64,000 nucleotides of DNA, taken from assembly GCF_003426735.1 (NCBI RefSeq), contig NZ_QVON01000002.1:806001-870000 (forward strand). Direction: 5' to 3'. The notes below the pieces were generated by a model. The model ran no database searches and was not told the origin of the DNA. It saw nothing but the letters and a program-made list of their open reading frames with translations. The position numbers and the translations under genes are program-made. Origin of the DNA: Arenibacter sp. P308M17. GTDB taxonomy: Bacteria; Bacteroidota; Bacteroidia; Flavobacteriales; Flavobacteriaceae. Positions 1 through 64,000 of the stretch are shown here, piece by piece (the first letter of the stretch is position 1; each line of letters begins with the position of its first letter).

Positions 1-2
1 AT

Positions 3-1415
3 GCCTATGGCAACATGGTTACAGAAGACCGGAGGCCCCAATTTAAAATGGTGCACGAATATCCGCTAAGCGGGAAACCTCCAATGATGACACATCTGTT
101 CGAAAATAATGAAGGCGAGCGTATTATCGCCTCCAAAGGGGCCCCAGAGGCCATTATGGCGGTTTCCATATTAACGGATGCCCAAAAAAATAGAATCAAG
201 GACATATTGACTCAATTGGGGCAGGAAGGATACCGTATGTTAGGGGTGGGACAAGCCCATTTTAAAGGATACGATTATCCTCAAAAACAGCAGGACTTTA
301 AGTTTTCGTTCATTGGAATAGTAGCCTTTTATGATCCCCCGAAGAAAAACATCTCCAAGGTCCTAAAAGAATTTGATGGGGCGGGAATCAAAGTGAAATT
401 GGTTACGGGGGACAACCCCACAACTTCCATGGCAATTTGTAAACAAATACATTTTCCCGGATATGAAAAAAACATGACCGGGGATCAACTCATGCAATTA
501 AGCGATGCAGAATTGCAACAAAAAGTTATGGATACGCAAGTCTTTACGCGTATGTTTCCCGAAGCCAAATTAAGAATAGTCAATGCCATTAAGGCGAATA
601 ACGAAGTGGTTGCCATGACAGGCGACGGGGTCAATGACGGTCCGGCACTGAAAGCCTCCCATATTGGTATAGCCATGGGCAAGAAGGGGACGGAAATTGC
701 CAAGCAGGCCGCCTCCCTGATCCTGCTAGACGACGACCTGTCCAAAATGGTCGATGCCATTGCCATGGGCAGAAAGATTTATAATAACTTAAAAAAGGCC
801 ATCCAGTATATTATATCCATTCATATCCCTATTATATTAACGGTGTTTATCCCCTTGGCCCTAGGATGGGCCTATCCTTCAATTTTTTCACCTTCCCATG
901 TTATTTTACTGGAATTGATAATGGGGCCCACCTGCTCCATCATCTATGAAAACGAGCCCCTGGAGAAAAATGCGATGATTAAAAAACCAAGGCCGTTCAC
1001 CACTACATTTTTTAAGTTCAAGGAATTGATAACCAGTATCGTTCAGGGACTGGTGATTACCTTAGGGGCTTTATCGGTATATCAATACGCCGTTTTCCAG
1101 GATTATAACGAAACCATCACCAGGACTATGGTATTCATGGTTTTGATCTCCGCCAATATTTTTCTGACCTTGGTCAACCGCTCCTTCTATTATTCCCTAT
1201 GGACAACCATTAAATATAGGAACAATTTGGTGCCATTGATCATCGGTATTACCTTGGCATTGGTTATCCTATTGCTCTTTGTACCTCCTCTTACCAGATT
1301 TTTTCAATTCGAAACCTTAAAAGGGCATCAACTGGGGATTTCCGTCCTTGCTGGTATGTTATCCGTTCTTTGGTATGAAATCGTGAAAGGAATAAAACGT
1401 GCCAGAAAAGAATAA
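3..1415 (+). CDS. Cation-translocating P-type ATPase, C-terminal part (5' end outside window)
   Basis: The reading frame is open to the left edge, so the gene starts before the window. Counting from the first Met (base 15), the visible part has the nucleotide-binding KGAPE motif at about residue 41, the DPP(K) segment at 107, TGDN at 131 and the hinge motif TGDGVND at 202-208. About six hydrophobic segments follow from residue 260. The phosphorylated DKTGT motif must lie in the missing part. The GPTCSIIYENEP stretch is typical of the P2A-like CtpF group of cation pumps. It would pump a cation across the inner membrane using ATP; the ion cannot be read from this piece. The last 100 bases are duplicated at 4345-4448. 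It converges on the 1443-1841 gene. Confidence 0.93.
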   Translation, partial: AYGNMVTEDRRPQFKMVHEYPLSGKPPMMTHLFENNEGERIIASKGAPEAIMAVSILTDAQKNRIKDILTQLGQEGYRMLGVGQAHFKGYDYPQKQQDFKFSFIGIVAFYDPPKKNISKVLKEFDGAGIKVKLVTGDNPTTSMAICKQIHFPGYEKNMTGDQLMQLSDAELQQKVMDTQVFTRMFPEAKLRIVNAIKANNEVVAMTGDGVNDGPALKASHIGIAMGKKGTEIAKQAASLILLDDDLSKMVDAIAMGRKIYNNLKKAIQYIISIHIPIILTVFIPLALGWAYPSIFSPSHVILLELIMGPTCSIIYENEPLEKNAMIKKPRPFTTTFFKFKELITSIVQGLVITLGALSVYQYAVFQDYNETITRTMVFMVLISANIFLTLVNRSFYYSLWTTIKYRNNLVPLIIGITLALVILLLFVPPLTRFFQFETLKGHQLGISVLAGMLSVLWYEIVKGIKRARKE

Positions 1416-1442
1416 AAATTCTTTTCTAATCGAGAACAAATC

Positions 1443-1841
1443 CTACATAAGGCTTCCCAAGTATTCGAATACATTTGTTTTGTAATCATTGAAATCCTTA
1501 TAATGCTCCTCGAACCGGTCTTTTAGCTCTTTATGGCTATCCAGATAATAAGTGTCGCAATTAATTTCCTCACACTCCAAAATTCCTTTTAACTCATCCC
1601 CGTATTGTTCTATCGCTTTTTTGAAGGCATGTGTTTCCTTAGTTTTGGTTTCCATTTCTCCCTTGAATTGCTGCAAATGCTCAAAAAGATTAGGGGTGTT
1701 TCCCTTAAAAGTATTTGAGTTCAATAATCGGGTAATGAATTGTATTTCGTTTTCCATATATCCAATCATCAATTTCCACCATTCGGCTTCACGGTGGAAG
1801 GCCGAAAATTCTTCTTCCTGTGTGTTCTGTTCGCTGGGCAT
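1443..1841 (-). CDS. Conserved helical protein of unknown function (paralogue of 25402-25830)
   Basis: This 132-residue protein is soluble and rich in charged helix-forming residues. It shares a clear core with the protein at 25402-25830: a Trp-containing helix, then NxNTPNLFE(H/R)LQ near the middle, then a long helix. I chose the ATG at 1841 over the 110-codon-longer frame, because that frame runs across a regulatory site and into the next gene, and because the paralogue starts at the same place. A TGAY-N4-RTCA operator (1895-1906) and a -10-like TATCTTTC (1864-1871) sit at the standard distance upstream, which supports this start. No known domain was recognised. It is probably part of the stress regulon described for this region. 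Confidence 0.75.
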   Translation of the reverse strand: MPSEQNTQEEEFSAFHREAEWWKLMIGYMENEIQFITRLLNSNTFKGNTPNLFEHLQQFKGEMETKTKETHAFKKAIEQYGDELKGILECEEINCDTYYLDSHKELKDRFEEHYKDFNDYKTNVFEYLGSLM

Positions 1842-1863
1842 TTTATTATATTTTAATATGGAA

Positions 1864-1906
1864 GAAAGATAATTCCACCAGCGAATTATAACAATGACCA
1901 TTATCA
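1864..1906 (-). promoter_or_regulatory. Class II FNR/CRP-type promoter of the 1443-1841 gene
   Basis: The palindrome at 1895-1906 reads TGATAATGGTCA on the minus strand. After exactly 23 bases comes TATCTTTC (1864-1871), a TAnnTTTG-like element, 23 bases before the ATG. The same geometry recurs eleven more times in the window. Confidence 0.65.
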
Positions 1907-2016
1907 GTTTCATTATGTTAAAAAAAGAATGGTCCGATCCCAACTGGATCCGGCCCAATAGAAATAGGAGGCCCCCAAATGCGCTAGGTAATATTTTCAA
2001 ATAAGCAGGGGCCAAC

Positions 2017-2059
2017 TGATCTGGGTCATTATCTGTTAGCATTATGGGGCCTACCTTGC
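2017..2059 (+). promoter_or_regulatory. Class II FNR/CRP-type promoter of the MDR gene
   Basis: TGATCTGGGTCA (2017-2028) is followed after 23 bases by TACCTTGC (2052-2059), a weaker match to TAnnTTTG. The operator begins 65 bases before the ATG at 2082. It is divergent from the similar promoter at 1864-1906. Confidence 0.6.
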
Positions 2060-2081
2060 ACCAACCTAAAGGAAACCAACA

Positions 2082-3101
2082 ATGAAAGCAGCTTACCTCG
2101 TAAAATACGGCCCTGCCGAAAATGCTTTTGAAATAAGGGAAGTGCCAAGGCCTAAACCGGGCCGCAACCAAGTATTGATAAAAGTAGAAGCGTTCGGGCT
2201 AAATTTTGCAGACGTCGCTGCCCGTTACGGCAAATATCGCGGGGCACCCCCCTTACCTACCCTCTTGGGTTATGATGTGGTTGGACATATTGAGGAATAT
2301 GGAGCAAATGTCAAAAATTTAGTTAAGGGCGACCGCGTTACCGCCCTGACCCTTTTTGGTGGTTATGCAGAATATGCCATTGCCGAAGAAGGAATAGCCC
2401 AAAAAATACCGGAAAGTATTGATGCCGGTACTGCCGTTGCTTTAGCTACACAATATTGTACCGCTTATTTTTTATCCGATCGGATGACCAACCTACAGGA
2501 AAACGAAAAGATTTTGATTCACGCCGCTGCAGGAGGGGTAGGTACCGCCTTGGTACAACTTGCCCTGTACAGGAAATGTATTGTATTCGGCACTTGTAGC
2601 TCCTCCAAAAAAATAGAATATCTGAGAAAAATCGGTGTACACCATCCCATTGACCATACAGAAAATGATTTTGCCAAAACTATTGAAAAACGAGTTGGCA
2701 ATAAGGGTATCGATGTAGTTTTTAATCCCATTGGCGGCAAATCGCTCAAAGAGGGATATGGATTGCTGGGTGCGGGAGGGAGATTGGTCAGCTATGGGGT
2801 TTCTTCACTCAACAACAAGAAAAATATATTTGGAAAACTGAAGGATTTATGGCAATTCGGATTCTATCATCCCGTACAGTTTTTAAGCAGTTCTAAAGGT
2901 ATAATCGGGTTGAACATGCTCAAAATTGCCGCCGAGAGACCGAAAAAAATTGCGAAGGTCATGCAAGAGGTTCTCCAATTGCACCAAGAGGGAATATTGC
3001 TCCCGCATGTGGGCGGGGAATATTCCATTGACCAATTGTCCGAGGCGCACCAGTTTTTGGAATCGCGGAAATCAATGGGAAAGATCGTAGTGAAATGGTA
3101 A
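2082..3101 (+). CDS. MDR-family NADPH:quinone reductase-like oxidoreductase (VAT-1/zeta-crystallin type)
   Basis: The 339-residue protein has the medium-chain dehydrogenase/reductase layout: a GroES-like N-terminal half with GYDVVG near residue 63, then a Rossmann half with the nucleotide motif HAAAGGVG at 147-154. The structural zinc cysteines of true alcohol dehydrogenases are absent, which points to the quinone-oxidoreductase or VAT-1-like branch. Such enzymes reduce quinones or enones with NADPH in the cytoplasm. The gene has its own class II FNR/CRP-type promoter and is followed after 12 bases by an SDR gene, so both are probably one transcript. The substrate is unknown. Confidence 0.88.
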   Translation: MKAAYLVKYGPAENAFEIREVPRPKPGRNQVLIKVEAFGLNFADVAARYGKYRGAPPLPTLLGYDVVGHIEEYGANVKNLVKGDRVTALTLFGGYAEYAIAEEGIAQKIPESIDAGTAVALATQYCTAYFLSDRMTNLQENEKILIHAAAGGVGTALVQLALYRKCIVFGTCSSSKKIEYLRKIGVHHPIDHTENDFAKTIEKRVGNKGIDVVFNPIGGKSLKEGYGLLGAGGRLVSYGVSSLNNKKNIFGKLKDLWQFGFYHPVQFLSSSKGIIGLNMLKIAAERPKKIAKVMQEVLQLHQEGILLPHVGGEYSIDQLSEAHQFLESRKSMGKIVVKW

Positions 3102-3113
3102 AAAAGAAATAAA

Positions 3114-3977
3114 ATGAAATGGAAGGGCAAGGTGGCGGTAGTATCAGGGTCAAGCATGGGGATCGGAAAGGCCATTGCGACCGCTTTGGCCCAAAAAGGG
3201 GCAAACGTAGTCCTGAACGGTAGGCACAAGGCCCAACTTTATGATACCGAAAAGGAATTATTGCTCAAAGGCTACGATGTTAAAGCGGTAGTTGCCGATA
3301 TTGGCCGTCCAGGTCAATGTAAACATCTGGTAGCTGAAACCATAAAGGCATTTGGTAAAATCGATATCCTAATTAACAATGCGGGCCAAAGCAGTCGTGG
3401 AACTGTTGAAAAAATGGTTGTTTCAAACATTAAAGCCTTGATCGAAACCAATTACTCCGGGGCGGCATATCTTTCAAAATATGCCGTTCCCCATCTTAAA
3501 AACTCTAAAGGGCATATTGTTTTTATCAATAGTGTTGGCGGCTTGCGAGGTATGCCCTATAATTCGGCCTATACCGCATCAAAAATGGCACAGGCAGCAT
3601 TGGCGGAAGCCCTTCGGATAGAATTGTACGACTACGGCATCCATGTGGGCTTGGTATATGTGGGATTTACTGAAAACGATCCCAAGAAAATAATTCTGGA
3701 TGAAGATGGCACCCGGATATATCTTCCAAAAAGGGACAATATTCGATTGGCGAAACCCCAAACGGTCGCCGAAAGCGTGCTAGCGATGGTCGAAAAAAGA
3801 ACGGATAGGATCATCTTGACAAATCTCGGACTTCTAGCCAATTTCATGATACGTTACTTTCCTTCCCTTAGCAATTGGATTCTACTGCACCACCGAAAAA
3901 AAATCAAGGAACAGTTTACGGAAATCGGTGGAAAAAAGGTAGTGGAAAAAATGGAAATGGAAAAATTGACCTTATAA
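3114..3977 (+). CDS. SDR-family oxidoreductase
   Basis: This 287-residue short-chain dehydrogenase has the cofactor motif SGSSMGIG (11-18), NNAG (87-90), a catalytic Ser near 139 and YTASK with Tyr152 and Lys156. The Arg in the NGRH segment after the second strand suggests preference for NADPH. The C-terminal 80 residues are longer than in the basic family and rich in Lys and hydrophobic residues, as in membrane-associated SDRs. It follows the MDR gene by 12 bases and is probably co-transcribed. Immediately after its stop the DNA becomes a patchwork of gene fragments. Confidence 0.9.
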   Translation: MKWKGKVAVVSGSSMGIGKAIATALAQKGANVVLNGRHKAQLYDTEKELLLKGYDVKAVVADIGRPGQCKHLVAETIKAFGKIDILINNAGQSSRGTVEKMVVSNIKALIETNYSGAAYLSKYAVPHLKNSKGHIVFINSVGGLRGMPYNSAYTASKMAQAALAEALRIELYDYGIHVGLVYVGFTENDPKKIILDEDGTRIYLPKRDNIRLAKPQTVAESVLAMVEKRTDRIILTNLGLLANFMIRYFPSLSNWILLHHRKKIKEQFTEIGGKKVVEKMEMEKLTL

Positions 3978-4009
3978 GGGTATGGAATAGTTGCCAACAC
4001 ATGAGGAAT

Positions 4010-4246
4010 GCCGAACTTCACAAGGTTACCGCACCTACCCTTCTTATTGTTGGTGGTTGGGATGATGTGGTCATTGAACTGAACCAAAAAGCCTACGATA
4101 AATTACAATGTGAGCGCAAACTGGAAATTGTTCCACACACTACCCATCTTTTTGAAGAGACCGGAAAACTGGAAGAGGTGGCCCAATTGTCGGCCAACTG
4201 GTTCAAGACCCATTTGTCAACCAAAAAAAAAGAAAATAATGTTTGA
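4010..4246 (+). pseudogene. 3' remnant of a dienelactone/alpha-beta hydrolase gene
   Basis: The frame ending at 4246 encodes the typical end of a dienelactone-hydrolase-like alpha/beta hydrolase: APTLLIVGGWDD with the acid-loop Asp, then VPHTTHLFEE with the catalytic His, and a final amphipathic helix. The nucleophile half is missing: upstream the frame runs into the unrelated SDR 3' region. The exact left breakpoint is not visible, but family-like sequence begins near 4010. It is therefore a fragment without a catalytic serine. Its stop overlaps the start of the next fragment by 8 bases, which looks like an old operon junction. Confidence 0.7.
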
Positions 4247-4364
4247 AGATAGAATCGATGCGGGAACGCAACTGGCAGAAAAATTACAGAAGTTTAAAGG
4301 TGAAAAAGTGGTTGTTATGGCCGTCCCAAGGGGTGGACTTCCAATTTTCAATTCGAAACCTTAG
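4239..4364 (+). pseudogene. 5' remnant of a phosphoribosyltransferase gene
   Basis: The ATG at 4239 opens a frame matching the start of the phosphoribosyltransferases that accompany dienelactone hydrolases in stress islands: MFEDRIDAG, a Lys-rich helix, then VVMAVPRGGLPI. After about 35 codons the match breaks off at base 4344. The frame continues into a copied piece of the ATPase gene and stops at 4364. The PRPP-binding loop is missing, so the product cannot be active. Confidence 0.75.
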
Positions 4365-4448
4365 AAGGGCATCAACTGGGGATTTCCGTCCTTGCTGGTA
4401 TGTTATCCGTTCTTTGGTATAAAATTTTGAAAGGAACAAAACGTGACA
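4345..4448 (+). pseudogene. Duplicated 3' end of the P-type ATPase gene
   Basis: Bases 4345-4420 match 1301-1376 of the ATPase gene with one mismatch in 76. Similarity then decays, but can be followed to about 4448 (copy one ends at 1404). The copied frame encodes the end of the last membrane helix and the basic tail of the ATPase. It has no start and is fused to the phosphoribosyltransferase fragment out of frame. This is either a remnant of a second, paralogous ATPase gene or a recombination product. Confidence 0.85.
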
Positions 4449-4492
4449 AAAAAAACAGAAAAATCCAATAAAATTATAGGGATCCAAAGTAG

Positions 4493-5146
4493 CTATAGTT
4501 TCTCCCCAAATGCCAAATCTCCGGCATCCCCGATACCTGGAACAATATAACCCCTGTTGTTCAATTCAAAATCTATAGCGGCAATCCATAAATGTGTCGA
4601 CTCAGGAAAAACGGCTTTAATATGTTCTATACCGGATTGCGAACCTATTACGGAGATAATATGGATCTGCTTGGGACTGCCATGATTTTTTAGGGCGTTC
4701 AAAACGTTCTCCAAAGTCTTGCCCGTGGCCAACATTGGGTCTGTTAGTACCAAGGTCTTATTCTCCAGGGACGGGGCCGCAAAGTATTTTACAATGACCT
4801 CAAAAGCATCTTCATCGCCTCTGTGATGCCTAAATGCTGAAATAAAGGCATTCTCCGCATTGTCAAAATAATTTAATAGGCCCTGATGTAAGGGAAGACC
4901 GGCACGTAAAACGGAGCACAAAACCAAATCATCTAAGGGCAAGGACATTTCCTTGGTTCCCAAGGGAGTTTGAACGGTTTGGTTCCTATAGTTTAGGGTC
5001 TTGCTCAATTCATAGCCCAAAATTTCACCAATGCGTTCAATATTACGCCTGAAGCGCATGCTATCGCGCTGAGTTTTAATTTCCCTGATTTCGGATACAA
5101 ATTTATTGAGCAGTGAATTTCCGTCCCCCAAGCTGTGTATGACCAT
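4493..5146 (-). CDS. upp: Uracil phosphoribosyltransferase
   Basis: The 217-residue protein has the PRPP-binding loop DPMLATGKT (136-144) and the uracil-binding C-terminal signature PGIGDAGD near residue 204. The segment VLRAGLPLHQG near 79 is also characteristic. It makes UMP from uracil and PRPP (pyrimidine salvage, cytoplasm). Length agrees with the family. It starts with ATG at 5146; a TATCTTGA element at 5163-5170 may be its -10, but no regulon palindrome lies at the expected place. It is convergent with the fragment region to its left. Confidence 0.93.
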   Translation of the reverse strand: MVIHSLGDGNSLLNKFVSEIREIKTQRDSMRFRRNIERIGEILGYELSKTLNYRNQTVQTPLGTKEMSLPLDDLVLCSVLRAGLPLHQGLLNYFDNAENAFISAFRHHRGDEDAFEVIVKYFAAPSLENKTLVLTDPMLATGKTLENVLNALKNHGSPKQIHIISVIGSQSGIEHIKAVFPESTHLWIAAIDFELNNRGYIVPGIGDAGDLAFGEKL

Positions 5147-5240
5147 CTATTGCCTTTTGGTTTCAAGATACTGAATTCTCCATACAAAGACCATAAAATT
5201 TTCGGTATCCGGGGCATGATACTATTTTTCTTTTAAACAA

Positions 5241-7805
5241 TTACCGCTGCCATAATATCAAATTGTTTTCCAAGGGTACGGATATATTTGCATAACAGGG
5301 AACTATTCTTGCCGTATAATGACTTGAAGGCCTATTGGTACTAATACATACATGGCATTCATATTCCTGCCCATTCCCTGCAAGCCCCCCGATTTCCATT
5401 TTTACTATTTCATTTGCACTGCCATTCAGGCCTTCGGCAAAAAGTTCAACAGAAACGTTGTCGGGACTTATGTGGTTCAACCAAACCTTTATATTGAATT
5501 GATACCCTCCTTCAATATTTTCAATTAAGGTTTGCCCAATGCGCATTTGTTGCCATTTTTTCCTCAGATCGTGAAATATATTTACCATTTTCCTACCTTC
5601 CATTCCCTTTAAGCTTGCTCTCTTAATGTAATTATCCGCAGCAGGGAGGTAGTACTTTTCCGTGTACTCCCTTACGGCACGATTGGCAGAATACTTGGGA
5701 GTCAAGATAGACATACTATTTCGCATTTTTGCAACCCATTGTTCCGGTATCCCATCCTTATTGCGATCATAAAATTCCGGCACCACTTTTTGTTCCAGCA
5801 ATTCGTACATTTCATTGGCTTCCATAGCATCCCAGGTAAGATCATCCCCATGTTCACGGCCATCTCCCAAGGCCCAGCCTACTTCTGGAGTATAGGCTTC
5901 CGCCCACCAGCCGTCCAGCTCAGATAAATTGACCCCTCCGTTTACCAAAACCTTCATACCACTGGTACCACAGGCCTCCCAAGGCCTTCTAGGCGTATTT
6001 ATCCACACGTCCACTCCTTGAACAAGATGCTCCGTTAACAACATATCATAGTCGCTTAGAAACACCACGTGCCTATATAAATTATGTTTTTGAATGAATT
6101 GTATCCATTGCCTTATCAAAGCTTTTCCCGTTTCATCAAATGGTGGGGACTTCCCGGCTATCACCAATTGCACCGGGCGCTGGGGATTAGTAAGGATACG
6201 GATAAATCTAGCCTCATCGTACAAAAGTAAGTTTGGCCTTTTATAAGGAACAAATCTCCGGGCAAATCCCAGGGTCAAGGTTTCCATATTAAAGATCTGC
6301 ATGGCCCTTTCCACTATTTCCGGGGACTGACCGGCATCTTCCGTTTGCCCTTGGAACCTTTCACGGACAAATTTTATCATATGGTACCTGGAATCGTTCC
6401 TAAATTGCCATAAATCCAGATCGGATACCGTAAAAATATCTTGTTCGACCGATTCCAAATGCCCCCTCCATCTCTCCTTTCCGCAGGCTTGTGTCCAGAT
6501 TTTATCGGCATATATGGAGTCCCAGCTGGGCATATGAACCCCATTGGTGACATACCCTACCGGTACTTCATTTGCAGGCCATCTTTTAAACAATTTTCCA
6601 AAAAGATTTCGGCTAACCTCCCCGTGAAGCCTGCTTACCCCATTTACGGCACTACTGCCGCGAATGGCCAAATAGGCCATATTGAAATACTGGGATGAAT
6701 TTTGTGGATCATCCCTGCCCAATGCCAAAAGGTCATTAATGTCTATATGTAAATCCTCTTTGGCATAATTGCCAAAAAACTGCCACATTAAGGACGGACT
6801 GAAATTATCAAATCCTGCCGCCACCGCCGTATGGGTAGTGAACAAATTACCTGCACGTGTCACTGCCAGGGCCTCCTCAAAGGAAACGTCATTCCCTCTC
6901 ATAAAATCGGCCGCCCGTTCCAGTACAAGAAATGCGGAGTGCCCTTCGTTCATGTGGCACACCTCAGGTGCAATGTCCATTGCACGAAGCAATCTCCAAC
7001 CCCCAATGCCCAGAATAATTTCCTGCTGAATACGAAGGTCCGTCCCACCACCGTATACCGCACTGGTAATTCCTCTATGCAGTGGCATGTTTACAGGATC
7101 ATTACTATCCAACAGGTAAAGTTTGGCACGGCCTACCTGCACCTGCCATGTCCGCAACCAAACCGTATGGCCTGACAAGGATATATTGATCCGCAACCAT
7201 TCCCCATTCGGCAACCGTAGGGGCGAAATGGGCAATTGCCCCGGATCATTGTATGGAAAAAGTGCCTGTTGGGTACCAAACCGATCGATCAGTTGTCTAA
7301 AATATCCCTGTTGATAAAGAAGTCCAACAGCAATTACGGGAATCCCTAGATCACTTGCCGATTTTAATTGATCCCCCGCAACATTGCCGAGACCGCCGAC
7401 ATAAATGGGCAATGCTTCACTGAGCATAAATTCCATACTAAAATAAGCTAGACATTTTAGGGGAGAAGTGGGATATTTCCTTTGGAACCAGGCCGGGTCG
7501 TTGCGCGACTTCTCCTTAAGTTTCATCATTTCATCCAACTTGTTCCGGAAAGCTTCATTTGACATTTGAAATATGAGCTGGTCCCGGGATACGTTCTGCA
7601 AAACCACCCACGGATTATGGGTTTCCATCCAAAGATCCGGATCTAACTGGTACCATAATTCATCTACCGCATGGTTCCATGACCATCGCAGATCAAGGGC
7701 GAGTTCCGCAAGATCGTCCACCCCATCAATATCGGTAGGTATAAATCCATATACCTGATTGCTGATTGGTGGATGTCGCAAATTATTTTTTTTGTTTCCT
7801 GCCAT
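5241..7805 (-). CDS. glgP: Alpha-glucan (glycogen) phosphorylase, DUF3417 type
   Basis: This long protein (854 residues from the ATG at 7805) has the N-terminal DUF3417 region of the shorter alpha-glucan phosphorylases (DLRWSWNHAVDELW). The phosphorylase core follows, with the pyridoxal-phosphate Lys618 in the context CGTSGMKVLVNGG. It releases glucose-1-phosphate from storage glucan, a fuel source when respiration is limited. The frame continues to 7859, but only a TTG is available there, so the ATG at 7805 is preferred. The C-terminal 90 residues form an extra beta-rich segment seen in this family. A poor operator-like sequence upstream was not accepted. Confidence 0.92.
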   Translation of the reverse strand: MAGNKKNNLRHPPISNQVYGFIPTDIDGVDDLAELALDLRWSWNHAVDELWYQLDPDLWMETHNPWVVLQNVSRDQLIFQMSNEAFRNKLDEMMKLKEKSRNDPAWFQRKYPTSPLKCLAYFSMEFMLSEALPIYVGGLGNVAGDQLKSASDLGIPVIAVGLLYQQGYFRQLIDRFGTQQALFPYNDPGQLPISPLRLPNGEWLRINISLSGHTVWLRTWQVQVGRAKLYLLDSNDPVNMPLHRGITSAVYGGGTDLRIQQEIILGIGGWRLLRAMDIAPEVCHMNEGHSAFLVLERAADFMRGNDVSFEEALAVTRAGNLFTTHTAVAAGFDNFSPSLMWQFFGNYAKEDLHIDINDLLALGRDDPQNSSQYFNMAYLAIRGSSAVNGVSRLHGEVSRNLFGKLFKRWPANEVPVGYVTNGVHMPSWDSIYADKIWTQACGKERWRGHLESVEQDIFTVSDLDLWQFRNDSRYHMIKFVRERFQGQTEDAGQSPEIVERAMQIFNMETLTLGFARRFVPYKRPNLLLYDEARFIRILTNPQRPVQLVIAGKSPPFDETGKALIRQWIQFIQKHNLYRHVVFLSDYDMLLTEHLVQGVDVWINTPRRPWEACGTSGMKVLVNGGVNLSELDGWWAEAYTPEVGWALGDGREHGDDLTWDAMEANEMYELLEQKVVPEFYDRNKDGIPEQWVAKMRNSMSILTPKYSANRAVREYTEKYYLPAADNYIKRASLKGMEGRKMVNIFHDLRKKWQQMRIGQTLIENIEGGYQFNIKVWLNHISPDNVSVELFAEGLNGSANEIVKMEIGGLAGNGQEYECHVCISTNRPSSHYTARIVPCYANISVPLENNLILWQR

Positions 7806-7983
7806 ATGTCCATTTTTAAAGACCTTTAAATAGTGGGAGGTTGTATACCTTCGAAACAAAGATTTTTAATTCTGTATTTGGGACATATATCATGGGCCGG
7901 CATATTTTTCTTAGGATTTCCTTAAAGTAGCCTCAAAAATAAAGACCCTCTTAAACAGAAATATTGCTTCAAAATAGGCCTCC

Positions 7984-9072
7984 CTAATCGAACGATATGG
8001 TTTTCAGTAATATGAATTCACTAATATTCACCGTGTCTATGGCACCGATCAATTTTTCATTACTTGTCACCGGAAAAAAACGCTTCTTTGCCTTCCCAAT
8101 AAGTTCCAATACCTTGGTTATTTCTGTAGATCCATCAATCGCAGTAAAGTCCTTATCCATAATATCCTTGACTAAAATGGAGGGGGTCTTGGCGTGCTTA
8201 ATGACATCGTTTTGGGTCACTATTCCCATTATTTCGTTATCCAGTGCTACTACAAAATCCTTTTCTGTACCTGCCAAAAGGATGTCCATTACTTCCTGAA
8301 CATTACTGTCCGGCCGCAACACTGTTATATTGGTCAAGGTAGCCTCCTTAACCAGATGCCCCTGCAATATGGAATTTTGCCTAACCATTTGATTCTCGCC
8401 ATACGCCCCAAAGAAAATAAAAAAGGCGATCAGGATTAAAAAGGGATTTATGAAAAAGCCCAAAATGAAAAATACAACGGCCAAGGCCTGACCAATGGTC
8501 GCGGCTATATTGGTGGCTTCCACCCTACTTAACCTAAAACCCAACAAGGCCCTAAGGACACGACCCCCATCCATGGGAAACGCCGGAATAAGATTGAAGA
8601 GCACCAGCATAACGTTGGCTATAAACAAATAGAAAAGGAAATTTTGCAAGTTGGGTGCGTAAAGCATCTCCCCTACCACCACATCATCAAAATTAAAATA
8701 ACTCTTTAGCGGTATCACCAGGGACAATAGGAGGGCAATTACAACATTAACGGCCGGACCGGCTAGGGCCACTAGAAGTTCCTGCCCAGGTTTTTCAGGC
8801 ATTTTGTCCAAGGTTGCTACTCCCCCAATAGGTAAAAGGATAATGCTACGTGTTTTAATATTAAATTTTCCGGCCATCAGGGCATGGCCCAGTTCATGCA
8901 ACACTACACAGGCCATCAACACCAAAATAAAACCCTGGTTTACAGCCACCCTTGTAAAGTTACCGCTATTCTGAAATTCAACGAACCCGGCCCAAATCAA
9001 CAATAAAGCAAAGGTCCAGTGTACCTCCAATTGGATTCCGGCAATCTTTCCCAACCTTAAAAAACCCTTCAT
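7984..9072 (-). CDS. Site-2 protease family (M50) membrane metallopeptidase with CBS domains
   Basis: Counted from the ATG at 9072 the protein has 362 residues. The zinc motif HELGH is at 59-63, inside the second hydrophobic segment, and the third ligand lies in NLIPAFPMDGG (Asp167). About six membrane segments are followed by two CBS repeats (about 240-360), which usually bind adenine nucleotides. This is the Rip3/SpoIVFB-like group of intramembrane proteases that cleave membrane-bound regulators. The TTG at 9123 was rejected because it lies inside the operator palindrome; an ATG at 9078 is also possible. Its promoter carries a perfect TGACAATTGTCA site. Confidence 0.9.
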   Translation of the reverse strand: MKGFLRLGKIAGIQLEVHWTFALLLIWAGFVEFQNSGNFTRVAVNQGFILVLMACVVLHELGHALMAGKFNIKTRSIILLPIGGVATLDKMPEKPGQELLVALAGPAVNVVIALLLSLVIPLKSYFNFDDVVVGEMLYAPNLQNFLFYLFIANVMLVLFNLIPAFPMDGGRVLRALLGFRLSRVEATNIAATIGQALAVVFFILGFFINPFLILIAFFIFFGAYGENQMVRQNSILQGHLVKEATLTNITVLRPDSNVQEVMDILLAGTEKDFVVALDNEIMGIVTQNDVIKHAKTPSILVKDIMDKDFTAIDGSTEITKVLELIGKAKKRFFPVTSNEKLIGAIDTVNISEFILLKTISFD

Positions 9073-9086
9073 AAACATTATTTTGT

Positions 9087-9129
9087 TGAAGATATTTGCG
9101 CAGTGCGACATTGACAATGACAATTGTCA
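9087..9129 (-). promoter_or_regulatory. Class II FNR/CRP-type promoter of the site-2 protease gene
   Basis: TGACAATTGTCA (9118-9129) is a perfect 12-base palindrome. After 23 bases comes TATCTTCA (9087-9094) on the minus strand, and the ATG at 9072 follows 14 bases later. The -10 match is imperfect in its last two bases. Confidence 0.62.
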
Positions 9130-9385
9130 TGAGTTGCTATATTACCGTAAGAATATCTATGAATTATAAGAACTGAACACTTGAAGTCCATGAATGGATG
9201 CTCCATTGCACTAAAGAACACTGAGGACATTTACATTTGTAGGTATTGGATGATAAAGATTTTTATTTTGCCAATGGCATAAGATCCTTATCCGAAAAAA
9301 GGGAAAACCCTAACATTTCCCAATTCCATTCAGGTCCGTTGGAAATTGGTTGCAGTCTTCCCTTTTAATTGTGAATTTCCCAACA
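9130..9385. other. Non-coding spacer
   Basis: Apart from the terminator at 9295-9321 I see no convincing gene, repeat or site here. A TACATTTG sequence near 9230 on the plus strand has no gene behind it. Confidence 0.5.
9295..9321 (-). terminator. Rho-independent-like terminator of the WG-SDR operon
   Basis: On the minus strand GGGAAA (9316-9321) pairs with TTTCCC (9301-9306) and is followed directly by six T residues (9295-9300). It lies 65 bases after the SDR stop codon. Confidence 0.65.
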
Positions 9386-10147
9386 TTATAAAGCCAACAT
9401 TCCACCATCGACCACATGGGTAGTGCCCGTAATGTATTTGCTCTGGTCCGATGCCAGAAAAAGAGCCATCTCGGCAATTTCCCTAGATTCTGCATATCTA
9501 CCTAAAGGTACGGCGGTCTCAAAACCCTTCAAGGCCTCGTTGGGACTGCCGGGCGACATATCCTCTTCAATACGTCGCATCATATTATTGTTTACCGGGC
9601 CGGGATGAATGGTATTTACCCGAATTTTGCGCTTGGCATTTTCTAGGGCTGCTACCCTCATTATACCCACCAATGCATGTTTGCTGGCCACATAGGCCCC
9701 CAGTCCCTCAAAACCCTTTAAACCGGCAACAGAAGAAGTTATAATTACACTGCCGCCATCCTTCATTCTTGGAATCACATATTTACACCCTAACCAAACT
9801 CCTTTTAGGTTTACCGCAATAACCTTATCGAAAATCTCGTCGGGATATTCCGTTATGGGCTTTGAAGTACCTTCAATCCCTGCATTTGAAAAGAATATAT
9901 CAATCTTTCCATGGACCTCCATGGTCGTTTCCACAAACTTTTCCGTATCCTTTACCTTGGATACATCGGCCACGTAAAAGGAAAGATTCTCGTGATCCAG
10001 CTCATAACTTGCCTTTTCCAAAACCTCCTTACTTATGTCCACGATCACCACCTTGGCGCCCTCTTCCAAAAAGAGTTTTGCCGTTGCCAGGCCAATACCT
10101 CCGGCTCCACCGGTAATAACGGCTACTTTATCCTGTAATCTTGACAT
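9386..10147 (-). CDS. SDR-family NAD(P)-dependent oxidoreductase
   Basis: This 253-residue classical short-chain dehydrogenase has TGGAGGIG (12-19), Asp37 after the second strand (NAD preference), SNAG (87-90), SerSer near 138-139 and YVASK with Tyr152 and Lys156. The end, GTTHVVDGGM, is the standard family C-terminus. The start at 10147 is chosen because the motif spacing fits and the longer frame overlaps the preceding gene. Only two bases separate it from the WG-repeat gene, so it is read from that gene's promoter (10810-10852). The substrate is unknown. Confidence 0.9.
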   Translation of the reverse strand: MSRLQDKVAVITGGAGGIGLATAKLFLEEGAKVVIVDISKEVLEKASYELDHENLSFYVADVSKVKDTEKFVETTMEVHGKIDIFFSNAGIEGTSKPITEYPDEIFDKVIAVNLKGVWLGCKYVIPRMKDGGSVIITSSVAGLKGFEGLGAYVASKHALVGIMRVAALENAKRKIRVNTIHPGPVNNNMMRRIEEDMSPGSPNEALKGFETAVPLGRYAESREIAEMALFLASDQSKYITGTTHVVDGGMLAL

Positions 10148-10149
10148 TA

Positions 10150-10788
10150 TCAATTGTTTAAAGTTATTTTTCTTATTTCCCAACCTTGATCCTGGGTGTG
10201 AACGGCAATAAGACCATCAGACAATCTCTTTGCCCCTATTGTGGGCCGCTCATATCTTTTTTTGGTCATTTGGATATTGTACCTTCTATTGAAAAACTCA
10301 AGGATTTCCCCAGAAGTGTCCAACATTACATCATGAAATTTAAATTCGTAAATATTTAGATTAAATTCGTTTTTGCCCTTCATGGCCTTCTCAAATAGGA
10401 CTGCAGTAGTATAGCCATCCTTAAAGGGATACACATTTAACAGTTGGGGTTCAAGAACTACCTTTCCCTGGGCATCGATAAATCCAAATACGGGAACATC
10501 CTCTTCAACAGTTTTGGTGATCCAGCACCTACCCTCTTTGAACATTGGAAATCGGACCCCAGAAATATCATTCTTAGAGGTATCGGCATCCTTGTTCCAA
10601 TAGATATCGCTGCGAAAATTGATGACCATAATACCCTCTTCATTAATGAAACCCCATTGATCTCCTTGCCGAACAGCCGCCAAGCCTTCGCTAAAAGGAG
10701 CAATTTCATCAATATTTTTTAGGGCTTGGGAAGAAACTGGATTAAATGATAATAATATGGCACATGCCATAAAAACAAATTTTTTCAT
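10150..10788 (-). CDS. Secreted WG-repeat protein
   Basis: The 212-residue product begins with a signal peptide (MKKFVFMACAILLSFNPVSSQ) and carries degenerate WG repeats, for example QWGFINEEG near 48 and VFGFIDAQGKVV near 100. WG-repeat proteins are predicted beta-rich surface or periplasmic proteins without a known general activity. It is first in an operon with the SDR gene (2-base spacing) and has an FNR/CRP-type promoter. The C-terminal 60 residues do not fit the repeat pattern. Confidence 0.8.
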   Translation of the reverse strand: MKKFVFMACAILLSFNPVSSQALKNIDEIAPFSEGLAAVRQGDQWGFINEEGIMVINFRSDIYWNKDADTSKNDISGVRFPMFKEGRCWITKTVEEDVPVFGFIDAQGKVVLEPQLLNVYPFKDGYTTAVLFEKAMKGKNEFNLNIYEFKFHDVMLDTSGEILEFFNRRYNIQMTKKRYERPTIGAKRLSDGLIAVHTQDQGWEIRKITLNN

Positions 10789-10809
10789 GACTTCAAATTT
10801 TAATTTTTA

Positions 10810-10852
10810 CTAAAGTAGTTTACAGAATACCAGAACAAAATGACCAATGTCA
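10810..10852 (-). promoter_or_regulatory. Class II FNR/CRP-type promoter of the WG-SDR operon
   Basis: The palindrome at 10841-10852 (TGACATTGGTCA on the minus strand) is followed after 23 bases by TACTTTAG (10810-10817). The start codon at 10788 lies 21 bases downstream. Confidence 0.62.
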
Positions 10853-11065
10853 TACCTATGGAAATAAAAAACCCATCCTAGTGTCAATACTTAAATGACG
10901 GGTAATACTAAAAATTTGATATCCATGCCCTGCCAACATATGGTAGAAAAGGTCTGCCCATTGTATGTTGGGAAGTATTGGGGAAGATATGGCCAACCGT
11001 GCAAGATTCGCCTTAATGACATTCAAGGTTCAATCAGTGGTCGGAATCCAGTGGCGACTATGGTA

Positions 11066-11470
11066 TTAATCCTTCAACAATAGTTCCAGTTTGCCCAACA
11101 TTACCAGTTCGGCCTTGTTCTTTCCTGCAAAACTATTGGAAATGGCGTTTGCCGTATCCAGGATCAATACCTTGATGAATGCGCTGAACATACCCCTATT
11201 GTCCTTATAGAACTCCCGAAACTCTTGAAATGATGCATCACTGTCCATATCATTGTCCACTGCCCAGTCGAATACCGATTCGATCTGAAAGGCCGCATCA
11301 CTACCAAATTCATCCTCCAATTCATCTACCTCTAACCAATATTTTCGGATAAAGTTCCTTAGTTTGCCTATTTCCTTCCCATGTATGCGGGAGTCTGCCT
11401 TAGCTATGGCATAAAACAATTTTCCTAGGTTTTCGTATAATTCCATACCCACTTTCTCTGTATTCTTCAT
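11066..11470 (-). CDS. TerB-like small helical protein
   Basis: The 134-residue protein has the look of a tellurite-resistance TerB domain. An N-terminal helix carries FYAIAKADSRIHGKEIGKLRNFI (residues 14-36), where an acidic and a basic residue flank the turn, and helical segments follow with conserved Asp/Glu and Phe. There is no signal peptide or membrane segment. TerB-like domains are often attached to membrane-stress systems, and the function here is open. The ATG at 11470 is preferred to a longer form because it lies 26 bases after a perfect TATTTTTG promoter element. Confidence 0.65.
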   Translation of the reverse strand: MKNTEKVGMELYENLGKLFYAIAKADSRIHGKEIGKLRNFIRKYWLEVDELEDEFGSDAAFQIESVFDWAVDNDMDSDASFQEFREFYKDNRGMFSAFIKVLILDTANAISNSFAGKNKAELVMLGKLELLLKD

Positions 11471-11496
11471 TTTTAAATTCCTTGATCCGATAGTTC

Positions 11497-11539
11497 CAAA
11501 AATAGGAAATGGCACATTTTTTTTCTATGACAATAATCA
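11497..11539 (-). promoter_or_regulatory. Class II FNR/CRP-type promoter of the TerB-like gene
   Basis: TGATTATTGTCA on the minus strand (11528-11539) lies 23 bases from a perfect TATTTTTG (11497-11504). The operator is also only 24 bases from the start codon of the divergent kinase gene. Confidence 0.7.
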
Positions 11540-11563
11540 GTTTAAAAAATTTATCTTTGGCTT

Positions 11564-13075
11564 ATGCAGGCCTTCCAAAAAAATAGTGACATCTTCAATA
11601 TACTTTCCGAAGGGGTATCCGAAGGAATTATAGTAGTCAATACCCAACAGATAATAGTGGCAACCAATTCCTCTGCCGAGCGAATGTTTGGATATGTAAA
11701 AGGGGAACTTTTGGAAAAACCATTGGATACCTTGATACCGGGAAGGTTCCATAGGCATCATAGTCATCATGTGGAAGATTTTATCCATAAAAGTGAACGT
11801 CGGCAAATGGGCCGGGGAAGGGATTTACATGGGGTACGGAAAAATGGAGAGGAATTTCCTGTTGAGGCAGGCCTCAACCCTTTCAAGCTATTCGATGAAA
11901 CCTATGTAATGGCACTTGTCATAGATATTACGGAACGAAAGATTAAAGAAAGGGAACTCAGCCATTGGGCAAGAATATTTGATGAATCCCTTAACGAAAT
12001 CTATGTTTTCGACGCCAACTCACTTTATTTTGTAAACGTAAACAAAGAGGCGCAGCGAAATATCGGCTATGACCTGGAAGAATTTAAGTCCTTGAGACCT
12101 TTGGATATAAAGCCCCATATGGATTCCCCTCAATTCCATCTACTATTGGAACCCCTGCTCAATGGCGCAAGGGATAAGGTAAAATTTGAGACCGACCATA
12201 AAAGAAAGGACGGGACCATCTATCCTGTGGAAGTACATTTGCAGCTATCCACCTTTGGTGAAAAGGACGTTATTGTAGCTATAATACTCGATATAACGGA
12301 ACGAAAAAATTATACCGAAAAACTGGAAAAAAAGGTACAGGAGCGTACCCTACAGCTTACGGAGGCCTTGGCCAAGGAAAAGGAATTGAACGAACTAAAA
12401 ACACGCTTTCTCTCCTTGGTCTCCCATGAATTCAAGACCCCTTTGAGCAGTATACTTACCTCTATAACCTTATTGGCCAAGTATACGGAAAGCCACCAAC
12501 AGCAAAAGCGCGACAAGCACGTAGAGACCATAAAGAACAAAGTACGTTATTTGGATACCATTTTAACCGACTTTCTTTCTGTGGAGCGTTTGGATTCGGG
12601 CAAGGTAAATTATAAGATCGAAACTTTTCCCCTCAGCAAGATCGTAAACGAGGTAGTATATGGAGCCAATATGTTGCTCAAGGCTGGCCAAACGATACAG
12701 TATCCTGAGAATATCGATGATATTTTCATCAGGTTTGATGAAAAAACCTTGGAATTGGCCCTGTCCAACCTGATTCACAATGCCATTAAATATTCGCCTG
12801 AAGATACCATCATAAGCCTAGCAGTGAATCAGGTAAAGGATACCACTCTAATAGAAGTAATCGATCGCGGCATTGGTATACCTGCCGAGGATCAAAAACA
12901 TATTTTCAACCGTTACTTCAGAGCAGAAAATGCATTATTGAACCAAGGAACGGGCATTGGGCTTAATATTGCCAAACAGCATTTGGAGAATCTTGGTGCC
13001 ACCATTGAATTTACAAGTGAAGAAAATAAAGGATCTATTTTTACTATAGCTATCCCATTGGAAAACATAAATTGA
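11564..13075 (+). CDS. PAS-PAS sensor histidine kinase (cytoplasmic)
   Basis: The 503-residue kinase has two PAS domains (about 8-125 and 132-250), a short coiled coil, a HisKA domain with the phospho-accepting His288 in VSHEFKTPL, and an ATPase domain with the N-box LIHNAIKYSP, G1 DRGIGIP and G2 GTGIGLNIA. No transmembrane segment is visible, so it senses an intracellular cue. The first PAS resembles FixL/oxygen-sensor PAS domains in the segment GRGRDLHGVRKNGEEFPVE. The place of the FixL haem-ligand His is taken by Arg, so FixL-type haem binding is not supported. It is followed after 7 bases by its probable partner regulator. Confidence 0.93.
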   Translation: MQAFQKNSDIFNILSEGVSEGIIVVNTQQIIVATNSSAERMFGYVKGELLEKPLDTLIPGRFHRHHSHHVEDFIHKSERRQMGRGRDLHGVRKNGEEFPVEAGLNPFKLFDETYVMALVIDITERKIKERELSHWARIFDESLNEIYVFDANSLYFVNVNKEAQRNIGYDLEEFKSLRPLDIKPHMDSPQFHLLLEPLLNGARDKVKFETDHKRKDGTIYPVEVHLQLSTFGEKDVIVAIILDITERKNYTEKLEKKVQERTLQLTEALAKEKELNELKTRFLSLVSHEFKTPLSSILTSITLLAKYTESHQQQKRDKHVETIKNKVRYLDTILTDFLSVERLDSGKVNYKIETFPLSKIVNEVVYGANMLLKAGQTIQYPENIDDIFIRFDEKTLELALSNLIHNAIKYSPEDTIISLAVNQVKDTTLIEVIDRGIGIPAEDQKHIFNRYFRAENALLNQGTGIGLNIAKQHLENLGATIEFTSEENKGSIFTIAIPLENIN

Positions 13076-13082
13076 AAAAGCA

Positions 13083-14135
13083 ATGAAGAATATTCTATTG
13101 ATCGAGGACGATAGGGCCTTACGCGAAAACACGGAAGAGCTTTTGGAACTTTCAGGTTATTCCGTGATTACCGCCCCAAACGGAAAAATTGGCATCCACA
13201 TGGCCAAAGAAAAATTGCCAGATATTATTGTGTGTGACATAATGATGCCAGAAGTTGATGGTTATGGTGTCCTAAAGGATCTGTCCTCAAATGAAAAGAC
13301 CAAACATATTCCCTTTATATTCCTATCGGCCAAAACAGAACACAAAGAAATCCGAAAAGGAATGGACCTGGGGGCAGATGACTACCTCACCAAACCCTTT
13401 GAAGAGGAAGACCTCATAAATGCCATAGAAAGCCGATTGGCAAAAGTGGAACTTTTGGGGCGTATGGCACAGGAGGGCTCTTTAGATCCAGAAGGTTCGG
13501 AAAATCAGATACGCACCTTGAACGAGTTGAAGAATTTTTTTGACGACAATGGGGAGCCCGTTAGCCTTATCCAAGGAAGTACCATCTTTCAAGAAGGCAG
13601 CTATTCCCATAAAATATATCTTATCCTTAAAGGGGTAGTAAAATGCCATACTATGGACGAGGACGGAAAAGAACTGATCACTTCCCTATACAGGGCGGAC
13701 GACTTTTTGGGATTTACCTCCCTTATGGACAATATCCCGTATCAGGAATCGGCAACCGCCATTGAGGATGTGGAACTCGCTGGGATATCCAAGGAAAATC
13801 TAAAACAGGTATTGGAAAAGAACCACAATATTTCCTTGGAATTAATGGAATTGCTATCCGGAAATATTAAGGACATAAAACAACAACTGTTGCAAATGGC
13901 CTACAGTTCCGTTCGCAAAAAAACCGCCCAAACCTTGTTGCAGTTTGCTGAAATAATGAACAAAAAAACCGAGGATCCGATTAAAATTTCTCGAAACGAT
14001 CTGGCCAGTGTAGCCGGTATTGCCACTGAAAGCCTAATACGTACACTGTCCGGGTTCAAAAAAGAAGGGCTAATCGACATTGAAGGAAGAAATATCCGAA
14101 TAAAGGAACTAAAGGCCCTGCAGTACATAAATTAA
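13083..14135 (+). CDS. Response regulator fused to a CRP/FNR-type DNA-binding module
   Basis: Residues 1-125 are a receiver domain with Asp9-Asp10, the phosphorylation site Asp52 (CDIMMPEVDG) and Lys104 (TKPF). Residues 155-270 form a cyclic-nucleotide-binding-like fold in which the phosphate cassette is not conserved (no GE...RxA), so cAMP binding is unlikely. Residues 275-345 are a CRP/FNR winged helix with the recognition helix ATESLIRTLSGF. Glu316 and Arg320 match the FNR/CRP residues that read TGA half-sites. The FNR iron-sulfur cysteines are absent; only Cys51 and Cys188 occur. Activity is therefore probably controlled by phosphorylation from the upstream kinase. It is the best candidate to bind the TGAY-N4-RTCA sites around it. 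Confidence 0.93.
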   Translation: MKNILLIEDDRALRENTEELLELSGYSVITAPNGKIGIHMAKEKLPDIIVCDIMMPEVDGYGVLKDLSSNEKTKHIPFIFLSAKTEHKEIRKGMDLGADDYLTKPFEEEDLINAIESRLAKVELLGRMAQEGSLDPEGSENQIRTLNELKNFFDDNGEPVSLIQGSTIFQEGSYSHKIYLILKGVVKCHTMDEDGKELITSLYRADDFLGFTSLMDNIPYQESATAIEDVELAGISKENLKQVLEKNHNISLELMELLSGNIKDIKQQLLQMAYSSVRKKTAQTLLQFAEIMNKKTEDPIKISRNDLASVAGIATESLIRTLSGFKKEGLIDIEGRNIRIKELKALQYIN

Positions 14136-14211
14136 ATGAACTACCTCGACGCAGAGCGTACGAGGTATCAGAATCAAGACCGCTGCGCTTCTGGAACCAA
14201 GATACAAGACA
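14136..14211 (+). repeat. Interspersed 3'-flank repeat, copy A1
   Basis: This 76-base element begins directly after the regulator stop codon and is closely related to 44733-44807. Both share AATCAAGACC and GGAACCAAGATACAAGACA. Its first half folds as TACCTCG-ACGC-aga-GCGT-a-CGAGGTA, a two-step hairpin. Confidence 0.7.
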
Positions 14212-14254
14212 AAATAATCCAATGCCGTATATCGTATCTACCTATAGCGCTATA

Positions 14255-14292
14255 CCCGAGGCCCGTCCGTTTCCTGTCGGACGGGCTTCGGG
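14255..14292. terminator. Long hairpin, probable terminator
   Basis: CCCGAGGCCCGTCCG (14255-14269) pairs with CGGACGGGCTTCGGG (14278-14292) over 15 bases with one G-T pair and an 8-base loop. It lies about 120 bases after the regulator gene. No clean T-run follows, so it may be a relative of the other CCCG-type intergenic repeats. Confidence 0.5.
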
Positions 14293-14340
14293 GAATTATT
14301 TAGATTAAACTTTAAATTTCAATACCACTGGCCTATTACT

Positions 14341-14381
14341 TATGGCTTATGGCTTATGGCTTATGGCTTATGGCTTATGGC
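14341..14381. repeat. Heptamer tandem repeat (TATGGCT), about six copies
   Basis: Five exact TATGGCT units and a partial sixth stand in a row. The tract lies in the 441-base spacer between the regulator and the first Usp gene, about 130 bases upstream of the operator. Such tracts can change length by slippage. Confidence 0.85.
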
Positions 14382-14508
14382 AAAAATACTTTTATCTGCT
14401 AAGGCGAAATACCCAAAAGTACATACCTGCTTTTGCTGCCCTACTTCTTTTAGACGGGGTTTTAACTCTAACCGAGATCAATAAATTTCCAATATTCTTA
14501 ATGAAAAC

Positions 14509-14551
14509 TGACCAATGTCATATTTCGTTGATGGCCATAGGCCTAGCTTTG
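14509..14551 (+). promoter_or_regulatory. Class II FNR/CRP-type promoter of the first Usp gene
   Basis: TGACCAATGTCA (14509-14520), 23 bases, then a perfect TAGCTTTG (14544-14551). The ATG at 14577 is 25 bases downstream. This is one of the two best matches in the window. Confidence 0.75.
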
Positions 14552-14576
14552 TAGCCATGCATCTATTTAATTTTGA

Positions 14577-15428
14577 ATGAAGAATATACTGTTCCCCACC
14601 GATTTTTCCAAAAATTCCTGGAACGCTATTGAATACGCCATAACGCTTTTAAAAAATATTCCCTGTAATTTTTATGTACTCCACGTGGACGCTTTAAGTC
14701 AATCCGGTGTGGACTACAATTCCTTTGCCTTGCCATCCGATGTTATGCCCTCCAAGGCTATAAATATGGCACTCAGGGATAATTTGGCAGCTACCTTTGC
14801 TCGTATTAAGACCATTACCACCAACAAGGAGCATCATTTTATTGCCCTTCACGAGTTTGGAAACATCATAGATGTAATTCGCAAAACCGTAGTGGACAAA
14901 AGGATAAGTCTTATAGTCATGGGAACCAAAGGGGCCTCGGGCATAAAAGGAACCATCTTGGGCAGCAATACCGGGAACGTCATGACCAAAGTACCCTGTA
15001 ACCTATTGGTGATTCCAGAAAAAGCCTTACAGTACATCCCCAAGGAAATTGCCTTTCCTACCGATTACAATATTTTCTATTCCCATTCCATATTGGAGGT
15101 AATTTCAAAAATGCTCCGTATCACCAATGCCAAACTAAGAGTTGTTAATATCTCCAAACCCAACGTAAAATTAAATGAGGCCCAAAAACAGAATATGGTC
15201 TATTTACAGGACTATCTATTGGAGCTCCATGAAAAATCGCATAGCATCCACAACCTGAAAGTTGAAAGGACAAAAACGGCCATTGAGGAGTTTGTGATCA
15301 ACGAGAAAATAGATATGGTAATCATGGTGGCCAAGAACCTCAATTTTTTGCAACAACTTTTGTTCCGCCCCTCCATTAAAAAGATTAGTTTTCAGAACAG
15401 CGTTCCTTTACTTGTCCTTCACGAATAA
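14577..15428 (+). CDS. Universal stress protein, two UspA domains (array member 1)
   Basis: This 283-residue protein contains two UspA folds. The first starts with ILFPTDFSKNSWNAI and carries the ATP-binding pattern MGTKGASGIKGTILGSNTGNV (G-2x-G-9x-G-S). The second begins near 155 (IAFPTDYN), but its C-terminal nucleotide motif is replaced by MVAKNLNFLQQLLFRP, so only one site should bind ATP. Cytoplasmic proteins of this family bind ATP and help cells survive starvation or low oxygen. It has its own operator promoter and is first of seven related genes. Confidence 0.93.
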   Translation: MKNILFPTDFSKNSWNAIEYAITLLKNIPCNFYVLHVDALSQSGVDYNSFALPSDVMPSKAINMALRDNLAATFARIKTITTNKEHHFIALHEFGNIIDVIRKTVVDKRISLIVMGTKGASGIKGTILGSNTGNVMTKVPCNLLVIPEKALQYIPKEIAFPTDYNIFYSHSILEVISKMLRITNAKLRVVNISKPNVKLNEAQKQNMVYLQDYLLELHEKSHSIHNLKVERTKTAIEEFVINEKIDMVIMVAKNLNFLQQLLFRPSIKKISFQNSVPLLVLHE

Positions 15429-15459
15429 ACGTTCCAAACTTAAGTTGATATGGGGCTAC

Positions 15460-15502
15460 TGATAAATATCATAGGTTGTATATACCGCTAACGATACCTT
15501 TG
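15460..15502 (+). promoter_or_regulatory. Class II FNR/CRP-type promoter of the second Usp gene
   Basis: TGATAAATATCA (15460-15471), 23 bases, then a perfect TACCTTTG (15495-15502). The ATG at 15525 is 22 bases downstream. Confidence 0.75.
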
Positions 15503-15524
15503 GCAGGTATACAAAAGATAACCT

Positions 15525-16370
15525 ATGAGAACAGTTTTAATTCCTACCGATTTCTCCAATAGTGCAATGCACGCCATAGACTATGCCCTGAACCTATACA
15601 AATGTGAGCGCACCAATTTTTACTTTTTACATGCATATGCGGATGAGGTTTATGGACCTTTCAAGACCCATGGGGAAACCTCCATTGAAGAACGAAAGAA
15701 AACTGTTGGGAACAATACGGATAAATCCTTAAAAAATCTTATCCAAAAATTAGCTGTCAGGGAATACAATCCAAAACACACTTATGAAACGCTTTCAGCA
15801 TTCGACACCTTGGTCGATGCAGTTAACGAATTTGCCAATAAAATTAATATCGATCTGGTAATTATGGGTACAAAAGGGCAAACTGCAGACAAAAATATTA
15901 CTTTTGGCAGCCATACCGTACAGGTTTTCAAATACGTGCAATGCCCAGTACTTGCAGTTCCCTTGGACTACAAATACCAACAGCCAAAAAAAATACTGTT
16001 TCCCACAGATTATATGCTACCGTATAAGCGCAGGGAATTGAAGTTACTTGATACTTTGGCCTCCGAATTTAAATCGGAAATACACTGTCTTTACATTTCG
16101 GATTTTGAAGACCTAAGCTTCAGACAAATGGATAACCAACGCTTTTTAAAGGAATCTTTGGGCAACGCATTCCTTTTTTTTGAAAGACACCCCACTACCA
16201 ATAAGGTCGAGGCCATAATGGATTACATCAAAAAGAACAATATAAACCTTTTGGTCATGGTAAACTCTCGGCATTCATTCCTAGAGGATATGTTGTACAG
16301 ATCTACGGTAGATGATATTGGACTACGATTAAAGCTGCCCTTTTTGGTGATGCAAAACCTACCCCGATAA
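15525..16370 (+). CDS. Universal stress protein, two UspA domains (array member 2)
   Basis: The 281-residue protein has the same tandem layout as its neighbours: VLIPTDFSNSAMHAI at the start and ILFPTDYMLPYKRR opening the second half. The nucleotide motif MGTKGQTADKNITFGSHT is altered: the second glycine of the G-2x-G step is retained only in part and Asn-Thr becomes His-Thr. ATP binding may therefore be weaker. The second domain ends in MVNSRHSFLEDMLYRS without a glycine loop. It heads a two-gene unit with member 3, 17 bases downstream. Confidence 0.92.
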   Translation: MRTVLIPTDFSNSAMHAIDYALNLYKCERTNFYFLHAYADEVYGPFKTHGETSIEERKKTVGNNTDKSLKNLIQKLAVREYNPKHTYETLSAFDTLVDAVNEFANKINIDLVIMGTKGQTADKNITFGSHTVQVFKYVQCPVLAVPLDYKYQQPKKILFPTDYMLPYKRRELKLLDTLASEFKSEIHCLYISDFEDLSFRQMDNQRFLKESLGNAFLFFERHPTTNKVEAIMDYIKKNNINLLVMVNSRHSFLEDMLYRSTVDDIGLRLKLPFLVMQNLPR

Positions 16371-16387
16371 AATAAAAGGCTACAAGG

Positions 16388-17236
16388 ATGAAAAAAATCT
16401 TATTGCCCACCGATTTTTCCGCCAATGCGTGGAATGCCATATTTACAGCATTAAAACTCTATACCGATGTAAAATGTAAGTTTTTCCTTTTACATGCCTT
16501 TGAGCCAAAGGCCATGAACATGTTGGGACGGAAAAGTCAACAACGGTTGGGAGTCATATATGACTCATTGGCACAGTATTCCGCCCAGGAACTAGATAAA
16601 ATATTGTCTTACATGAATCAAAACCACCCCAACCCGAACCATAGTTTTGAATCCATTTCCCGGTCCGCCACCTTGGAGGAATCGGTCCTGGAATTAGTAT
16701 CGGTAAGAGACATAGATCTCGTTATCATGGGTACTCAAGGGGCTACAGGAGCAAAGGAAATCTTTATGGGCAGCAATACGGTAAAAGTGCTAAAACAACT
16801 CAAAAATATTTCCATAATAGTGGTTCCTTCAGCCTTTAACTTCCAAAAGCTAAAAACACTGGTCTTTCCAACGGATTATACCCGAAAACATGAAAAGTTT
16901 GAGCTATTGCCCGTGATGGAGCTTTCAAAACTTTGGAACACGGCCATACAGGTAATCCATTTGGGAGAAGAATTTGTACTCACCGATGTCCAAAAAACAA
17001 ATATGAAAATTTTGGAAGAACGTTTGGCCGGTTCCAACTATTCCCTACATAAACTTGGTATGGAGACCAATATTGCCAAAAGTATTGAACAGTATGTTAA
17101 TGATACCAGGGCAGATTTATTGGCCATGGTGAGATACCGGCACACTTTTTGGGAAAAAATTATGGGTGAGCCCGTTATTAAAAAAGTAGCCTTTCATTCT
17201 ATGGTTCCAGTATTGTTCCTTCCCGAACAAGCCTAA
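16388..17236 (+). CDS. Universal stress protein, two UspA domains (array member 3)
   Basis: This 282-residue protein has the first-domain ATP motif MGTQGATGAKEIFMGSNT and a second domain lacking it (MVRYRHTFWEKIMGEP). The gap to member 2 is 17 bases and no operator lies between, so the two are co-transcribed from the promoter at 15460. Sequence divergence from member 2 is large, which argues for an old duplication. Confidence 0.92.
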   Translation: MKKILLPTDFSANAWNAIFTALKLYTDVKCKFFLLHAFEPKAMNMLGRKSQQRLGVIYDSLAQYSAQELDKILSYMNQNHPNPNHSFESISRSATLEESVLELVSVRDIDLVIMGTQGATGAKEIFMGSNTVKVLKQLKNISIIVVPSAFNFQKLKTLVFPTDYTRKHEKFELLPVMELSKLWNTAIQVIHLGEEFVLTDVQKTNMKILEERLAGSNYSLHKLGMETNIAKSIEQYVNDTRADLLAMVRYRHTFWEKIMGEPVIKKVAFHSMVPVLFLPEQA

Positions 17237-17348
17237 GAGCCACCGATAAATGCCGACTAACCGTAACTTTTGCCAAGGGTAAGGGACACCCATTTATTTA
17301 GGGTCATAGAGATAGCACCTAAATCCCCACTGCCCGTTAAAGTATTTA

Positions 17349-17391
17349 TGATAATTGTCATTGGGGGAAAGGGCAAGACCAGCTACTTTTA
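17349..17391 (+). promoter_or_regulatory. Class II FNR/CRP-type promoter of the fourth Usp gene
   Basis: TGATAATTGTCA (17349-17360), 23 bases, then TACTTTTA (17384-17391), which differs from TAnnTTTG only in the last base. The ATG at 17421 is 29 bases downstream. Confidence 0.7.
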
Positions 17392-17420
17392 AATTGTTGA
17401 AATTAAACAAAGATTTAAGG

Positions 17421-18260
17421 ATGAAAAATATTTTGATACCTACAGACTTCTCCCATAATGCTTGGAATGCCGTAAAATACGGAATGGAACTGTACCACAA
17501 AACCAAATGCACCTTTTATATAGTCCATATTAATCCCATTTCTTATAATTCCGGTGGAGAAGCTGCCATGTATGTTTCCCCGGAAATCTTGGAGGAATCC
17601 TTACTTAAGGAAAGTAAGAAAAAATTAGAGGAATTGCTTAAAAAGATCCAACGTTTGCCCTTAAACACAAAACATACCTTTAATACATTGGCGCTGTACG
17701 GATTTTTTACAGATCATATTAAGCAAGAGGTCAAAGATAAAAATATTGACCTTATCATTATGGGGACCAAAGGGGCCACCGGCCTTAAGGCTGTTTCCCT
17801 TGGGAGCAATACCGGTAATGTACTTACCAAAGTGCGATGTGCGGTTTTGGCCGTGCCGGAAGACGCCGAATACAATACCCCTCGAGAAATTGGGTTTCCT
17901 ACAGATTTCCAGCTAAGCTATGATATAAAGGCCCTGAACCATGTCAAAGAGCTTGCATTATTGCATAATTCCGCCCTGCGCTTCCTATATGTGTCCCAAA
18001 AAGGGAAGGACCTCAGCGATCTCCAAATGAAGAACAAGGAATTTATTAAGAACTATTTTAAGGAAAACGAACACTCCTTTCATACCCTCACCATAAAGAA
18101 CCTGGAAGATGCAGTACAGGCATTTGTAGAAAGTAGGGATTTGGATATGTTGGTGATGGTGGCCAAGAACTTGAACTTTTTGGAACGCATTCTGTTTAAG
18201 CCAGCCGTGGAAAAGATAAGTTACCATACCAAGGTTCCTTTTCTAATTGTTCACGAATAG
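17421..18260 (+). CDS. Universal stress protein, two UspA domains (array member 4)
   Basis: From the ATG at 17421 the protein has 279 residues. A longer frame to 17355 was rejected because it begins inside the operator. The start ILIPTDFSHNAWNAV and the ATP motif MGTKGATGLKAVSLGSNTG are close to those of member 1, and the second domain ends in MVAKNLNFLERILFKP, again like member 1. The two are probably the most recent duplicates in the array. The gene is monocistronic: the thioredoxin gene follows on the opposite strand. Confidence 0.92.
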   Translation: MKNILIPTDFSHNAWNAVKYGMELYHKTKCTFYIVHINPISYNSGGEAAMYVSPEILEESLLKESKKKLEELLKKIQRLPLNTKHTFNTLALYGFFTDHIKQEVKDKNIDLIIMGTKGATGLKAVSLGSNTGNVLTKVRCAVLAVPEDAEYNTPREIGFPTDFQLSYDIKALNHVKELALLHNSALRFLYVSQKGKDLSDLQMKNKEFIKNYFKENEHSFHTLTIKNLEDAVQAFVESRDLDMLVMVAKNLNFLERILFKPAVEKISYHTKVPFLIVHE

Positions 18261-18301
18261 AAAATTACAACTTGAACCCATTACCGGGAACATCTCCGCA
18301 A

Positions 18302-18601
18302 TTAAATATGCTGTTGAACAATCCTTAGGATGTCGTTCTTTTGAAGCACTCCGGATTCCCGCCAAACCTGCTTTCCGTTTTTAAACAATAACAAGGTAGG
18401 GACCCCCCTTACTTGATAGGTACTGGCCAAGGATTGATTCTTGTCCACATCGATCTTTACGATTTTTAGGGTATTTCCCATTTCCTCCTTGACCTGTTTT
18501 AAAATAGGTGCCAACATTTTACAGGGGCCGCACCAGTCGGCGTAAAAATCGACCAAAACAGGGATATCAGAATTGATAATATTATTAAAACTATCCTTCA
18601 T
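18302..18601 (-). CDS. trxA: Thioredoxin
   Basis: The 99-residue protein is a minimal thioredoxin with the redox site WCGPC (23-27), the buried Asp18, and cis-Pro in RGVPTLLLF near 66-68. It reduces protein disulfides in the cytoplasm with thioredoxin reductase. It lies between Usp members 4 and 5 on the opposite strand. A TAACTTTT element at 18615-18622 could be its -10; no operator stands at the required distance, so it does not seem to share the regulon directly. Confidence 0.93.
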   Translation of the reverse strand: MKDSFNNIINSDIPVLVDFYADWCGPCKMLAPILKQVKEEMGNTLKIVKIDVDKNQSLASTYQVRGVPTLLLFKNGKQVWRESGVLQKNDILRIVQQHI

Positions 18602-18619
18602 AATTCAATTTTTGAAAAG

Positions 18620-18735
18620 TTAACTACCTCGGGCAAGCCCGCCTGAACGAAACGGGCTGACCTGTCTACTGACAAATCCAGGCCCATCCGAACACAAGGG
18701 TCGGAGCTCCAGATAGTTATCGGGATTAAATCTCG
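18620..18735. repeat. CCCGCC-type intergenic repeat, copy C2
   Basis: GGGCAAGCCCGCCTGAACG, CGGGCTGACCTGTCTACTG and a degenerate GATAGTTATCGGG follow each other, as in the copy at 21578-21682. The element separates trxA from Usp member 5. It begins with AACTACCTCG, also the beginning of repeat A1. Confidence 0.55.
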
Positions 18736-18775
18736 ATTATCGAGTAAAATTACCAAAATAATGAAAATCCGGAAC

Positions 18776-18818
18776 TGACGAATATCATGGTTTTCATAAA
18801 TCTTACGCATTAATTTTA
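18776..18818 (+). promoter_or_regulatory. Class II FNR/CRP-type promoter of the fifth Usp gene
   Basis: TGACGAATATCA (18776-18787), 23 bases, then TAATTTTA (18811-18818). The ATG at 18841 is 22 bases downstream. Confidence 0.7.
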
Positions 18819-18840
18819 TAGTTCTAACGCAATTCTTACA

Positions 18841-19677
18841 ATGAAACGAATATTGCTTCCCACAGATTTTTCAGATAACTCCCTTAAGGCGATCCACTAC
18901 GCATTAAAGCTGTTCAAAAATGCAAAATGTAAATTTTACCTTATGCATACCTATATGCCGCCAGTGTACAATATGGAATATTTGGTGGGTAGTCCGGGTC
19001 TTATAGGCCTGGGAGATATAATGCAGGAAACATCCATGACCCAACTGGAAAAACTAAAAAGCCGTTTGGAAAAGGAATACCATAACCCCGATCATAATTT
19101 TGTTGTTCACACTGCCTTCAACACCTTGGTAAACGAAGTTATGGAAACCGTTGAATCCGAAGGTATACATTTGGTTGTAATGGGTACCAAAGGGGCCACA
19201 GGGGCAGAGGAAATACTCTTTGGAACGAATACGGTCCATGTTATAAGAAAAGTTGATTGCCCCGTTCTGGTAATACCCCCCAATTTTGAATATGAAAATC
19301 CCTTGGAAATTTTATTTCCAACAGATTTTGAAATAGAATTCAGTAAAGAAAGATTAGCACAGCTTTTGGAAATAGCGGATGAACACGGTTCACAGATAAA
19401 TGTGCTTCATGTATCCACGGGATATGAATTGACCCCTGAACAAGAAAGGCAAAAGAAAGGCCTTGAAAAAATTTTGGGTCCCAAGGCACTGTTCCACGAT
19501 GTTCCCAATAATGAAATTATCAATGCAATCAATGAGTTCCAGGCCAAAGAAAAAATCAACCTTCTGGTCATGGTTCAGAACAAGCATACTTTTATGGAGC
19601 GACTTTTTATTGAACCCGTAATCAAGAAAATTGGTTTCCACGTCACTATTCCATTTATGGTAATTCCACAATTTTAA
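18841..19677 (+). CDS. Universal stress protein, two UspA domains (array member 5)
   Basis: The 278-residue protein has ILLPTDFSDNSLKAI at its start, the ATP motif MGTKGATGAEEILFGTNT near 116, and a second domain opening with ILFPTDFEIEFSKER that ends in MVQNKHTFMERLFIEP without a nucleotide loop. The operator promoter lies directly upstream and the next Usp gene begins 10 bases after the stop, so members 5 and 6 form one unit. Confidence 0.92.
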   Translation: MKRILLPTDFSDNSLKAIHYALKLFKNAKCKFYLMHTYMPPVYNMEYLVGSPGLIGLGDIMQETSMTQLEKLKSRLEKEYHNPDHNFVVHTAFNTLVNEVMETVESEGIHLVVMGTKGATGAEEILFGTNTVHVIRKVDCPVLVIPPNFEYENPLEILFPTDFEIEFSKERLAQLLEIADEHGSQINVLHVSTGYELTPEQERQKKGLEKILGPKALFHDVPNNEIINAINEFQAKEKINLLVMVQNKHTFMERLFIEPVIKKIGFHVTIPFMVIPQF

Positions 19678-19687
19678 TTCATGGATA

Positions 19688-20536
19688 ATGAAAAACATAC
19701 TTGTTGCCACCGACTTTTCCAATAATGCCTATTGTGCCCTATTCTATGTATCAAAACTTCTTGCATCGGAAACATGTACTTTTTTCATTCTAAACACCTA
19801 TTCAGAACTTACCTTGTCCCCCGGCAAAACACTTCCCATCCTAAACCCCAAAAAATATCTGAAGGAACTGGAATCGGAATCCAAGGAAAAATTAACGCAA
19901 ACCAAACACAAAATAGTCTTGGACAACGAGAATCCCCTACATGTTTACAAGACCATTTCGCAAAAGGGCGACTTGACCAGTATAATAGCACAAAAGATTG
20001 AGGAACTTAATATCGATTTGTTGACCATGGGCAACAAAGGACTTACTGAAGCTACCGATGTATTTTTTGGAAGCAACACTATAAAAGTGGCCGATCACCT
20101 TAAAAAATGCCCATTATTGGCCATTCCCGGGGAAATGGATTTTCACCCGATTAAACAAATCGCCTTTGTGACCGACTTAAAAAAGGATTGTGGCCCAAAA
20201 ACGATAGATCAACTGTTATACATCGCTTCCCTTTCCAATGCAGCCATTAGGGTAGTCCACGTTCAGGAGCAACATATCCTGAACAAGGCCCAAGAGGAGC
20301 ATAAAAAGAAATTGAAAGACTATTTAAACAAGGTAGACCATTCATTTCAGTGGATCAGGAATTTTGACGACAAGGCCAAGGTAATAGATGTTTTTTTGGA
20401 GAAGTTGAAAGTGGATATGTACGCCATGGTACATCAAAAACGAAACCTTTTTGAAAAACTAACCCGTGAACCGGTTGTAAAGGACGTGAGTATGTATTCC
20501 GATATCCCATTCCTAATTCTCCCATCCCAAGAATGA
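19688..20536 (+). CDS. Universal stress protein, two UspA domains (array member 6)
   Basis: This 282-residue protein is the most diverged of the array. It starts ILVATDFSNNAYCAL, and its nucleotide motif MGNKGLTEATDVFFGSNT keeps the first Gly pair and the final GSNT. The second half begins IAFVTDLKKDC, where the usual PTD has become VTD. Its end, MVHQKRNLFEKLTREP, lacks a glycine loop. It is co-transcribed with member 5 (10-base spacing), and the operator of member 7 overlaps its stop codon. Confidence 0.9.
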   Translation: MKNILVATDFSNNAYCALFYVSKLLASETCTFFILNTYSELTLSPGKTLPILNPKKYLKELESESKEKLTQTKHKIVLDNENPLHVYKTISQKGDLTSIIAQKIEELNIDLLTMGNKGLTEATDVFFGSNTIKVADHLKKCPLLAIPGEMDFHPIKQIAFVTDLKKDCGPKTIDQLLYIASLSNAAIRVVHVQEQHILNKAQEEHKKKLKDYLNKVDHSFQWIRNFDDKAKVIDVFLEKLKVDMYAMVHQKRNLFEKLTREPVVKDVSMYSDIPFLILPSQE

Positions 20537-20576
20537 CCGTTGTCATAGAATCTGTCACGAAAGCCTATTATTTTTA
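20534..20576 (+). promoter_or_regulatory. Class II FNR/CRP-type promoter of the seventh Usp gene
   Basis: TGACCGTTGTCA (20534-20545) overlaps the stop of member 6. After 23 bases comes TATTTTTA (20569-20576), and the ATG at 20597 is 20 bases further. Confidence 0.7.
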
Positions 20577-20596
20577 AATAATTAAATAATACTGTT

Positions 20597-21442
20597 ATGG
20601 ACAAAAGAATTTTAGTTCCTACCGATTTTTCCAAAAATGCACTGAACGCCATACGCTATGCCTTGGGCCTTTACGCAAAGCTTAATTGTGAATTCTATTT
20701 TCTGAACGTGTTCCGTTTGGACAATTACACCACCGCCACCCTTATAATGCCAGAACCGGGCAGTGCGGAATATGAAGCGGCCAAAGGGGCTTCGGAGGAA
20801 GCATTTGCTAAACTATTGGACATGCTGGAGCTGCATTACGACAACCCCAAACATTCTTATCACACCATTTCTTCTTTCAATTTTCTCTCAGAAGCTATGA
20901 AACGGACCATTGCCAGTAAGGATATAGACCTTGTAATCATGGGAACACAGGGAGCTACGGGTGTCAAGGGGATAATTTTTGGGAGCAATACGGTAAATGC
21001 CATGGAGCAAATAAGGGAGTGCCCGGTCATGGCGATTCCGGATGGACTGCGGTTTAGTACTCCCAAGGAAATTGTATTTCCTACCAATTATAAATCCGCC
21101 TTTAGCCGCAAGGAATTGAATTATTTGATCGAGATAGCCAAATTGCACAATGCGACCATACGCGTTTTACACTTTACGAAAAAAACTGTACTGGACGAAG
21201 GGCAGGAAACCCACAAACAACTCCTGGACGACATCCTTAACAGTGTTGACCATAGCTTCCATACGCTCACGGATAAGGATATCGCCAGAGGAATAAGCTC
21301 GTTTGTCGAAAGCAGGAACAGCGACATGATAGCATTCATAAACAAAAAACATTTTCTTTTCCATAGTATTTTTTCCAGACCATTGGTCAAGGAAATTGGT
21401 TATGATGCCACCGTTCCCATTTTGGCTTTGAACGAACCTTAA
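20597..21442 (+). CDS. Universal stress protein, two UspA domains (array member 7)
   Basis: The 281-residue protein closes the array. ILVPTDFSKNALNAI opens the first domain and MGTQGATGVKGIIFGSNT is the ATP motif. The second domain opens with IVFPTNYKSAFSRK, an Asn for the usual Asp of the PTD motif, and ends in INKKHFLFHSIFSRP without a loop. It is monocistronic, with its own operator upstream and a repeat-bearing spacer downstream. Confidence 0.92.
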   Translation: MDKRILVPTDFSKNALNAIRYALGLYAKLNCEFYFLNVFRLDNYTTATLIMPEPGSAEYEAAKGASEEAFAKLLDMLELHYDNPKHSYHTISSFNFLSEAMKRTIASKDIDLVIMGTQGATGVKGIIFGSNTVNAMEQIRECPVMAIPDGLRFSTPKEIVFPTNYKSAFSRKELNYLIEIAKLHNATIRVLHFTKKTVLDEGQETHKQLLDDILNSVDHSFHTLTDKDIARGISSFVESRNSDMIAFINKKHFLFHSIFSRPLVKEIGYDATVPILALNEP

Positions 21443-21577
21443 AAACTCGGTATTATGAAATAAGCCATAACAATAAAGTTGATACCTCCAGATAATTATC
21501 CGGACGAAATGTTAATAGGCGAAATCGAAGATTCATGAACTCCTTTAAAAATAAGTCAAAATGATGTGAATAATTAC

Positions 21578-21682
21578 CCCCGCCTGTCCGCCCGTTCCGG
21601 TAAGGACAGGAACGAAGAATTCGGGCAGGTCTAACTCCCGATAACTATCGGGATAATAAACCTATCTGCCGAACAGGCAGGC
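21578..21682. repeat. CCCGCC-type intergenic repeat, copy C3
   Basis: CCCGCCTGTCCGCCCGTTCC, a related AGGACAGGAACGAAG arm, the perfect hairpin CCCGATAACTATCGGG (21637-21652) and CTGCCGAACAGGCAGGC follow each other. The closest relative is 36656-36760. Confidence 0.7.
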
Positions 21683-21697
21683 AATAAATGTTAACAT

Positions 21698-22108
21698 ATG
21701 AAAAATATTGGAATTTGGATGGATAGGGAAAAAGCCTATATTATCCGTTTGGACAAAGAAGAAGAGCAGCTGGAAACCATATTTTCGGAGATGGAATTTT
21801 ATAATCGTAAAAGTAGCTCAGGACCAAGGGTAAAATCCGGTGCAACCCAAGATATTACGCATGAACGCACCTACCTGGAAAGGGAGAAAGCACAGCTAAA
21901 AACATATTTTAAAAAACTGGTAGATGCCATAGGGGATGCGGATGCCATAGCGCTTTTTGGTCCTGCAGATACCAACGAGAAATTTAGAAAAGAACTTTTG
22001 GAGCACCACAAAGGCCTGGCAGGTAAAATAAAAACGGTCACCAAGACCGACAGCATGACCGAAAACCAGACTAGGGCATTGGTAAGGGACTTTTATAACC
22101 TACTATAA
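21698..22108 (+). CDS. Small conserved protein of unknown function
   Basis: The 136-residue soluble protein begins MKNIGIWMDREKAYII, has an acidic-basic middle, and contains ADAIALFGPADTNEKF near 88, followed by KTVTKTDSMTENQTRALVRDFY. The alternating strand-helix pattern and the FGPA step resemble small eRF1-domain-like proteins that accompany stress genes, but this is a weak impression and I do not assign a function. It lies between the Usp array and a mechanosensitive channel gene (72-base gap), with which it may be co-transcribed. Confidence 0.7.
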   Translation: MKNIGIWMDREKAYIIRLDKEEEQLETIFSEMEFYNRKSSSGPRVKSGATQDITHERTYLEREKAQLKTYFKKLVDAIGDADAIALFGPADTNEKFRKELLEHHKGLAGKIKTVTKTDSMTENQTRALVRDFYNLL

Positions 22109-22180
22109 TAAAAATTAAATACCATCCGCAAGACCTTTTAATATTAATGGTTTTGGCTGTTTTAATAATACCATGTACCT

Positions 22181-23104
22181 ATGGAAAAATATTTGGACCT
22201 TTTCAATAATCCTACTATCCTAAGATATACAAAATTGGTACTTTGGATATTGGTCATTGTATTATGTATAGGGATTTTTAGAAGGGTACTAAGAAAAAGT
22301 ATAGACAATATTTCCATTAGGTACAAGGCACAAAAGGGAGTAGAGGTCCTTGGCTATGTGCTTATAGCACTGGTAATATTAATGGGCTTTACCTTTGAAA
22401 ATATTAAAGATTATACTATTATCATCGGGCTATTTACAGCGGGAATAACCTTTACTCTACAAGAGTTGATACTTAGTATCGCCGGATCCTTCTATATCTT
22501 TTTTGTACGGGTCTACCAACCTGGAGACCGTATTGAAATCAATGGAATTAGAGGAGATGTTATTGACATAGACAGTATATATACCACATTAATGGAAATT
22601 GGGGAATGGGTAAGTAGCGACAATTATTCCGGTAGGATCGTAAAAATCAGCAATGCCTTTGTTTTTAAAGGGCCAATTAAAAATTATTCCATGGATTTCC
22701 CCTTTGTTTGGGATGAACTTAATGTACTTATCACTTACGGTTCCGATGTGGAATTGGCAAAAAAAATAATTCTGGATAATGCCACCGAACTTCTATCGGA
22801 CGCTACAAAAAACTCCTTGGCCATATGGGAAGGGATGGTAAAACGCTACTATATTGAAAATGCAAAAATAGCCCCTACACTTGCTATTAGCCTTACCGAC
22901 AATTGGATAGCCATAAATTTAAGGTATATCACGGATTATAAATTAAGGCGTAATACCAAACATGAACTTTTTGAACTTATAGAGAGGTCCATTTTAAGTA
23001 CCGAAGGAAAAGTGACATTGGCCTCCAATACTTTACAACTATTGAAAATTCCCGAAGTTGATATTAAACTAAAACAGCAATATGAAGGAGCCTGTGAACT
23101 TTGA
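22181..23104 (+). CDS. MscS-family mechanosensitive ion channel
   Basis: The 307-residue protein has three membrane segments (about 15-37, 52-72 and 77-105). The third is the pore helix, which leads into the conserved beta-domain start VYQPGDRIEINGIRGDVIDID. The C-terminal domain is shorter than in E. coli MscS. It opens under membrane tension and releases solutes during hypo-osmotic shock. The 3' end overlaps the next gene by 23 bases, which couples it to the nuclease-like gene downstream. Confidence 0.9.
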   Translation: MEKYLDLFNNPTILRYTKLVLWILVIVLCIGIFRRVLRKSIDNISIRYKAQKGVEVLGYVLIALVILMGFTFENIKDYTIIIGLFTAGITFTLQELILSIAGSFYIFFVRVYQPGDRIEINGIRGDVIDIDSIYTTLMEIGEWVSSDNYSGRIVKISNAFVFKGPIKNYSMDFPFVWDELNVLITYGSDVELAKKIILDNATELLSDATKNSLAIWEGMVKRYYIENAKIAPTLAISLTDNWIAINLRYITDYKLRRNTKHELFELIERSILSTEGKVTLASNTLQLLKIPEVDIKLKQQYEGACEL

Positions 23105-23927
23105 AATTCTAAAATCCTCTGGGGAACGGGCCAAATTTTCTTTGGACAAACTTCGCAACTCCCTAAAACACAGTGGAGCGGACCATAAGGTTGTTGAAAA
23201 AATTGTTGACAAGGTAAAAGATGAACTTTATGAGGGGATATCCACAACGGAAATCTACAATAGGGCCTTTGCACTGTTAAAAAAAAATAAATCGATCTTT
23301 GCCTCAAAATACAAATTAAAAAAAGCCCTCTACGAACTGGGACCCACCGGATTTCCCTTTGAACGTTTTGTTGCCGCTATCCTGGAGTATTCGGGTTACC
23401 ATACCCGTGTGGATGAAATTATGAACGGTATCTGTGTCACCCATGAAATTGATGTAATTGCTGAAAAAAATGGGACCATCACCATTATAGAATGTAAATT
23501 CCACTCTGAAGAAGGCCGAAACTGCAACGTTAAGATTCCCCTCTATATCCATTCCAGATATGAGGACGTAAAGGCGCATTGGGAAACCAAAAAAAATGAA
23601 ACAAAAAAAATGGATATAGGATGGGTGGTAACCAATACCAGGTTTACGGCAGACGCCATAGCTTATGGCAAATGCGCCGACCTTTATCTATTAAGCTGGG
23701 ACCTTCCGCCAAATGATGGCATTAAAGATCGTATCGATCGATTGGGACTTTACCCCATCACCGTATCCACACTGCTCAGCAATAGGGAAAAACAATTTCT
23801 ATTGAGTAGGGATGTGGTGTTGTGCAGACAACTTTGGAAGGACAAGTTTTTTTTGGACCATATGGGAATCTCCAATACAAGAAAGGAAAAAATATTGGAA
23901 GAAATTAAACAACTCTGTAACCAATAA
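23082..23927 (+). CDS. ATP-cone domain fused to an Mrr-like endonuclease domain
   Basis: Residues 1-88 form an ATP-cone (VNFEILKSSGERAKFSLDKL at the start), the nucleotide-sensing module known from NrdR and ribonucleotide reductase. Residues 90-210 look like a restriction-endonuclease fold of the Mrr type: FPFERFVAAIL, EIDVIAEKNG with Asp124, then IIECKFH with Glu137 and Lys139, giving the PD-(D/E)xK core. The final 70 residues are helical. A nucleotide-controlled DNA or RNA nuclease is a reasonable inference, but the substrate is unknown. It overlaps the MscS gene by 23 bases and is followed after 3 bases by the beta-CASP gene. Confidence 0.8.
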   Translation: MKEPVNFEILKSSGERAKFSLDKLRNSLKHSGADHKVVEKIVDKVKDELYEGISTTEIYNRAFALLKKNKSIFASKYKLKKALYELGPTGFPFERFVAAILEYSGYHTRVDEIMNGICVTHEIDVIAEKNGTITIIECKFHSEEGRNCNVKIPLYIHSRYEDVKAHWETKKNETKKMDIGWVVTNTRFTADAIAYGKCADLYLLSWDLPPNDGIKDRIDRLGLYPITVSTLLSNREKQFLLSRDVVLCRQLWKDKFFLDHMGISNTRKEKILEEIKQLCNQ

Positions 23928-23930
23928 ACC

Positions 23931-25301
23931 ATGAATACTGTAAAAATCCATTTCTTGGGCGCTTCCGGAACCGTTACGGGTTCCAAATTCTATTTGGAAA
24001 CCCCTGAATTGAATATTATGGTGGATTGTGGCTTGTTCCAGGGACTTAAAGAACTACGACAACAAAACTGGATTCCCTTACCCATAGATGCGTCTAAGAT
24101 AGATTTGGTCCTATTAACGCACGGACACCTGGACCATACAGGATACCTTCCCAGATTATTGAAGGAAGGCTTTAAAGGAAAAATTATAGGTACAGCTCCC
24201 ACTTTGGCCGTTACCCGAATAATTCTTTTGGACAGTGCCAAGATACATGAAGAAGAGGCCGAACAGGCCAATAAGGAAGGATATAGCAAGCATAGCCCGG
24301 CATTGGCATTTTACACCATAAAGGATGCGGAGCGTACCATTGACTTATTCGAATCCCGCGAAAAGGAGGTTTGGATTACCTTATCGGATAATATACGTTT
24401 CAAATTCCGATATAATGGGCATATCATTGGGGCAACTTTTATAGAATTGGAAATCTTCGGGAAATTGTTCGTCTTTTCCGGAGATATTGGGAGGCTCCAC
24501 GACGACCTATTGGAGGCACCGGAGCGTCCAAAATGGGCCGATTACCTTTTTTTGGAAAGCACCTATGGAAATAAATTACATCCTGAGGAGGATGTGGAAG
24601 GAATACTTGGAAATCTTATTAAAACCACCATTCGGGAAAGGGGAAATCTGATCATCCCTTCCTTTGCCGTAGAGCGACTACAATCTTTAATGTACCTCCT
24701 CTGGCGGTTGTATAAAAAAAACAGGATCCCCAATATTCCTATTTTTATAGATAGCCCCATGGGGAATAATGTACTATCCGTTTTTGAACAATTTCCACAT
24801 TGGCACAAAATGCCCATGAACGAGTATAAGGCCATGTGCAGTCATTTTAATATTATAACCTCCTACGCCGACACTTGGAAGACCATTGACGATCCCAGAT
24901 CCAAAATTGTAATTGCGGGAAGCGGTATGGTTACCGGAGGCAGGGTACTCACCTATTTAAAACAGTGGATAGACCTACCATCAACATTTGTTTTATTGGT
25001 AGGTTTCCAAGCGGAAGGAACCCGTGGACGCCAACTATTGGAAGGAGCATATGAACTAAAGCTGTTCGGAAAATATTATCCGGTGAAGGGCAAGGTTCAT
25101 CATTTGGAAAGTCTATCTGCCCATGCCGATCAAAGCGAACTGTTACATTGGATGGAGGACATCGAAAATATTCCTGAAACAGTGTTCCTTATCCATGGAG
25201 AACCTACTTCCCTCGATGCCTTTAGGGTAAAGATCAGGGATGTTCTTGGTTGGAACGTACAAATTCCAAAATTAAGTGAAATACATCAAGTCATTGTCTG
25301 A
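23931..25301 (+). CDS. Metallo-beta-lactamase/beta-CASP RNA-processing-type hydrolase
   Basis: The 456-residue protein has the zinc motif HGHLDH (64-69) in the metallo-beta-lactamase half, SGDIG and ESTYGN of the beta-CASP insertion, and the C-terminal SLSAHADQSEL and FLIHGEP that complete the site. This is the family of CPSF-73-like ribonucleases (YshI/Ysh1-like bacterial members) that cut RNA. It lies 3 bases behind the ATP-cone nuclease gene, so the two are translationally linked. A role in RNA turnover under stress is an inference. Confidence 0.9.
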   Translation: MNTVKIHFLGASGTVTGSKFYLETPELNIMVDCGLFQGLKELRQQNWIPLPIDASKIDLVLLTHGHLDHTGYLPRLLKEGFKGKIIGTAPTLAVTRIILLDSAKIHEEEAEQANKEGYSKHSPALAFYTIKDAERTIDLFESREKEVWITLSDNIRFKFRYNGHIIGATFIELEIFGKLFVFSGDIGRLHDDLLEAPERPKWADYLFLESTYGNKLHPEEDVEGILGNLIKTTIRERGNLIIPSFAVERLQSLMYLLWRLYKKNRIPNIPIFIDSPMGNNVLSVFEQFPHWHKMPMNEYKAMCSHFNIITSYADTWKTIDDPRSKIVIAGSGMVTGGRVLTYLKQWIDLPSTFVLLVGFQAEGTRGRQLLEGAYELKLFGKYYPVKGKVHHLESLSAHADQSELLHWMEDIENIPETVFLIHGEPTSLDAFRVKIRDVLGWNVQIPKLSEIHQVIV

Positions 25302-25401
25302 ATAGGACAGACCATATTATATGGGATGGTCCTTAAGTTGGCCTTAATAATACTATACAATGAATTTACCAGGTTATGCCCTTAAACTTGATTTAAAAAA
25401 A

Positions 25402-25830
25402 ATGGAACAAGAAAATTCGACTTCCGATAAAGCAAGAATAATTGCCGATTTAGATTGGAATATTAAAATTTGGAAAACAGACCTTCAGTTTATAGAAGAA
25501 GAGATTACTTTTATAGAGCGGTTATTAAAGTCCAATGCTTTTAATACCAACACTCCAAATCTTTTTGAACGGCTTCAGAACTATGGAAGCCGAATTGCCA
25601 GCCTTACCTCTGGATGTCAGGAAATTAAAAAGGATATTTACACATTCTTGAGAGATTTGGAATTTATAGGAGAAAACACCCACTCTTCAGTCTTGGTAGC
25701 TGAAAACAAAAGACTTGATAAATTAAAGGCCGAAGTGAAGGAATGCCTTGTGAACTTCAAACATCTTAAAGCCGAAATTTTCCATTATGCCGACGGTGTT
25801 CTAAAAATGTACTCTAAGGTGGAAAAATAA
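25402..25830 (+). CDS. Conserved helical protein of unknown function (paralogue of 1443-1841)
   Basis: From the ATG at 25402 the protein has 142 residues; a start at 25360 is also possible. The core WKTDLQFIEEEITFIERLLKS and NTPNLFERLQ is shared with the gene at 1443-1841, and both proteins begin with a Met-acidic-Gln-rich stretch, which favours the shorter start. It is all-helical, without membrane or signal segments. It follows the beta-CASP gene at a 100-base distance and may still belong to that transcript. No function is known. Confidence 0.72.
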   Translation: MEQENSTSDKARIIADLDWNIKIWKTDLQFIEEEITFIERLLKSNAFNTNTPNLFERLQNYGSRIASLTSGCQEIKKDIYTFLRDLEFIGENTHSSVLVAENKRLDKLKAEVKECLVNFKHLKAEIFHYADGVLKMYSKVEK

Positions 25831-25839
25831 AAGTGTATG

Positions 25840-25882
25840 TGACCCCCGTCATTTTTTTTAGACCGTTTATCAGCTACCTTGT
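25840..25882 (+). promoter_or_regulatory. Class II FNR/CRP-type promoter with a long leader
   Basis: TGACCCCCGTCA (25840-25851), 23 bases, then TACCTTGT (25875-25882). Unlike the other eleven, no start codon lies within 40 bases; the next gene begins at 26054. A transcript from here would have a leader of about 165 bases. Confidence 0.5.
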
Positions 25883-26053
25883 ACGCCGTTCCAGATCAAA
25901 AGAAGAAATTAGTTATACAATATCCATAATTTTTAAAAACATTTTCATTGTAGAGAATACAGTAGCAGTTAAATATGATCGATCCTTTGCAATTCAATAT
26001 CATTTTTCCCATAAAGGTTCAATTAAAGTAAAATAATCAAATAAAATGGTACC

Positions 26054-26710
26054 ATGAAAAAAATATTAGTCCTATCCGCAATAGTATTAATGGGATGTTC
26101 TTCCACGAGTTTGGTAGAAAACTGGAAAAACCCGGACATTGTACTGTTCCATGCCAATAAGGTATTGATAGTAGGTATGGCCTCAAACCCGGAGGCCAGA
26201 ATGGATTTTGAAACCAACATGCAGGAAGAATTTAGCAAACGAAATGTTGAGGCCATGCGAAGCCTCGATGTTTTTGACGTTTCCTTTTCCAACTCCCGCA
26301 AGACCGAAAAAGAACTGGACGATGTGGAACAAAGTCTACTGAACAAGGATTTTGATGCCATATTGTTTACCAAGGTCGTTGGTTCGGAGGATAAGGAAAG
26401 CTTTTTGAAATCCATTGCCAAGTGGAACAATTACCAAGGCAGGTTTAATGACGATTATCTAAGTCACCAGGACATCTATTACGACCAAGGATATTATGAT
26501 AAATTTACGGTATACCATGCCGAGACTACACTGTACTGTATTTGTGAGGGCAAGGAAAGGGCAATGATCTGGAGGGGAAGTATAGACATCACCGACCCCA
26601 ATAACCTACAAAAGACTATAAAAGATTACATAAAACTTGTTGTTATGGCTATGGAAGACCAAGATCTAATTTTTATCAAAGAAGGAAAAAATGAAATTAC
26701 TGGTCTATAG
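26054..26710 (+). CDS. Secreted lipoprotein of unknown function
   Basis: The 218-residue product starts with a lipoprotein signal peptide ending in the lipobox LMGC (Cys15). The mature part has alternating strands and helices, an unusual Tyr/Asp-rich stretch (DIYYDQGYYDKF, about 143-154), and a Trp-Arg-Gly step near 175. The general look is that of the DUF4136-type lipoproteins, but the match is not certain. It overlaps the D-lactate dehydrogenase gene by 20 bases. An anchored periplasmic or outer-membrane role is likely. Confidence 0.75.
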   Translation: MKKILVLSAIVLMGCSSTSLVENWKNPDIVLFHANKVLIVGMASNPEARMDFETNMQEEFSKRNVEAMRSLDVFDVSFSNSRKTEKELDDVEQSLLNKDFDAILFTKVVGSEDKESFLKSIAKWNNYQGRFNDDYLSHQDIYYDQGYYDKFTVYHAETTLYCICEGKERAMIWRGSIDITDPNNLQKTIKDYIKLVVMAMEDQDLIFIKEGKNEITGL

Positions 26711-27683
26711 CGCTAAAGATTTTGAAATCCCTTTTTTAGATAATGCCAATAACGACCGTCATAAGGTAAGCTATACAAAAGATGCCTTAAATTCCGAGAC
26801 GGCCATCCAAGCTCTTGGCCATAAGGCGGTATCCATATTTTCTGGTGATGATGCCTCCTCCTTGGTATTGGAAAAATTATCCGATATGGGGGTTCGCTAC
26901 ATTAGCCTGCGTTCGGCAGGGTATAACAACGTGCATCTTAAAACGGCACATAAATATGGGCTTAAGGTAGCCAATGTCCCGTACTATTCCCCCTACTCCA
27001 TTGCCGAACATGCCATTGCCCTATTGCAGGCACTTAACCGGAAGATTGTTTTGGCAGATAGGCAGGTACACTCCTATAATTTTCTACAGAACAACTTGAT
27101 GGGCTTCGATTTGAACCAAAAAACCGTAGGCATTATAGGAACAGGTAATATAGGCAGTGTTATGGCGAAGATTATGCACGGTTTTGGCTGCAAGATATTG
27201 GCCAACGACCTTAAACCTGATTTTGGACTTGTTCAATTATATGATCTCTCCTACACTTCATTGGACCAGCTTTGCGAACAATCCGATATAATAAGCCTTC
27301 ACATTCCATTAACCCAAGAGAGCCACTATTTGATAGACAAACAAAAACTATCACTAATGAAACCGGAAGTTGTTTTGATAAATACAGCAAGAGGGGCCCT
27401 GGTGGAAACCAAAGAGTTGATCAGTGCTCTAGAGAAAAAAGCTATTGGGGGCTACTGCACTGATGTTTATGAAAAGGAAATAGGGTCGTTCTTTACGGAT
27501 AATTCTACCGAAGGGATAAAAGATATGCAATTAATTAAATTATTGTCCTTTCCCAATGTACTGCTTACGCCACACCAAGGCTTTATAACCAAAGAAGCGC
27601 TGACCAATATAGCGATGGTTACTTTTGAAAATCTAAATAGTTGGAAAGAAGGGAAACCCAGTAGGAATGAACTGGACGTATAA
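26691..27683 (+). CDS. ldhA: D-lactate dehydrogenase (2-hydroxyacid dehydrogenase family)
   Basis: The 330-residue enzyme has the NAD fold motif GTGNIGSVMAKI, the catalytic Arg in INTARGALVET, a following Glu and the catalytic His in TPHQGF. YNNVHLKTA and NVPYYSPYSIAEHAI are typical of fermentative D-lactate dehydrogenases. It regenerates NAD by reducing pyruvate, useful when respiration is limited. It is translated with the upstream lipoprotein gene (20-base overlap), and the unit is probably driven by the promoter at 25840. It is convergent with the cardiolipin synthase gene. Confidence 0.9.
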   Translation: MKLLVYSAKDFEIPFLDNANNDRHKVSYTKDALNSETAIQALGHKAVSIFSGDDASSLVLEKLSDMGVRYISLRSAGYNNVHLKTAHKYGLKVANVPYYSPYSIAEHAIALLQALNRKIVLADRQVHSYNFLQNNLMGFDLNQKTVGIIGTGNIGSVMAKIMHGFGCKILANDLKPDFGLVQLYDLSYTSLDQLCEQSDIISLHIPLTQESHYLIDKQKLSLMKPEVVLINTARGALVETKELISALEKKAIGGYCTDVYEKEIGSFFTDNSTEGIKDMQLIKLLSFPNVLLTPHQGFITKEALTNIAMVTFENLNSWKEGKPSRNELDV

Positions 27684-27694
27684 AAACTATAGCT

Positions 27695-29107
27695 TCACAA
27701 CAACGAACTAAACACTTTTCCAAAACCCTCCTTTAGCTTGTCCGCCCAAGGTCTCTTTATATAATCTTCATATATCAGCATTCTACTGGAGTAGGCATCA
27801 CTAAGAAAATCCTCCTTTAACAACTGTGCAAAAGAGCTATCATAAACAATGGCATTTACTTCATAGTTCTGTTCAAAACTCCTATCATCCAAATTAGCCG
27901 TACCTATGGTAGCAATGGCATCATCACTTACAATAATTTTACTATGTAAAAATCCGTCGGGAAATAAATAGATCTTGATACCAGATCTAAGAAGGGGTTC
28001 AAAATAAGACCGTACACTCCAACTTACTATTTTGTTGTCCGCATTCTCGGAAACCATTAACCGTATATCCACACCTCCCAGGGCGGCGGTCTGCAAGGCC
28101 TGCATCATAGCCTGTCCTGGAATTACATAGGGATTGGTTATAAACAGATAATTCTTCGCCTTATTGATCATTGTAAAATAAGTTTGTTCAAGCGAAGGAA
28201 AATCATCGTCCGGCCCCCCCGAGACAATTTGTACAAGTTTGCCTTCACTTTTTTTAAAGGTACCGTTATGCGTATCCAAGGGAAGCACAGAAATGGTCTT
28301 CTGACAAACCAGGTACCAATCCATTGCAAAAACAAAATCCAAATGACTGGCTGCGGTACCTTCCAACCTAAGGTGCATATCGTGCCAGTTGCCCAGTTCC
28401 ATATCACCTTTCAAGTATTTATCAGAGACATTGATTCCTCCGGTAAATGCCACTTTGCCATCTACTATAATGATCTTTCTATGGTTTCTATAGTTTAAGG
28501 AAGAAAAAAAACGCCCGAACCTGAACGGAAGAAAAGGATATACCTCTACCCCCATAATCTTTAATTTTTTCAAATAGGCCTTACTTAAGGAAAAGCTACC
28601 AATACCGTCATAGATCATTCTTACTTCTACCCCTTGCTCAATTTTATGCTCAAAAAGCTGCAATAGCTTCTGCGCAAGTTCCCCTTCTTCAAAAATGTAA
28701 TACTGTAGATGTATCCTATATTGAGCATTTTCCAAAGCTTCGAAGATAGATTCGAAGGTCGTTTTTCCATCTTTCAACAGACGGAGATCATTCTGGTCCG
28801 TGGGAGGAAAATGTGAATTACGGTACACCAAGGTCATTAGTTTTTGGTACTTCCCGTTCATGGAAGCCATGTGCTTCATTAAGGGTTCCGGTAAATTTAA
28901 AAAAGCCTTCTTTTTTAATTTCAACAACTTATTTTTTCTCCTATTTCTTCCTAAAAGTAGATAAAGTACCATTCCACCTACGGGTATGGTAAAAATGGCC
29001 AGCATCCAGGCCAAACTTTTTGAAGGTTTGGCACCGTGCAAAAGGATACTTATAATAATGGTAAAAGCAATAAGTAAATAGAGACTAAGAAAAAAAGCAT
29101 TCCACAT
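27695..29107 (-). CDS. cls: Cardiolipin synthase (phospholipase D family)
   Basis: The protein (470 residues from the ATG at 29107) has two N-terminal membrane helices (about 5-25 and 35-53) and two phospholipase-D motifs: NHRKIIIVD with GGINVSD near 215, and LHSKIIVSDDAIATIGTANLDDRS near 395. It condenses phosphatidyl groups into cardiolipin at the inner membrane. The longer frame to 29143 begins with TTG and was not used. An FNR/CRP-like promoter lies upstream (29148-29189). Confidence 0.93.
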   Translation of the reverse strand: MWNAFFLSLYLLIAFTIIISILLHGAKPSKSLAWMLAIFTIPVGGMVLYLLLGRNRRKNKLLKLKKKAFLNLPEPLMKHMASMNGKYQKLMTLVYRNSHFPPTDQNDLRLLKDGKTTFESIFEALENAQYRIHLQYYIFEEGELAQKLLQLFEHKIEQGVEVRMIYDGIGSFSLSKAYLKKLKIMGVEVYPFLPFRFGRFFSSLNYRNHRKIIIVDGKVAFTGGINVSDKYLKGDMELGNWHDMHLRLEGTAASHLDFVFAMDWYLVCQKTISVLPLDTHNGTFKKSEGKLVQIVSGGPDDDFPSLEQTYFTMINKAKNYLFITNPYVIPGQAMMQALQTAALGGVDIRLMVSENADNKIVSWSVRSYFEPLLRSGIKIYLFPDGFLHSKIIVSDDAIATIGTANLDDRSFEQNYEVNAIVYDSSFAQLLKEDFLSDAYSSRMLIYEDYIKRPWADKLKEGFGKVFSSLL

Positions 29108-29147
29108 ATTTCCTTTATTGTTTGTTGACCGGGATGGGTGCAATGAA

Positions 29148-29189
29148 CAAAGTTCGGGAATTGTTGTGTTCCAACTATGATAATTATCA
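29148..29189 (-). promoter_or_regulatory. Class II FNR/CRP-type promoter of the cardiolipin synthase gene
   Basis: TGATAATTATCA (29178-29189) is a perfect palindrome. GAACTTTG (29148-29155) follows after 22 instead of 23 bases and lacks the initial T, so this member is less certain. The start codon is 40 bases downstream. Confidence 0.5.
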
Positions 29190-29249
29190 GCTGTTGGTAG
29201 CGTTGAGTTATTTACAACTTCGCCATTCTAGAGGTTTATGATAAAATAA

Positions 29250-29284
29250 AACCCTCAAAACATAAATACTTTGTGTTGAGGGTT
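29250..29284 (-). terminator. Terminator hairpin of the 29370-29921 gene
   Basis: AACCCTCAAAAC (29250-29261) and GTGTTGAGGGTT (29273-29284) pair over 12 bases with one mismatch. On the minus strand a T-rich stretch follows. It is 86 bases after the stop at 29370. Confidence 0.6.
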
Positions 29285-29369
29285 CTTAATAGTCAAAATA
29301 ATATTAAGATTCTACGTTTCTAAAAATTAGTGAAGTACTGGGTATAAAGAAAGTTTTGGATCACTAACC

Positions 29370-29921
29370 CTATGAGTGTGCGAGTTTGCCCGCAAGTACA
29401 CCTTGACCCTTAAAAACCTGTGCAATGGATTTAAAAAATCCTATTGCTTTAAAGGGTGCAAAATCGAACCGAAGAATGGCTTCCGGTGACTCTTCCCCTA
29501 CAACAATTAGTCCGTTCACTATCTCAAAATCCAAATATTTAATTCCGTCCGCATCTTCTTCATACCTATCACTATAGGTAATTCTGCTCCCCGTTTTTCC
29601 TAGATAAAATCTAATCGCACTATAGGATCCCGGTGCTAAGCTAAGTACACTTTTTGATTTTAGAAAAAGACCGGTATGCATACCTTTGATAGGTATGGCG
29701 GTCTGACCAGGGAAGTCCGCTATAAAATGCTCCTGTCCCTTAGTATCTATTGCAGAAAACTTAGTAATGTTCAATTCCATTTCGGACACTTTCATATCCG
29801 TGGCATAGCTATTTTGCAATACCAAATCCTTAATACATTTTCCATCGGAATCCAATTGGTACCTATCGGATATAAGTGGAACTACCTGCCAAGTTTTGGG
29901 ATAAAAATTCATTTTTTTCAT
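29370..29921 (-). CDS. Conserved protein of unknown function, DUF4382-like
   Basis: The 183-residue protein lacks a signal peptide. It is beta-rich, with LNITKFSAIDTKGQEHFI, then SYSAIRFYLGKTGSRI and a terminal hydrophobic stretch. The order of strands and the SYSAIRFYLG step recall the DUF4382 domain of exported proteins, but I would not insist. It is monocistronic, with its own terminator. No operator of the local regulon was found upstream. Confidence 0.6.
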   Translation of the reverse strand: MKKMNFYPKTWQVVPLISDRYQLDSDGKCIKDLVLQNSYATDMKVSEMELNITKFSAIDTKGQEHFIADFPGQTAIPIKGMHTGLFLKSKSVLSLAPGSYSAIRFYLGKTGSRITYSDRYEEDADGIKYLDFEIVNGLIVVGEESPEAILRFDFAPFKAIGFFKSIAQVFKGQGVLAGKLAHS

Positions 29922-30146
29922 GACGCAATATTTAAAGGGTACACTTACAAAGTTATAAGTACCTGTCCTCCAATAAAACAGCAGAATTTTCCAATTTATA
30001 TGCTATCTTAACTACAGATCCAAAACATATCATAAAAATGGCCAGTATCCATTCTAAACATTAGTATTCAGCATACTTAAATCAATACAGGTCGATTCCA
30101 TTTTATACTTTTTACATAACCTCCGCCACATCTGGACCTCAATCCT

Positions 30147-30154
30147 TATTTTTG
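30147..30154 (+). promoter_or_regulatory. -10 element TATTTTTG before the YbdG-like channel gene
   Basis: TATTTTTG is a perfect TAnnTTTG element 27 bases before the ATG at 30182. No TGAY-N4-RTCA site lies at the 23-base distance, so this promoter is outside the regulon. Confidence 0.5.
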
Positions 30155-30181
30155 CCAAGTATTCAACATTGCATTCCGACT

Positions 30182-31489
30182 ATGAACAACGGTTTAAGAC
30201 GATTACTATACGATTACCTGATCCAATCCGGTTTGGAAGCCAATTCGGCCGCCTACATAAATGCCCTGATCCTTTTCCTAGGCATAATTTTAGTGGCCGT
30301 AATAATGGATTATATCCTCTGGAAAATCTTGCGTTTTTTATCGGTAAGGTTCGCTAGGCGGTCCAGGACCAATTTTGATAATTATTTAGTATTTAATAAG
30401 GTACCTAGATATGTGGCCCACATTATACCCTTATTGTTGTTGTACCAGTATCTTCCCCTGGCCTTCCTCGATTTTGAAAATGCCGAGGGCATAATATTAA
30501 AGGCCATTGAAGTCCTAGCCGTAATCTTGGTATTGTTACTTGTAAGAAGCATGCTCCGGAGTATAAAGGATTATCTAAAGACCCTGCCCCATTTGAAGGA
30601 CAAGCCACTGGATAGCTACAGCCAGGTGTTTATGATAATCGCCTGGATCGGGGGTACCCTAACACTTTTTGCGGTATTGACCGACACCACAATTTGGAAA
30701 TTCTTTACGGCCTTGGGGGCGGCCTCAGCCGTAATCCTGTTAATATTTAAAGATACCATTCTAGGCCTTGTTGCCAGTATACAGGTAAGCATTAACGACA
30801 TGGTCCGTATTGGGGATTGGATAACTATTGATAAATTTGGGGCCGATGGCAATGTTACCGAAATTTCTCTGGCCACTGTAAAGGTCCAGAATTTTGACAA
30901 TACCATTACGACTATTCCTACCTATTCCCTTATTTCGGATTCGTTCAAAAACTGGAGGGGAATGCAGGCTTCCGGAGGCCGCAGGATTAAACGGGCACTG
31001 CATATAAAACAGAAAAGTATCAAATTCCTGACAGCAGGGAATATTGAAACCCTGAAAGGCATACAGCTAATTTCCAAATATTTGGAGATTAGAAACAACA
31101 ATATAGACACCTACAACAAGGAACACCATATTGACAAACAATTGCCTATAAACGGAAGGAACTTGACCAATATTGGTGTTTTTAGGAAATATATTGAATC
31201 CTATTTAAAAAACCATTCCGCCATAAACCAGACGATGACTTTAATGACCAGGCAATTAGCTCCTACCTCTCAAGGAATACCATTGGAAATCTATGCCTTT
31301 AGCAGTGATAAGCGATGGGAAAACTACGAATATATAATGGCCGATATTTTTGATCATTTGTTGGCGGCACTACCTTATTTTGAGTTGGAAGTTTTTGAAC
31401 TGCCGACCACTTTGGGCCATGACCTTGACAAAATAACATCTGGAAAGGAAGGACTACTCAGCGAGGATGGTATGCCAGGGCCGGAATAA
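30182..31489 (+). CDS. YbdG-like MscS-family mechanosensitive channel
   Basis: From the ATG at 30182 the protein has 435 residues. Five membrane segments precede the pore region AASAVILLIFKDTILGLVASIQ, followed by GDWITIDKFGADGNVTEISLATVKVQNFDNTITTIP, of which the GDWI/KFGADG steps are characteristic of E. coli YbdG (MscM). The C-terminal domain of about 180 residues is also as in YbdG. It protects against mild hypo-osmotic shock. It is followed after 24 bases by the KefF-like gene, so it may be part of that operon. Confidence 0.9.
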   Translation: MNNGLRRLLYDYLIQSGLEANSAAYINALILFLGIILVAVIMDYILWKILRFLSVRFARRSRTNFDNYLVFNKVPRYVAHIIPLLLLYQYLPLAFLDFENAEGIILKAIEVLAVILVLLLVRSMLRSIKDYLKTLPHLKDKPLDSYSQVFMIIAWIGGTLTLFAVLTDTTIWKFFTALGAASAVILLIFKDTILGLVASIQVSINDMVRIGDWITIDKFGADGNVTEISLATVKVQNFDNTITTIPTYSLISDSFKNWRGMQASGGRRIKRALHIKQKSIKFLTAGNIETLKGIQLISKYLEIRNNNIDTYNKEHHIDKQLPINGRNLTNIGVFRKYIESYLKNHSAINQTMTLMTRQLAPTSQGIPLEIYAFSSDKRWENYEYIMADIFDHLLAALPYFELEVFELPTTLGHDLDKITSGKEGLLSEDGMPGPE

Positions 31490-31513
31490 ATATTTTTGAT
31501 TAATTTTAAAAGT

Positions 31514-32119
31514 ATGAACCGAATATTAATTTTGTTTGCCCATCCAAAATTTGAACAGTCCAGAGCAAACAAGGCCCTCGTCAAAAAAATTGAAAATAAA
31601 GAGGGGGTTACCTTTCATGACCTCTATGAGCGCTATCCCGATTTCAACATAGATATCATAAAAGAAAAAAAACTGTTGACAGATCATGATGTAATTATTT
31701 GGCACCATCCCTTTTATTGGTACAGTTGCCCTCCTTTAATGAAACAATGGATGGATGTTGTTCTGGAATTTGGTTGGGCCCATGGTCCCAATGGAAGGGC
31801 GCTTCAAGCAAAAAAGTGTTTAAACGTAATTACCACGGGAGGAACCAGGGCCGTTTACTGCTCCGAAGGAAACCATAATTATTCCGTACACGAATTTTTG
31901 CGCCCCTTTGAGCAGACTGCCCGACTTTGTGGAATGGAATACCTTCCCCCTTTCACGGTTATGGGAACCCATAACCTGTCCGATCAGGAGCTGGATACAT
32001 ATACCTTCCAATACGAACAATTGATAGATGGATTACTACAAGGCCTTCCTTTTAGCAAGATCAATAACTGTGAGTTCTTAAACGACACGCCCCAACTAAA
32101 TAAAGTAACTTCCAAATGA
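31514..32119 (+). CDS. KefF/KefG-like NAD(P)H quinone reductase
   Basis: The 201-residue flavodoxin-like protein has ILILFAHPKFEQSRAN at the N-terminus and HHPFYWYSCPPLMKQWMDVVL near 63, the FMN and quinone site of the family, then ITTGGT. In enterobacteria KefF/KefG bind the KefC/KefB antiporter and are needed for its full activity. Here the gene overlaps the antiporter gene by four bases (ATGA), so the same partnership is likely. The start at 31514 is the first ATG that gives the conserved N-terminus. Confidence 0.88.
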   Translation: MNRILILFAHPKFEQSRANKALVKKIENKEGVTFHDLYERYPDFNIDIIKEKKLLTDHDVIIWHHPFYWYSCPPLMKQWMDVVLEFGWAHGPNGRALQAKKCLNVITTGGTRAVYCSEGNHNYSVHEFLRPFEQTARLCGMEYLPPFTVMGTHNLSDQELDTYTFQYEQLIDGLLQGLPFSKINNCEFLNDTPQLNKVTSK

Positions 32120-34008
32120 GCGGTAGCATACTCTTTGCGGCAATTGTTTTTCTGGCCGGTGCCATTATTTGCGTTCCCATAGCCAAAAGATTGGGCCTGA
32201 GTTCCGTTCTTGGCTACCTCCTGGCCGGAATACTGATAGGACCTTATATTTTGGGCTTTGTAGGTGATGAAGGCCAGGACATACTTCACTTTGCAGAATT
32301 TGGAGTTGTTATGATGCTATTTCTAATAGGCCTGGAGATAGAACCAAAGCACTTTTGGCAAATGAGGAAAACCATAATTGGTATGGGCGGAGCCCAGGTA
32401 TTGGGTACCATGCTGGTTTCCTACCTTTTATTTGCCTCCATTGGATTTGATTGGAAGGTTTCACTGATCATTTCCATGGCAGTTTCCCTCTCTTCCACTG
32501 CCATAACCCTGCAGACAATCAAGGAAAATGGTTTGATGGATACTACCTATGGGGCATCTTCGTTTTCCATTCTTCTGTTTCAGGATATCATCGTTATTTT
32601 TATGTTGGCGGTCATCCCCCTGCTCTCCAATACTAAAAAGGCCGTTGTTACCAACGACCATTCGGAGCATATCTATCTACTTGAAAATTTACCCTTGGGT
32701 TTTCAGGCCTTGGCCATTTTCCTATCTGTAGTGATTATTGTTCTTGCCGGCCGTTACTGCTTTGTTCCCATGTTGCGGTTGGTAGCCAAAACCAGGCTCA
32801 GGGAGCTACTGTCCGCCTCTGCCCTCCTTATCGTAATCGCCCTTGCCTACCTTATGGAATTGGTGGGACTTAGTCCGGCCTTGGGGGCGTTTTTGGGAGG
32901 GGTGGTATTGGCTACCAGTGAATTTAAACATGAACTGGAAAGTAATTTGCAGCCCTTCAAAGGCCTATTGCTGGGCCTGTTCTTTATGGCTGTCGGTGCT
33001 TCCATCAATTTTATCGTTATTGCAAATAATCCTTTAATTATCAGCGGTTTGGTCATCAGTGTTATCGTTTTAAAGGCCTTGATCCTATTTTTGGTCGGAG
33101 CTATTTTTAAACTCAAGACAGACCAAAGCCTGCTCCTCACGGTAGGGCTGGCCCAAATTGGGGAGTTTGCCTTTGTCCTGTTTTCCTTTGCCTTTCAATT
33201 GAATATTCTGGACAAGGCCGCTTTGGATATGATGTTGGTGGTGACCGCCCTTAGCATGACCCTTACGCCCATACTCGGAATTATAAATGAACGATTCATC
33301 TTGCCGCGTGTTGGTACAAAAAAAATGGAAAACAGACCGTTGGACCATATTGCAAAGACCCACAATGTTATTTTGGTAGGTTTTGGTCATTTTGGGAGTA
33401 CGATCGGCAGGTTCCTCAGATCCTATGGCATTGAAGCCACTATATTGGATAACGATTCCAACCGTGTAGATCTTCTAAGAAAAATGGGATTCGAAGTCTA
33501 CTATGGCGATGCCACGCGAATAGACCTTTTGGAATCGGCAGGAATAGCAGAGGCCAAGATTTTGATATCGGCAATTGACAATAGTGATCACGTAAGGCAT
33601 TTGACCAAAATGGTCAAAGAAAAATATCCAAACGTAAAGTTGATGTTGCGCGCAAAAAACAGATACGATGCCTATGATTTACTAAATATGGGTGTTGAGG
33701 ATGTTTACCGGGAATCTTTGGATACCTCTGTCAGGATGGCCAGTGACGCACTGAACTATTTGGGCTTTAGAAAATACACCATATACAGACAAGCCCAAAA
33801 ATTTATCCAGTATGATGAGGAAAGCCTGAGACGCCTATCGGACAAGCCCCAAACCAGGGAAGAATATATTTTTAAGGCCAAAGAAGAAATCGAACAGCAG
33901 GAAAAACAGTTGGAAGAAGATCTAAAAAGAGGCATTATCGAATATGACAATCATTGGGATAGCGAACAAATGAGAGCTGCCCATAAATTGCCCAGGAATA
34001 AAATATAA
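32116..34008 (+). CDS. KefB/KefC-type potassium/proton antiporter
   Basis: The 630-residue protein has twelve to thirteen membrane helices of the CPA2 family (residues 1-385), with GLEIEPKHFW and the LGYLLAGILIGP start. A cytoplasmic TrkA-N/RCK domain begins near 412 (ILVGFGHFGSTIGRFL, a Rossmann GxGxxG loop). It extrudes potassium and acidifies the cytoplasm in response to electrophiles; whether glutathione adducts gate it here cannot be seen. The last 60 residues are charged and helical. Confidence 0.92.
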   Translation: MSGSILFAAIVFLAGAIICVPIAKRLGLSSVLGYLLAGILIGPYILGFVGDEGQDILHFAEFGVVMMLFLIGLEIEPKHFWQMRKTIIGMGGAQVLGTMLVSYLLFASIGFDWKVSLIISMAVSLSSTAITLQTIKENGLMDTTYGASSFSILLFQDIIVIFMLAVIPLLSNTKKAVVTNDHSEHIYLLENLPLGFQALAIFLSVVIIVLAGRYCFVPMLRLVAKTRLRELLSASALLIVIALAYLMELVGLSPALGAFLGGVVLATSEFKHELESNLQPFKGLLLGLFFMAVGASINFIVIANNPLIISGLVISVIVLKALILFLVGAIFKLKTDQSLLLTVGLAQIGEFAFVLFSFAFQLNILDKAALDMMLVVTALSMTLTPILGIINERFILPRVGTKKMENRPLDHIAKTHNVILVGFGHFGSTIGRFLRSYGIEATILDNDSNRVDLLRKMGFEVYYGDATRIDLLESAGIAEAKILISAIDNSDHVRHLTKMVKEKYPNVKLMLRAKNRYDAYDLLNMGVEDVYRESLDTSVRMASDALNYLGFRKYTIYRQAQKFIQYDEESLRRLSDKPQTREEYIFKAKEEIEQQEKQLEEDLKRGIIEYDNHWDSEQMRAAHKLPRNKI

Positions 34009-34056
34009 ATTCCAATAATATTTATTGAACCCCAGAGCCCTCGCCGGATAGTTCCT

Positions 34057-34437
34057 CTAAATTTCCCCCGATGCCGGAAGCTTGGTGGATTTGGTCTTGG
34101 TAAAAATATACATCCAAATAATTCTGGATAGCCTAAAATTTATAGTACTCAGTAATATGGCCAATACTACCACTCCAAAAAAGGTAGTAGTGAGGGACAT
34201 GCCCAGAATAAAATAGGAAATAATGGAAAAAGTTATAAACTCGGCTGCTGTAAGTGCATAACTGACAAACATGGCTCCAAAGAAAAAACCGGGTTCCCTT
34301 TCAAATTTAAAATTGCATTTATTACACCTCTCATACATTGTAGGGATTCTAAATAGCAACAGATTTCCTTTTGAACTAAAGATTTTTGATTTCTTACAAC
34401 TCGGGCACTCTCCCCTTAAAATAGATGAAATAAGCAT
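34057..34437 (-). CDS. DUF983 membrane protein with zinc-ribbon cysteines
   Basis: From the ATG at 34437 the protein has 126 residues. It has two CxxC pairs (RGECPSCKK near 10 and ERCNKCNFKF near 37), which make a likely metal ribbon, and two membrane helices (about 55-78 and 82-104). The EPGFFFGAMFVSYAL step is the DUF983 hallmark. Its function is not established. A TACATTTG promoter element at 34459-34466 supports this start and rejects the longer frame. It is divergent from the AraC-type gene. Confidence 0.88.
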   Translation of the reverse strand: MLISSILRGECPSCKKSKIFSSKGNLLLFRIPTMYERCNKCNFKFEREPGFFFGAMFVSYALTAAEFITFSIISYFILGMSLTTTFFGVVVLAILLSTINFRLSRIIWMYIFTKTKSTKLPASGEI

Positions 34438-34458
34438 AACAATGGAAAATTGATCTTG

Positions 34459-34466
34459 CAAATGTA
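34459..34466 (-). promoter_or_regulatory. -10 element TACATTTG of the DUF983 gene
   Basis: Perfect TAnnTTTG on the minus strand, 21 bases before the ATG at 34437. Confidence 0.5.
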
Positions 34467-34537
34467 AGCTTTTTAGACTATATAATGGTTGTACACAATT
34501 CGCCATTTTTTGTACATTTAGGACATATATTCCATAT

Positions 34538-35413
34538 ATGAAAACCATACCTATTTTAAATATCACTGCATTTGAAGCTGATTTATCCCACTCCCAATTT
34601 TACTGCAATGACATAAAGGAACACTTGGAGCGCAACAAAAACCACTTCCACAAACCACATAAGCACAATTTTTATCTATGTGTACTTTTTTCCCAAGGCA
34701 CCGGCATACATGAAATAGATTTCAATACATATGAAATAGTACCTGGAAGTGTGTTTTTCCTGAGACCCGGGCAGACGCATTACTGGAAATTTAATACGGC
34801 ACCCGAGGGGTATATCTTTTTTCATACCCATGATTTTTACGAGCTATATGTATCCAAGAGCAAACTGGAACAATTTCCGTTTTACCATACCTATGAAAAT
34901 GAACCCATGCTACAATTAACTACCAAGGAGATCGGTTTATCCGAATCCAGGTTCAAGGAACTTTACCATGAATATAAGACCCATAAAGCCTATAAAGCCC
35001 AGAAATTGGCCAGCCTCATAAATACGGCCTACATAGATTTGGCTAGGCAGTATCTCACCAAAGAAAACATTAAAAAAATAAGCTCTACTACCTATTCGGA
35101 TACCATGAGGTTATTGGAGAAATGCATAGAAGATCATTTTAGAACCGAGAAGTCGGTCCAATATTATGCAGATTATTTGAACATTACCCCCAAGCATTTG
35201 AACAGAATCGTGAGGGCGACTTTGGGCAGAACTACCACAGATGTAATTATGGATCGCGTTATCTTGGAATCCAAGCGATTAATTGTACATTCCGGCAATT
35301 CTTTATCCGATATTTCGGAGAGTTTAGGTTATCGGGATTATGCCTATTTCTCCCGATTGTTTAAATTGAAGACAAATATGACCCCACGGGAATTTAAAAA
35401 GAGCTATAGCTAG
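34538..35413 (+). CDS. AraC-family transcriptional regulator
   Basis: The 291-residue protein has a cupin-like sensor half (KPHKHNFYLCVLFSQGTGIHEID, PGSVFFLRPGQTHYW) and a C-terminal AraC double helix-turn-helix: VQYYADYLNITPKHLNRIV and LSDISESLGYRDYAYFSRLFKLKTNMTPREFKK. It probably responds to a small ligand. It is divergent from DUF983, with about 100 bases between the starts, and no target is suggested by the neighbours. Confidence 0.92.
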   Translation: MKTIPILNITAFEADLSHSQFYCNDIKEHLERNKNHFHKPHKHNFYLCVLFSQGTGIHEIDFNTYEIVPGSVFFLRPGQTHYWKFNTAPEGYIFFHTHDFYELYVSKSKLEQFPFYHTYENEPMLQLTTKEIGLSESRFKELYHEYKTHKAYKAQKLASLINTAYIDLARQYLTKENIKKISSTTYSDTMRLLEKCIEDHFRTEKSVQYYADYLNITPKHLNRIVRATLGRTTTDVIMDRVILESKRLIVHSGNSLSDISESLGYRDYAYFSRLFKLKTNMTPREFKKSYS

Positions 35414-35419
35414 ATGGTT

Positions 35420-35530
35420 AGTATTGAGATACTAGAATTGAGATGCTAGATACTAGATTCTAGATATTTAGATGCTAGATGTTTACAACTTCAACTTTAT
35501 AACTTTAAACCTTCCAACTTTCAACTTTAA
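35420..35530. repeat. Low-complexity imperfect repeat tract
   Basis: Variants of AGATACTAGATTCTAGAT and AGATGCTAGAT alternate, then AACTTCAACTTTATAACTTT-like units follow. The tract fills the gap between the convergent AraC and Lrp genes. It has no coding potential. Confidence 0.6.
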
Positions 35531-35556
35531 GTCCACTACTATCGGAAAAACCTGAA

Positions 35557-36015
35557 TTACTCAAAACATATGTGCCTGTTCATGTTCTCTTCAACGGACA
35601 TAAAGGATTCTACTCCTTTTATCCCATCAATGGTCAAAATGGTATCCTGATATACCTTACGGTAATGCATACTATCCCTAGCGTGCATTTTAATAAAAAT
35701 ATCATACTTACCGGTACTGTGGTGAATTTTGACAACCTCGGGCACCTTCTCCAAGGCCAATATAACTTGCTTGTACATAAAACTTTCACGCAGATAAACC
35801 CCTAAAAAAATGGTCATTTTCCATCCAATCTTACTATAGTCCAGGTTTAGGGTAGCACCCTTTATCAATCCCAAATTGATCATTTTCTTGGTCCTTGCAT
35901 GAACCGTGCCTGGCGAAATACCCGCTTTCTTCGCTACCTCGGTATAGGGCATCTGTGCATTGTCTGCCAATAAACTTAAAATTTTGAAATCCATTTCATC
36001 TATTCTATCTTTCAT
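35557..36015 (-). CDS. Lrp/AsnC-family transcriptional regulator
   Basis: From the ATG at 36015 the protein has 152 residues. The N-terminal helix-turn-helix is MPYTEVAKKAGISPGTVHARTKKM (about 22-45). The C-terminal ligand-binding RAM domain includes YDIFIKMHARDSMHYRKV. These proteins sense amino acids and act as octamers or dimers. The long frame to 36069 adds residues not seen in the family. No clear target is visible; the 894-base spacer upstream may hold its own operator. Confidence 0.92.
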   Translation of the reverse strand: MKDRIDEMDFKILSLLADNAQMPYTEVAKKAGISPGTVHARTKKMINLGLIKGATLNLDYSKIGWKMTIFLGVYLRESFMYKQVILALEKVPEVVKIHHSTGKYDIFIKMHARDSMHYRKVYQDTILTIDGIKGVESFMSVEENMNRHICFE

Positions 36016-36474
36016 ATTGTTCAATTTTAGATCACCTAGATCATTAAATGGCTGTTGCCCATATTGCATCAGTTACAAAAAGATGAGTTTTATTCTGATA
36101 ATTATACGTTTCAGTAAATTTAATTCATCGTTTAACGAAAAACACTAATTATATGATAATAAAAAGATGTAATAATAATTTTATATCATTTTTCAGAAGT
36201 AAGATTTTTCATATTATTAAAAATTGCTTTTCATTTCCAACGTTGGCTTGGAAGACCCTTAGAAAGCAATCGGCAAAAAACTGACAAATCATTAATAAAA
36301 AGTGATCAAAATTATCAATATTCCCTCCGAAACTTATTTCAGCCGCCAATTATTGGGCTATATAAAATCAACCTTTTTTTTGACATCCGGGGTTTTGGAA
36401 CTGAATGTAATTCCTTGGCGATAACTGGATGATATGTCGGCAAAAAGCAGTAAGGAGTAAGCAGTAAGCAATTG

Positions 36475-36499
36475 GCAAAAAAACGGATTTCACTGCCCA
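36475..36499. repeat. 25-base exact repeat, copy D1
   Basis: The block from GCAAAAAAACGG to CACTGCCCA is identical at 63523-63547. Both copies are preceded by GCAGTAA-type units and lie in spacers. Confidence 0.8.
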
Positions 36500-36655
36500 A
36501 ATAATAAACAATAAAGGAACAATGGTTTCCCAATGTTCCTTTTTCAACTCAATCAACTAACAAACTCAAATTTTTATTGTTTATAAGAGGTATTACAGTA
36601 CATGACAAAATTCCTTTTAGAAAGATTTTCCTCAGTTTTTGATCCCGACCCTAAA

Positions 36656-36760
36656 GCCCGCCTGTCCGCCCGTTCCGGTACGGACGGGAACGAAGTAATC
36701 TGGCAGGGGAGAAATCAAGAAAAATCAGGCTCCCTTTAGTCCCGATAGCTCTATCGGGAG
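36656..36760. repeat. CCCGCC-type intergenic repeat, copy C4
   Basis: CCCGCCTGTCCGCCCGTTCC is followed by its complement-like arm TACGGACGGGAACG. The hairpin CCCGATAG-ct-CTATCGGG lies at 36741-36758. It has the same order as copy C3, but the inner hairpin sequence differs in its loop. Confidence 0.7.
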
Positions 36761-36909
36761 AGGTAAAACTGATTTTCCAAGTAACTTTATTCAGACCATT
36801 TTTGTCATTTACTTAAAAGAGGTATAAAAAATACCGCTGCAATTTTTCTTGAAAATTAAATGGAGTGTCCATAGCTAACCACTATAATCCCAGCTGTGCC
36901 GGCAGAAAA

Positions 36910-38214
36910 TCATTTATAACTTTTCAATACCTCTTGAAATTGTTCCAATGTTGTTTTGGACTCCCCGGAAAGGTGGGATATTTTGAGTGGATCTATCTCT
37001 AAAATATCCTGTTCCAAATTATAGAACTCCCCATTTCCATATAACTTCCACTTTTTATTCTGGACGTATCTCCTTGCTTTAAATTTACCCCAATTGGGGT
37101 CATAATGGCAAAAGATCCAATCGCGGGTTTCAGAATTATTACCCAATAATTGTGGAAAAAAGCTAATTCCGTCCAAGAACATGGCTTCCTTTTTTTCTAA
37201 GCGGGAACAGTCCAATAAGGTAGGTAGGAAATCTGTGAAATCAATTAAATTGTCGTTTACACTTTTAGGAGCTATTTTTCCCTTCCAATTGGCTATCAAG
37301 GGAACGTGGGTACCGGCATCGGTCGTCTGGCCTTTGTTTCCTTTTACTAAGGAGCCATTGACCATGGAGCTTACTTTAATGTCCGTACCATTATCGCCAA
37401 CAAAAAGAATGAGTGTATTTTCACGAATCCCAAGTTCATCCGTTTTTTTAACAATGCTTCCTACTATCATATCCATATAAGTGACCATTTCCCCAAAATA
37501 AGCAGGGTCGTTCACTTTTGAACTGGAATCGAAGTCCGAAAAACCTTTGTTTAAGGGAGTGGGCACAAACGGGTCATGGGTAAGGGCCATAGGGTAGTAA
37601 ACAAAAAAGGGGGAATCTTTATTGTCTTCCATAAAGGAAACAATTTTTTGTAGAAAAATATCAGGACCATATTTACCGGGATAGGTTTGTGTACCCCCAT
37701 TTTTGGTACTTAACTTTGGATCTTTGTAACGCGATCCCAATTGATCTATTTGCCAAAGGCAATAATCATCAAACCCAGCTTTTTCTGGAGTGGTTCCAAT
37801 CTTGTTCCCTGCTAATTGCTGTTGATTCGGATTCCCCAGCAGCTGCCATTTTCCGGCAATGTACGTGCTATAACCTGCTTCCTTCATATAATGTCCAAAT
37901 GTTTTCTCCTTTGGATCCAGCAGTCCGAAGCCGATATAATTTCTATTGTTATACTTTCCGGTCATTAACTGTACACGGGACGGAGTACAGAGCGGCATGG
38001 AATAACAATGGTCAAACCGCATACCCTCCTCGGCAAGCCGGTCTAGATTCGGGGTCCGGTAGCTTGTACCTCCATAAGTTCCCAAAGCCTCATAACCCAG
38101 GTCATCGGCCATAATGAGGATGATGTTGGGTTTATTTTGGGACATGGCCTCCATACCGCCCATCAGTGTTATGGATAGCATCATAAAATACGTCCTCATC
38201 AATTTCTTCCTCAT
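36910..38214 (-). CDS. Secreted sulfatase (S1 family)
   Basis: The 434-residue protein has a signal peptide ending near MSQ, the metal-binding MADDLG (35-40) and the sulfatase signature CTPSR, with Cys76 as the residue converted to formylglycine. HDPF and VGDNGT fit the remaining metal and substrate sites. It removes sulfate esters from a polysaccharide or other sulfated compound in the periplasm; an anaerobic-type maturase or FGE elsewhere in the genome is needed. It lies 7 bases behind the second sulfatase and is co-transcribed with it. Confidence 0.92.
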   Translation of the reverse strand: MRKKLMRTYFMMLSITLMGGMEAMSQNKPNIILIMADDLGYEALGTYGGTSYRTPNLDRLAEEGMRFDHCYSMPLCTPSRVQLMTGKYNNRNYIGFGLLDPKEKTFGHYMKEAGYSTYIAGKWQLLGNPNQQQLAGNKIGTTPEKAGFDDYCLWQIDQLGSRYKDPKLSTKNGGTQTYPGKYGPDIFLQKIVSFMEDNKDSPFFVYYPMALTHDPFVPTPLNKGFSDFDSSSKVNDPAYFGEMVTYMDMIVGSIVKKTDELGIRENTLILFVGDNGTDIKVSSMVNGSLVKGNKGQTTDAGTHVPLIANWKGKIAPKSVNDNLIDFTDFLPTLLDCSRLEKKEAMFLDGISFFPQLLGNNSETRDWIFCHYDPNWGKFKARRYVQNKKWKLYGNGEFYNLEQDILEIDPLKISHLSGESKTTLEQFQEVLKSYK

Positions 38215-38221
38215 AATATGG

Positions 38222-39694
38222 TCAGTTTATTAAATTTCCGGCCTTTCTTACATTTTCACCGATACGTCCGGTAAGTTCATCCCCAAGGTCTTTCCTTGCT
38301 TTTTCGGCCAATTGCTTTAAGTCCTCTACCACCTCCGGATAAAGTACCTTTACATCGTAATCTTCCCCCGGATCCCTTCTAAGGTCGAACAGTGCAATTG
38401 AATCAAATTCAACTTGGGTGGTAGGCCCCGGAAAGCCATCATTCCCTGGTAAATTATTCCTATAGGACCGATGTTTATGTGGAAACACCAATTTCCAATT
38501 ATCCTTCCTAACGGCCTCCAAATTATTGCTGCCGTAATAATAATATAAATGATTCCTTGGATTGGCATTCTTCTCACCTTTGAGCAATGGCAAAATATTG
38601 ACCCCATCTATTTTGTGGCCGGGCAAATCCCCCCCTGTAATGGCACTGATCGTTGGCAGGATATCTATTGTGGATGCTATATTGTTGCAAATGGTTCCTT
38701 CCAGAACCACATTGGGCCACCTCACTATACAAGGTTCCCGTTGTCCTCCTTCCCAACTGGTTCCCTTGCCCTCGCGCAATCCACCACTGGAGCCGGCATG
38801 ATTTCCATAGTTCAGCCATGGTCCATTGTCACTTGTAAATATGACCAATGTATTTTCATCCAATCCGTTATCCTTGAGGGCTTTTAAAATTTGGCCTACG
38901 GACCAATCCAATTCCATCATAAGATCGCCATAAAGCCCAATTTCGCTTTTTCCTTTAAATTTATCCGATACCGCAATGGGCACATGCGGCATGGAATGGG
39001 GAACATAGAGAAAGAATGGCTTTTCTTTATTTCTGCCTATAAAATCGACCGCCTTTTCCGTATATATCGTAGTAAGCTCGGCTTGGTCTTCCAGTGTCCG
39101 TATTTCCCTGACCATATCATTACCTTCCATAAATGGTAAAGGTGGAAATGCCTTTTTCCTCCAATTTGAGGTATCGGCAATGGCTTTACCGTCATAATCT
39201 ACCGGCCACATATCATTGGAATAGGGTAAACCGGTGAATTCGTCAAATCCATGCTGTAGGGGTAAAAAAGCTTTGGCGTCGCCCAAATGCCATTTTCCAA
39301 ATATGGCGGTGGCATAGCCTTTGTCCTTAAGCATTTCCGCTATGGTAATTTCATTGGGATTGAGGCCTTTTTTGGCATTGGGAAATAAAGCGCCGCTAAT
39401 TCCTATCCTATTGGGATAACAACCGGTCAATATTCCCGCTCTGGAAGCACTGCAAACTGCCTGGGCCGCATAAAAGTTTGTAAACCTCATTCCTTCCTTT
39501 GCCATCCTATCCAAAGAAGGAGTGTTATAATCGGTAGCACCATAGGATCCTATATCCCCATAACCCAGGTCGTCCATGAAGATAAGAACAATATTGGGGG
39601 AATTGGCTGTAGTATTCTTTGGACCGGTATCATTGCCACAACCAAACATGGAGATCAATACCGGAACAAGCAAGTGTTTTATTTTCAGGCTCAT
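38222..39694 (-). CDS. Sulfatase lipoprotein (S1 family)
   Basis: From the ATG at 39694 the protein has 490 residues. The signal peptide ends in the lipobox MFGC (Cys19). The metal site is FMDDLGYGD and the sulfatase signature is CSASR with Cys81 (a serine at the third position instead of Pro, as in the CxAxR variant). KWHLG and TSDNGPW complete the site. As first gene of the operon it is probably driven from TATATTTA at 39719-39726. A marine-polysaccharide substrate is likely but cannot be read. A destroyed SusD/sigma locus lies just upstream. Confidence 0.92.
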   Translation of the reverse strand: MSLKIKHLLVPVLISMFGCGNDTGPKNTTANSPNIVLIFMDDLGYGDIGSYGATDYNTPSLDRMAKEGMRFTNFYAAQAVCSASRAGILTGCYPNRIGISGALFPNAKKGLNPNEITIAEMLKDKGYATAIFGKWHLGDAKAFLPLQHGFDEFTGLPYSNDMWPVDYDGKAIADTSNWRKKAFPPLPFMEGNDMVREIRTLEDQAELTTIYTEKAVDFIGRNKEKPFFLYVPHSMPHVPIAVSDKFKGKSEIGLYGDLMMELDWSVGQILKALKDNGLDENTLVIFTSDNGPWLNYGNHAGSSGGLREGKGTSWEGGQREPCIVRWPNVVLEGTICNNIASTIDILPTISAITGGDLPGHKIDGVNILPLLKGEKNANPRNHLYYYYGSNNLEAVRKDNWKLVFPHKHRSYRNNLPGNDGFPGPTTQVEFDSIALFDLRRDPGEDYDVKVLYPEVVEDLKQLAEKARKDLGDELTGRIGENVRKAGNLIN

Positions 39695-39718
39695 CAATAT
39701 TATGTTTAATTATTTTCT

Positions 39719-39726
39719 TAAATATA
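39719..39726 (-). promoter_or_regulatory. -10-like element of the sulfatase operon
   Basis: TATATTTA on the minus strand, 24 bases before the ATG at 39694, differs from TAnnTTTG in the last base. Confidence 0.35.
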
Positions 39727-39855
39727 ATGACAAAATTCGATCCAACTTTTTTCCGATAAATCCGTATGGAACGAATTTTGCCATGTACTGATGTTCATGT
39801 TCAGTCAATCCTAAACCTACGGGAAATTTAAACTTTGACTGGACACTAGCACCTT

Positions 39856-39963
39856 TTACCAATTGGGGTTTTGTTCCAGGTTGGGGTTCAAAATAAGCTC
39901 ATCCTGAGGAATTGGGGACAAATAGTCCTGGTCTTCCCTAAAGCCATAGGACGGCAATAAATG
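39856..39963 (-). pseudogene. C-terminal remnant of a SusD/RagB outer-membrane protein gene
   Basis: On the minus strand the frame ending with the TAA at 39856-39858 encodes YGFREDQDYLSPIP, then QDELILNPNLEQNPNW and a stop. This is the unmistakable C-terminus of SusD-family glycan-binding lipoproteins. All of the protein before about 36 residues from the end is missing. The break is near 39963, where the sigma-factor remnant starts on the other strand. Confidence 0.85.
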
Positions 39964-40172
39964 ACCTGCCCCCCAAATGCCGACAAATCTTCATCTTAAG
40001 TAAAAAGGAGGGGCTGGACAATATTGAAATTGCCGAGTATTTGGAAGTATCCCGTAAAACCGTTGAGAACCAAATAACCAAAGCCTTTGCAATACTAAGA
40101 AAGAAATTGGGCGAAAAATACGAAACCATTCTAATGTTTGTTTTTGGTATCCATACCAAAAAGTTGATTTAG
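39963..40172 (+). pseudogene. C-terminal remnant of an ECF sigma factor (FecI/RpoE-like) gene
   Basis: From 39963 the plus strand reads DLPPKCRQIFILSKKEGLDN and then IEIAEYLEVSRKTVENQITKA, that is, region 4 of a Bacteroidota ECF sigma factor, to the TAG at 40170-40172. Region 2 and the start are missing. It meets the SusD stump head to head at 39960-39966, so an inversion or a deletion after inversion joined the two. Confidence 0.85.
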
Positions 40173-40259
40173 TGCAGGTTAAGGACAATAACCAAAGGTT
40201 GGCAACAATTCATGTTTTATTAACATAATTTTTTGGTGTATTTTAGTAAGTTTGTTCCT

Positions 40260-40568
40260 GTGAAAAATGGTCCTCTAAAAAATAGCATCACTTATTTCTT
40301 CCTGTTCCTTCTCATTTCGATGAAGTTGGCAGGACTTCATGTGCTGCCCCATACGGATGACAAGGACCATGCTATTCATTGTAGTATTTGTGACCAAGCC
40401 ATTTCGAACAACCTGACTCCGGCACTTGCCCCTGAAGAACAGGATTTCACTATTGCAAATACGGAACCGATTTTTCGGACCGGGATAATTGAAAACTATC
40501 ATTTCATTGTCTCGAATACTATTGCCACAGACCAGCTCTTTTCCCGGCCCCCTCCTTCCCTATTATAA
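40260..40568 (+). CDS. Small membrane-anchored protein with a CxxC motif, upstream of a TonB receptor
   Basis: The start is probably GTG at 40260 (102 residues); a longer frame would use TTG at 40233. One hydrophobic segment (about 9-26) precedes HTDDKDHAIHCSICDQAI, a His/Cys cluster that could hold a metal ion. The rest is polar, ending in PPPSLL. Such small proteins are often found before metal-related TonB receptors in Flavobacteriia. No function is known. Confidence 0.6.
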   Translation: MKNGPLKNSITYFFLFLLISMKLAGLHVLPHTDDKDHAIHCSICDQAISNNLTPALAPEEQDFTIANTEPIFRTGIIENYHFIVSNTIATDQLFSRPPPSLL

Positions 40569-40644
40569 GTTTTCCTATACATTTAACTGATTAAGTGATT
40601 AAGAGTACGATTCGTTGAATCGTTACATCGCCATTATACGGAAT

Positions 40645-40809
40645 TTAAATCCCGGGTAAATGATGATGGTTATGGTATAAGGACGGCCACTGCCGTTCTC
40701 CAATTGACTTGATATAAGCAGTTGGTTTTCGGACTAAAGGCGCCGGATTACCATCAATTTCAAGCTCTTCCAATGTATAGGTTTGTGATGGTCCTTTCAC
40801 AAGTGTCAT
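40645..40809 (-). CDS. Possible 54-residue ORF or gene remnant
   Basis: The frame from the ATG at 40809 to the stop at 40645 encodes 54 residues, among them YTLEELEIDGNPAPLV, then RKPTAYIKSIGERQW and HNHHHLP. The composition is protein-like and the His cluster fits the metal theme of the neighbours. The start lies inside repeat B1, there is no promoter, and I recognise no family. It may be the truncated end of a lost gene. Confidence 0.25.
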   Translation of the reverse strand: MTLVKGPSQTYTLEELEIDGNPAPLVRKPTAYIKSIGERQWPSLYHNHHHLPGI

Positions 40810-40912
40810 GTCAATGCTATTGTGTCGTTTAAGTCGTCGTTATTTTTTATCTGGCCAAGGCAAAAAAACGTTGCATATCCGTAGCTACGGAACTGTTTTT
40901 TAACGAAGGCCG
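40802..40912. repeat. Structured interspersed repeat, copy B1
   Basis: The first 75 bases (to 40876) are nearly identical to 54329-54403, including TTATTTTTTATCTGGCCAAG. A perfect self-complementary stem TCCGTAG-CTACGGA follows, enclosed by an outer AAAAAAAC / GTTTTTT pairing. Confidence 0.75.
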
Positions 40913-41000
40913 GGGGAAAAAGAACAAGACTTGGAATGGCTAAAGTAGGATTGACAGGACACTAACTAGGTCAATTGTTCAAATCTTATAGTTTCCCATT

Positions 41001-43370
41001 ATGTTTTATAAAATACTGGGTGCATGGCTATATTTTAGCCTATGCTCCCTTGCCGTTGCACAGGAATCCTTTGAAGTAAAAGGGTCTGTAATAAATGCAG
41101 GCACCTTAGAACCCATTGAAGGCGTCAATATCATAGGCAAAGGCCTATTTGCAATTTCGTCGGCCAACGGAGAATTTACCATAAGAAATGTGGCTGAAGG
41201 TATCCACTCTTTTACCATATCCCACCTAGGCCACTCCTCCAAAACAGTTACCGTCAAGGTGGGACCGGAAATGGAGGAGGTGAAGGTTTTACTAGTGGAG
41301 TCTGCTACCAATCTTGAAGAAGTGGCGGTATACGGCAAAACTACAAGTAGAAAAGCCCAAGAACTTCCAACGGCATCACATCAGGTCTACAAAGATTTTT
41401 TAGAGGAAAATAGGGAAAACAGCCTTATGCAGACGCTGAAAAAAATCCCAGGAGTAAGCACGATCACCATTGGGTCCGGGCAGTCCAAACCTATAATTCG
41501 GGGATTGGGCTTCAATAGGGTTGCCGTAGTTCAAAACGGAATAAAGCATGAGGCGCAGCAATGGGGCAGCGACCATGGACTCGAAATAGATCAGTATGGC
41601 ATAGAAAATATGCAGATCATAAAGGGACCGGCCTCCTTGCTGTACGGCTCGGATGCTATCGCCGGAGTAGTCGATATACAGCCTTCCGCCATTCCCAAGC
41701 CAAATTCATTTGTTGGAGATCTCAACCTTTTGGGCGAAAGTAACAATAATTTATTGGGCCTATCCACAGGAATAGTCTCCAGAAAGGACAAGTGGTTCTA
41801 TAGGGCGCGTTTAACCTTTAGGGATTATGGCGATTACAAAGTTCCGACAGACAGGATCAATTATGAGAACTATATTTTTGAATTGCACCATAACCATTTA
41901 AGGAACACGGCCGGGGAGGAAGCCAACGCCGCTTTTAGTGTTGGATATGTTGCAGATCATATAAAATCGGAGACCTTTTTTAGCAATGTGTACGCCAAGA
42001 ACGGTTTTTTTGCCAATGCCCACGGTCTGGAGGTTAGAAATTCAAACATAGATTATGACAGATCCTCCAGGGATATAGATCTCCCCCATCATGTAGTAAA
42101 CCATTTTAAGGTGACCAATACTACTACGATAGCCAAAGGCAAGCACAGTTTACAGTTCGATATCGGGTTTCAGAACAACTATAGGGAAGAACATTCCGAA
42201 CCCGTTCCCCATGGGCATATGCCCAAGCCGGAGGAGAGCAAGGAAAGGCAATTTAATAAAAACACCTACTCCATCAATATCAGGGATGCCTTCAATCCGG
42301 ACCAAAGGAACGATATCGTAATCGGAATGAATGCGGAACTACAACAAAACACCATTGGAGGGTGGGGATTTTTGATTCCCGGATACCATCGGTTTACCCT
42401 CGGGATTTTTGCTTACGATCAAATAGAACTGAATCCAAACCTACATCTTCAGGCCGGGGTACGGTACGATTATGGCCTTTTGGATACAAAGAGCCATTAT
42501 GATTGGTTCCGAACTCCAGTAGATAACCCCGACGGTACCACCTCACAGGTATTTTTACAGCGGGCTCAGGATAAAACCCTTGCTTTTGGCAATTTTAGTG
42601 CCTCCACGGGCCTAAGCTTTATTCAAAACAATACCACTTTTAAAATAAATTTGGGAAAGAGCTTTAGAATGCCCTTGGCCAATGAACTGGCTTCGGATGG
42701 TGTTAATTACCATATGTATCGATTTGAAAGGGGGAACCTTGATCTGGATGCCGAAGAATCCTATCAAATGGATATCGATATCGACCATACCACCGAGCGT
42801 TTTAGCATAGGAATAAGTCCATTTATCAACCTCTTTGACAATTTCATTTATCTGAACCCTACCTCCAATTATTATGAGGCCCTTCAAATTTACGAGTACA
42901 CCCAAAGTAAGGTGTTCCGGACCGGTGGGGAGATTAGGGCAAGTACGCGCTTATTTAAAAATTTGCAGTTGGATGCCTCTGGAGAATTTGTGTATTCAAG
43001 GCAGACCAGTGGTGCCAAAAAGGGGTTCACTTTACCTTTTTCCCCTCCCTTATCCGGTTTCTTCTCTGCCCGGTACCAGTTTAATAAGCTTTTGTTTTTT
43101 GATGCTCCGCAGCTCATTGCGGATTACCGGATTACTGCGGCGCAGAAGGAGATTGTTCCCCCGGAGGAAAAAACCGAAGGTTACCGTGTTATGCACCTTT
43201 CATTTATGGGCAAAATACCCATGTTCAAAGAGAATATCCCCGTTGGCATACGGTTAAAAATCAACAATGTGTTTAACACCGAATATTTTGACCATACCAG
43301 TTTTTACAGACTTATCGATGTGCCCGAAGCGGGCAGGAACATCTCATTGTCCATAACCGTACCCTTTTAA
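41001..43370 (+). CDS. TonB-dependent outer-membrane receptor, ZnuD-like
   Basis: The 789-residue protein has a signal peptide (cut after VAQ), a carboxypeptidase-like regulatory domain (about 23-110), a plug domain with KKIPGVSTITIGSGQSKPIIRGLG and GPASLLYGSDAIAG, and a beta-barrel ending in the usual aromatic C-terminus (ITVPF). Residues 385-415 hold a His/Glu loop with PVPHGHMPKPEES, as in zinc receptors such as ZnuD. It imports a metal or metal complex using TonB energy. The DUF4625 genes follow at once and probably share its transcript. Confidence 0.9.
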   Translation: MFYKILGAWLYFSLCSLAVAQESFEVKGSVINAGTLEPIEGVNIIGKGLFAISSANGEFTIRNVAEGIHSFTISHLGHSSKTVTVKVGPEMEEVKVLLVESATNLEEVAVYGKTTSRKAQELPTASHQVYKDFLEENRENSLMQTLKKIPGVSTITIGSGQSKPIIRGLGFNRVAVVQNGIKHEAQQWGSDHGLEIDQYGIENMQIIKGPASLLYGSDAIAGVVDIQPSAIPKPNSFVGDLNLLGESNNNLLGLSTGIVSRKDKWFYRARLTFRDYGDYKVPTDRINYENYIFELHHNHLRNTAGEEANAAFSVGYVADHIKSETFFSNVYAKNGFFANAHGLEVRNSNIDYDRSSRDIDLPHHVVNHFKVTNTTTIAKGKHSLQFDIGFQNNYREEHSEPVPHGHMPKPEESKERQFNKNTYSINIRDAFNPDQRNDIVIGMNAELQQNTIGGWGFLIPGYHRFTLGIFAYDQIELNPNLHLQAGVRYDYGLLDTKSHYDWFRTPVDNPDGTTSQVFLQRAQDKTLAFGNFSASTGLSFIQNNTTFKINLGKSFRMPLANELASDGVNYHMYRFERGNLDLDAEESYQMDIDIDHTTERFSIGISPFINLFDNFIYLNPTSNYYEALQIYEYTQSKVFRTGGEIRASTRLFKNLQLDASGEFVYSRQTSGAKKGFTLPFSPPLSGFFSARYQFNKLLFFDAPQLIADYRITAAQKEIVPPEEKTEGYRVMHLSFMGKIPMFKENIPVGIRLKINNVFNTEYFDHTSFYRLIDVPEAGRNISLSITVPF

Positions 43371-43419
43371 TAAACAAGAACAATTAATAACTAAATAGTA
43401 ATCCTTTAAATTAAACATT

Positions 43420-44196
43420 ATGAAGACAAATTTTAAATTTTTAGCAATCATTGCCTTTACAGGAGTCATTTTACAATCATGTAGCAATGACGATGATAAT
43501 CTGGCACTCAACGCTCCGGCAATCTCCAATTTTGAATATGGGGAAGGCAGTAGCCATTCAACAGAACGGGTCGCCTACAAGGGATCGGACATCCATTTTG
43601 AGGCTGAAATAAGTGCAGAGGCCGTGGTGAGCAGTATTAGCCTGGACATCCATGCACATGACCTGACCCCCGGAGAAGCTGAGGTAGAATGGGATCATGA
43701 GCAGATCTTTACGGATACAGCTTATTTGGTGATGAATCCCATATTTCATGAGCACATTGATGTACCTTCCAATATTCCCGCGGGAGAATACCACATTACA
43801 TTGACAGTGACGGACGAGCTGGGCAACAGCACTGAAATTGAAGGGCATATCGATATTTTGGACCCTATCGGCTTAAGTGACATTTCCATAGCCTCCTCTG
43901 TTGTTCGTGGAGATGATTTCCATGCCGAATTTATGGTGCATGCGGTACATGGCGTTCACAACATAACCGTAGATATTCATGCCCATGGTATTACACCGGG
44001 AGAGGGAGAAGTGGAATGGCATTTTGAAGAAGTCTTTACAGAAGGGTACCATGACCAAACGGAAGTGGAGTTCCACAAACACATAGATGTGCCGGTCACT
44101 GCCCCTGCCGGAGAGTACCATATGGTATTCACTGTAGAAGATGATGAGGGCAATACCGTAAACCACAGTGCCCATATAGATGTAGCAACAGAATAA
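43420..44196 (+). CDS. Histidine-rich DUF4625 lipoprotein, two repeats
   Basis: The 258-residue protein has a lipobox (LQSC, Cys21) and two DUF4625 units of about 105 residues, each with the sequence LDIHAHDLTPGEAEVEW or VDIHAHGITPGEGEVEW, then a FHEHIDVP or FHKHIDVP step and PAGEYH. The many His and Glu residues suit zinc or copper binding at the outer membrane. It follows the receptor after 49 bases. A role as metal-capturing surface lipoprotein is inferred. Confidence 0.88.
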   Translation: MKTNFKFLAIIAFTGVILQSCSNDDDNLALNAPAISNFEYGEGSSHSTERVAYKGSDIHFEAEISAEAVVSSISLDIHAHDLTPGEAEVEWDHEQIFTDTAYLVMNPIFHEHIDVPSNIPAGEYHITLTVTDELGNSTEIEGHIDILDPIGLSDISIASSVVRGDDFHAEFMVHAVHGVHNITVDIHAHGITPGEGEVEWHFEEVFTEGYHDQTEVEFHKHIDVPVTAPAGEYHMVFTVEDDEGNTVNHSAHIDVATE

Positions 44197-44251
44197 AACA
44201 ATGATACCGCACAGCTTCAGTAAAGGGGTTGTGCGGTTTAAAATTTACAGT

Positions 44252-44731
44252 ATGAAATTAATATCAAAGTATTTTTATCCTCTATTTTTAATCGTACTTA
44301 TTACCGCTTGCTCTAGCGATGCCGGTCTTGATAAAGATGACGAAAAACCTACTATTGGCATAAATCACAACGGTGGATTTCCTCAAGCCTGTGAAATACT
44401 CCAAAAAGGGGAAACCTATACCTTTAAGGCACAGGTAACGGACAATCAGGCGTTGGCCTCATACAGTCTCAATATCCATCATAACTTCGATCATCACACC
44501 CATGACGATCAAGGTGCCCAATGCGATCTGGAAGCTGTAAAGCAGGCCGTGAATCCGATGATCTTTATGGAAAATTATGACATTGCCAATGGGGGCACTA
44601 CTTATGAAATTAACATTGAACTGACCATCCCAAAGGATATCGATAGCGGAAATTACCATTGTTCCTATTCCGTTACCGACGAAACCGGATGGCAAAGCAG
44701 AACATCGGTCGATATCAAAATCGTTGAATAA
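44252..44731 (+). CDS. DUF4625 lipoprotein, single unit
   Basis: From the ATG at 44252 the protein has 159 residues. The signal peptide ends in the lipobox ITAC (Cys20). One DUF4625 unit carries NIHHNFDHHTHDDQG, a strong histidine cluster, and ends with SGNYHCSYSVTDETGW. It is 55 bases behind the two-unit paralogue and forms the third gene of the receptor operon. The repeat A2 begins one base after its stop. Confidence 0.85.
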   Translation: MKLISKYFYPLFLIVLITACSSDAGLDKDDEKPTIGINHNGGFPQACEILQKGETYTFKAQVTDNQALASYSLNIHHNFDHHTHDDQGAQCDLEAVKQAVNPMIFMENYDIANGGTTYEINIELTIPKDIDSGNYHCSYSVTDETGWQSRTSVDIKIVE

Positions 44732-44732
44732 A

Positions 44733-44807
44733 ATGAACTACCGCGACTAACGGCGTAATAGGTATTGAATCAAGACCACTAGGCTATTGGAACCAAGATA
44801 CAAGACA
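44733..44807 (+). repeat. Interspersed 3'-flank repeat, copy A2
   Basis: 75 bases related to 14136-14211, starting one base after the stop of the DUF4625 gene. The last 35 bases (from GAATCAAGACC to the final ACAAGACA) are almost the same; the hairpin part differs. Confidence 0.7.
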
Positions 44808-44905
44808 GAGAATATTATCTAGGTATTGTCTTGACCAATAGCACATATAACATAAGCGTTTATTACAATCTTGATGTTGGTATAGTAATGGATTAATTAC
44901 ATAAA

Positions 44906-44945
44906 AGCAGTGCCGGAAAGCAAATGTCGGCACTGCTATTTTTTA
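44906..44945. terminator. Bidirectional rho-independent terminator
   Basis: AGCAGTGCCG (44906-44915) pairs perfectly with CGGCACTGCT (44928-44937) over 10 bases with a 12-base loop. On the plus strand ATTTTTTATTT follows; on the minus strand TTTTAT follows. It ends both the receptor operon and the microprotein gene. Confidence 0.85.
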
Positions 44946-45038
44946 TTTAATTGGAGAAACATAGGCTAAGCTAAGTGCCAAACCAAGCAGAAAAAAACCT
45001 GCCACAAACATTCCCTTTTCACCATCCATATTCCCCAT
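44943..45038 (-). CDS. 31-residue membrane microprotein
   Basis: On the minus strand an ATG at 45038 opens MGNMDGEKGMFVAG, then a hydrophobic stretch FFLLGLALSLAYV and the end SPIK before the TAA at 44943. The result is a short cytoplasmic N-terminus and one membrane helix. The strong terminator hairpin begins 5 bases after the stop, which is expected for a true gene. I know of several families of such 30-residue Bacteroidota membrane peptides but cannot assign one. An in-frame Met at residue 4 could also be the start. Confidence 0.55.
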   Translation of the reverse strand: MGNMDGEKGMFVAGFFLLGLALSLAYVSPIK

Positions 45039-45307
45039 TTCCAAATAATCACATTTTCAAAATTTTCAAATCACCTCATTTTCACATTTTTAAATTGTTA
45101 CATTATCAAAATTTCAATTATTCTAACACTTTATTTGAAATTTAAATAAGAAATCAATAATAAAGTTAATATATGATGTAAATCACGTAATATATAGGAA
45201 GTCCAATACCCTCAAAATGGGTTTATTTGTACAAGTGTTCTGTGAATTTCATTCAGGAATTCCTTACAGTCCATCTAATCTACTACAACCAAAAAATATT
45301 CATTGAA

Positions 45308-47548
45308 ATGAAACAACGCTTTCGAAATTTATCATGGATTGTTCTCCTGGTGGGCATATCCTGTTCAGAGGCCCCAAAAGGGGAAACCGCTACAAAATCA
45401 TTGCCCGTTTATAAGGATGTGCCCTATCTGCAGGATTATAGCATTAAATACGACAAACAAAGGGAGGATTTGGTGCTCTTCGAAGCTTTTATGGATCGTA
45501 ATAAGGTTATCCAAGCCTCCTCATCGGACGGGATCTTACGTACCCATGATGGACAGTTCCTCTACCCCGGCGTCCTTTTACAGGATAAAACATACCGCCC
45601 TATTGCCGATAAGAATATCTCTTCAATGACCACCTTTCAGGACCAATTTGTCTACTTGGACGACAGGGCGGTACTCAGCAACGCCTGGGCAGGTAGCCTA
45701 TACCTAAAGCACAACCTTCCCCAAGCGAATATGTTTGCTGCAGGAAATGATTTTGATTTCCTGATAAGCGAAGGACAATTGTTGCAATATGTTTCCAAAA
45801 ATAATAAGGGTTGGCAGGGTGCCATGCCCAAGGGTATGGCCATAGCCATCAAATTCGACAAAAAGACCAACTCCTTCTGGATTTTGGGAGAAAAATCCGT
45901 TACCACCTTCAACCCTAAGGATAAAACCCTAAAAACCTTTTATGAAGGAAGTAATTTTACCTCCTTCGCCCTTTTGGACAATATATTAATAGTGACCACC
46001 TTGGATGGGTATTTCGAAGTGGATGCCACTTCCGGAAAACAGATTGGTGAAAAAAAGACCAAATTACCATGGACTGAAATTAACTATGTAGGGCAAATTA
46101 ATGGAAATCTCTGGTTCGGATCCACCAAAGGGGCATTTATGCTGAAAGACGATGGCAAATTCAATTACTATTATGGAAAACGTTGGCTGCCGGACAACAA
46201 TGTTAAACATATATCCAAAGGTACAGACGGTTCTATTCTGATGGTGACGGACAAGGGCCTTGGACAAATAGTATATGAAGAAATGACGCTTTTTGACAAG
46301 GCACAATATTATGAAAAACAGGTACGGGACAGACATATTAGACTAGGGTTCAATGCCACACTTGTGGATATGGAAAGTGGTAATTTTGATACGGGCCGAC
46401 TTTCAGATTCCGATAACGACGGACTATGGACTACTATGTACCTGGCAGGAGAGGTTTTTCGCTATGCAGTGACCAAATCCGAAGACGCCCTTCAAAACTG
46501 TAGGGAATCTATGGACGCCATGGAAAGGTTGTTCAGTATCAATCCCGTTCCAGGATTTCCCTCCAGGTCCTTTGAGCGTAGTGGTTATATAGAAAGATTG
46601 GGAGATCCTGAAAGGTGGCAGCATACCAATGACCCCGAATGGGATTGGAAATCTACCACTAGTAGCGATGAGGCCATCGGGCATATCTTTGCCTATGGAG
46701 TCATGGCCGAATTAATGGACAACGATCTGAAAGATCGCGCTATTGTTCTTATAGACACCCTCATGAGCCATATTGTACGAAATGATATGTATATGGTAGA
46801 TTTTGATGGCAAACCTACCACATGGGGCCGTTGGAACCCGGAATATGTTAATGCAAGACCCAAGATGGTAGGGGATCGTAAAATAAATGCCTCCAATATT
46901 ATAGGCATGCTACAAACGGCCTATCATTTTACAGGAAAGGAAAAATACAAGGAAAAAGCCTTCGACCTAATGGATAACCATGGCTATCTCGACAATCTAA
47001 TGTGGCCCATGGAGAAAGTGGCCAAGGCCCCGGATGATGCGGATGACTGGAGCAAAATGCTATCCGAATCCTGGAACCATTCCGATGATGAAATGTATTT
47101 TGTAGGGTATTGGGGACTTTATAGATATGCCTTTAACGACACCCTAAAAACCAAATTTAAAGAAGCCATCATTGACCATTGGGAAATTGAACGCCCTGAA
47201 AAAGAGGGTGCCTGGAATATTATGACCGCCCTCACCGGGACTGGGGAATTCGACTTGGAAGAAGCGGCCTGGTACCTTAGGGAACACCCAATGGACATGG
47301 TAGCTTGGGAGGTACTGAACAGTCATAGAAAAGACATTACTTTTATAGCACCAAATTTTAGGGAACAGACAACTAAAGAGGTATTGCCTCCTGATGAGCG
47401 CCGGGTACAAAGGCATAACGCCAACATGTTTACCCTGGATGGGGGTAGAAATGGTACGGAAGAATACTCTGCAGGGGATATCTGGCTATTGCCCTATTGG
47501 ATGGGCAGGTACCTAGGGGTTATAAGTGCCCCTCAAAATAAGGATTGA
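45308..47548 (+). CDS. Secreted lipoprotein: propeller-like N-half, alpha/alpha-barrel-like C-half
   Basis: From the ATG at 45308 the protein has 746 residues with a lipobox (GISC, Cys19). Residues 30-330 show the short Trp/Gly strand repeats of a sensor-type propeller (LWFGSTKGAFMLKDDGKF). Residues 340-735 are helical with aromatic-rich repeats, for example TTMYLAGEVFRYAVT, SSDEAIGHIFAYGVMAELM and DDEMYFVGYWGLYRYA, as in an (alpha/alpha)6 toroid of glycoside hydrolases and lyases. Acidic residues lie in these repeats, but no catalytic motif is recognised. The protein at 49133-51262 is a clear paralogue. Confidence 0.75.
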   Translation: MKQRFRNLSWIVLLVGISCSEAPKGETATKSLPVYKDVPYLQDYSIKYDKQREDLVLFEAFMDRNKVIQASSSDGILRTHDGQFLYPGVLLQDKTYRPIADKNISSMTTFQDQFVYLDDRAVLSNAWAGSLYLKHNLPQANMFAAGNDFDFLISEGQLLQYVSKNNKGWQGAMPKGMAIAIKFDKKTNSFWILGEKSVTTFNPKDKTLKTFYEGSNFTSFALLDNILIVTTLDGYFEVDATSGKQIGEKKTKLPWTEINYVGQINGNLWFGSTKGAFMLKDDGKFNYYYGKRWLPDNNVKHISKGTDGSILMVTDKGLGQIVYEEMTLFDKAQYYEKQVRDRHIRLGFNATLVDMESGNFDTGRLSDSDNDGLWTTMYLAGEVFRYAVTKSEDALQNCRESMDAMERLFSINPVPGFPSRSFERSGYIERLGDPERWQHTNDPEWDWKSTTSSDEAIGHIFAYGVMAELMDNDLKDRAIVLIDTLMSHIVRNDMYMVDFDGKPTTWGRWNPEYVNARPKMVGDRKINASNIIGMLQTAYHFTGKEKYKEKAFDLMDNHGYLDNLMWPMEKVAKAPDDADDWSKMLSESWNHSDDEMYFVGYWGLYRYAFNDTLKTKFKEAIIDHWEIERPEKEGAWNIMTALTGTGEFDLEEAAWYLREHPMDMVAWEVLNSHRKDITFIAPNFREQTTKEVLPPDERRVQRHNANMFTLDGGRNGTEEYSAGDIWLLPYWMGRYLGVISAPQNKD

Positions 47549-47616
47549 AATTTGAATATAAAGAGAACAACCTCTGGGCAGGCCCACGAGGCATCATGCA
47601 AAAAACCTGAAAAACA

Positions 47617-47690
47617 TTTCGACGCCCGCCTGAACGGATACGGACGGGCCTGTCTGCCAACAAAGGCTGGCAAGCGTTGGAGCATTTTAA
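47617..47690. repeat. CCCGCC-type intergenic repeat, copy C5
   Basis: CGACGCCCGCCTGAACGGAT, then ACGGACGGGCCTGTCTGCC and GCTGGCAAGC. Related to 18620-18735 and the other members; it lies between two genes of the propeller cluster. Confidence 0.55.
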
Positions 47691-47727
47691 ATCTCACTTA
47701 GTGAGTAATAACGACCCAAGTAATAGT

Positions 47728-49122
47728 ATGGACAACAAGAGAAAACTAATGAATTTAAATTTAGAATGTAGACCAATGCTCCTTCTCTTCATTACACCCA
47801 TACTTTTTAGTGCCTGTGGACAAGACAATTATAAAATGGAAAGACAAATTACCCAAGATCTTACTTATAACCATGACCTGGACAATAATGACAATTTTTC
47901 CCCAGATGATGAATGGCTGGTGTATGACACCAGAACCGAGGAAGGAGGTATTGGGGCAAATAGTAAAATTGAAAAGGTGCATGTCAAGACCGGCGAAAAG
48001 GTAGTTTTGTACGAACTACAACAAAACAGGGCCTACGGTCCCGGGGTAGGAGCCGTAAGTTATAACCACACCAACAACGAAGTGGTTTTTATACATGGGT
48101 TATTGAATTGCTCCCTGGACAAACCCTATGAGCAATGGAGGAGGACCGGAGTAATAATCAAGGATGAACAACCTGGAAAGCCCATTTTTATGGATGCGAG
48201 GGATATATCCTTTCCATTTACAGTTGGGGCCCTGCGCGGGGGGACCCATAGGCATGAATTTAGTGGTGACGGAAAATGGATAGGCTTTACCTATAATGAT
48301 GCCATAATGAAGAAACTTGAAGATTCCACTGGCCTTTCCCATAATCTTAGAACCATAGGGGTGTCTGTTATGCATCACCCGGTAACCGTGCCCGAATCCC
48401 ATGGCGGGGAGAATTTTTCAGGGGAATGGTTCAGTGCGTTAGTCGTAAAAGTAGTACCGGAACCGGTGCCAGGTTCCGATGAAATTCTTAAGGCGGCGGG
48501 AGACAGCTGGGTAGGACGCGTAGGTTACCTAAAATCCGATGGAGCTACCCAAAGGGCAAGGGCCTTTATAGGCGCTACCCTAAATAATGAAGGAGAACAG
48601 GTAGATGAGGTCTATATAGTGGATATTCCTGAGGATATTACCGTTCAGGGCGATACTCCCCTAGAAGGTACGGAGACAAGCCTGCCCTCCCCGCCCAAAG
48701 GAACCCGCCAACGTAGGCTGACCTTTACTGCCAATAGCAAATACCCAGGTTGCGAAGGTATTGTGCGCTCCTCATATGAAGGAAGCATTCTTGCCTATCT
48801 GGCCAAAGATGACCATAACATTAAACAAATATTTACCATCTCACCATGGGGAGGCCAGGCCATACAGCGAACTTTCCATGACTCGGACGTACAAGGTCAT
48901 TTTCGTTGGCATCCCAAAGAGCATAGCCTGGTATACGTATGGCAAAATTCCCTGATAGGTCTGAGCATTGAAGATGGCAAAAGTACGATCTTGACCAAGC
49001 CTTCCCAAAATCCGCCAAAAAATCCGGTGTGGTCCCACGACGGACGTAAAATAGCCTACAACCGCATAGTTTCCGAAAACGGAAATACACCTACCATGCA
49101 AATTTTTGTCATCGACCTTTAA
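47728..49122 (+). CDS. DUF3748 (YidR-like) beta-propeller lipoprotein
   Basis: The frame is long (481 codons from 47677); likely starts are 47728 or 47749, after which a signal peptide with lipobox FSAC follows. The mature part has TolB-like propeller repeats: FSPDDEWLVYDTR, FSGDGKWIGFTYND, WHPKEHSLVYVW and WSHDGRKIAYNR. The GGTHRHEFSGDG and HHPVTVPESHGG steps fit the DUF3748 family. E. coli YidR is of unknown function. It lies between the two paralogous propeller-toroid genes, with only 10 bases to the next, so they probably form one operon and act on one substrate. Confidence 0.8.
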   Translation: MDNKRKLMNLNLECRPMLLLFITPILFSACGQDNYKMERQITQDLTYNHDLDNNDNFSPDDEWLVYDTRTEEGGIGANSKIEKVHVKTGEKVVLYELQQNRAYGPGVGAVSYNHTNNEVVFIHGLLNCSLDKPYEQWRRTGVIIKDEQPGKPIFMDARDISFPFTVGALRGGTHRHEFSGDGKWIGFTYNDAIMKKLEDSTGLSHNLRTIGVSVMHHPVTVPESHGGENFSGEWFSALVVKVVPEPVPGSDEILKAAGDSWVGRVGYLKSDGATQRARAFIGATLNNEGEQVDEVYIVDIPEDITVQGDTPLEGTETSLPSPPKGTRQRRLTFTANSKYPGCEGIVRSSYEGSILAYLAKDDHNIKQIFTISPWGGQAIQRTFHDSDVQGHFRWHPKEHSLVYVWQNSLIGLSIEDGKSTILTKPSQNPPKNPVWSHDGRKIAYNRIVSENGNTPTMQIFVIDL

Positions 49123-49132
49123 ATGCTACAAT

Positions 49133-51262
49133 ATGCATAGAATCCTATTTTCAATGAGCGTAATTCTTTATTTTTCCTCTGGAATCTGCGCACAGGAAAC
49201 CGTATTTTACCAGGATGTTGCCCTAATCAATGGTATTTCCGAAGGACTTCCCAAAGGCAGTATCGATAAAATATTAATAGTGGACAATGCCCCAATGGCT
49301 ACTTCCTCTTCGGGACAATTTGAATGGAGGAATTCCAAATGGATCTCCAACAATAAAAAAGGTTCGCCTACTACCCTACCTAATTTTAAGGGAATACCAA
49401 AGGAGGCAGGTAAGGTACTTAGTACAATACATTATAGGAATACCACCTATGTGGGATGTGAAAATGGACTGTATAAAAAATTGGACAACAACAAATGGAA
49501 ACAGGAACTGCCCTACGATATAAATTATAGTTGGGCCCTAAAAGAGGTAGCTGCACTAACAGTGGATTCAAAAGACCGATTGTGGTTCGGTGCCAAACAA
49601 GGTATAGGCCGTTTGGAGAAAGGCGAATGGAAGCTATTTACCGGAAGGGAAGGGGTACCCTACAATCATTTCACCTGTGCTTCGCCCGGTTCAAAAGGTA
49701 TGGTTTGGTTCGGTACTGAAAATGGGGCCTTCAGGGTAGACGATAATGTTTTTTTCTATAGGGCCAACCGCAGGTGGTTACCGGATAACCATGTAAACGC
49801 TATTGCCATTGATTCTTGTGGCACAGCCTGGATCGCCACCAGAAACGGCCTGGCCAAAATCGTTTCCCAGGAAATGACCTATACCGAAAAAGCGGCTTAT
49901 TTCACAAAACAGGTAGAGGAAAGACATAACAGGATGGGATTTATCTGCCAAAATGATCTGAAAGAACAGTTCAATATAAACACCAATCAATTGGCCATTT
50001 CAGATAACGATGGGGAATATACCGCCATGTACGGGGCCGCACAGGCTTTCCGATACGCCATTACCAAAGATCCTGAGGCCAGGGAACTGGCCAATAGAAG
50101 CTTTTATGCCTTGAAGTGGCTGGTAGACATTACCCATGAACCAGGATTCCCTGCAAGGGTAATCATTCCTGTGGATTGGCATGAACCTGTTAATGAACAA
50201 TACAGCAGGGAATACAATAGTAGGAATCAAAAAAACGACCCCTTCTGGAAAGATATCTTTCCTCGTTTTCCCCTTAGTGAGGACGGGAATTATAGGTGGA
50301 AATGCGATACCAGCTCCGATGAATTGGCCGGCCACTATTTTTATTATGGTATTTACCATGATTTGGTTGCGGAGACCAAGGAAGAAAGAGAAGCCGTTAA
50401 ACAAGTGGTTGCGGACATTACCGATCACCTGATTCGCCATGGTTTCAAATTAGTGGACTATGACGGGAAACCAACCCGTTGGGGGAGTTTTGATCCGGAT
50501 TATTTCAATTCCATTTGGGGCTGGGATCAACGCGGTTTAAATGCCATGATGATGCTTTCCTTTTTAAATGTGGCCTCCCATGTAACTGGAGACACCAAAT
50601 ATGAAGAAGTGGCCGAAAAGCTTCGGGAAGAGGAAAACTACGATATCTACGCCATGCATGCCAAAGAATTTTTTCCTCCGGAAAATGCGGTACCCTGGGA
50701 CAATAATCTGGGCCTTATGAGTCTGTACGGCCTCATCAATTATGAAAAAAATCCGGAGAGGCAGATTATGTACCGTATTGCCCTAGAGAACGCCTGGTTA
50801 CATATCAGTAAGCAAAAAAATGCCTTTTGGGACGGACTCTATGGTGCCATGGCCGGTTTTTTTACCCAAAAGGTGGACGAAGGTTTTTTTAAGCCCGAGG
50901 AACTATTTGTTGAAAATCCTTTATTTGCAAAGGCCTGTATTGACAGGTACTACGAAAGCAGCTTGGACAACCGCTACATGACGGAAACCTTACAGCGAAT
51001 TCCATTGGATCTAATAGGCTATGATATGGACAACACCCACCGACTTGATATTTTACTGGACCCTACACCGGGCCAGGCCAAAGGTATGGGCTGGGGCAAT
51101 GATACCTATGCCTTGCCAATAGACGAAAGGGGTCATGTAAGATTGGACCGTGATGCCACTGTTCTCCACGATAATGAAGGTAATGGATATGCGGAGCACG
51201 AAGGCACCTTTTACCTCCTACCCTACTATCTGGCCGCCTACCATAAGCTAATTAAGCAATAG
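49133..51262 (+). CDS. Secreted propeller/alpha-barrel protein, paralogue of 45308-47548
   Basis: From the ATG at 49133 the protein has 709 residues with a signal peptide ending at ICAQ, so it is secreted but not lipidated. Propeller repeats with LWFGAKQGIGRLEKGEWKLF and VWFGTENGAFRVDDN occupy about 30-260. The C-half holds EYTAMYGAAQAFRYAIT, SSDELAGHYFYYGIYHDLV and NNLGLMSLYGLIN, matching the paralogue at equivalent places. The link RWLPDNHVNAI and QEMTYTEKAAYF(T)KQVEERH is shared. No catalytic residues can be named. The GDPD gene is next. Confidence 0.75.
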   Translation: MHRILFSMSVILYFSSGICAQETVFYQDVALINGISEGLPKGSIDKILIVDNAPMATSSSGQFEWRNSKWISNNKKGSPTTLPNFKGIPKEAGKVLSTIHYRNTTYVGCENGLYKKLDNNKWKQELPYDINYSWALKEVAALTVDSKDRLWFGAKQGIGRLEKGEWKLFTGREGVPYNHFTCASPGSKGMVWFGTENGAFRVDDNVFFYRANRRWLPDNHVNAIAIDSCGTAWIATRNGLAKIVSQEMTYTEKAAYFTKQVEERHNRMGFICQNDLKEQFNINTNQLAISDNDGEYTAMYGAAQAFRYAITKDPEARELANRSFYALKWLVDITHEPGFPARVIIPVDWHEPVNEQYSREYNSRNQKNDPFWKDIFPRFPLSEDGNYRWKCDTSSDELAGHYFYYGIYHDLVAETKEEREAVKQVVADITDHLIRHGFKLVDYDGKPTRWGSFDPDYFNSIWGWDQRGLNAMMMLSFLNVASHVTGDTKYEEVAEKLREEENYDIYAMHAKEFFPPENAVPWDNNLGLMSLYGLINYEKNPERQIMYRIALENAWLHISKQKNAFWDGLYGAMAGFFTQKVDEGFFKPEELFVENPLFAKACIDRYYESSLDNRYMTETLQRIPLDLIGYDMDNTHRLDILLDPTPGQAKGMGWGNDTYALPIDERGHVRLDRDATVLHDNEGNGYAEHEGTFYLLPYYLAAYHKLIKQ

Positions 51263-51284
51263 GACACAATGGTACATTCCTGAA

Positions 51285-52133
51285 ATGCTTTCAATAAAAA
51301 ATCAAATGTGTGGATATTCTAAAATAATAGGGTTTATTTTCCTTTTATTCCTAGGTAGTGGCCATGCACAAAATGGACCGTTCAAACCTAAAAATGGCAA
51401 CACCTATGTTATAGCCCACAGAGGTGAGCATAACGGAATTCCTGAAAATTCGCTGGCAGCATATCGGAAAGCCATAGATTTGGGGTGCGATTATATAGAA
51501 ATTGATGTCAGGACCACCAAGGACAGGAAATTTGTAAGTGTACATAACGCAACCATAGACGCCTATGTTATCGGAAAAACCGGAAAGGTGGCCGATTTTA
51601 CCTTGTCCCAATTACATGGCATGGATATAGGCATCAAATTAGGGGAAAAGTGGAGAAATACCAAAATTCCTACCTTTGAAGAAATCCTAGCGCTTTGCCA
51701 AGGAAAAATAGGAATCTATCTGGACCTAAAGGAAGCGGATCCCAAAGACTTGATCCCGTTCATTAAAAAATATGGGATGGAAGATGCCATTGTTTGGTAC
51801 CTTCCTGCCAGCGCCCATAATGAACTAATTTCCATAAAGACCAACTGTCCGGAATGCCTTATAATGCCCGATCCCGGCAACAAAAGGAATATAAGGAAAG
51901 TGTTTAAAGACTATGCCCCCAAATATATGGCTTCGGACATGGGCAATATTTCTAAATCCTTTGTTAAGCAAATACATTCCAAAGAAGTCAAGGTCTTTGT
52001 AGACGATAATGGGGACGATCCCAAGAAATGGCATCAGAAATGGCAAAAATTACTTGATCTTGGGGTGGACGGTATTCAAACCGACCAGCCGCAAGCCCTG
52101 ATAGAATTTATTTTAACTACAAAAAACCAATAG
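51285..52133 (+). CDS. Secreted glycerophosphodiester phosphodiesterase
   Basis: The 282-residue protein begins with a signal peptide (cut after GHA). It has the GDPD motifs AHRGEHNGIPENS with the first catalytic His near 45, YIEIDVRTTKD for the calcium site, and VHNATIDAY for the second His. The usual HDxT is changed to HNAT. It splits glycerophosphodiesters to glycerol-3-phosphate and an alcohol in the periplasm. It follows the propeller gene after 22 bases and is probably the last gene of that operon. Confidence 0.9.
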   Translation: MLSIKNQMCGYSKIIGFIFLLFLGSGHAQNGPFKPKNGNTYVIAHRGEHNGIPENSLAAYRKAIDLGCDYIEIDVRTTKDRKFVSVHNATIDAYVIGKTGKVADFTLSQLHGMDIGIKLGEKWRNTKIPTFEEILALCQGKIGIYLDLKEADPKDLIPFIKKYGMEDAIVWYLPASAHNELISIKTNCPECLIMPDPGNKRNIRKVFKDYAPKYMASDMGNISKSFVKQIHSKEVKVFVDDNGDDPKKWHQKWQKLLDLGVDGIQTDQPQALIEFILTTKNQ

Positions 52134-52139
52134 CCCCAA

Positions 52140-52598
52140 TCAATTACAGCCCTCTTTTCTTCTTGTATCGATCAAATATATAATCTTCCAAAGGCCTTGG
52201 TCATTAAACAGTTGAAAAGAATTTACCCCACAATGGCTAAAGTTATCGTTTACCCAAAACTCATAGCTGGTCCATGCATTGGCCATAGGACCATCTATTT
52301 GGATATTATAGGTCCGTATCCTTTCTTCAAATTTGGTAGTGGAGGGAATGGATACGATCGATTTTAAAAATTGATGAAAATTTTCTGTTTTAACCTGCTC
52401 TGAACCCTCGGTATTTTTTACAATGGTCTGTAAAACAATATCCTCGGACACTATTTTTTTGATGGCCGTTGAATCTTGTTGGTGAAACGCCTTAAAAAAA
52501 GAATCAATTGTATTTTTGACCATCTCCTCTCCTCCATTTTGCGCCTCTATCCCAAACGCCAAAAACAACATAAAACAAGTGACAACAATTTTGTTCAT
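52140..52598 (-). CDS. Secreted NTF2-like (SnoaL-type) protein
   Basis: The 152-residue protein has a signal peptide (cut after IEAQ) and the NTF2 fold pattern: FFKAFHQQDSTAIKKIVSEDIVLQTI, a middle helix and WTSYEFWVNDNF, then SFQLFNDQGLWKIIYLIDTR. Such proteins are binding or enzyme folds of varied use, and no function is given. It is convergent with the GDPD gene, with 6 bases between the stops. Confidence 0.85.
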   Translation of the reverse strand: MNKIVVTCFMLFLAFGIEAQNGGEEMVKNTIDSFFKAFHQQDSTAIKKIVSEDIVLQTIVKNTEGSEQVKTENFHQFLKSIVSIPSTTKFEERIRTYNIQIDGPMANAWTSYEFWVNDNFSHCGVNSFQLFNDQGLWKIIYLIDTRRKEGCN

Positions 52599-52720
52599 GA
52601 TATATGGATCGAAGCATCCATAAAAATAATCAAAAAAAATAAAAACATCGGAACTAACGATGGTAAGGTTGACGATTTTTGGAACAAATCATTACTTTTA
52701 TCCCATCAAAAACATAATAG

Positions 52721-53539
52721 ATGTCCACTGCCAAAAAAGAATACAAAAGAATTACCGTAAAATCTCTCGTGGATATGAAAAAAAACGAAGAGAAAATATC
52801 CATGTTGACGGCTTATGATTATTCTATGGCCAAAATTGTAGATGCCGCCAACGTAGATGTAATATTGGTGGGCGACTCTGCCAGCAATGTCATGGCCGGA
52901 CATGAAACTACCCTGCCCATTACCTTGGACCAGATGATCTATCATGCCTCCTCGGTAATACGTGCCGTAAACCGTGCCCTAGTGGTCGTAGACATCCCTT
53001 TCGGAAGTTATCAAAGCGATCCCAAAGAGGCATTGCGCTCCGCTATCCGAATCATGAAAGAAAGTGGTGCCCATGCCGTAAAGGTCGAGGGTGGACAGGA
53101 AATAAAGGAATCTGTAAAAAGAATTCTAAATGCCGGCATCCCCGTAATGGGACATTTGGGCCTAACCCCTCAATCCATTTATAAATTTGGCACCTATACC
53201 GTAAGGGCAAAAGAAGATGAGGAAGCTCATAAACTCATTGAAGACGCCAAACTTTTGGAGAAAATGGGTTGTTTTGCCATAGTTCTTGAAAAAATCCCGG
53301 CCAAATTGGCCAAAGAAGTAGCAGAAAGTGTCTCCATTCCCATTATTGGCATTGGGGCAGGTAATGGTGTAGATGGCCAGGTATTGGTAATTCACGATCT
53401 TTTGGGGATAACCCAGGAATTCAATCCAAGATTCTTGAGAAGATACCTCAACCTATATGAGGAAATGGGCAATGCCATTTCCAAATATGTGGACGATGTA
53501 AAGACGAGGGACTTCCCAAGCGACGAAGAACAATACTAA
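52721..53539 (+). CDS. panB: 3-methyl-2-oxobutanoate hydroxymethyltransferase
   Basis: The 272-residue protein is a full-length Pan[27 protein letters not shown] (metal-binding Asp), [17 protein letters not shown] and IPIIGIGAG are the family steps in the right order. It makes ketopantoate from 3-methyl-2-oxobutanoate in the pantothenate and CoA pathway. A TACTTTTA sequence at 52693-52700 is a possible -10. The RluA-type gene follows after 83 bases. Confidence 0.95.
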
Positions 53540-53622
53540 AGACCGTACACAATTATCCCTACATAATACCGACCATTGTAGTGCACGGATAATCGATGAA
53601 CTAGATAATAAATTCTATAAAA

Positions 53623-54321
53623 GTGTCCCTAAAAACAATTTCTACCCCTGAGAATCTTCAGGTCCTATACGAGGATAACCACCTTATCGCCATTAATAAA
53701 AGGGCCGGTGATATTGTACAGGGCGATAAGACCGGGGACACTCCCCTGAGCGAGGTTGTAAAACGGTATATTAAAACAAAACACAACAAACCGGGAAACG
53801 TATATTTAGGAGTGGCGCACCGCTTGGACAGACCTACAACAGGTATTGTGGTCTTTGCCAAAACCTCAAAAGCCCTGCCCAGGCTCAACAAATTGTTTGC
53901 CGAAAAAGATGCCCAAAAAACATATTGGGCGGTAGTGAACAAAATTCCCGACAAAGAAGCGGACACTTTGATCCATTGGATGAAACGCAATCCCAAACAA
54001 AATAAATCCTACAGTCACAAAAATGAGGTTCCAGATAGTAAGAAAGCTGTTTTGGACTATAAGGTCATAAAGCAATTGGATCGTTATTTTTTATTGGAGA
54101 TCGATTTAAAAACCGGGCGGCACCACCAAATAAGGGCACAATTGGCAGCCATTGGGTGTACCATAAAAGGGGACTTAAAATACGGCTCGGACCGGAGCAA
54201 TAAGGACGGAAGCATACATTTGCATGCTAGAAGCCTTACATTTATACATCCCGTTAGCAAAGAATTGTTACAACTTATGGCCCCACCCCCAAAGGATCCC
54301 GTTTGGAATGCCTGTTTGTGA
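53623..54321 (+). CDS. RluA-family pseudouridine synthase
   Basis: The start is GTG at 53623 (232 residues). The catalytic motif HRLDR has Asp69, followed by PTTGIVVFAKT. KTYWAVV, LKTGRHHQIRAQLA and LHARSLTF complete the family. It lacks an S4 domain, so it is an RluA/RluC-type or TruC-like small enzyme that isomerises uridine in rRNA or tRNA. It is followed after 7 bases by repeat B2. Confidence 0.92.
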   Translation: MSLKTISTPENLQVLYEDNHLIAINKRAGDIVQGDKTGDTPLSEVVKRYIKTKHNKPGNVYLGVAHRLDRPTTGIVVFAKTSKALPRLNKLFAEKDAQKTYWAVVNKIPDKEADTLIHWMKRNPKQNKSYSHKNEVPDSKKAVLDYKVIKQLDRYFLLEIDLKTGRHHQIRAQLAAIGCTIKGDLKYGSDRSNKDGSIHLHARSLTFIHPVSKELLQLMAPPPKDPVWNACL

Positions 54322-54328
54322 TTTTCCC

Positions 54329-54439
54329 AGTGTCGTGTCAATATTACTGTGTCGTTTAAGTCGCTGTTATTTTTTATCTGGCCAAGGCAAAAAAATGTTG
54401 CATAGCCATGCTATGTAAGCGTTTTTGCATCGCAGGAGC
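54329..54439. repeat. Structured interspersed repeat, copy B2
   Basis: 75 bases match 40802-40876 with few changes. The inner stem is CATAGC-cat-GCTATG, different in sequence from that of B1 but again paired, and the outer GCAAAAA / TTTTTGC arms are kept. It begins 7 bases after the RluA stop and may act as its terminator. Confidence 0.75.
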
Positions 54440-54495
54440 GGCTCAAGAGACACATTGGATTACCCCTAGGTTTAGGCCTGACTAAACACTTGCTA

Positions 54496-55356
54496 TTATT
54501 TATAGGACCTTACACTCTCAATAACCACGGAGCTCAATATAAGTACTCCTCCCATTACCGTAGTCCAACTAGGAATTTCCGATAGAAAAACCACTCCGAT
54601 CAATATACCGTATACCGGTTGCACACTACTTAGGATACTTACGGTAGTAATACTAAAATGCTTAAAACAATTCAGGAACAAGGTATGACCTATAGCAGTA
54701 GTAAAAAGGGCCAATGTTAACAGTGCCGGCCACTGGTCGGCAATTGCATCTACATTATAAATAAAAAATGCCGGACCCAATATAAACCCTACCAGACCTG
54801 TTTGATAGGTCATCATTAAAGACCCATTGTAATGGGCCGCCCTGGACTTTAGGATAATATTCCTAACGGCATAGGCCAATGCCGAAAAAACACCAAGACC
54901 CACTGCCAATATATGCGAATTGCCGGTATCAAAGTCGGGCGCCAACAAATAAATTCCCGCCAATACCAAAAGTCCTAGTAGAAAATGAATTCTTTGGAAG
55001 GGCGTTTTTAGAATCAACGGCTCCAGTAAGGCCGTTATAATAGGATAGGTAAACATGGACAACATACCAATGGCCACGTTGGAAAGCTGCAGGGCGTAGA
55101 AATAGGCCAACCAGTGGATTCCCATGAAAAAACCGCCTAAAAAAATAATGGGGTAATCCTTTTTGGCAATACGGAACGATATTTTCTTCCATTTGCAATA
55201 AAGCAACAAAAATAAAAATGCCAAGATTGCCCTACTAGCAATGGTAACGGGTACCGGCAATTGTACATATCTACCCAGTGCTCCTGAAGTACTTATAAAT
55301 ATCATGGCCAGATTGATCTCCAGCAAATGGTTTATGTGAAGGCTTTTGCTTTTCAA
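54496..55356 (-). CDS. EamA-family (DMT) transporter
   Basis: The 286-residue protein has ten membrane helices in two EamA halves (about 15-130 and 150-280). The start is probably TTG at 55356, since the conserved N-terminus NHLLEINLAMIFISTSGALGRYV begins there; the next ATG at 55305 would cut into the first helix region. Drug/metabolite transporters of this family export amino acids or metabolites. It follows the TPR-like gene after 9 bases. Confidence 0.88.
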   Translation of the reverse strand: MKSKSLHINHLLEINLAMIFISTSGALGRYVQLPVPVTIASRAILAFLFLLLYCKWKKISFRIAKKDYPIIFLGGFFMGIHWLAYFYALQLSNVAIGMLSMFTYPIITALLEPLILKTPFQRIHFLLGLLVLAGIYLLAPDFDTGNSHILAVGLGVFSALAYAVRNIILKSRAAHYNGSLMMTYQTGLVGFILGPAFFIYNVDAIADQWPALLTLALFTTAIGHTLFLNCFKHFSITTVSILSSVQPVYGILIGVVFLSEIPSWTTVMGGVLILSSVVIESVRSYK

Positions 55357-55365
55357 GAATATATT

Positions 55366-56910
55366 TTATCGGGTAACGGACATGGCCTTCTCTTTAATAA
55401 TCTGTGCTACGGGTTTGTTTTGTAGATGGCTTTCCAACCATGAAATAATATCCAAATATAAGAAAGCACGTTTTTCATAAGGATGGTTTTCATATTTTTT
55501 TAATTCATCGTACAACTTTTGAAACTCATTGGGCAACTCGTGCGGGAAAATATCGCCCAAGCCCCTTAAAAATTTGATCATTTCCTTCTGAACCGCATGT
55601 AGATCGTTCATTTTTAAAAGGAACTTATAAGTGCTCTTCAACTGTACTTCCAAATGATAGTCCATCCCGGCCTCGTAATGGGCAATAAGACTTAGCACTC
55701 GGGCAAAGCACATTAAGTCTTCCCGCATTTTTAGGTGCTTATTATTAATGATCCTCTTTAAATACTGGATACAGGCTTTGTTGTCCCCATTTCCAAAATA
55801 AAGACAGGCTATCTTATAGTACAATACCATTATATGATGCTGGTCTATCCTATCTTTATGTTTATTGATCCCGTATTCTACAATTTTGACCAAATAAAGG
55901 CCCTTCTCAAAATTGCCTTCCAAAAAATGTAGGTTCAATTTGTTTAAATTGATATACAAAAATTTCAATGACGCTATATTGTCATTATCTGGAAATTCCT
56001 TGCTCCCCGCAATTTTTTCCAATTTCTCCAAGGTCTCCTTAAATTGGGAACTGTATTTTACATAAAATAAGGATTCCAACAAATAATGGTTTCCCTTTAA
56101 AAAGAATACAGGGTTTAAATAGATCATTTCCTTATTTTCATAAAAAAGATCTACCCATTTACTGGAGTATTTATAGCAGGACAAAAAATCCTGGGTTAAA
56201 AAACTGTACCAGAGATGTGCCTTGTAAAGCCAAAGCTTTTCCCTAAAGCCAAGGTCCTCTATATTATAGTTGGGCAGATGCTTATGGAAATATTTCTGAA
56301 CCCTTTTAATATCCTCATCGCTTCTGACATAGCCTATTTTTAACATCTGCCCATACAGTTGGAGTGCAAGATTGGATAACTTACTGGTAATAACATTTTG
56401 TGCCGAAAGGTGCTTGGCCTGTACTGCCAGTTCATCCGCCCTGTCCGGGATACTCCTGGTAATATACTGGGTCTCTATCAACTTCTCAAATTCAACAATT
56501 TCATAGGCCACGTTTTTCTCCTCATTTTCAATGGCAATGGCCTTGGCCTTATCCAATATTTTAAGACTCTGCTTATAGAGTCCCTTTTGGTAGAGAATGG
56601 TAGCAAAATCCAATTGCTCCCGAATCTGGACCCTAATATTTTGGTTTACCGGGTTTAACCTAAGGCTCACCAAGATCTGTTTGTACAGGTGGGCCTTTAA
56701 ATTGGATAACTGGGCCTTCTTGACGATCCCATTTTCCAGTATTAATTTTTCATCATATACCTTAATTTTATCCATTAAATTAAAAAGGGCCAGAAATTTC
56801 GCATCGGTGTTGACTCCCAAGCGTCCAACATACAATTTAAATTGACGTTTCTCCGACTTGGAAAGGGATTTGACCAAAACGAATAATGCATCTTTATGCG
56901 CATTTGTCAT
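55366..56910 (-). CDS. Conserved TPR-like helical protein of unknown function
   Basis: The 514-residue protein is almost all alpha-helical, with degenerate 34-residue repeats: LDFATILYQKGLYKQSLKILDKAK, IACLYFGNGDNKACIQYLKRI and similar. The N-terminus SLSKSEKRQFKLYVGRL is conserved in many Bacteroidota. There is no signal peptide. It is probably a scaffold. It is first in an operon with the EamA gene and divergent from leuA. Confidence 0.8.
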   Translation of the reverse strand: MTNAHKDALFVLVKSLSKSEKRQFKLYVGRLGVNTDAKFLALFNLMDKIKVYDEKLILENGIVKKAQLSNLKAHLYKQILVSLRLNPVNQNIRVQIREQLDFATILYQKGLYKQSLKILDKAKAIAIENEEKNVAYEIVEFEKLIETQYITRSIPDRADELAVQAKHLSAQNVITSKLSNLALQLYGQMLKIGYVRSDEDIKRVQKYFHKHLPNYNIEDLGFREKLWLYKAHLWYSFLTQDFLSCYKYSSKWVDLFYENKEMIYLNPVFFLKGNHYLLESLFYVKYSSQFKETLEKLEKIAGSKEFPDNDNIASLKFLYINLNKLNLHFLEGNFEKGLYLVKIVEYGINKHKDRIDQHHIMVLYYKIACLYFGNGDNKACIQYLKRIINNKHLKMREDLMCFARVLSLIAHYEAGMDYHLEVQLKSTYKFLLKMNDLHAVQKEMIKFLRGLGDIFPHELPNEFQKLYDELKKYENHPYEKRAFLYLDIISWLESHLQNKPVAQIIKEKAMSVTR

Positions 56911-57057
56911 CGTAATAATAAAGGTTTATATAATTGATAATCAGTGTTTTAAATACCTCAAAAAGTTATTTAACGTTGTAAATGCCATTTTGCGATTAGG
57001 ACAAGCAAACCTACTAGTACTATATTCGTATAGCGCATATAAAATTACGTAAATATA

Positions 57058-58230
57058 ATGAGCAAAGAAAAGGTACATATTTTTGACACAACACTTAGGG
57101 ATGGGGAGCAGGTTCCAGGCTGCAAATTGGATACGGACCAGAAATTGATTATCGCTGAAAGACTGGATCTTTTAGGGGTAGACATTATAGAGGCCGGTTT
57201 TCCAATCTCAAGTCCAGGAGATTTCAATTCTGTGCAGGAAATTTCAAAAATTGTAAAAAATGCAACGGTATGTGGACTAACACGTGCCGTTAAAAAAGAC
57301 ATTGAGGTTGCTGCAGAGGCCTTGAAATATGCTAAAAGACCAAGGATACATACGGGTATCGGAACTTCGGAATCCCATATTAAATTTAAGTTCAACTCCA
57401 ACAAGGATGCTATAATAGAGAGGGCCATAGAAGCGGTAAGCTATGCCAAATCCTTTGTTGAGGATGTAGAATTTTATGCCGAGGATGCGGGTAGAACGGA
57501 TAACGAATTTTTGGCAAGGGTCTGTGAGGCAGTAGTTAAGGCCGGGGCCACAGTATTGAATATCCCTGATACCACCGGCTACTGTTTGCCTGAGGAATAC
57601 GGGGCCAAAATAAAATACCTAAAGGAAAACGTAACCGGCATTCATAAGGCCATTCTATCCTGTCATTGCCATAACGACCTTGGATTGGCCACTGCAAACT
57701 CTATAGCCGGGGTAATCAACGGTGCCAGACAAATAGAATGCACCATCAATGGGATTGGTGAAAGAGCTGGTAACACTGCCCTAGAGGAAGTGGTAATGAT
57801 CCTTAGACAGCATCCTACCCTTAATTTGGATACGAATATCAACAGTAGATTACTATATGACACCAGCCAGATGGTTTCCCAAAAAATGGGAGTGTACGTA
57901 CAACCCAACAAAGCCATAGTGGGCGCCAATGCATTTGCCCATAGCTCAGGGATTCATCAAGACGGAGTAATAAAAAACAGGGAGACCTATGAAATAATAG
58001 ATCCCGCAGATGTTGGGGTAAACGAATCGTCCATTGTCCTTACTGCAAGAAGTGGAAGGGCGGCATTGGCCTACAGGGCAAAAAATGTAGGGTACGAACT
58101 TACCAAGACCCAACTTGATGTGGTGTATCAGGAATTTTTGAAATTTGCGGACAGACAAAAGGAAATTTTTGATGAGGATATCCATGATATCATCATTGCC
58201 AGTGGGATAAAAATAAAAAGTATAGCCTAA
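57058..58230 (+). CDS. leuA: 2-isopropylmalate synthase, short form without regulatory domain
   Basis: The 390-residue protein has the HMGL-like barrel with DTTLRDGEQ (10-18), the metal site [13 protein letters not shown] and [18 protein letters not shown]. It ends near 390 without the 120-residue leucine-binding domain of ordinary LeuA, as in the short homologues. It condenses acetyl-CoA with 2-oxoisovalerate, or a related acid. leuB follows after two bases. A TATATTCG sequence at 57021-57028 may be the -10. Confidence 0.9.
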
Positions 58231-58232
58231 TT

Positions 58233-59351
58233 ATGAATCTAAAGATTGCTCTTTTAGGGGGAGATGGAATTGGTCCAGAGATCCTGGCACAATCTGTAAA
58301 ATGCTTACAGGCGGTCGAGGAGACCTTTAACCATCATTTCACCTATACGGAAGGGTTGATCGGAGCTGCTGCCATGGACAAATACGGCTCCCCGCTACCA
58401 GAGCAAACCATTGATCTTTGCAAGGCATCGGACGCCATTCTTTTTGGTACCATAGGTACTCTCAAATATGATGACAACCCCAGCGCCAAAATACGCCCCG
58501 AGCAGGGATTGCTACAATTGCGCAGGGAATTACAACTTTTTACAAATATTAGGCCCGTTAAGGTTTTTCCAACTTTGGTAAATAAATCCCCTCTAAAAAA
58601 ACACGTGATTTTTGGAACGGATTTCGTTATCTATCGTGAATTGACCGGGGGAATCTACTTTGGTGAAAAAAAACTTAGTGAAGACGGGACAGTTGCTTCT
58701 GATTTATGTGAATACTCCGAAAAGGAAATCGGCAGAATTGCCCATTTGGCCTTTAAGGCCGCCAAGAATAGACGCAAAAAATTAACATTGGTAGACAAGG
58801 CCAATGTCTTGGAAACCTCCAGACTTTGGCGTAAAGTGGTAACCAGAATATCTGAAAGCTATCCGGAAGTGCAATTGGATTTTTTATTTGTGGATAATGC
58901 TGCCATGAAAATGATGTTGGATCCGAACGACTTTGATGTTATCCTCACCGATAATATGTTCGGGGACATTTTGTCCGACCAAGGAAGTGCAATATGCGGA
59001 TCCAAGGGACTTCTACCTTCGGCCTCGATCGGTAATGAGCATGCTATGTTTGAACCCTTCCACGGTTCCTACCCCCAGGCAACTGGAAAAAACATAGCCA
59101 ATCCCGTAGCCTCCATCTTATCAACGGCCATGATGTTGAGCCATTTCGGATTGAATGAGGAATCGCTCGCCGTTGTAATTGCCGTAGACAAGTCCATGAG
59201 AAAAAATGTGGTGACCAAGGATCTTAACCCTTCCAGTAAATATGGCACTAGCCAGGTAGGGGATTTTATAGCCGGAAACATAATAGATTCCGATGAAAAC
59301 CTCAATTACAATTACGAGAATATAGGATTGGGAAGATCTACCATCATCTAA
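58233..59351 (+). CDS. leuB: 3-isopropylmalate dehydrogenase
   Basis: The 372-residue enzyme has ALLGGDGIGPEI at the start, the LRRELQLFTNIRPVK substrate loop, RELTGGIYFGEK with the catalytic Tyr, and DNMFGDILSDQ with the metal Asp residues. IGNEHAMFEPFHGSYPQATGKNIANP is the NAD site. It oxidises 3-isopropylmalate in leucine synthesis. It follows leuA at two bases, but leuC and leuD are not in this window. Confidence 0.92.
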   Translation: MNLKIALLGGDGIGPEILAQSVKCLQAVEETFNHHFTYTEGLIGAAAMDKYGSPLPEQTIDLCKASDAILFGTIGTLKYDDNPSAKIRPEQGLLQLRRELQLFTNIRPVKVFPTLVNKSPLKKHVIFGTDFVIYRELTGGIYFGEKKLSEDGTVASDLCEYSEKEIGRIAHLAFKAAKNRRKKLTLVDKANVLETSRLWRKVVTRISESYPEVQLDFLFVDNAAMKMMLDPNDFDVILTDNMFGDILSDQGSAICGSKGLLPSASIGNEHAMFEPFHGSYPQATGKNIANPVASILSTAMMLSHFGLNEESLAVVIAVDKSMRKNVVTKDLNPSSKYGTSQVGDFIAGNIIDSDENLNYNYENIGLGRSTII

Positions 59352-59467
59352 GGTCCGATAGCCCTACACATTAAAAGTGCCTTTTGGCGCTATTTTCCTC
59401 CTCCCTACTATAAAATTGAAAGGAAAATAACGAATTAAGCAACAAAAAATTTTGGAAAATAAAAATT

Positions 59468-59500
59468 AAGACATTCAATCAATTACATATTGAATGTCTT
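59468..59500. terminator. Perfect 12-base hairpin between leuB and pheT
   Basis: AAGACATTCAAT (59468-59479) and ATTGAATGTCTT (59489-59500) are perfect complements with a 9-base loop. It may terminate leuAB or act at the pheT promoter 13 bases further on. Confidence 0.5.
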
Positions 59501-59512
59501 CTTTCATTGTTT

Positions 59513-59520
59513 TATATTTG
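59513..59520 (+). promoter_or_regulatory. -10 element TATATTTG of pheT
   Basis: Perfect TAnnTTTG, 19 bases before the ATG at 59540. Confidence 0.5.
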
Positions 59521-59539
59521 AGGTCTTTAAAAAAGCTCG

Positions 59540-61966
59540 ATGAAAATATCTTACAACTGGTTGAAACAGTTCTTAAAAATTGACTGGGATTCAAATAGGA
59601 CAGCGGAATTGTTAACCGACTTGGGCCTGGAGGTTGAAGGTATTTCCCCTTTTGAATCTATCAAGGGGGGATTGAAAGGAATCGTAGTTGGCGAAGTCTT
59701 AAGCTGTGTAAAACATCCCAACGCGGATAAATTAAAACTGACCACCGTAAATATTGGACTTGAGGCTCCAGTGCAAATTGTCTGCGGTGCCCCCAACGTT
59801 GAGGTAGGACAAAAGGTGGCTGTGGCCACTATAGGAACAACCCTTTATACAGTGGAAGGGGAAGCCTGGAAGATAAAGAAAGGAAAAATTCGTGGAGAGG
59901 AAAGCCATGGTATGATCTGTGCCGAAGATGAGCTTGGATTGGGCGAAGGCCACGACGGAATTATGGTACTCCCCGATGGCTTAAAAGTAGGAACCCCTTG
60001 TAGCGAAGTTTTTGAAGTGGAACTGGATGAGGTATTCGAGATCGGGCTAACCCCGAACAGGGCCGATGCCATGAGCCACTATGGAGTTGCCAGGGATTTA
60101 AAGGCCGGATTCAAACAAAGGGATATCCATAAGGAACTGATTACCCCCCCAGTAACCAATTTCAACATTGTAAACCGATCCTTAAAAATAGATGCCGAAG
60201 TAATTAAAAGTGAACTGGCACCAAGATATTGTGGAATTACCATTAGTAATTTAATTGTACAACCCTCCCCAGACTGGCTCAAAAACAGATTAAGGGCCAT
60301 TGGGATTACCCCAAAGAACAATGTGGTGGACGCTACCAACTATGTGCTGCACGAATTGGGACAACCCTTGCACGCCTTTGATGCTGCAAAAATAAAAGGA
60401 AACAAAATAGTGATAAAAACACTTCCCAAGGGAACCCAATTTACTACTCTGGACGGAGTTCAGCGCACATTGGGCGACGAAGATCTTATGATCTGCGATA
60501 CTGAGAAGCCCCTTTGTATCGCCGGGGTGCTTGGCGGGCAAAATTCCGGAGTTACGGAAAGCACCAGTAGTATATTCCTGGAAAGCGCCTTCTTTAATCC
60601 GGTCTCCATACGAAAAACCGCCAAAAGACACGGTATAAATACAGATGCTTCCTTCCGTTTTGAACGGGGAATTGACATAGATAATGTTGAATATTGCCTA
60701 AAACGGGCCGCACTACTTATTCACGAAATTGCAGGAGGTGATATCACTTCGGAAATAGTAGATATTTATCCCAAGAAAAAGGATGACTACCACGTATTTT
60801 TGACCTTCGATAAAATAAACAAACTGATAGGTCAGGAAATACCCAAGGACACTATTAAATCAATACTTGCATCATTGGACATCAAGGTAAAGAATGTTAC
60901 AGAATCCGGTCTTGGATTATCAATTCCCTTTTATCGCGTAGATGTTCAAAGGGAGGTCGATGTGATTGAGGAAATTCTTCGCGTTTTCGGTTATAACAAT
61001 GTTGAGTTCAAAGAAAAATTGAATGCTTCCATTGCCCCAACTTCCAAATTTGAGGACTATAAGATTCAAAACATAATAGGTAATTATTTAGCTTCGAACG
61101 GATTTAATGAAATTTTGGCCAATAGCCTAACGTCCCCGACCTATAACAAATTATCGAAAGATATTAGCGAGGAGCATACCATAGCCATGTTAAATCCCCT
61201 TAGTACCGATTTGTCGGTGATGCGTCAATCCATGCTATTTTCAGGTCTAGAGGTCATTGCACACAACAGCAATAGGCAGATGCACCACCTTAAAATATTC
61301 GAATTCGGAAAGACCTATCATCAGTATCCGACCAAGAAAGAGGAAAAAAAGCACCTAAGCATCCTTATCACCGGCAACAGATTGGAAGATAACTGGACCA
61401 CTCCTCCCAAAAAGGTAGATTTCTTCTACCTTAAAGAAATTGCAGAAAACCTCTTGAATAGATTGGGTCTTGCCCAACTTATTTCCCAACCTACTTCAAG
61501 CGATACGCTTTCGGAGGGTATTTCCCTGTTGTTGGCCAATAAGCCCATTGTGGGCATTGGAGTAGTCAAGAAGTCCATTTTAAAGGAGTTTGATATTAAG
61601 GAAGAGGTGCTATATGCAGATTTTGATTGGGATTATATTTTGGAAGCCATTGTGAACAACAAAATAATCTATAAGGACATTCCAAAATATCCTGAAGTGA
61701 AAAGAGACTATGCCCTGCTGGTGGACGAACAGGTGAGTTTTAAGCAAATTTATGATATCGCACTGGAAACGGAACGGAAATTTTTGACCAAGGTAAACCT
61801 TTTCGATGTGTACAATGGTAAAAATTTACCCGAAGGCAAAAAGTCGTACGCAGTAAGCTACACCTTGCAGGATGAAAACGGCACTTTGACGGACAAACAG
61901 ATAGATAATATAATGAATAAGCTTTTACAGCGCTATAAAAGTGAATTAGGAGCTGAATTACGGTAG
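59540..61966 (+). CDS. pheT: Phenylalanine-tRNA ligase beta subunit
   Basis: The 808-residue protein shows all domains of bacterial PheT: the tRNA-binding fold (about 40-150, CVKHPNADKLKL), the B3/4 editing domain (RYCGITISNL to SFRFERGID), the B5 domain (LDIKVKNVTESGLGLSIP), the catalytic-like module and the C-terminal FDX-ACB domain (PKYPEVKRDYALLVDE). It pairs with PheS, whose gene is not in the window, to charge tRNA-Phe. Its 3' end overlaps the convergent fasciclin gene by 9 bases. Confidence 0.97.
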   Translation: MKISYNWLKQFLKIDWDSNRTAELLTDLGLEVEGISPFESIKGGLKGIVVGEVLSCVKHPNADKLKLTTVNIGLEAPVQIVCGAPNVEVGQKVAVATIGTTLYTVEGEAWKIKKGKIRGEESHGMICAEDELGLGEGHDGIMVLPDGLKVGTPCSEVFEVELDEVFEIGLTPNRADAMSHYGVARDLKAGFKQRDIHKELITPPVTNFNIVNRSLKIDAEVIKSELAPRYCGITISNLIVQPSPDWLKNRLRAIGITPKNNVVDATNYVLHELGQPLHAFDAAKIKGNKIVIKTLPKGTQFTTLDGVQRTLGDEDLMICDTEKPLCIAGVLGGQNSGVTESTSSIFLESAFFNPVSIRKTAKRHGINTDASFRFERGIDIDNVEYCLKRAALLIHEIAGGDITSEIVDIYPKKKDDYHVFLTFDKINKLIGQEIPKDTIKSILASLDIKVKNVTESGLGLSIPFYRVDVQREVDVIEEILRVFGYNNVEFKEKLNASIAPTSKFEDYKIQNIIGNYLASNGFNEILANSLTSPTYNKLSKDISEEHTIAMLNPLSTDLSVMRQSMLFSGLEVIAHNSNRQMHHLKIFEFGKTYHQYPTKKEEKKHLSILITGNRLEDNWTTPPKKVDFFYLKEIAENLLNRLGLAQLISQPTSSDTLSEGISLLLANKPIVGIGVVKKSILKEFDIKEEVLYADFDWDYILEAIVNNKIIYKDIPKYPEVKRDYALLVDEQVSFKQIYDIALETERKFLTKVNLFDVYNGKNLPEGKKSYAVSYTLQDENGTLTDKQIDNIMNKLLQRYKSELGAELR

Positions 61967-62524
61967 ATTTGCCGTTATAAGAATATTGGGAAGGATAACA
62001 CTGTCTATCTCATGGATAATCCCATTGCATTGATTGGCATCTGCACTGGTTATCTTGGCCTTATTCCCGGCCCTGTCCGTTAGTATTATATCCAGTCCGT
62101 CCATAGACGCGTAAATTTTGTCGCCTTGAACAGTTGTAAAACTTGCCTTTCCATTACCGTTGCACAAAGCCTTTAAAATTTTTGAGGCCGTTATGTTGCC
62201 GGCAACAATGTGGTAGGTTAAAAGCGAAAAGAGTTCCTGCTTATTTTCCGGTAACAACAATTCCCTCAGGTTTACCTTGGAAAGTTTTTTGAAAGCCATA
62301 TCCGAGGGCGCAAAAACGGTAAAAGGGCCATCCTCATCCAATATTTTATCCAAATTGGCCGCCTTTACGGCTTCCAACAAGGTATAGTAATGTCCTGAAT
62401 CAGCAGCACTTTCTATAATGGAACTTTCCTTTTGTAAAAAGCTATTTTCAATGAAAGAAGTTTGTCCATAAGCAAGGGAAGAAATTAAAAATAGTATTGC
62501 GCAAACGGACACATAGCTTTTCAT
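61958..62524 (-). CDS. Secreted fasciclin-domain protein
   Basis: The 188-residue protein has a signal peptide (cut after AYGQ) and one fasciclin (FAS1) domain: TLLEAVKAANLDKILDEDGPFTVFAPSDMAFKKL, LLTYHIVAGNIT, and CNGIIHEIDSVILPN at the end. FAS1 proteins mediate adhesion or surface contacts. The 3' end overlaps pheT by 9 bases in convergent orientation. Confidence 0.92.
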   Translation of the reverse strand: MKSYVSVCAILFLISSLAYGQTSFIENSFLQKESSIIESAADSGHYYTLLEAVKAANLDKILDEDGPFTVFAPSDMAFKKLSKVNLRELLLPENKQELFSLLTYHIVAGNITASKILKALCNGNGKASFTTVQGDKIYASMDGLDIILTDRAGNKAKITSADANQCNGIIHEIDSVILPNILITANLP

Positions 62525-62772
62525 TGGTTCTGACTTGGGAATTACTAAAAAATCGACGAATGGTTAAATTCTTCGACAATATACAATAATAGGTTTATTG
62601 TTCTAAAAAAAGTTATCAACTAATTTTGAAATATCGGAATATAGCCATTCAGGTTACGATTTGGTCACATTGTCATTAGGATTCACGGCCCATTTTATTT
62701 TTTAACGCCCTAAACCAAATTGGAAAACCTTAATTTCTTAATTTTATAAACGTAGCTATAAAAGAATATAAA

Positions 62773-63492
62773 ATGTTGTTGAAAAGAACCAATATTCAGG
62801 AAAAGCTTATTCTGGCCAAACAAAGGGACAAGGCTGCCGATAGTTTAATAAATGAAGTTTACCGTCTTTTGGCCAAAGGGGACCATGACCGGAAAAGAAT
62901 TGGGGCCAATCTTAAAAACAAGGCCGAATTAGTTTCCAATGACTTTAATTTTGATCTATTGGCTACTACCGAAATTTACCATCTTCGCCATATAAAAAAA
63001 ATAGCGGTCGATTATAGATTGCGTTTTTTGGATTCCCACTATTTTAAAGGTAAAATACCGGAAGAGGCGATCACCAAAATTAAAAAACTGGAAAAAGAGC
63101 ATGAACTGGAATTAAAGGGGTTTAAAATTCTTGCTCCCTCCAAACTTTTTAAATTGAAAGACAGGGACGATCCCATTTTATTTGCCCCGATCGGGAATGA
63201 CCATTATTATTTGATCCATAAATGGGGCCATGACCTGCATCCTCTGAGAAAAATATTGATGTGGCCTTTCAAAAGTCTGGTGAATCTAATTGCTTTGGTA
63301 GTAAGCATCAGTTATCTAATAACCCTTTTGGTCCCCAACGGCTTGTTCTCGAAGGAAAGTTCCAGCTTTCAATTTTGGGTAATTTTCTTTTTTATGTTCA
63401 AATGTCTTGCTTCCATTGTCATATTTTATGGCTTTGCTTTGGGCAAAAATTTTAATCCCGCCATCTGGAATTCCAAATACCTAAAAACCTAG
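62773..63492 (+). CDS. Conserved membrane-anchored protein of unknown function
   Basis: The 239-residue protein has a long charged N-terminal part (1-165, with KKIAVDYRLRFLDSHYFKG and PIGNDHYYLIHKWGHDLHPLRK) and two C-terminal membrane helices (about 170-190 and 203-225). The HKWG step and the length recur in Flavobacteriia. I cannot name a function. It is followed by an inverted repeat at 63497-63550. Confidence 0.75.
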   Translation: MLLKRTNIQEKLILAKQRDKAADSLINEVYRLLAKGDHDRKRIGANLKNKAELVSNDFNFDLLATTEIYHLRHIKKIAVDYRLRFLDSHYFKGKIPEEAITKIKKLEKEHELELKGFKILAPSKLFKLKDRDDPILFAPIGNDHYYLIHKWGHDLHPLRKILMWPFKSLVNLIALVVSISYLITLLVPNGLFSKESSSFQFWVIFFFMFKCLASIVIFYGFALGKNFNPAIWNSKYLKT

Positions 63493-63496
63493 TATA

Positions 63497-63550
63497 CAGT
63501 GGGCAGTAAACGGTAAGCGTATGCAAAAAAACGGATTTCACTGCCCACTG
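63497..63550. terminator. Inverted repeat with repeat D2, probable terminator
   Basis: CAGTGGGCAGT (63497-63507) pairs with ACTGCCCACTG (63540-63550) over 11 bases. The loop and right arm include the 25-base block (63523-63547) that is identical to 36475-36499. It lies between the convergent ends of two genes. Confidence 0.55.
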
Positions 63551-63592
63551 CCTTTTGCTTATAGCTCATTGTAGGAATTGGGTCCTACAAAA

Positions 63593-64000
<408 letters not shown>

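Follow-up and report, generated by a model that had tools for sequence, protein, structure and literature searches.

Probable class II CRP/Fnr-type promoters of one fixed plan in Arenibacter and its relatives, with Fnr and CRP-type response regulators as candidate readers

Promoters built to one fixed plan probably precede stress and low-oxygen genes in a marine Arenibacter-type bacterium, and their readers are probably an oxygen regulator and two kinase-controlled relatives of it. We consider it likely that the sites described here are class II operators of CRP/Fnr activators, placed on housekeeping-sigma promoters and serving two or more kinds of regulator, among them a stand-alone Fnr and response regulators whose receiver is joined to a CRP-type output (REC-CRP). 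For low-oxygen and stress control in Bacteroidota, the result is a promoter code that is exact to the base and testable, with candidate regulators, and it ties the REC-CRP kind of response regulator to a defined DNA site. Searches of one open-access library listed no description of such a regulon, or of REC-CRP bound to such sites.

The window is the whole stretch of DNA analysed, 64,000 nucleotides of Arenibacter sp. P308M17. A sequence-only reading had listed twelve TGAY-N4-RTCA palindromes ahead of genes in the first 30 kb, and all twelve are present (Table 1). The window contains 14; the two missing from that list are at 1165, within an open reading frame, and 45174. The reading also described a fixed spacing of 23 bases between palindrome and a TA step. 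On the gene-facing strand, this is exact for eleven of the twelve. The exception is 29178, where GAACTTTG follows after 22 bases; since there is no TA at that position, the site is doubtful. We refer to a palindrome followed, 23 bases on, by TAnnTTT as a strict site. Seven of the eleven palindromes fit strictly, giving eight oriented sites, and the other four match TAnnTT only (relaxed fit). As claimed, the genes behind the sites are on both strands. Note that the label ‘TerB-like’, given to one of them, was not borne out, as 11066–11515 gives no Pfam family at E 0.001.

Table 1. Proposed class II sites, adjoining genes and regulatory genes in the window
Feature	Position	Strand	TA at 23 bases	-7 element	Details
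Class II site	1864–1906	-	yes	TATCTTTC at 1864–1871 (strict)	palindrome 1895–1906
Small ORF downstream of 1895 site	1443–1841	-			start hand-picked; no Pfam match
Class II site	2017–2059	+	yes	TACCTTGC (relaxed)	palindrome 2017–2028
Zinc-dehydrogenase (MDR) gene behind 2017 site	2082–3101	+			
Class II site	9087–9129	-	yes	TATCTTCA (relaxed)	palindrome 9118–9129
M50 (site-2) protease with CBS domains, behind 9118 site	7984–9078	-			start hand-picked
Class II site	10810–10852	-	yes	TACTTTAG (relaxed)	palindrome 10841–10852
WG-repeat gene and overlapping SDR gene, behind 10841 site	10150–10788; 9386–10183	-			
Class II site	11497–11539	-	yes	TATTTTTG (strict)	palindrome 11528–11539
Gene behind 11528 site	11066–11470	-			no Pfam match
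Sensor histidine kinase	11564–13075	+			PAS-PAS-HisKA-HATPase; first PAS best match FixL heme PAS
REC-CRP response regulator, type A	13083–14135	+			receiver, cNMP-binding fold, HTH_Crp_2
Class II site	14509–14551	+	yes	TAGCTTTG (strict)	ahead of Usp gene 14577–15428
Usp-family gene	14577–15428	+			
Class II site	15460–15502	+	yes	TACCTTTG (strict)	ahead of Usp genes 15525–16370 and 16388–17236
Class II site	17349–17391	+	yes	TACTTTTA (strict)	ahead of Usp gene 17421–18260
Two-way class II site	18745–18818	both	yes, each way	TAATTTTA each way (strict)	palindrome 18776–18787; flanked by thioredoxin gene 18302–18601 (-) and Usp genes 18841–20536 (+)
Class II site	20534–20576	+	yes	TATTTTTA (strict)	ahead of Usp gene 20597–21442
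Class II site	25840–25882	+	yes	TACCTTGT (relaxed)	
Genes behind 25840 site	26054–26710; 26691–27683	+			no Pfam match; 2-hydroxyacid (D-lactate type) dehydrogenase
Palindrome	29178–29189	-	no	GAACTTTG after 22 bases	ahead of PLD-family (cardiolipin synthase type) gene 27695–29107 (-)

In bases 1–30000 there are 13 palindromes, against a mean of 1.70 in 300 dinucleotide shuffles. For oriented strict sites the equivalent values are 8 and 0.007, and for oriented cases of TA at 23 bases 16 and 0.25. Bases 30001–64000 yield one palindrome, no strict site and no TA at 23 bases; therefore, the absence reported after 34 kb stands. Conversely, the term ‘local regulon’ must be abandoned. The genome has 33 strict sites, compared with 2 for a reversed-pattern control, which rules out a purely local regulon. 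The window holds a dense cluster of a genome-wide pattern that many relatives share; numerous members of the family have it, and at the level of the class it is still present but weaker.

Across 1.58 Mb of homologous sequence (80 loci), spacer 23 gives 405 cases of TAnnTTT, while the other 59 spacers of the tested range (0–59) average about 6, with a maximum of 54 at spacer 0. A separate count put 31 of 102 listed matches at 23, the remainder averaging about 2 per spacer. At spacer 23 in the 80 loci, the base after TAnnTTT is A or G in 398 cases and C or T in 7. Strict sites hence carry the TAnnTTTG -7 element of Bacteroidota sigma-A promoters. In the F. psychrophilum start-mapping study (PMC9723704), this element is placed at -12 to -5. 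The palindrome would then span -47 to -36, with its centre at -41.5. This supports the class II CRP/FNR geometry proposed by the sequence-only reading, provided TA is at -12 as in that other flavobacterium. Predicted starts also lie upstream of genes. A start codon on the same strand is found within 300 nt of the predicted start for 29 of the 33 strict sites, and within 60 nt for 17, compared with 15.1% and 3.9% of 9,900 random positions from the same loci.

Across our locus and those of the seven nearest Arenibacter relatives (seven of 11 such loci, all eight picked for carrying the site), conservation is 99% in the palindrome and 100% in the -7 core, compared with 77% in the intervening 21 bases and 60% in upstream DNA. 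Of 79 related loci, 75 have a strict site in the first 1.2 kb past the REC-CRP regulator. Note that this count omits L080, where a contig end cuts the regulator, and scores as a miss L063, with just 42 searchable bases. L088 and L115, two of the four more distant Arenibacter loci outside the conservation set, have no strict site in that 1.2 kb.

The gene at 13083, named as the regulator in the earlier reading, remains a candidate; it is a REC-CRP response regulator, but not the sole candidate, as the genome also encodes a REC-CRP paralogue and a stand-alone Fnr. Its receiver, of the kind with a phospho-acceptor Asp, matches PF00072 at 1.4e-29, and residues D9, D52 and K104 are invariant in 27 sequences. 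The cNMP-binding fold and HTH_Crp_2 domain place it in the CRP/FNR family. In the predicted structure (mean pLDDT 77, pTM 0.46) the order of secondary structure fits, as judged by eye; the pTM is too low for the domain arrangement to be read from the model. Control by cAMP was set aside by eye, residues at the cAMP contacts of CRP looking different. The recognition helix is ATESLIR. Among the proteins compared, all 12 REC-CRPs and 14 of the 15 Fnr proteins have the pattern E[ST]xIR, which is common to Fnr and both REC-CRPs of this genome.

Each REC-CRP gene follows a kinase gene. For the first PAS domain of the kinase at 11564, 13 of 14 PDB matches are FixL or DosP-type heme PAS domains (best 1.1e-10). 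A His and an Arg align, as candidates for the proximal His and distal Arg of a FixL-type heme sensor. Kinase ORFs in 54 of 81 loci match a text pattern requiring the His, and 46 of those 54 have the Arg too. PDB match 10jx has the aligned His and lacks the Arg; these residues may also occur in non-heme PAS domains. The second REC-CRP (type B) is 19 kb to the left of the first, outside the window, behind a kinase of blue-light (LOV) type. This kinase matches blue-light photoreceptor chains at 3.4e-34 and scores 138 bits with the NCBIfam YtvA model, below the cut-off of 250. Like LOV photoreceptors and LOV histidine kinases, it has the NCRFLQ motif (as GKNCRFLQ) in a LOV-type PAS, which by sequence marks a putative photoreceptor kinase. 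Unlike LOV histidine kinases, it is 917 aa long with several further PAS domains, and its neighbouring response regulator is of CRP type. It adjoins type-B REC-CRP in 13 of 14 close loci and 0 of 8 distant ones.

The stand-alone Fnr (contig C1) has a cNMP-binding fold and HTH_Crp. Its best NCBIfam model is Fnr, at 102 bits, below the cut-off of 228. An alignment of 30 proteins (31 rows, our own twice) shows no variation at cysteines 4, 7, 53 and 106. Three align with ligands of solved FNR, and the third ligand position is Asn. With its third cysteine displaced, the protein may still function like FNR.

Enrichment of strict sites accompanies either regulator type alone, with exceptions. In our first set, genomes with both regulators have 738 sites compared with 18 for the control (22 genomes), those with Fnr only 278 and 36 (23 genomes), and the one genome with REC-CRP only 27 and 0. 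Genomes with neither have 15 and 13 (14 genomes, 13 of them under 2 Mb and 12 from other families). A further set comprised 69 of 72 same-family, same-order and same-class genomes, the remaining three being already in the first set. Here, totals are 294 and 20 with both regulators (12 genomes), 215 and 41 with Fnr only (23 genomes), and 194 and 19 with REC-CRP only (29 genomes). Five same-class genomes scored as having neither yet give 13 and 2; hence, our E-value thresholds, or else other CRP proteins, make the contrast less clear. These comparisons leave aside 223 genomes outside the class, one of which, G327, has 28 sites and 0 control matches; it encodes an Fnr homologue but gave no match to REC-CRP. 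The Fnr genomes that are not clearly enriched are G019 (6 vs 7, with a normal helix), G055 (0 vs 0), G079 (8 vs 6), G274 (6 vs 5), G333 (2 vs 4) and G321 (3 vs 2). Fnr genome G029 is weak (6 vs 1, helix ELLIR), and in Fnr genome G036 the control is high (20 vs 6). REC-CRP genomes without enrichment are G270 (1 vs 2), G325 (2 vs 3) and G223 (2 vs 1).

Strict sites also cluster around REC-CRP genes. In our genome 15 of 33 are within 20 kb of the two genes, with 0.54 expected. Among same-class REC-CRP genomes the count is 18 of 100, with 0.96 expected (15 of 26 genomes, those with sites listed, and 13 of 20 sites for G183). Elsewhere, strict sites precede typical Fnr targets, including ccoS followed by a COX1-FixO fusion (cbb3 oxidase), hemN and fnr itself, all away from REC-CRP genes. 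Further targets are Cu oxidase-cytochrome c and nadA, and those of stress type encode Usp, HSP20 and a cation ATPase. Taken as a whole, the output resembles a programme for survival at low oxygen. PMC8510549 predicts CRP/FNR homologues in Flavobacteriales to be carbon sensors. Our targets instead point to oxygen and stress, and the homologues in that work may be the same proteins or others.

We suggest that a CRP/Fnr-family dimer would sit on [AC]TGAY-N4-RTCA[GT], centred at -41.5, and contact RNA polymerase held at the TAnnTTTR -7 element of an ordinary Bacteroidota housekeeping-sigma promoter. Two types of reader are envisaged: stand-alone Fnr with four conserved cysteines, and REC-CRP response regulators. 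The FixL-like PAS kinase probably phosphorylates the REC-CRP at 13083, which would then activate nearby stress genes (the Usp array, M50-CBS protease, thioredoxin and dehydrogenases). Identical or overlapping sites probably also serve the second REC-CRP and Fnr.

Fnr and the REC-CRPs might instead own separate subsets with one geometry, with local conditions, inner bases or flanking bases telling them apart. We regard this as a serious contender, though not the favoured one. Sites near REC-CRP genes and typical Fnr targets do lie apart, and PMC8510549 remarks that the regulons of CRP/FNR factors may differ even where the motifs are alike, in which case computation on its own is unable to tell them apart. 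Against this, we saw no base difference between the 15 island sites and the 18 others, in a comparison by eye of small samples. It is unlikely that Fnr alone reads the sites, with REC-CRP genes simply located in an Fnr-regulated island and binding elsewhere. In favour of this reading, Fnr-only genomes are enriched and typical Fnr targets carry the sites. However, enrichment is also seen in five genomes of the family that have REC-CRP but lack an Fnr match at 1e-40: G024 (27 vs 0), G111 (10 vs 1), G187 (11 vs 1), G290 (16 vs 0) and G146 (18 vs 0; its Fnr match of 1.3e-36, 32% identical, falls short). In these genomes 23 of 82 sites are within 20 kb of REC-CRP (1.31 expected), and the REC-CRP recognition helix follows the Fnr pattern. 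Another CRP-family protein is a still poorer candidate. Our genome has six HTH_Crp_2 matches, five above the cut-off, so others are on offer, either C21:193754 or weaker matches; yet the C21 helix diverges (SRVVSRLL) and enrichment tracks Fnr and REC-CRP. Finally, chance, or one promoter copied along with the Usp genes, is barely conceivable: those genes are tandem relatives, but the 23-base spacers differ between sites, the genes served lie on both strands and are not related to one another, and the counts genome-wide and in the first 30 kb far exceed their controls.

Hence, we return to the reading in which Fnr and both REC-CRPs probably share one promoter class, driving a gene set like that of DosR. 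Parts of this arrangement resemble known systems. The E. coli FNR operator is TTGAT-N4-ATCAA. Our sites have the same GA-N6-TC dimer plan and predicted activator position of -41.5, and targets in common include cbb3 oxidase, hemN and the regulator gene. They differ in the half site, [AC]TGAY rather than TTGAT, the base 5' of TGAY being A in 16, C in 15, T in 2 and G in none of the 33 sites. The helix retains E and R of solved FNR (ETISR) but reads ExxIR rather than ExxSR. Further differences are the Bacteroidota kind of -7 element, the displaced third cysteine and the association with REC-CRP. In the rhizobial FixL-FixJ-FixK cascade, a FixL kinase likewise stands above CRP/Fnr-type control of low-oxygen genes. 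Here the FixJ-to-FixK transcription step would be needless, because receiver and CRP/Fnr output are in one protein. DosR is of NarL type, a regulator family other than ours, its operator differs as well, and DosS/T have heme GAF domains in place of FixL-like PAS and LOV. The likeness to mycobacterial DosR-DosS/DosT (PMC4090907, PMC4082495) is a two-component system with a sensor kinase of oxygen type, here a putative one, and, in gene content only, a Usp-rich set with Hsp20, a cation ATPase and PfkB, the last here nearby only. Our gene set is an independent counterpart, in content, of the mycobacterial dormancy regulon.

The kinases raise the possibility that signals of light and of oxygen come together at the same promoters. 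Tentatively, oxygen (via a putative Fnr iron-sulphur cluster and the FixL-like kinase) and blue light (via the LOV kinase) could both feed into a single class II promoter type by way of three activators whose DNA-reading helices follow one pattern, and of which two are CRP-type response regulators. This would form a light-and-oxygen gate on dormancy genes of marine Bacteroidota. Of 296 genomes sampled from the phylum, 43 have REC-CRP, our own included.

The sequence-only reading had listed twelve TGAY-N4-RTCA palindromes, and all were found where it placed them, together with two more in the window, at 1165 and 45174. A TA step lies 23 bases away, toward the gene, for eleven of the twelve. The exception is 29178, where a TA had been claimed at 22 bases; the sequence there is GAACTTTG, with no TA. 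We define a strict site as the palindrome, 23 bases and a TAnnTTT -7 element (TAnnTT in the relaxed form). Seven palindromes fit TAnnTTT, giving eight oriented sites, with 18776 working both ways. The first 30 kb contains 13 palindromes, 8 strict sites and 16 cases of TA at 23 bases, where the means of 300 dinucleotide shuffles of the same DNA are 1.70, 0.007 and 0.25. The rest of the window has one palindrome, no strict site and no TA at 23, in agreement with the earlier remark that the pattern is not seen beyond 34 kb. The site pattern is confirmed, and is stronger than originally claimed.

Sites 2017 and 25840 carry TACCTTGC (2052-2059) and TACCTTGT (25875-25882), resembling a TAnnTTGY box at the usual spacing. 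A study of F. psychrophilum describes TAnnTTGY as motif SM5 (PMC9723704). Across 80 related loci, this form occurs ten times at spacer 23, compared to a mean of 0.8 at other spacers.

The window occupies 806001-870000 of contig 12, in a genome of 5.04 Mb whose closest named relatives belong to Arenibacter (Flavobacteriaceae). Scanning the whole genome gave 33 strict sites versus 2 for a reversed-pattern control. Hence, the regulon is not confined to this region, as had been supposed. Leaving the spacer free, between 8 and 40 bases, produced 102 matches (35 for the control). Of these, 31 are listed at spacer 23, with two further 23-base sites entered under a shorter spacer, and the remainder amount to about two per spacer by hand count. 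For 29 of the 33 strict sites, a same-strand start codon is within 300 nt of the predicted transcription start, and for 17 within 60 nt. The equivalent values are 15.1% and 3.9% for 9,900 random positions, drawn from the same loci with genes called by a simple script. Two additional strict sites fit given a later start codon, chosen by hand, and the site at C21:50143 is within a 1150-aa ORF.

Immediately 5' of TGAY, 31 of the 33 sites have A or C, making [AC]TGAY the half site. The E. coli FNR half site is TTGAT. Start mapping in F. psychrophilum places TAnnTTTG at -12 to -5 (PMC9723704). With these positions, the palindrome spans -47 to -36, with its centre at -41.5. The class II CRP/FNR interpretation was right in kind, and this type of activation is already known; binding, activation and signals are predictions from sequence.

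Among the 80 related loci, which are homologous so that spacer counts are not independent, a spacer of 23 between palindrome and -7 element was counted 405 times. For the remaining lengths from 0 to 59, the mean is about 6 and the highest count is 54, at spacer 0. A strict site occurs within 1.2 kb past the regulator stop codon at 75 of 79 loci, and no more than 40 nt away in 67 of those 75. In our genome and its seven nearest Arenibacter relatives, eight loci picked for carrying the site, conservation is 99% for the palindrome, 100% for the -7 core, 77% for the spacer and 60% for upstream DNA. Four more distant Arenibacter loci are outside that alignment; two (L106 and L113) carry the site further off, and two (L088 and L115) have no strict site in the 1.2 kb past the regulator.

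We next consider the regulators. The protein encoded at 13083 has a receiver domain, a cNMP-binding fold and HTH_Crp_2 (hereafter REC-CRP, type A). No solved structure spanning both halves was among the 60 of 176 matches listed. A second REC-CRP (type B), 19 kb to the left, is 42% identical. The genome also encodes a stand-alone Fnr-like protein, and strict sites precede both its gene and the next same-strand gene, a Usp.

Coordinates of regulators and gene groups (L-numbers denote loci; bare coordinates refer to the window)
Feature	Position	Locus position	Location
Second REC-CRP and 917-aa multi-PAS LOV kinase	contig 12:799115-803000	L009:13097-16895	left of window
Stand-alone Fnr-like protein	contig 1:764809-765492	L011:809-1492	
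Run of seven Usp genes	14577-21442		island
PEP synthase-type, PfkB, glucokinase, Pta and acetate kinase genes, grouped		L009:13-9394	island
ATP-cone and Mrr-type nuclease protein	23082-23927		island

We counted sites in 60 genomes (our own and 59 relatives), calling REC-CRP at E values of 1e-75 or better and Fnr at 1e-40 or better. Strict sites versus control matches were 738 and 18 with both regulators (22 genomes), 278 and 36 with Fnr only (23 genomes), 27 and 0 with REC-CRP only (one genome), and 15 and 13 with neither (14 genomes). Note that this contrast is partly due to lineage, because 13 of the 14 genomes with neither are smaller than 2 Mb and 12 belong to other families; same-family genomes lacking both gave 2 v 2 (G021) and 1 v 1 (G027). 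A second set, of 69 further genomes with a REC-CRP threshold of 1e-45, gave 294 and 20 with both (12 genomes), 215 and 41 with Fnr only (23 genomes), and 194 and 19 with REC-CRP only (29 genomes). Fnr-only and REC-CRP-only genomes are both enriched, and reading of the sites by a single regulator is unlikely. There are contrary cases. Five second-set genomes with neither regulator have 13 sites versus 2. Little or no excess is seen in some genomes with Fnr (G019, 6 v 7; G055, 0 v 0; G079, 8 v 6; G274, 6 v 5; G333, 2 v 4; G321, 3 v 2) or REC-CRP (G270, 1 v 2; G325, 2 v 3; G223, 2 v 1). Separately, a genome from another class of the phylum (G327) has 28 strict sites versus 0; it encodes an Fnr homologue but gave no REC-CRP match.

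REC-CRP itself is linked to the sites, because they cluster round its genes. In our genome, a REC-CRP gene is no more than 20 kb away for 15 of the 33 sites (expected 0.54). The figure is 23 of 82 (expected 1.31) for five family genomes that have REC-CRP but lack an Fnr match at 1e-40. For same-class genomes, counted in 15 of the 26 with REC-CRP, 18 of 100 sites are near, spread over 9 of the 15 (expected 0.96).

Of the proteins compared, 14 of 15 Fnr and all 12 REC-CRP share the helix pattern E[ST]xIR, leaving out an unrelated CRP protein of G027; the sole exception, in Fnr of G029, is ELLIR. The corresponding residues of solved FNR are ETISR and, judging from known contacts, the Ser to Ile change may account for the changed outer base. 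In an alignment of 30 proteins (31 rows, our own appearing twice), Fnr cysteines 4, 7, 53 and 106 are all invariant. Three sit at FNR positions; the third cysteine is not at the solved-FNR position.

From their domains, we infer that the adjacent kinases would respond to oxygen-type and light-type signals. The sensor histidine kinase at 11564, directly before the 13083 gene, has a first PAS domain best matching FixL (1.1e-10), and 13 of 14 matches are FixL or DosP-type heme PAS. It has aligned positions that we take to be the proximal His and distal Arg. Next to the second REC-CRP, the kinase contains a LOV domain; it matches blue-light photoreceptor chains (3.4e-34) and carries the motif GKNCRFLQ. 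Of the 14 close type-B loci, 13 have an adjoining LOV kinase (our own, ten other Arenibacter, G028 and G018; not G254). None adjoins eight distant-genome REC-CRPs, scoring slightly closer to type B than type A; five have a non-LOV kinase and three, by script, no kinase. A LOV kinase was also seen at L186 and, among the 80 named type-A loci, at one (L131).

Around the two REC-CRP genes is an island of stress genes. Here, strict sites precede genes for Usp, thioredoxin, cation ATPase, YtxH, patatin (start set by hand) and pyridoxamine-oxidase-like proteins. Relaxed elements precede those for an M50 protease with CBS domains, MDR, a WG-repeat protein and SDR, 2-hydroxyacid dehydrogenase and HSP20. 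Pfam identifies eight Usp genes in the island, including one outside the window on its left. Two of them are second behind another Usp. Both are in the run of seven (about 280 aa each), where the other five have their own site, with identical geometry. The grouping of PEP synthase-type to acetate kinase genes suggests fermentation, and none of these genes was seen to have its own strict site. Elsewhere in the genome, strict sites precede FixS then a COX1-FixO fusion, HemN (equivalog above cut-off), Fnr, a Cu oxidase-cytochrome c that we read as NirK type, NadA, DnaJ, thioredoxin-like and Pyr_redox proteins. Several are typical low-oxygen genes; for some sites, the downstream gene has no Pfam match.

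Similar gene content is found in the DosR regulon, with six Usp, hspX, ctpF and pfkB in Table 3 of PMC4090907, and its two-component oxygen sensor (PMC4082495) has a probable parallel here. No description of the present regulon was found within one open-access collection. What seems to be new is the variant operator, its link to CRP-type response regulators, and the proposed combination of oxygen with light. One further island gene, for the ATP-cone and Mrr-type nuclease protein, lies between those for an MscS-like channel and a beta-CASP metallo-hydrolase.
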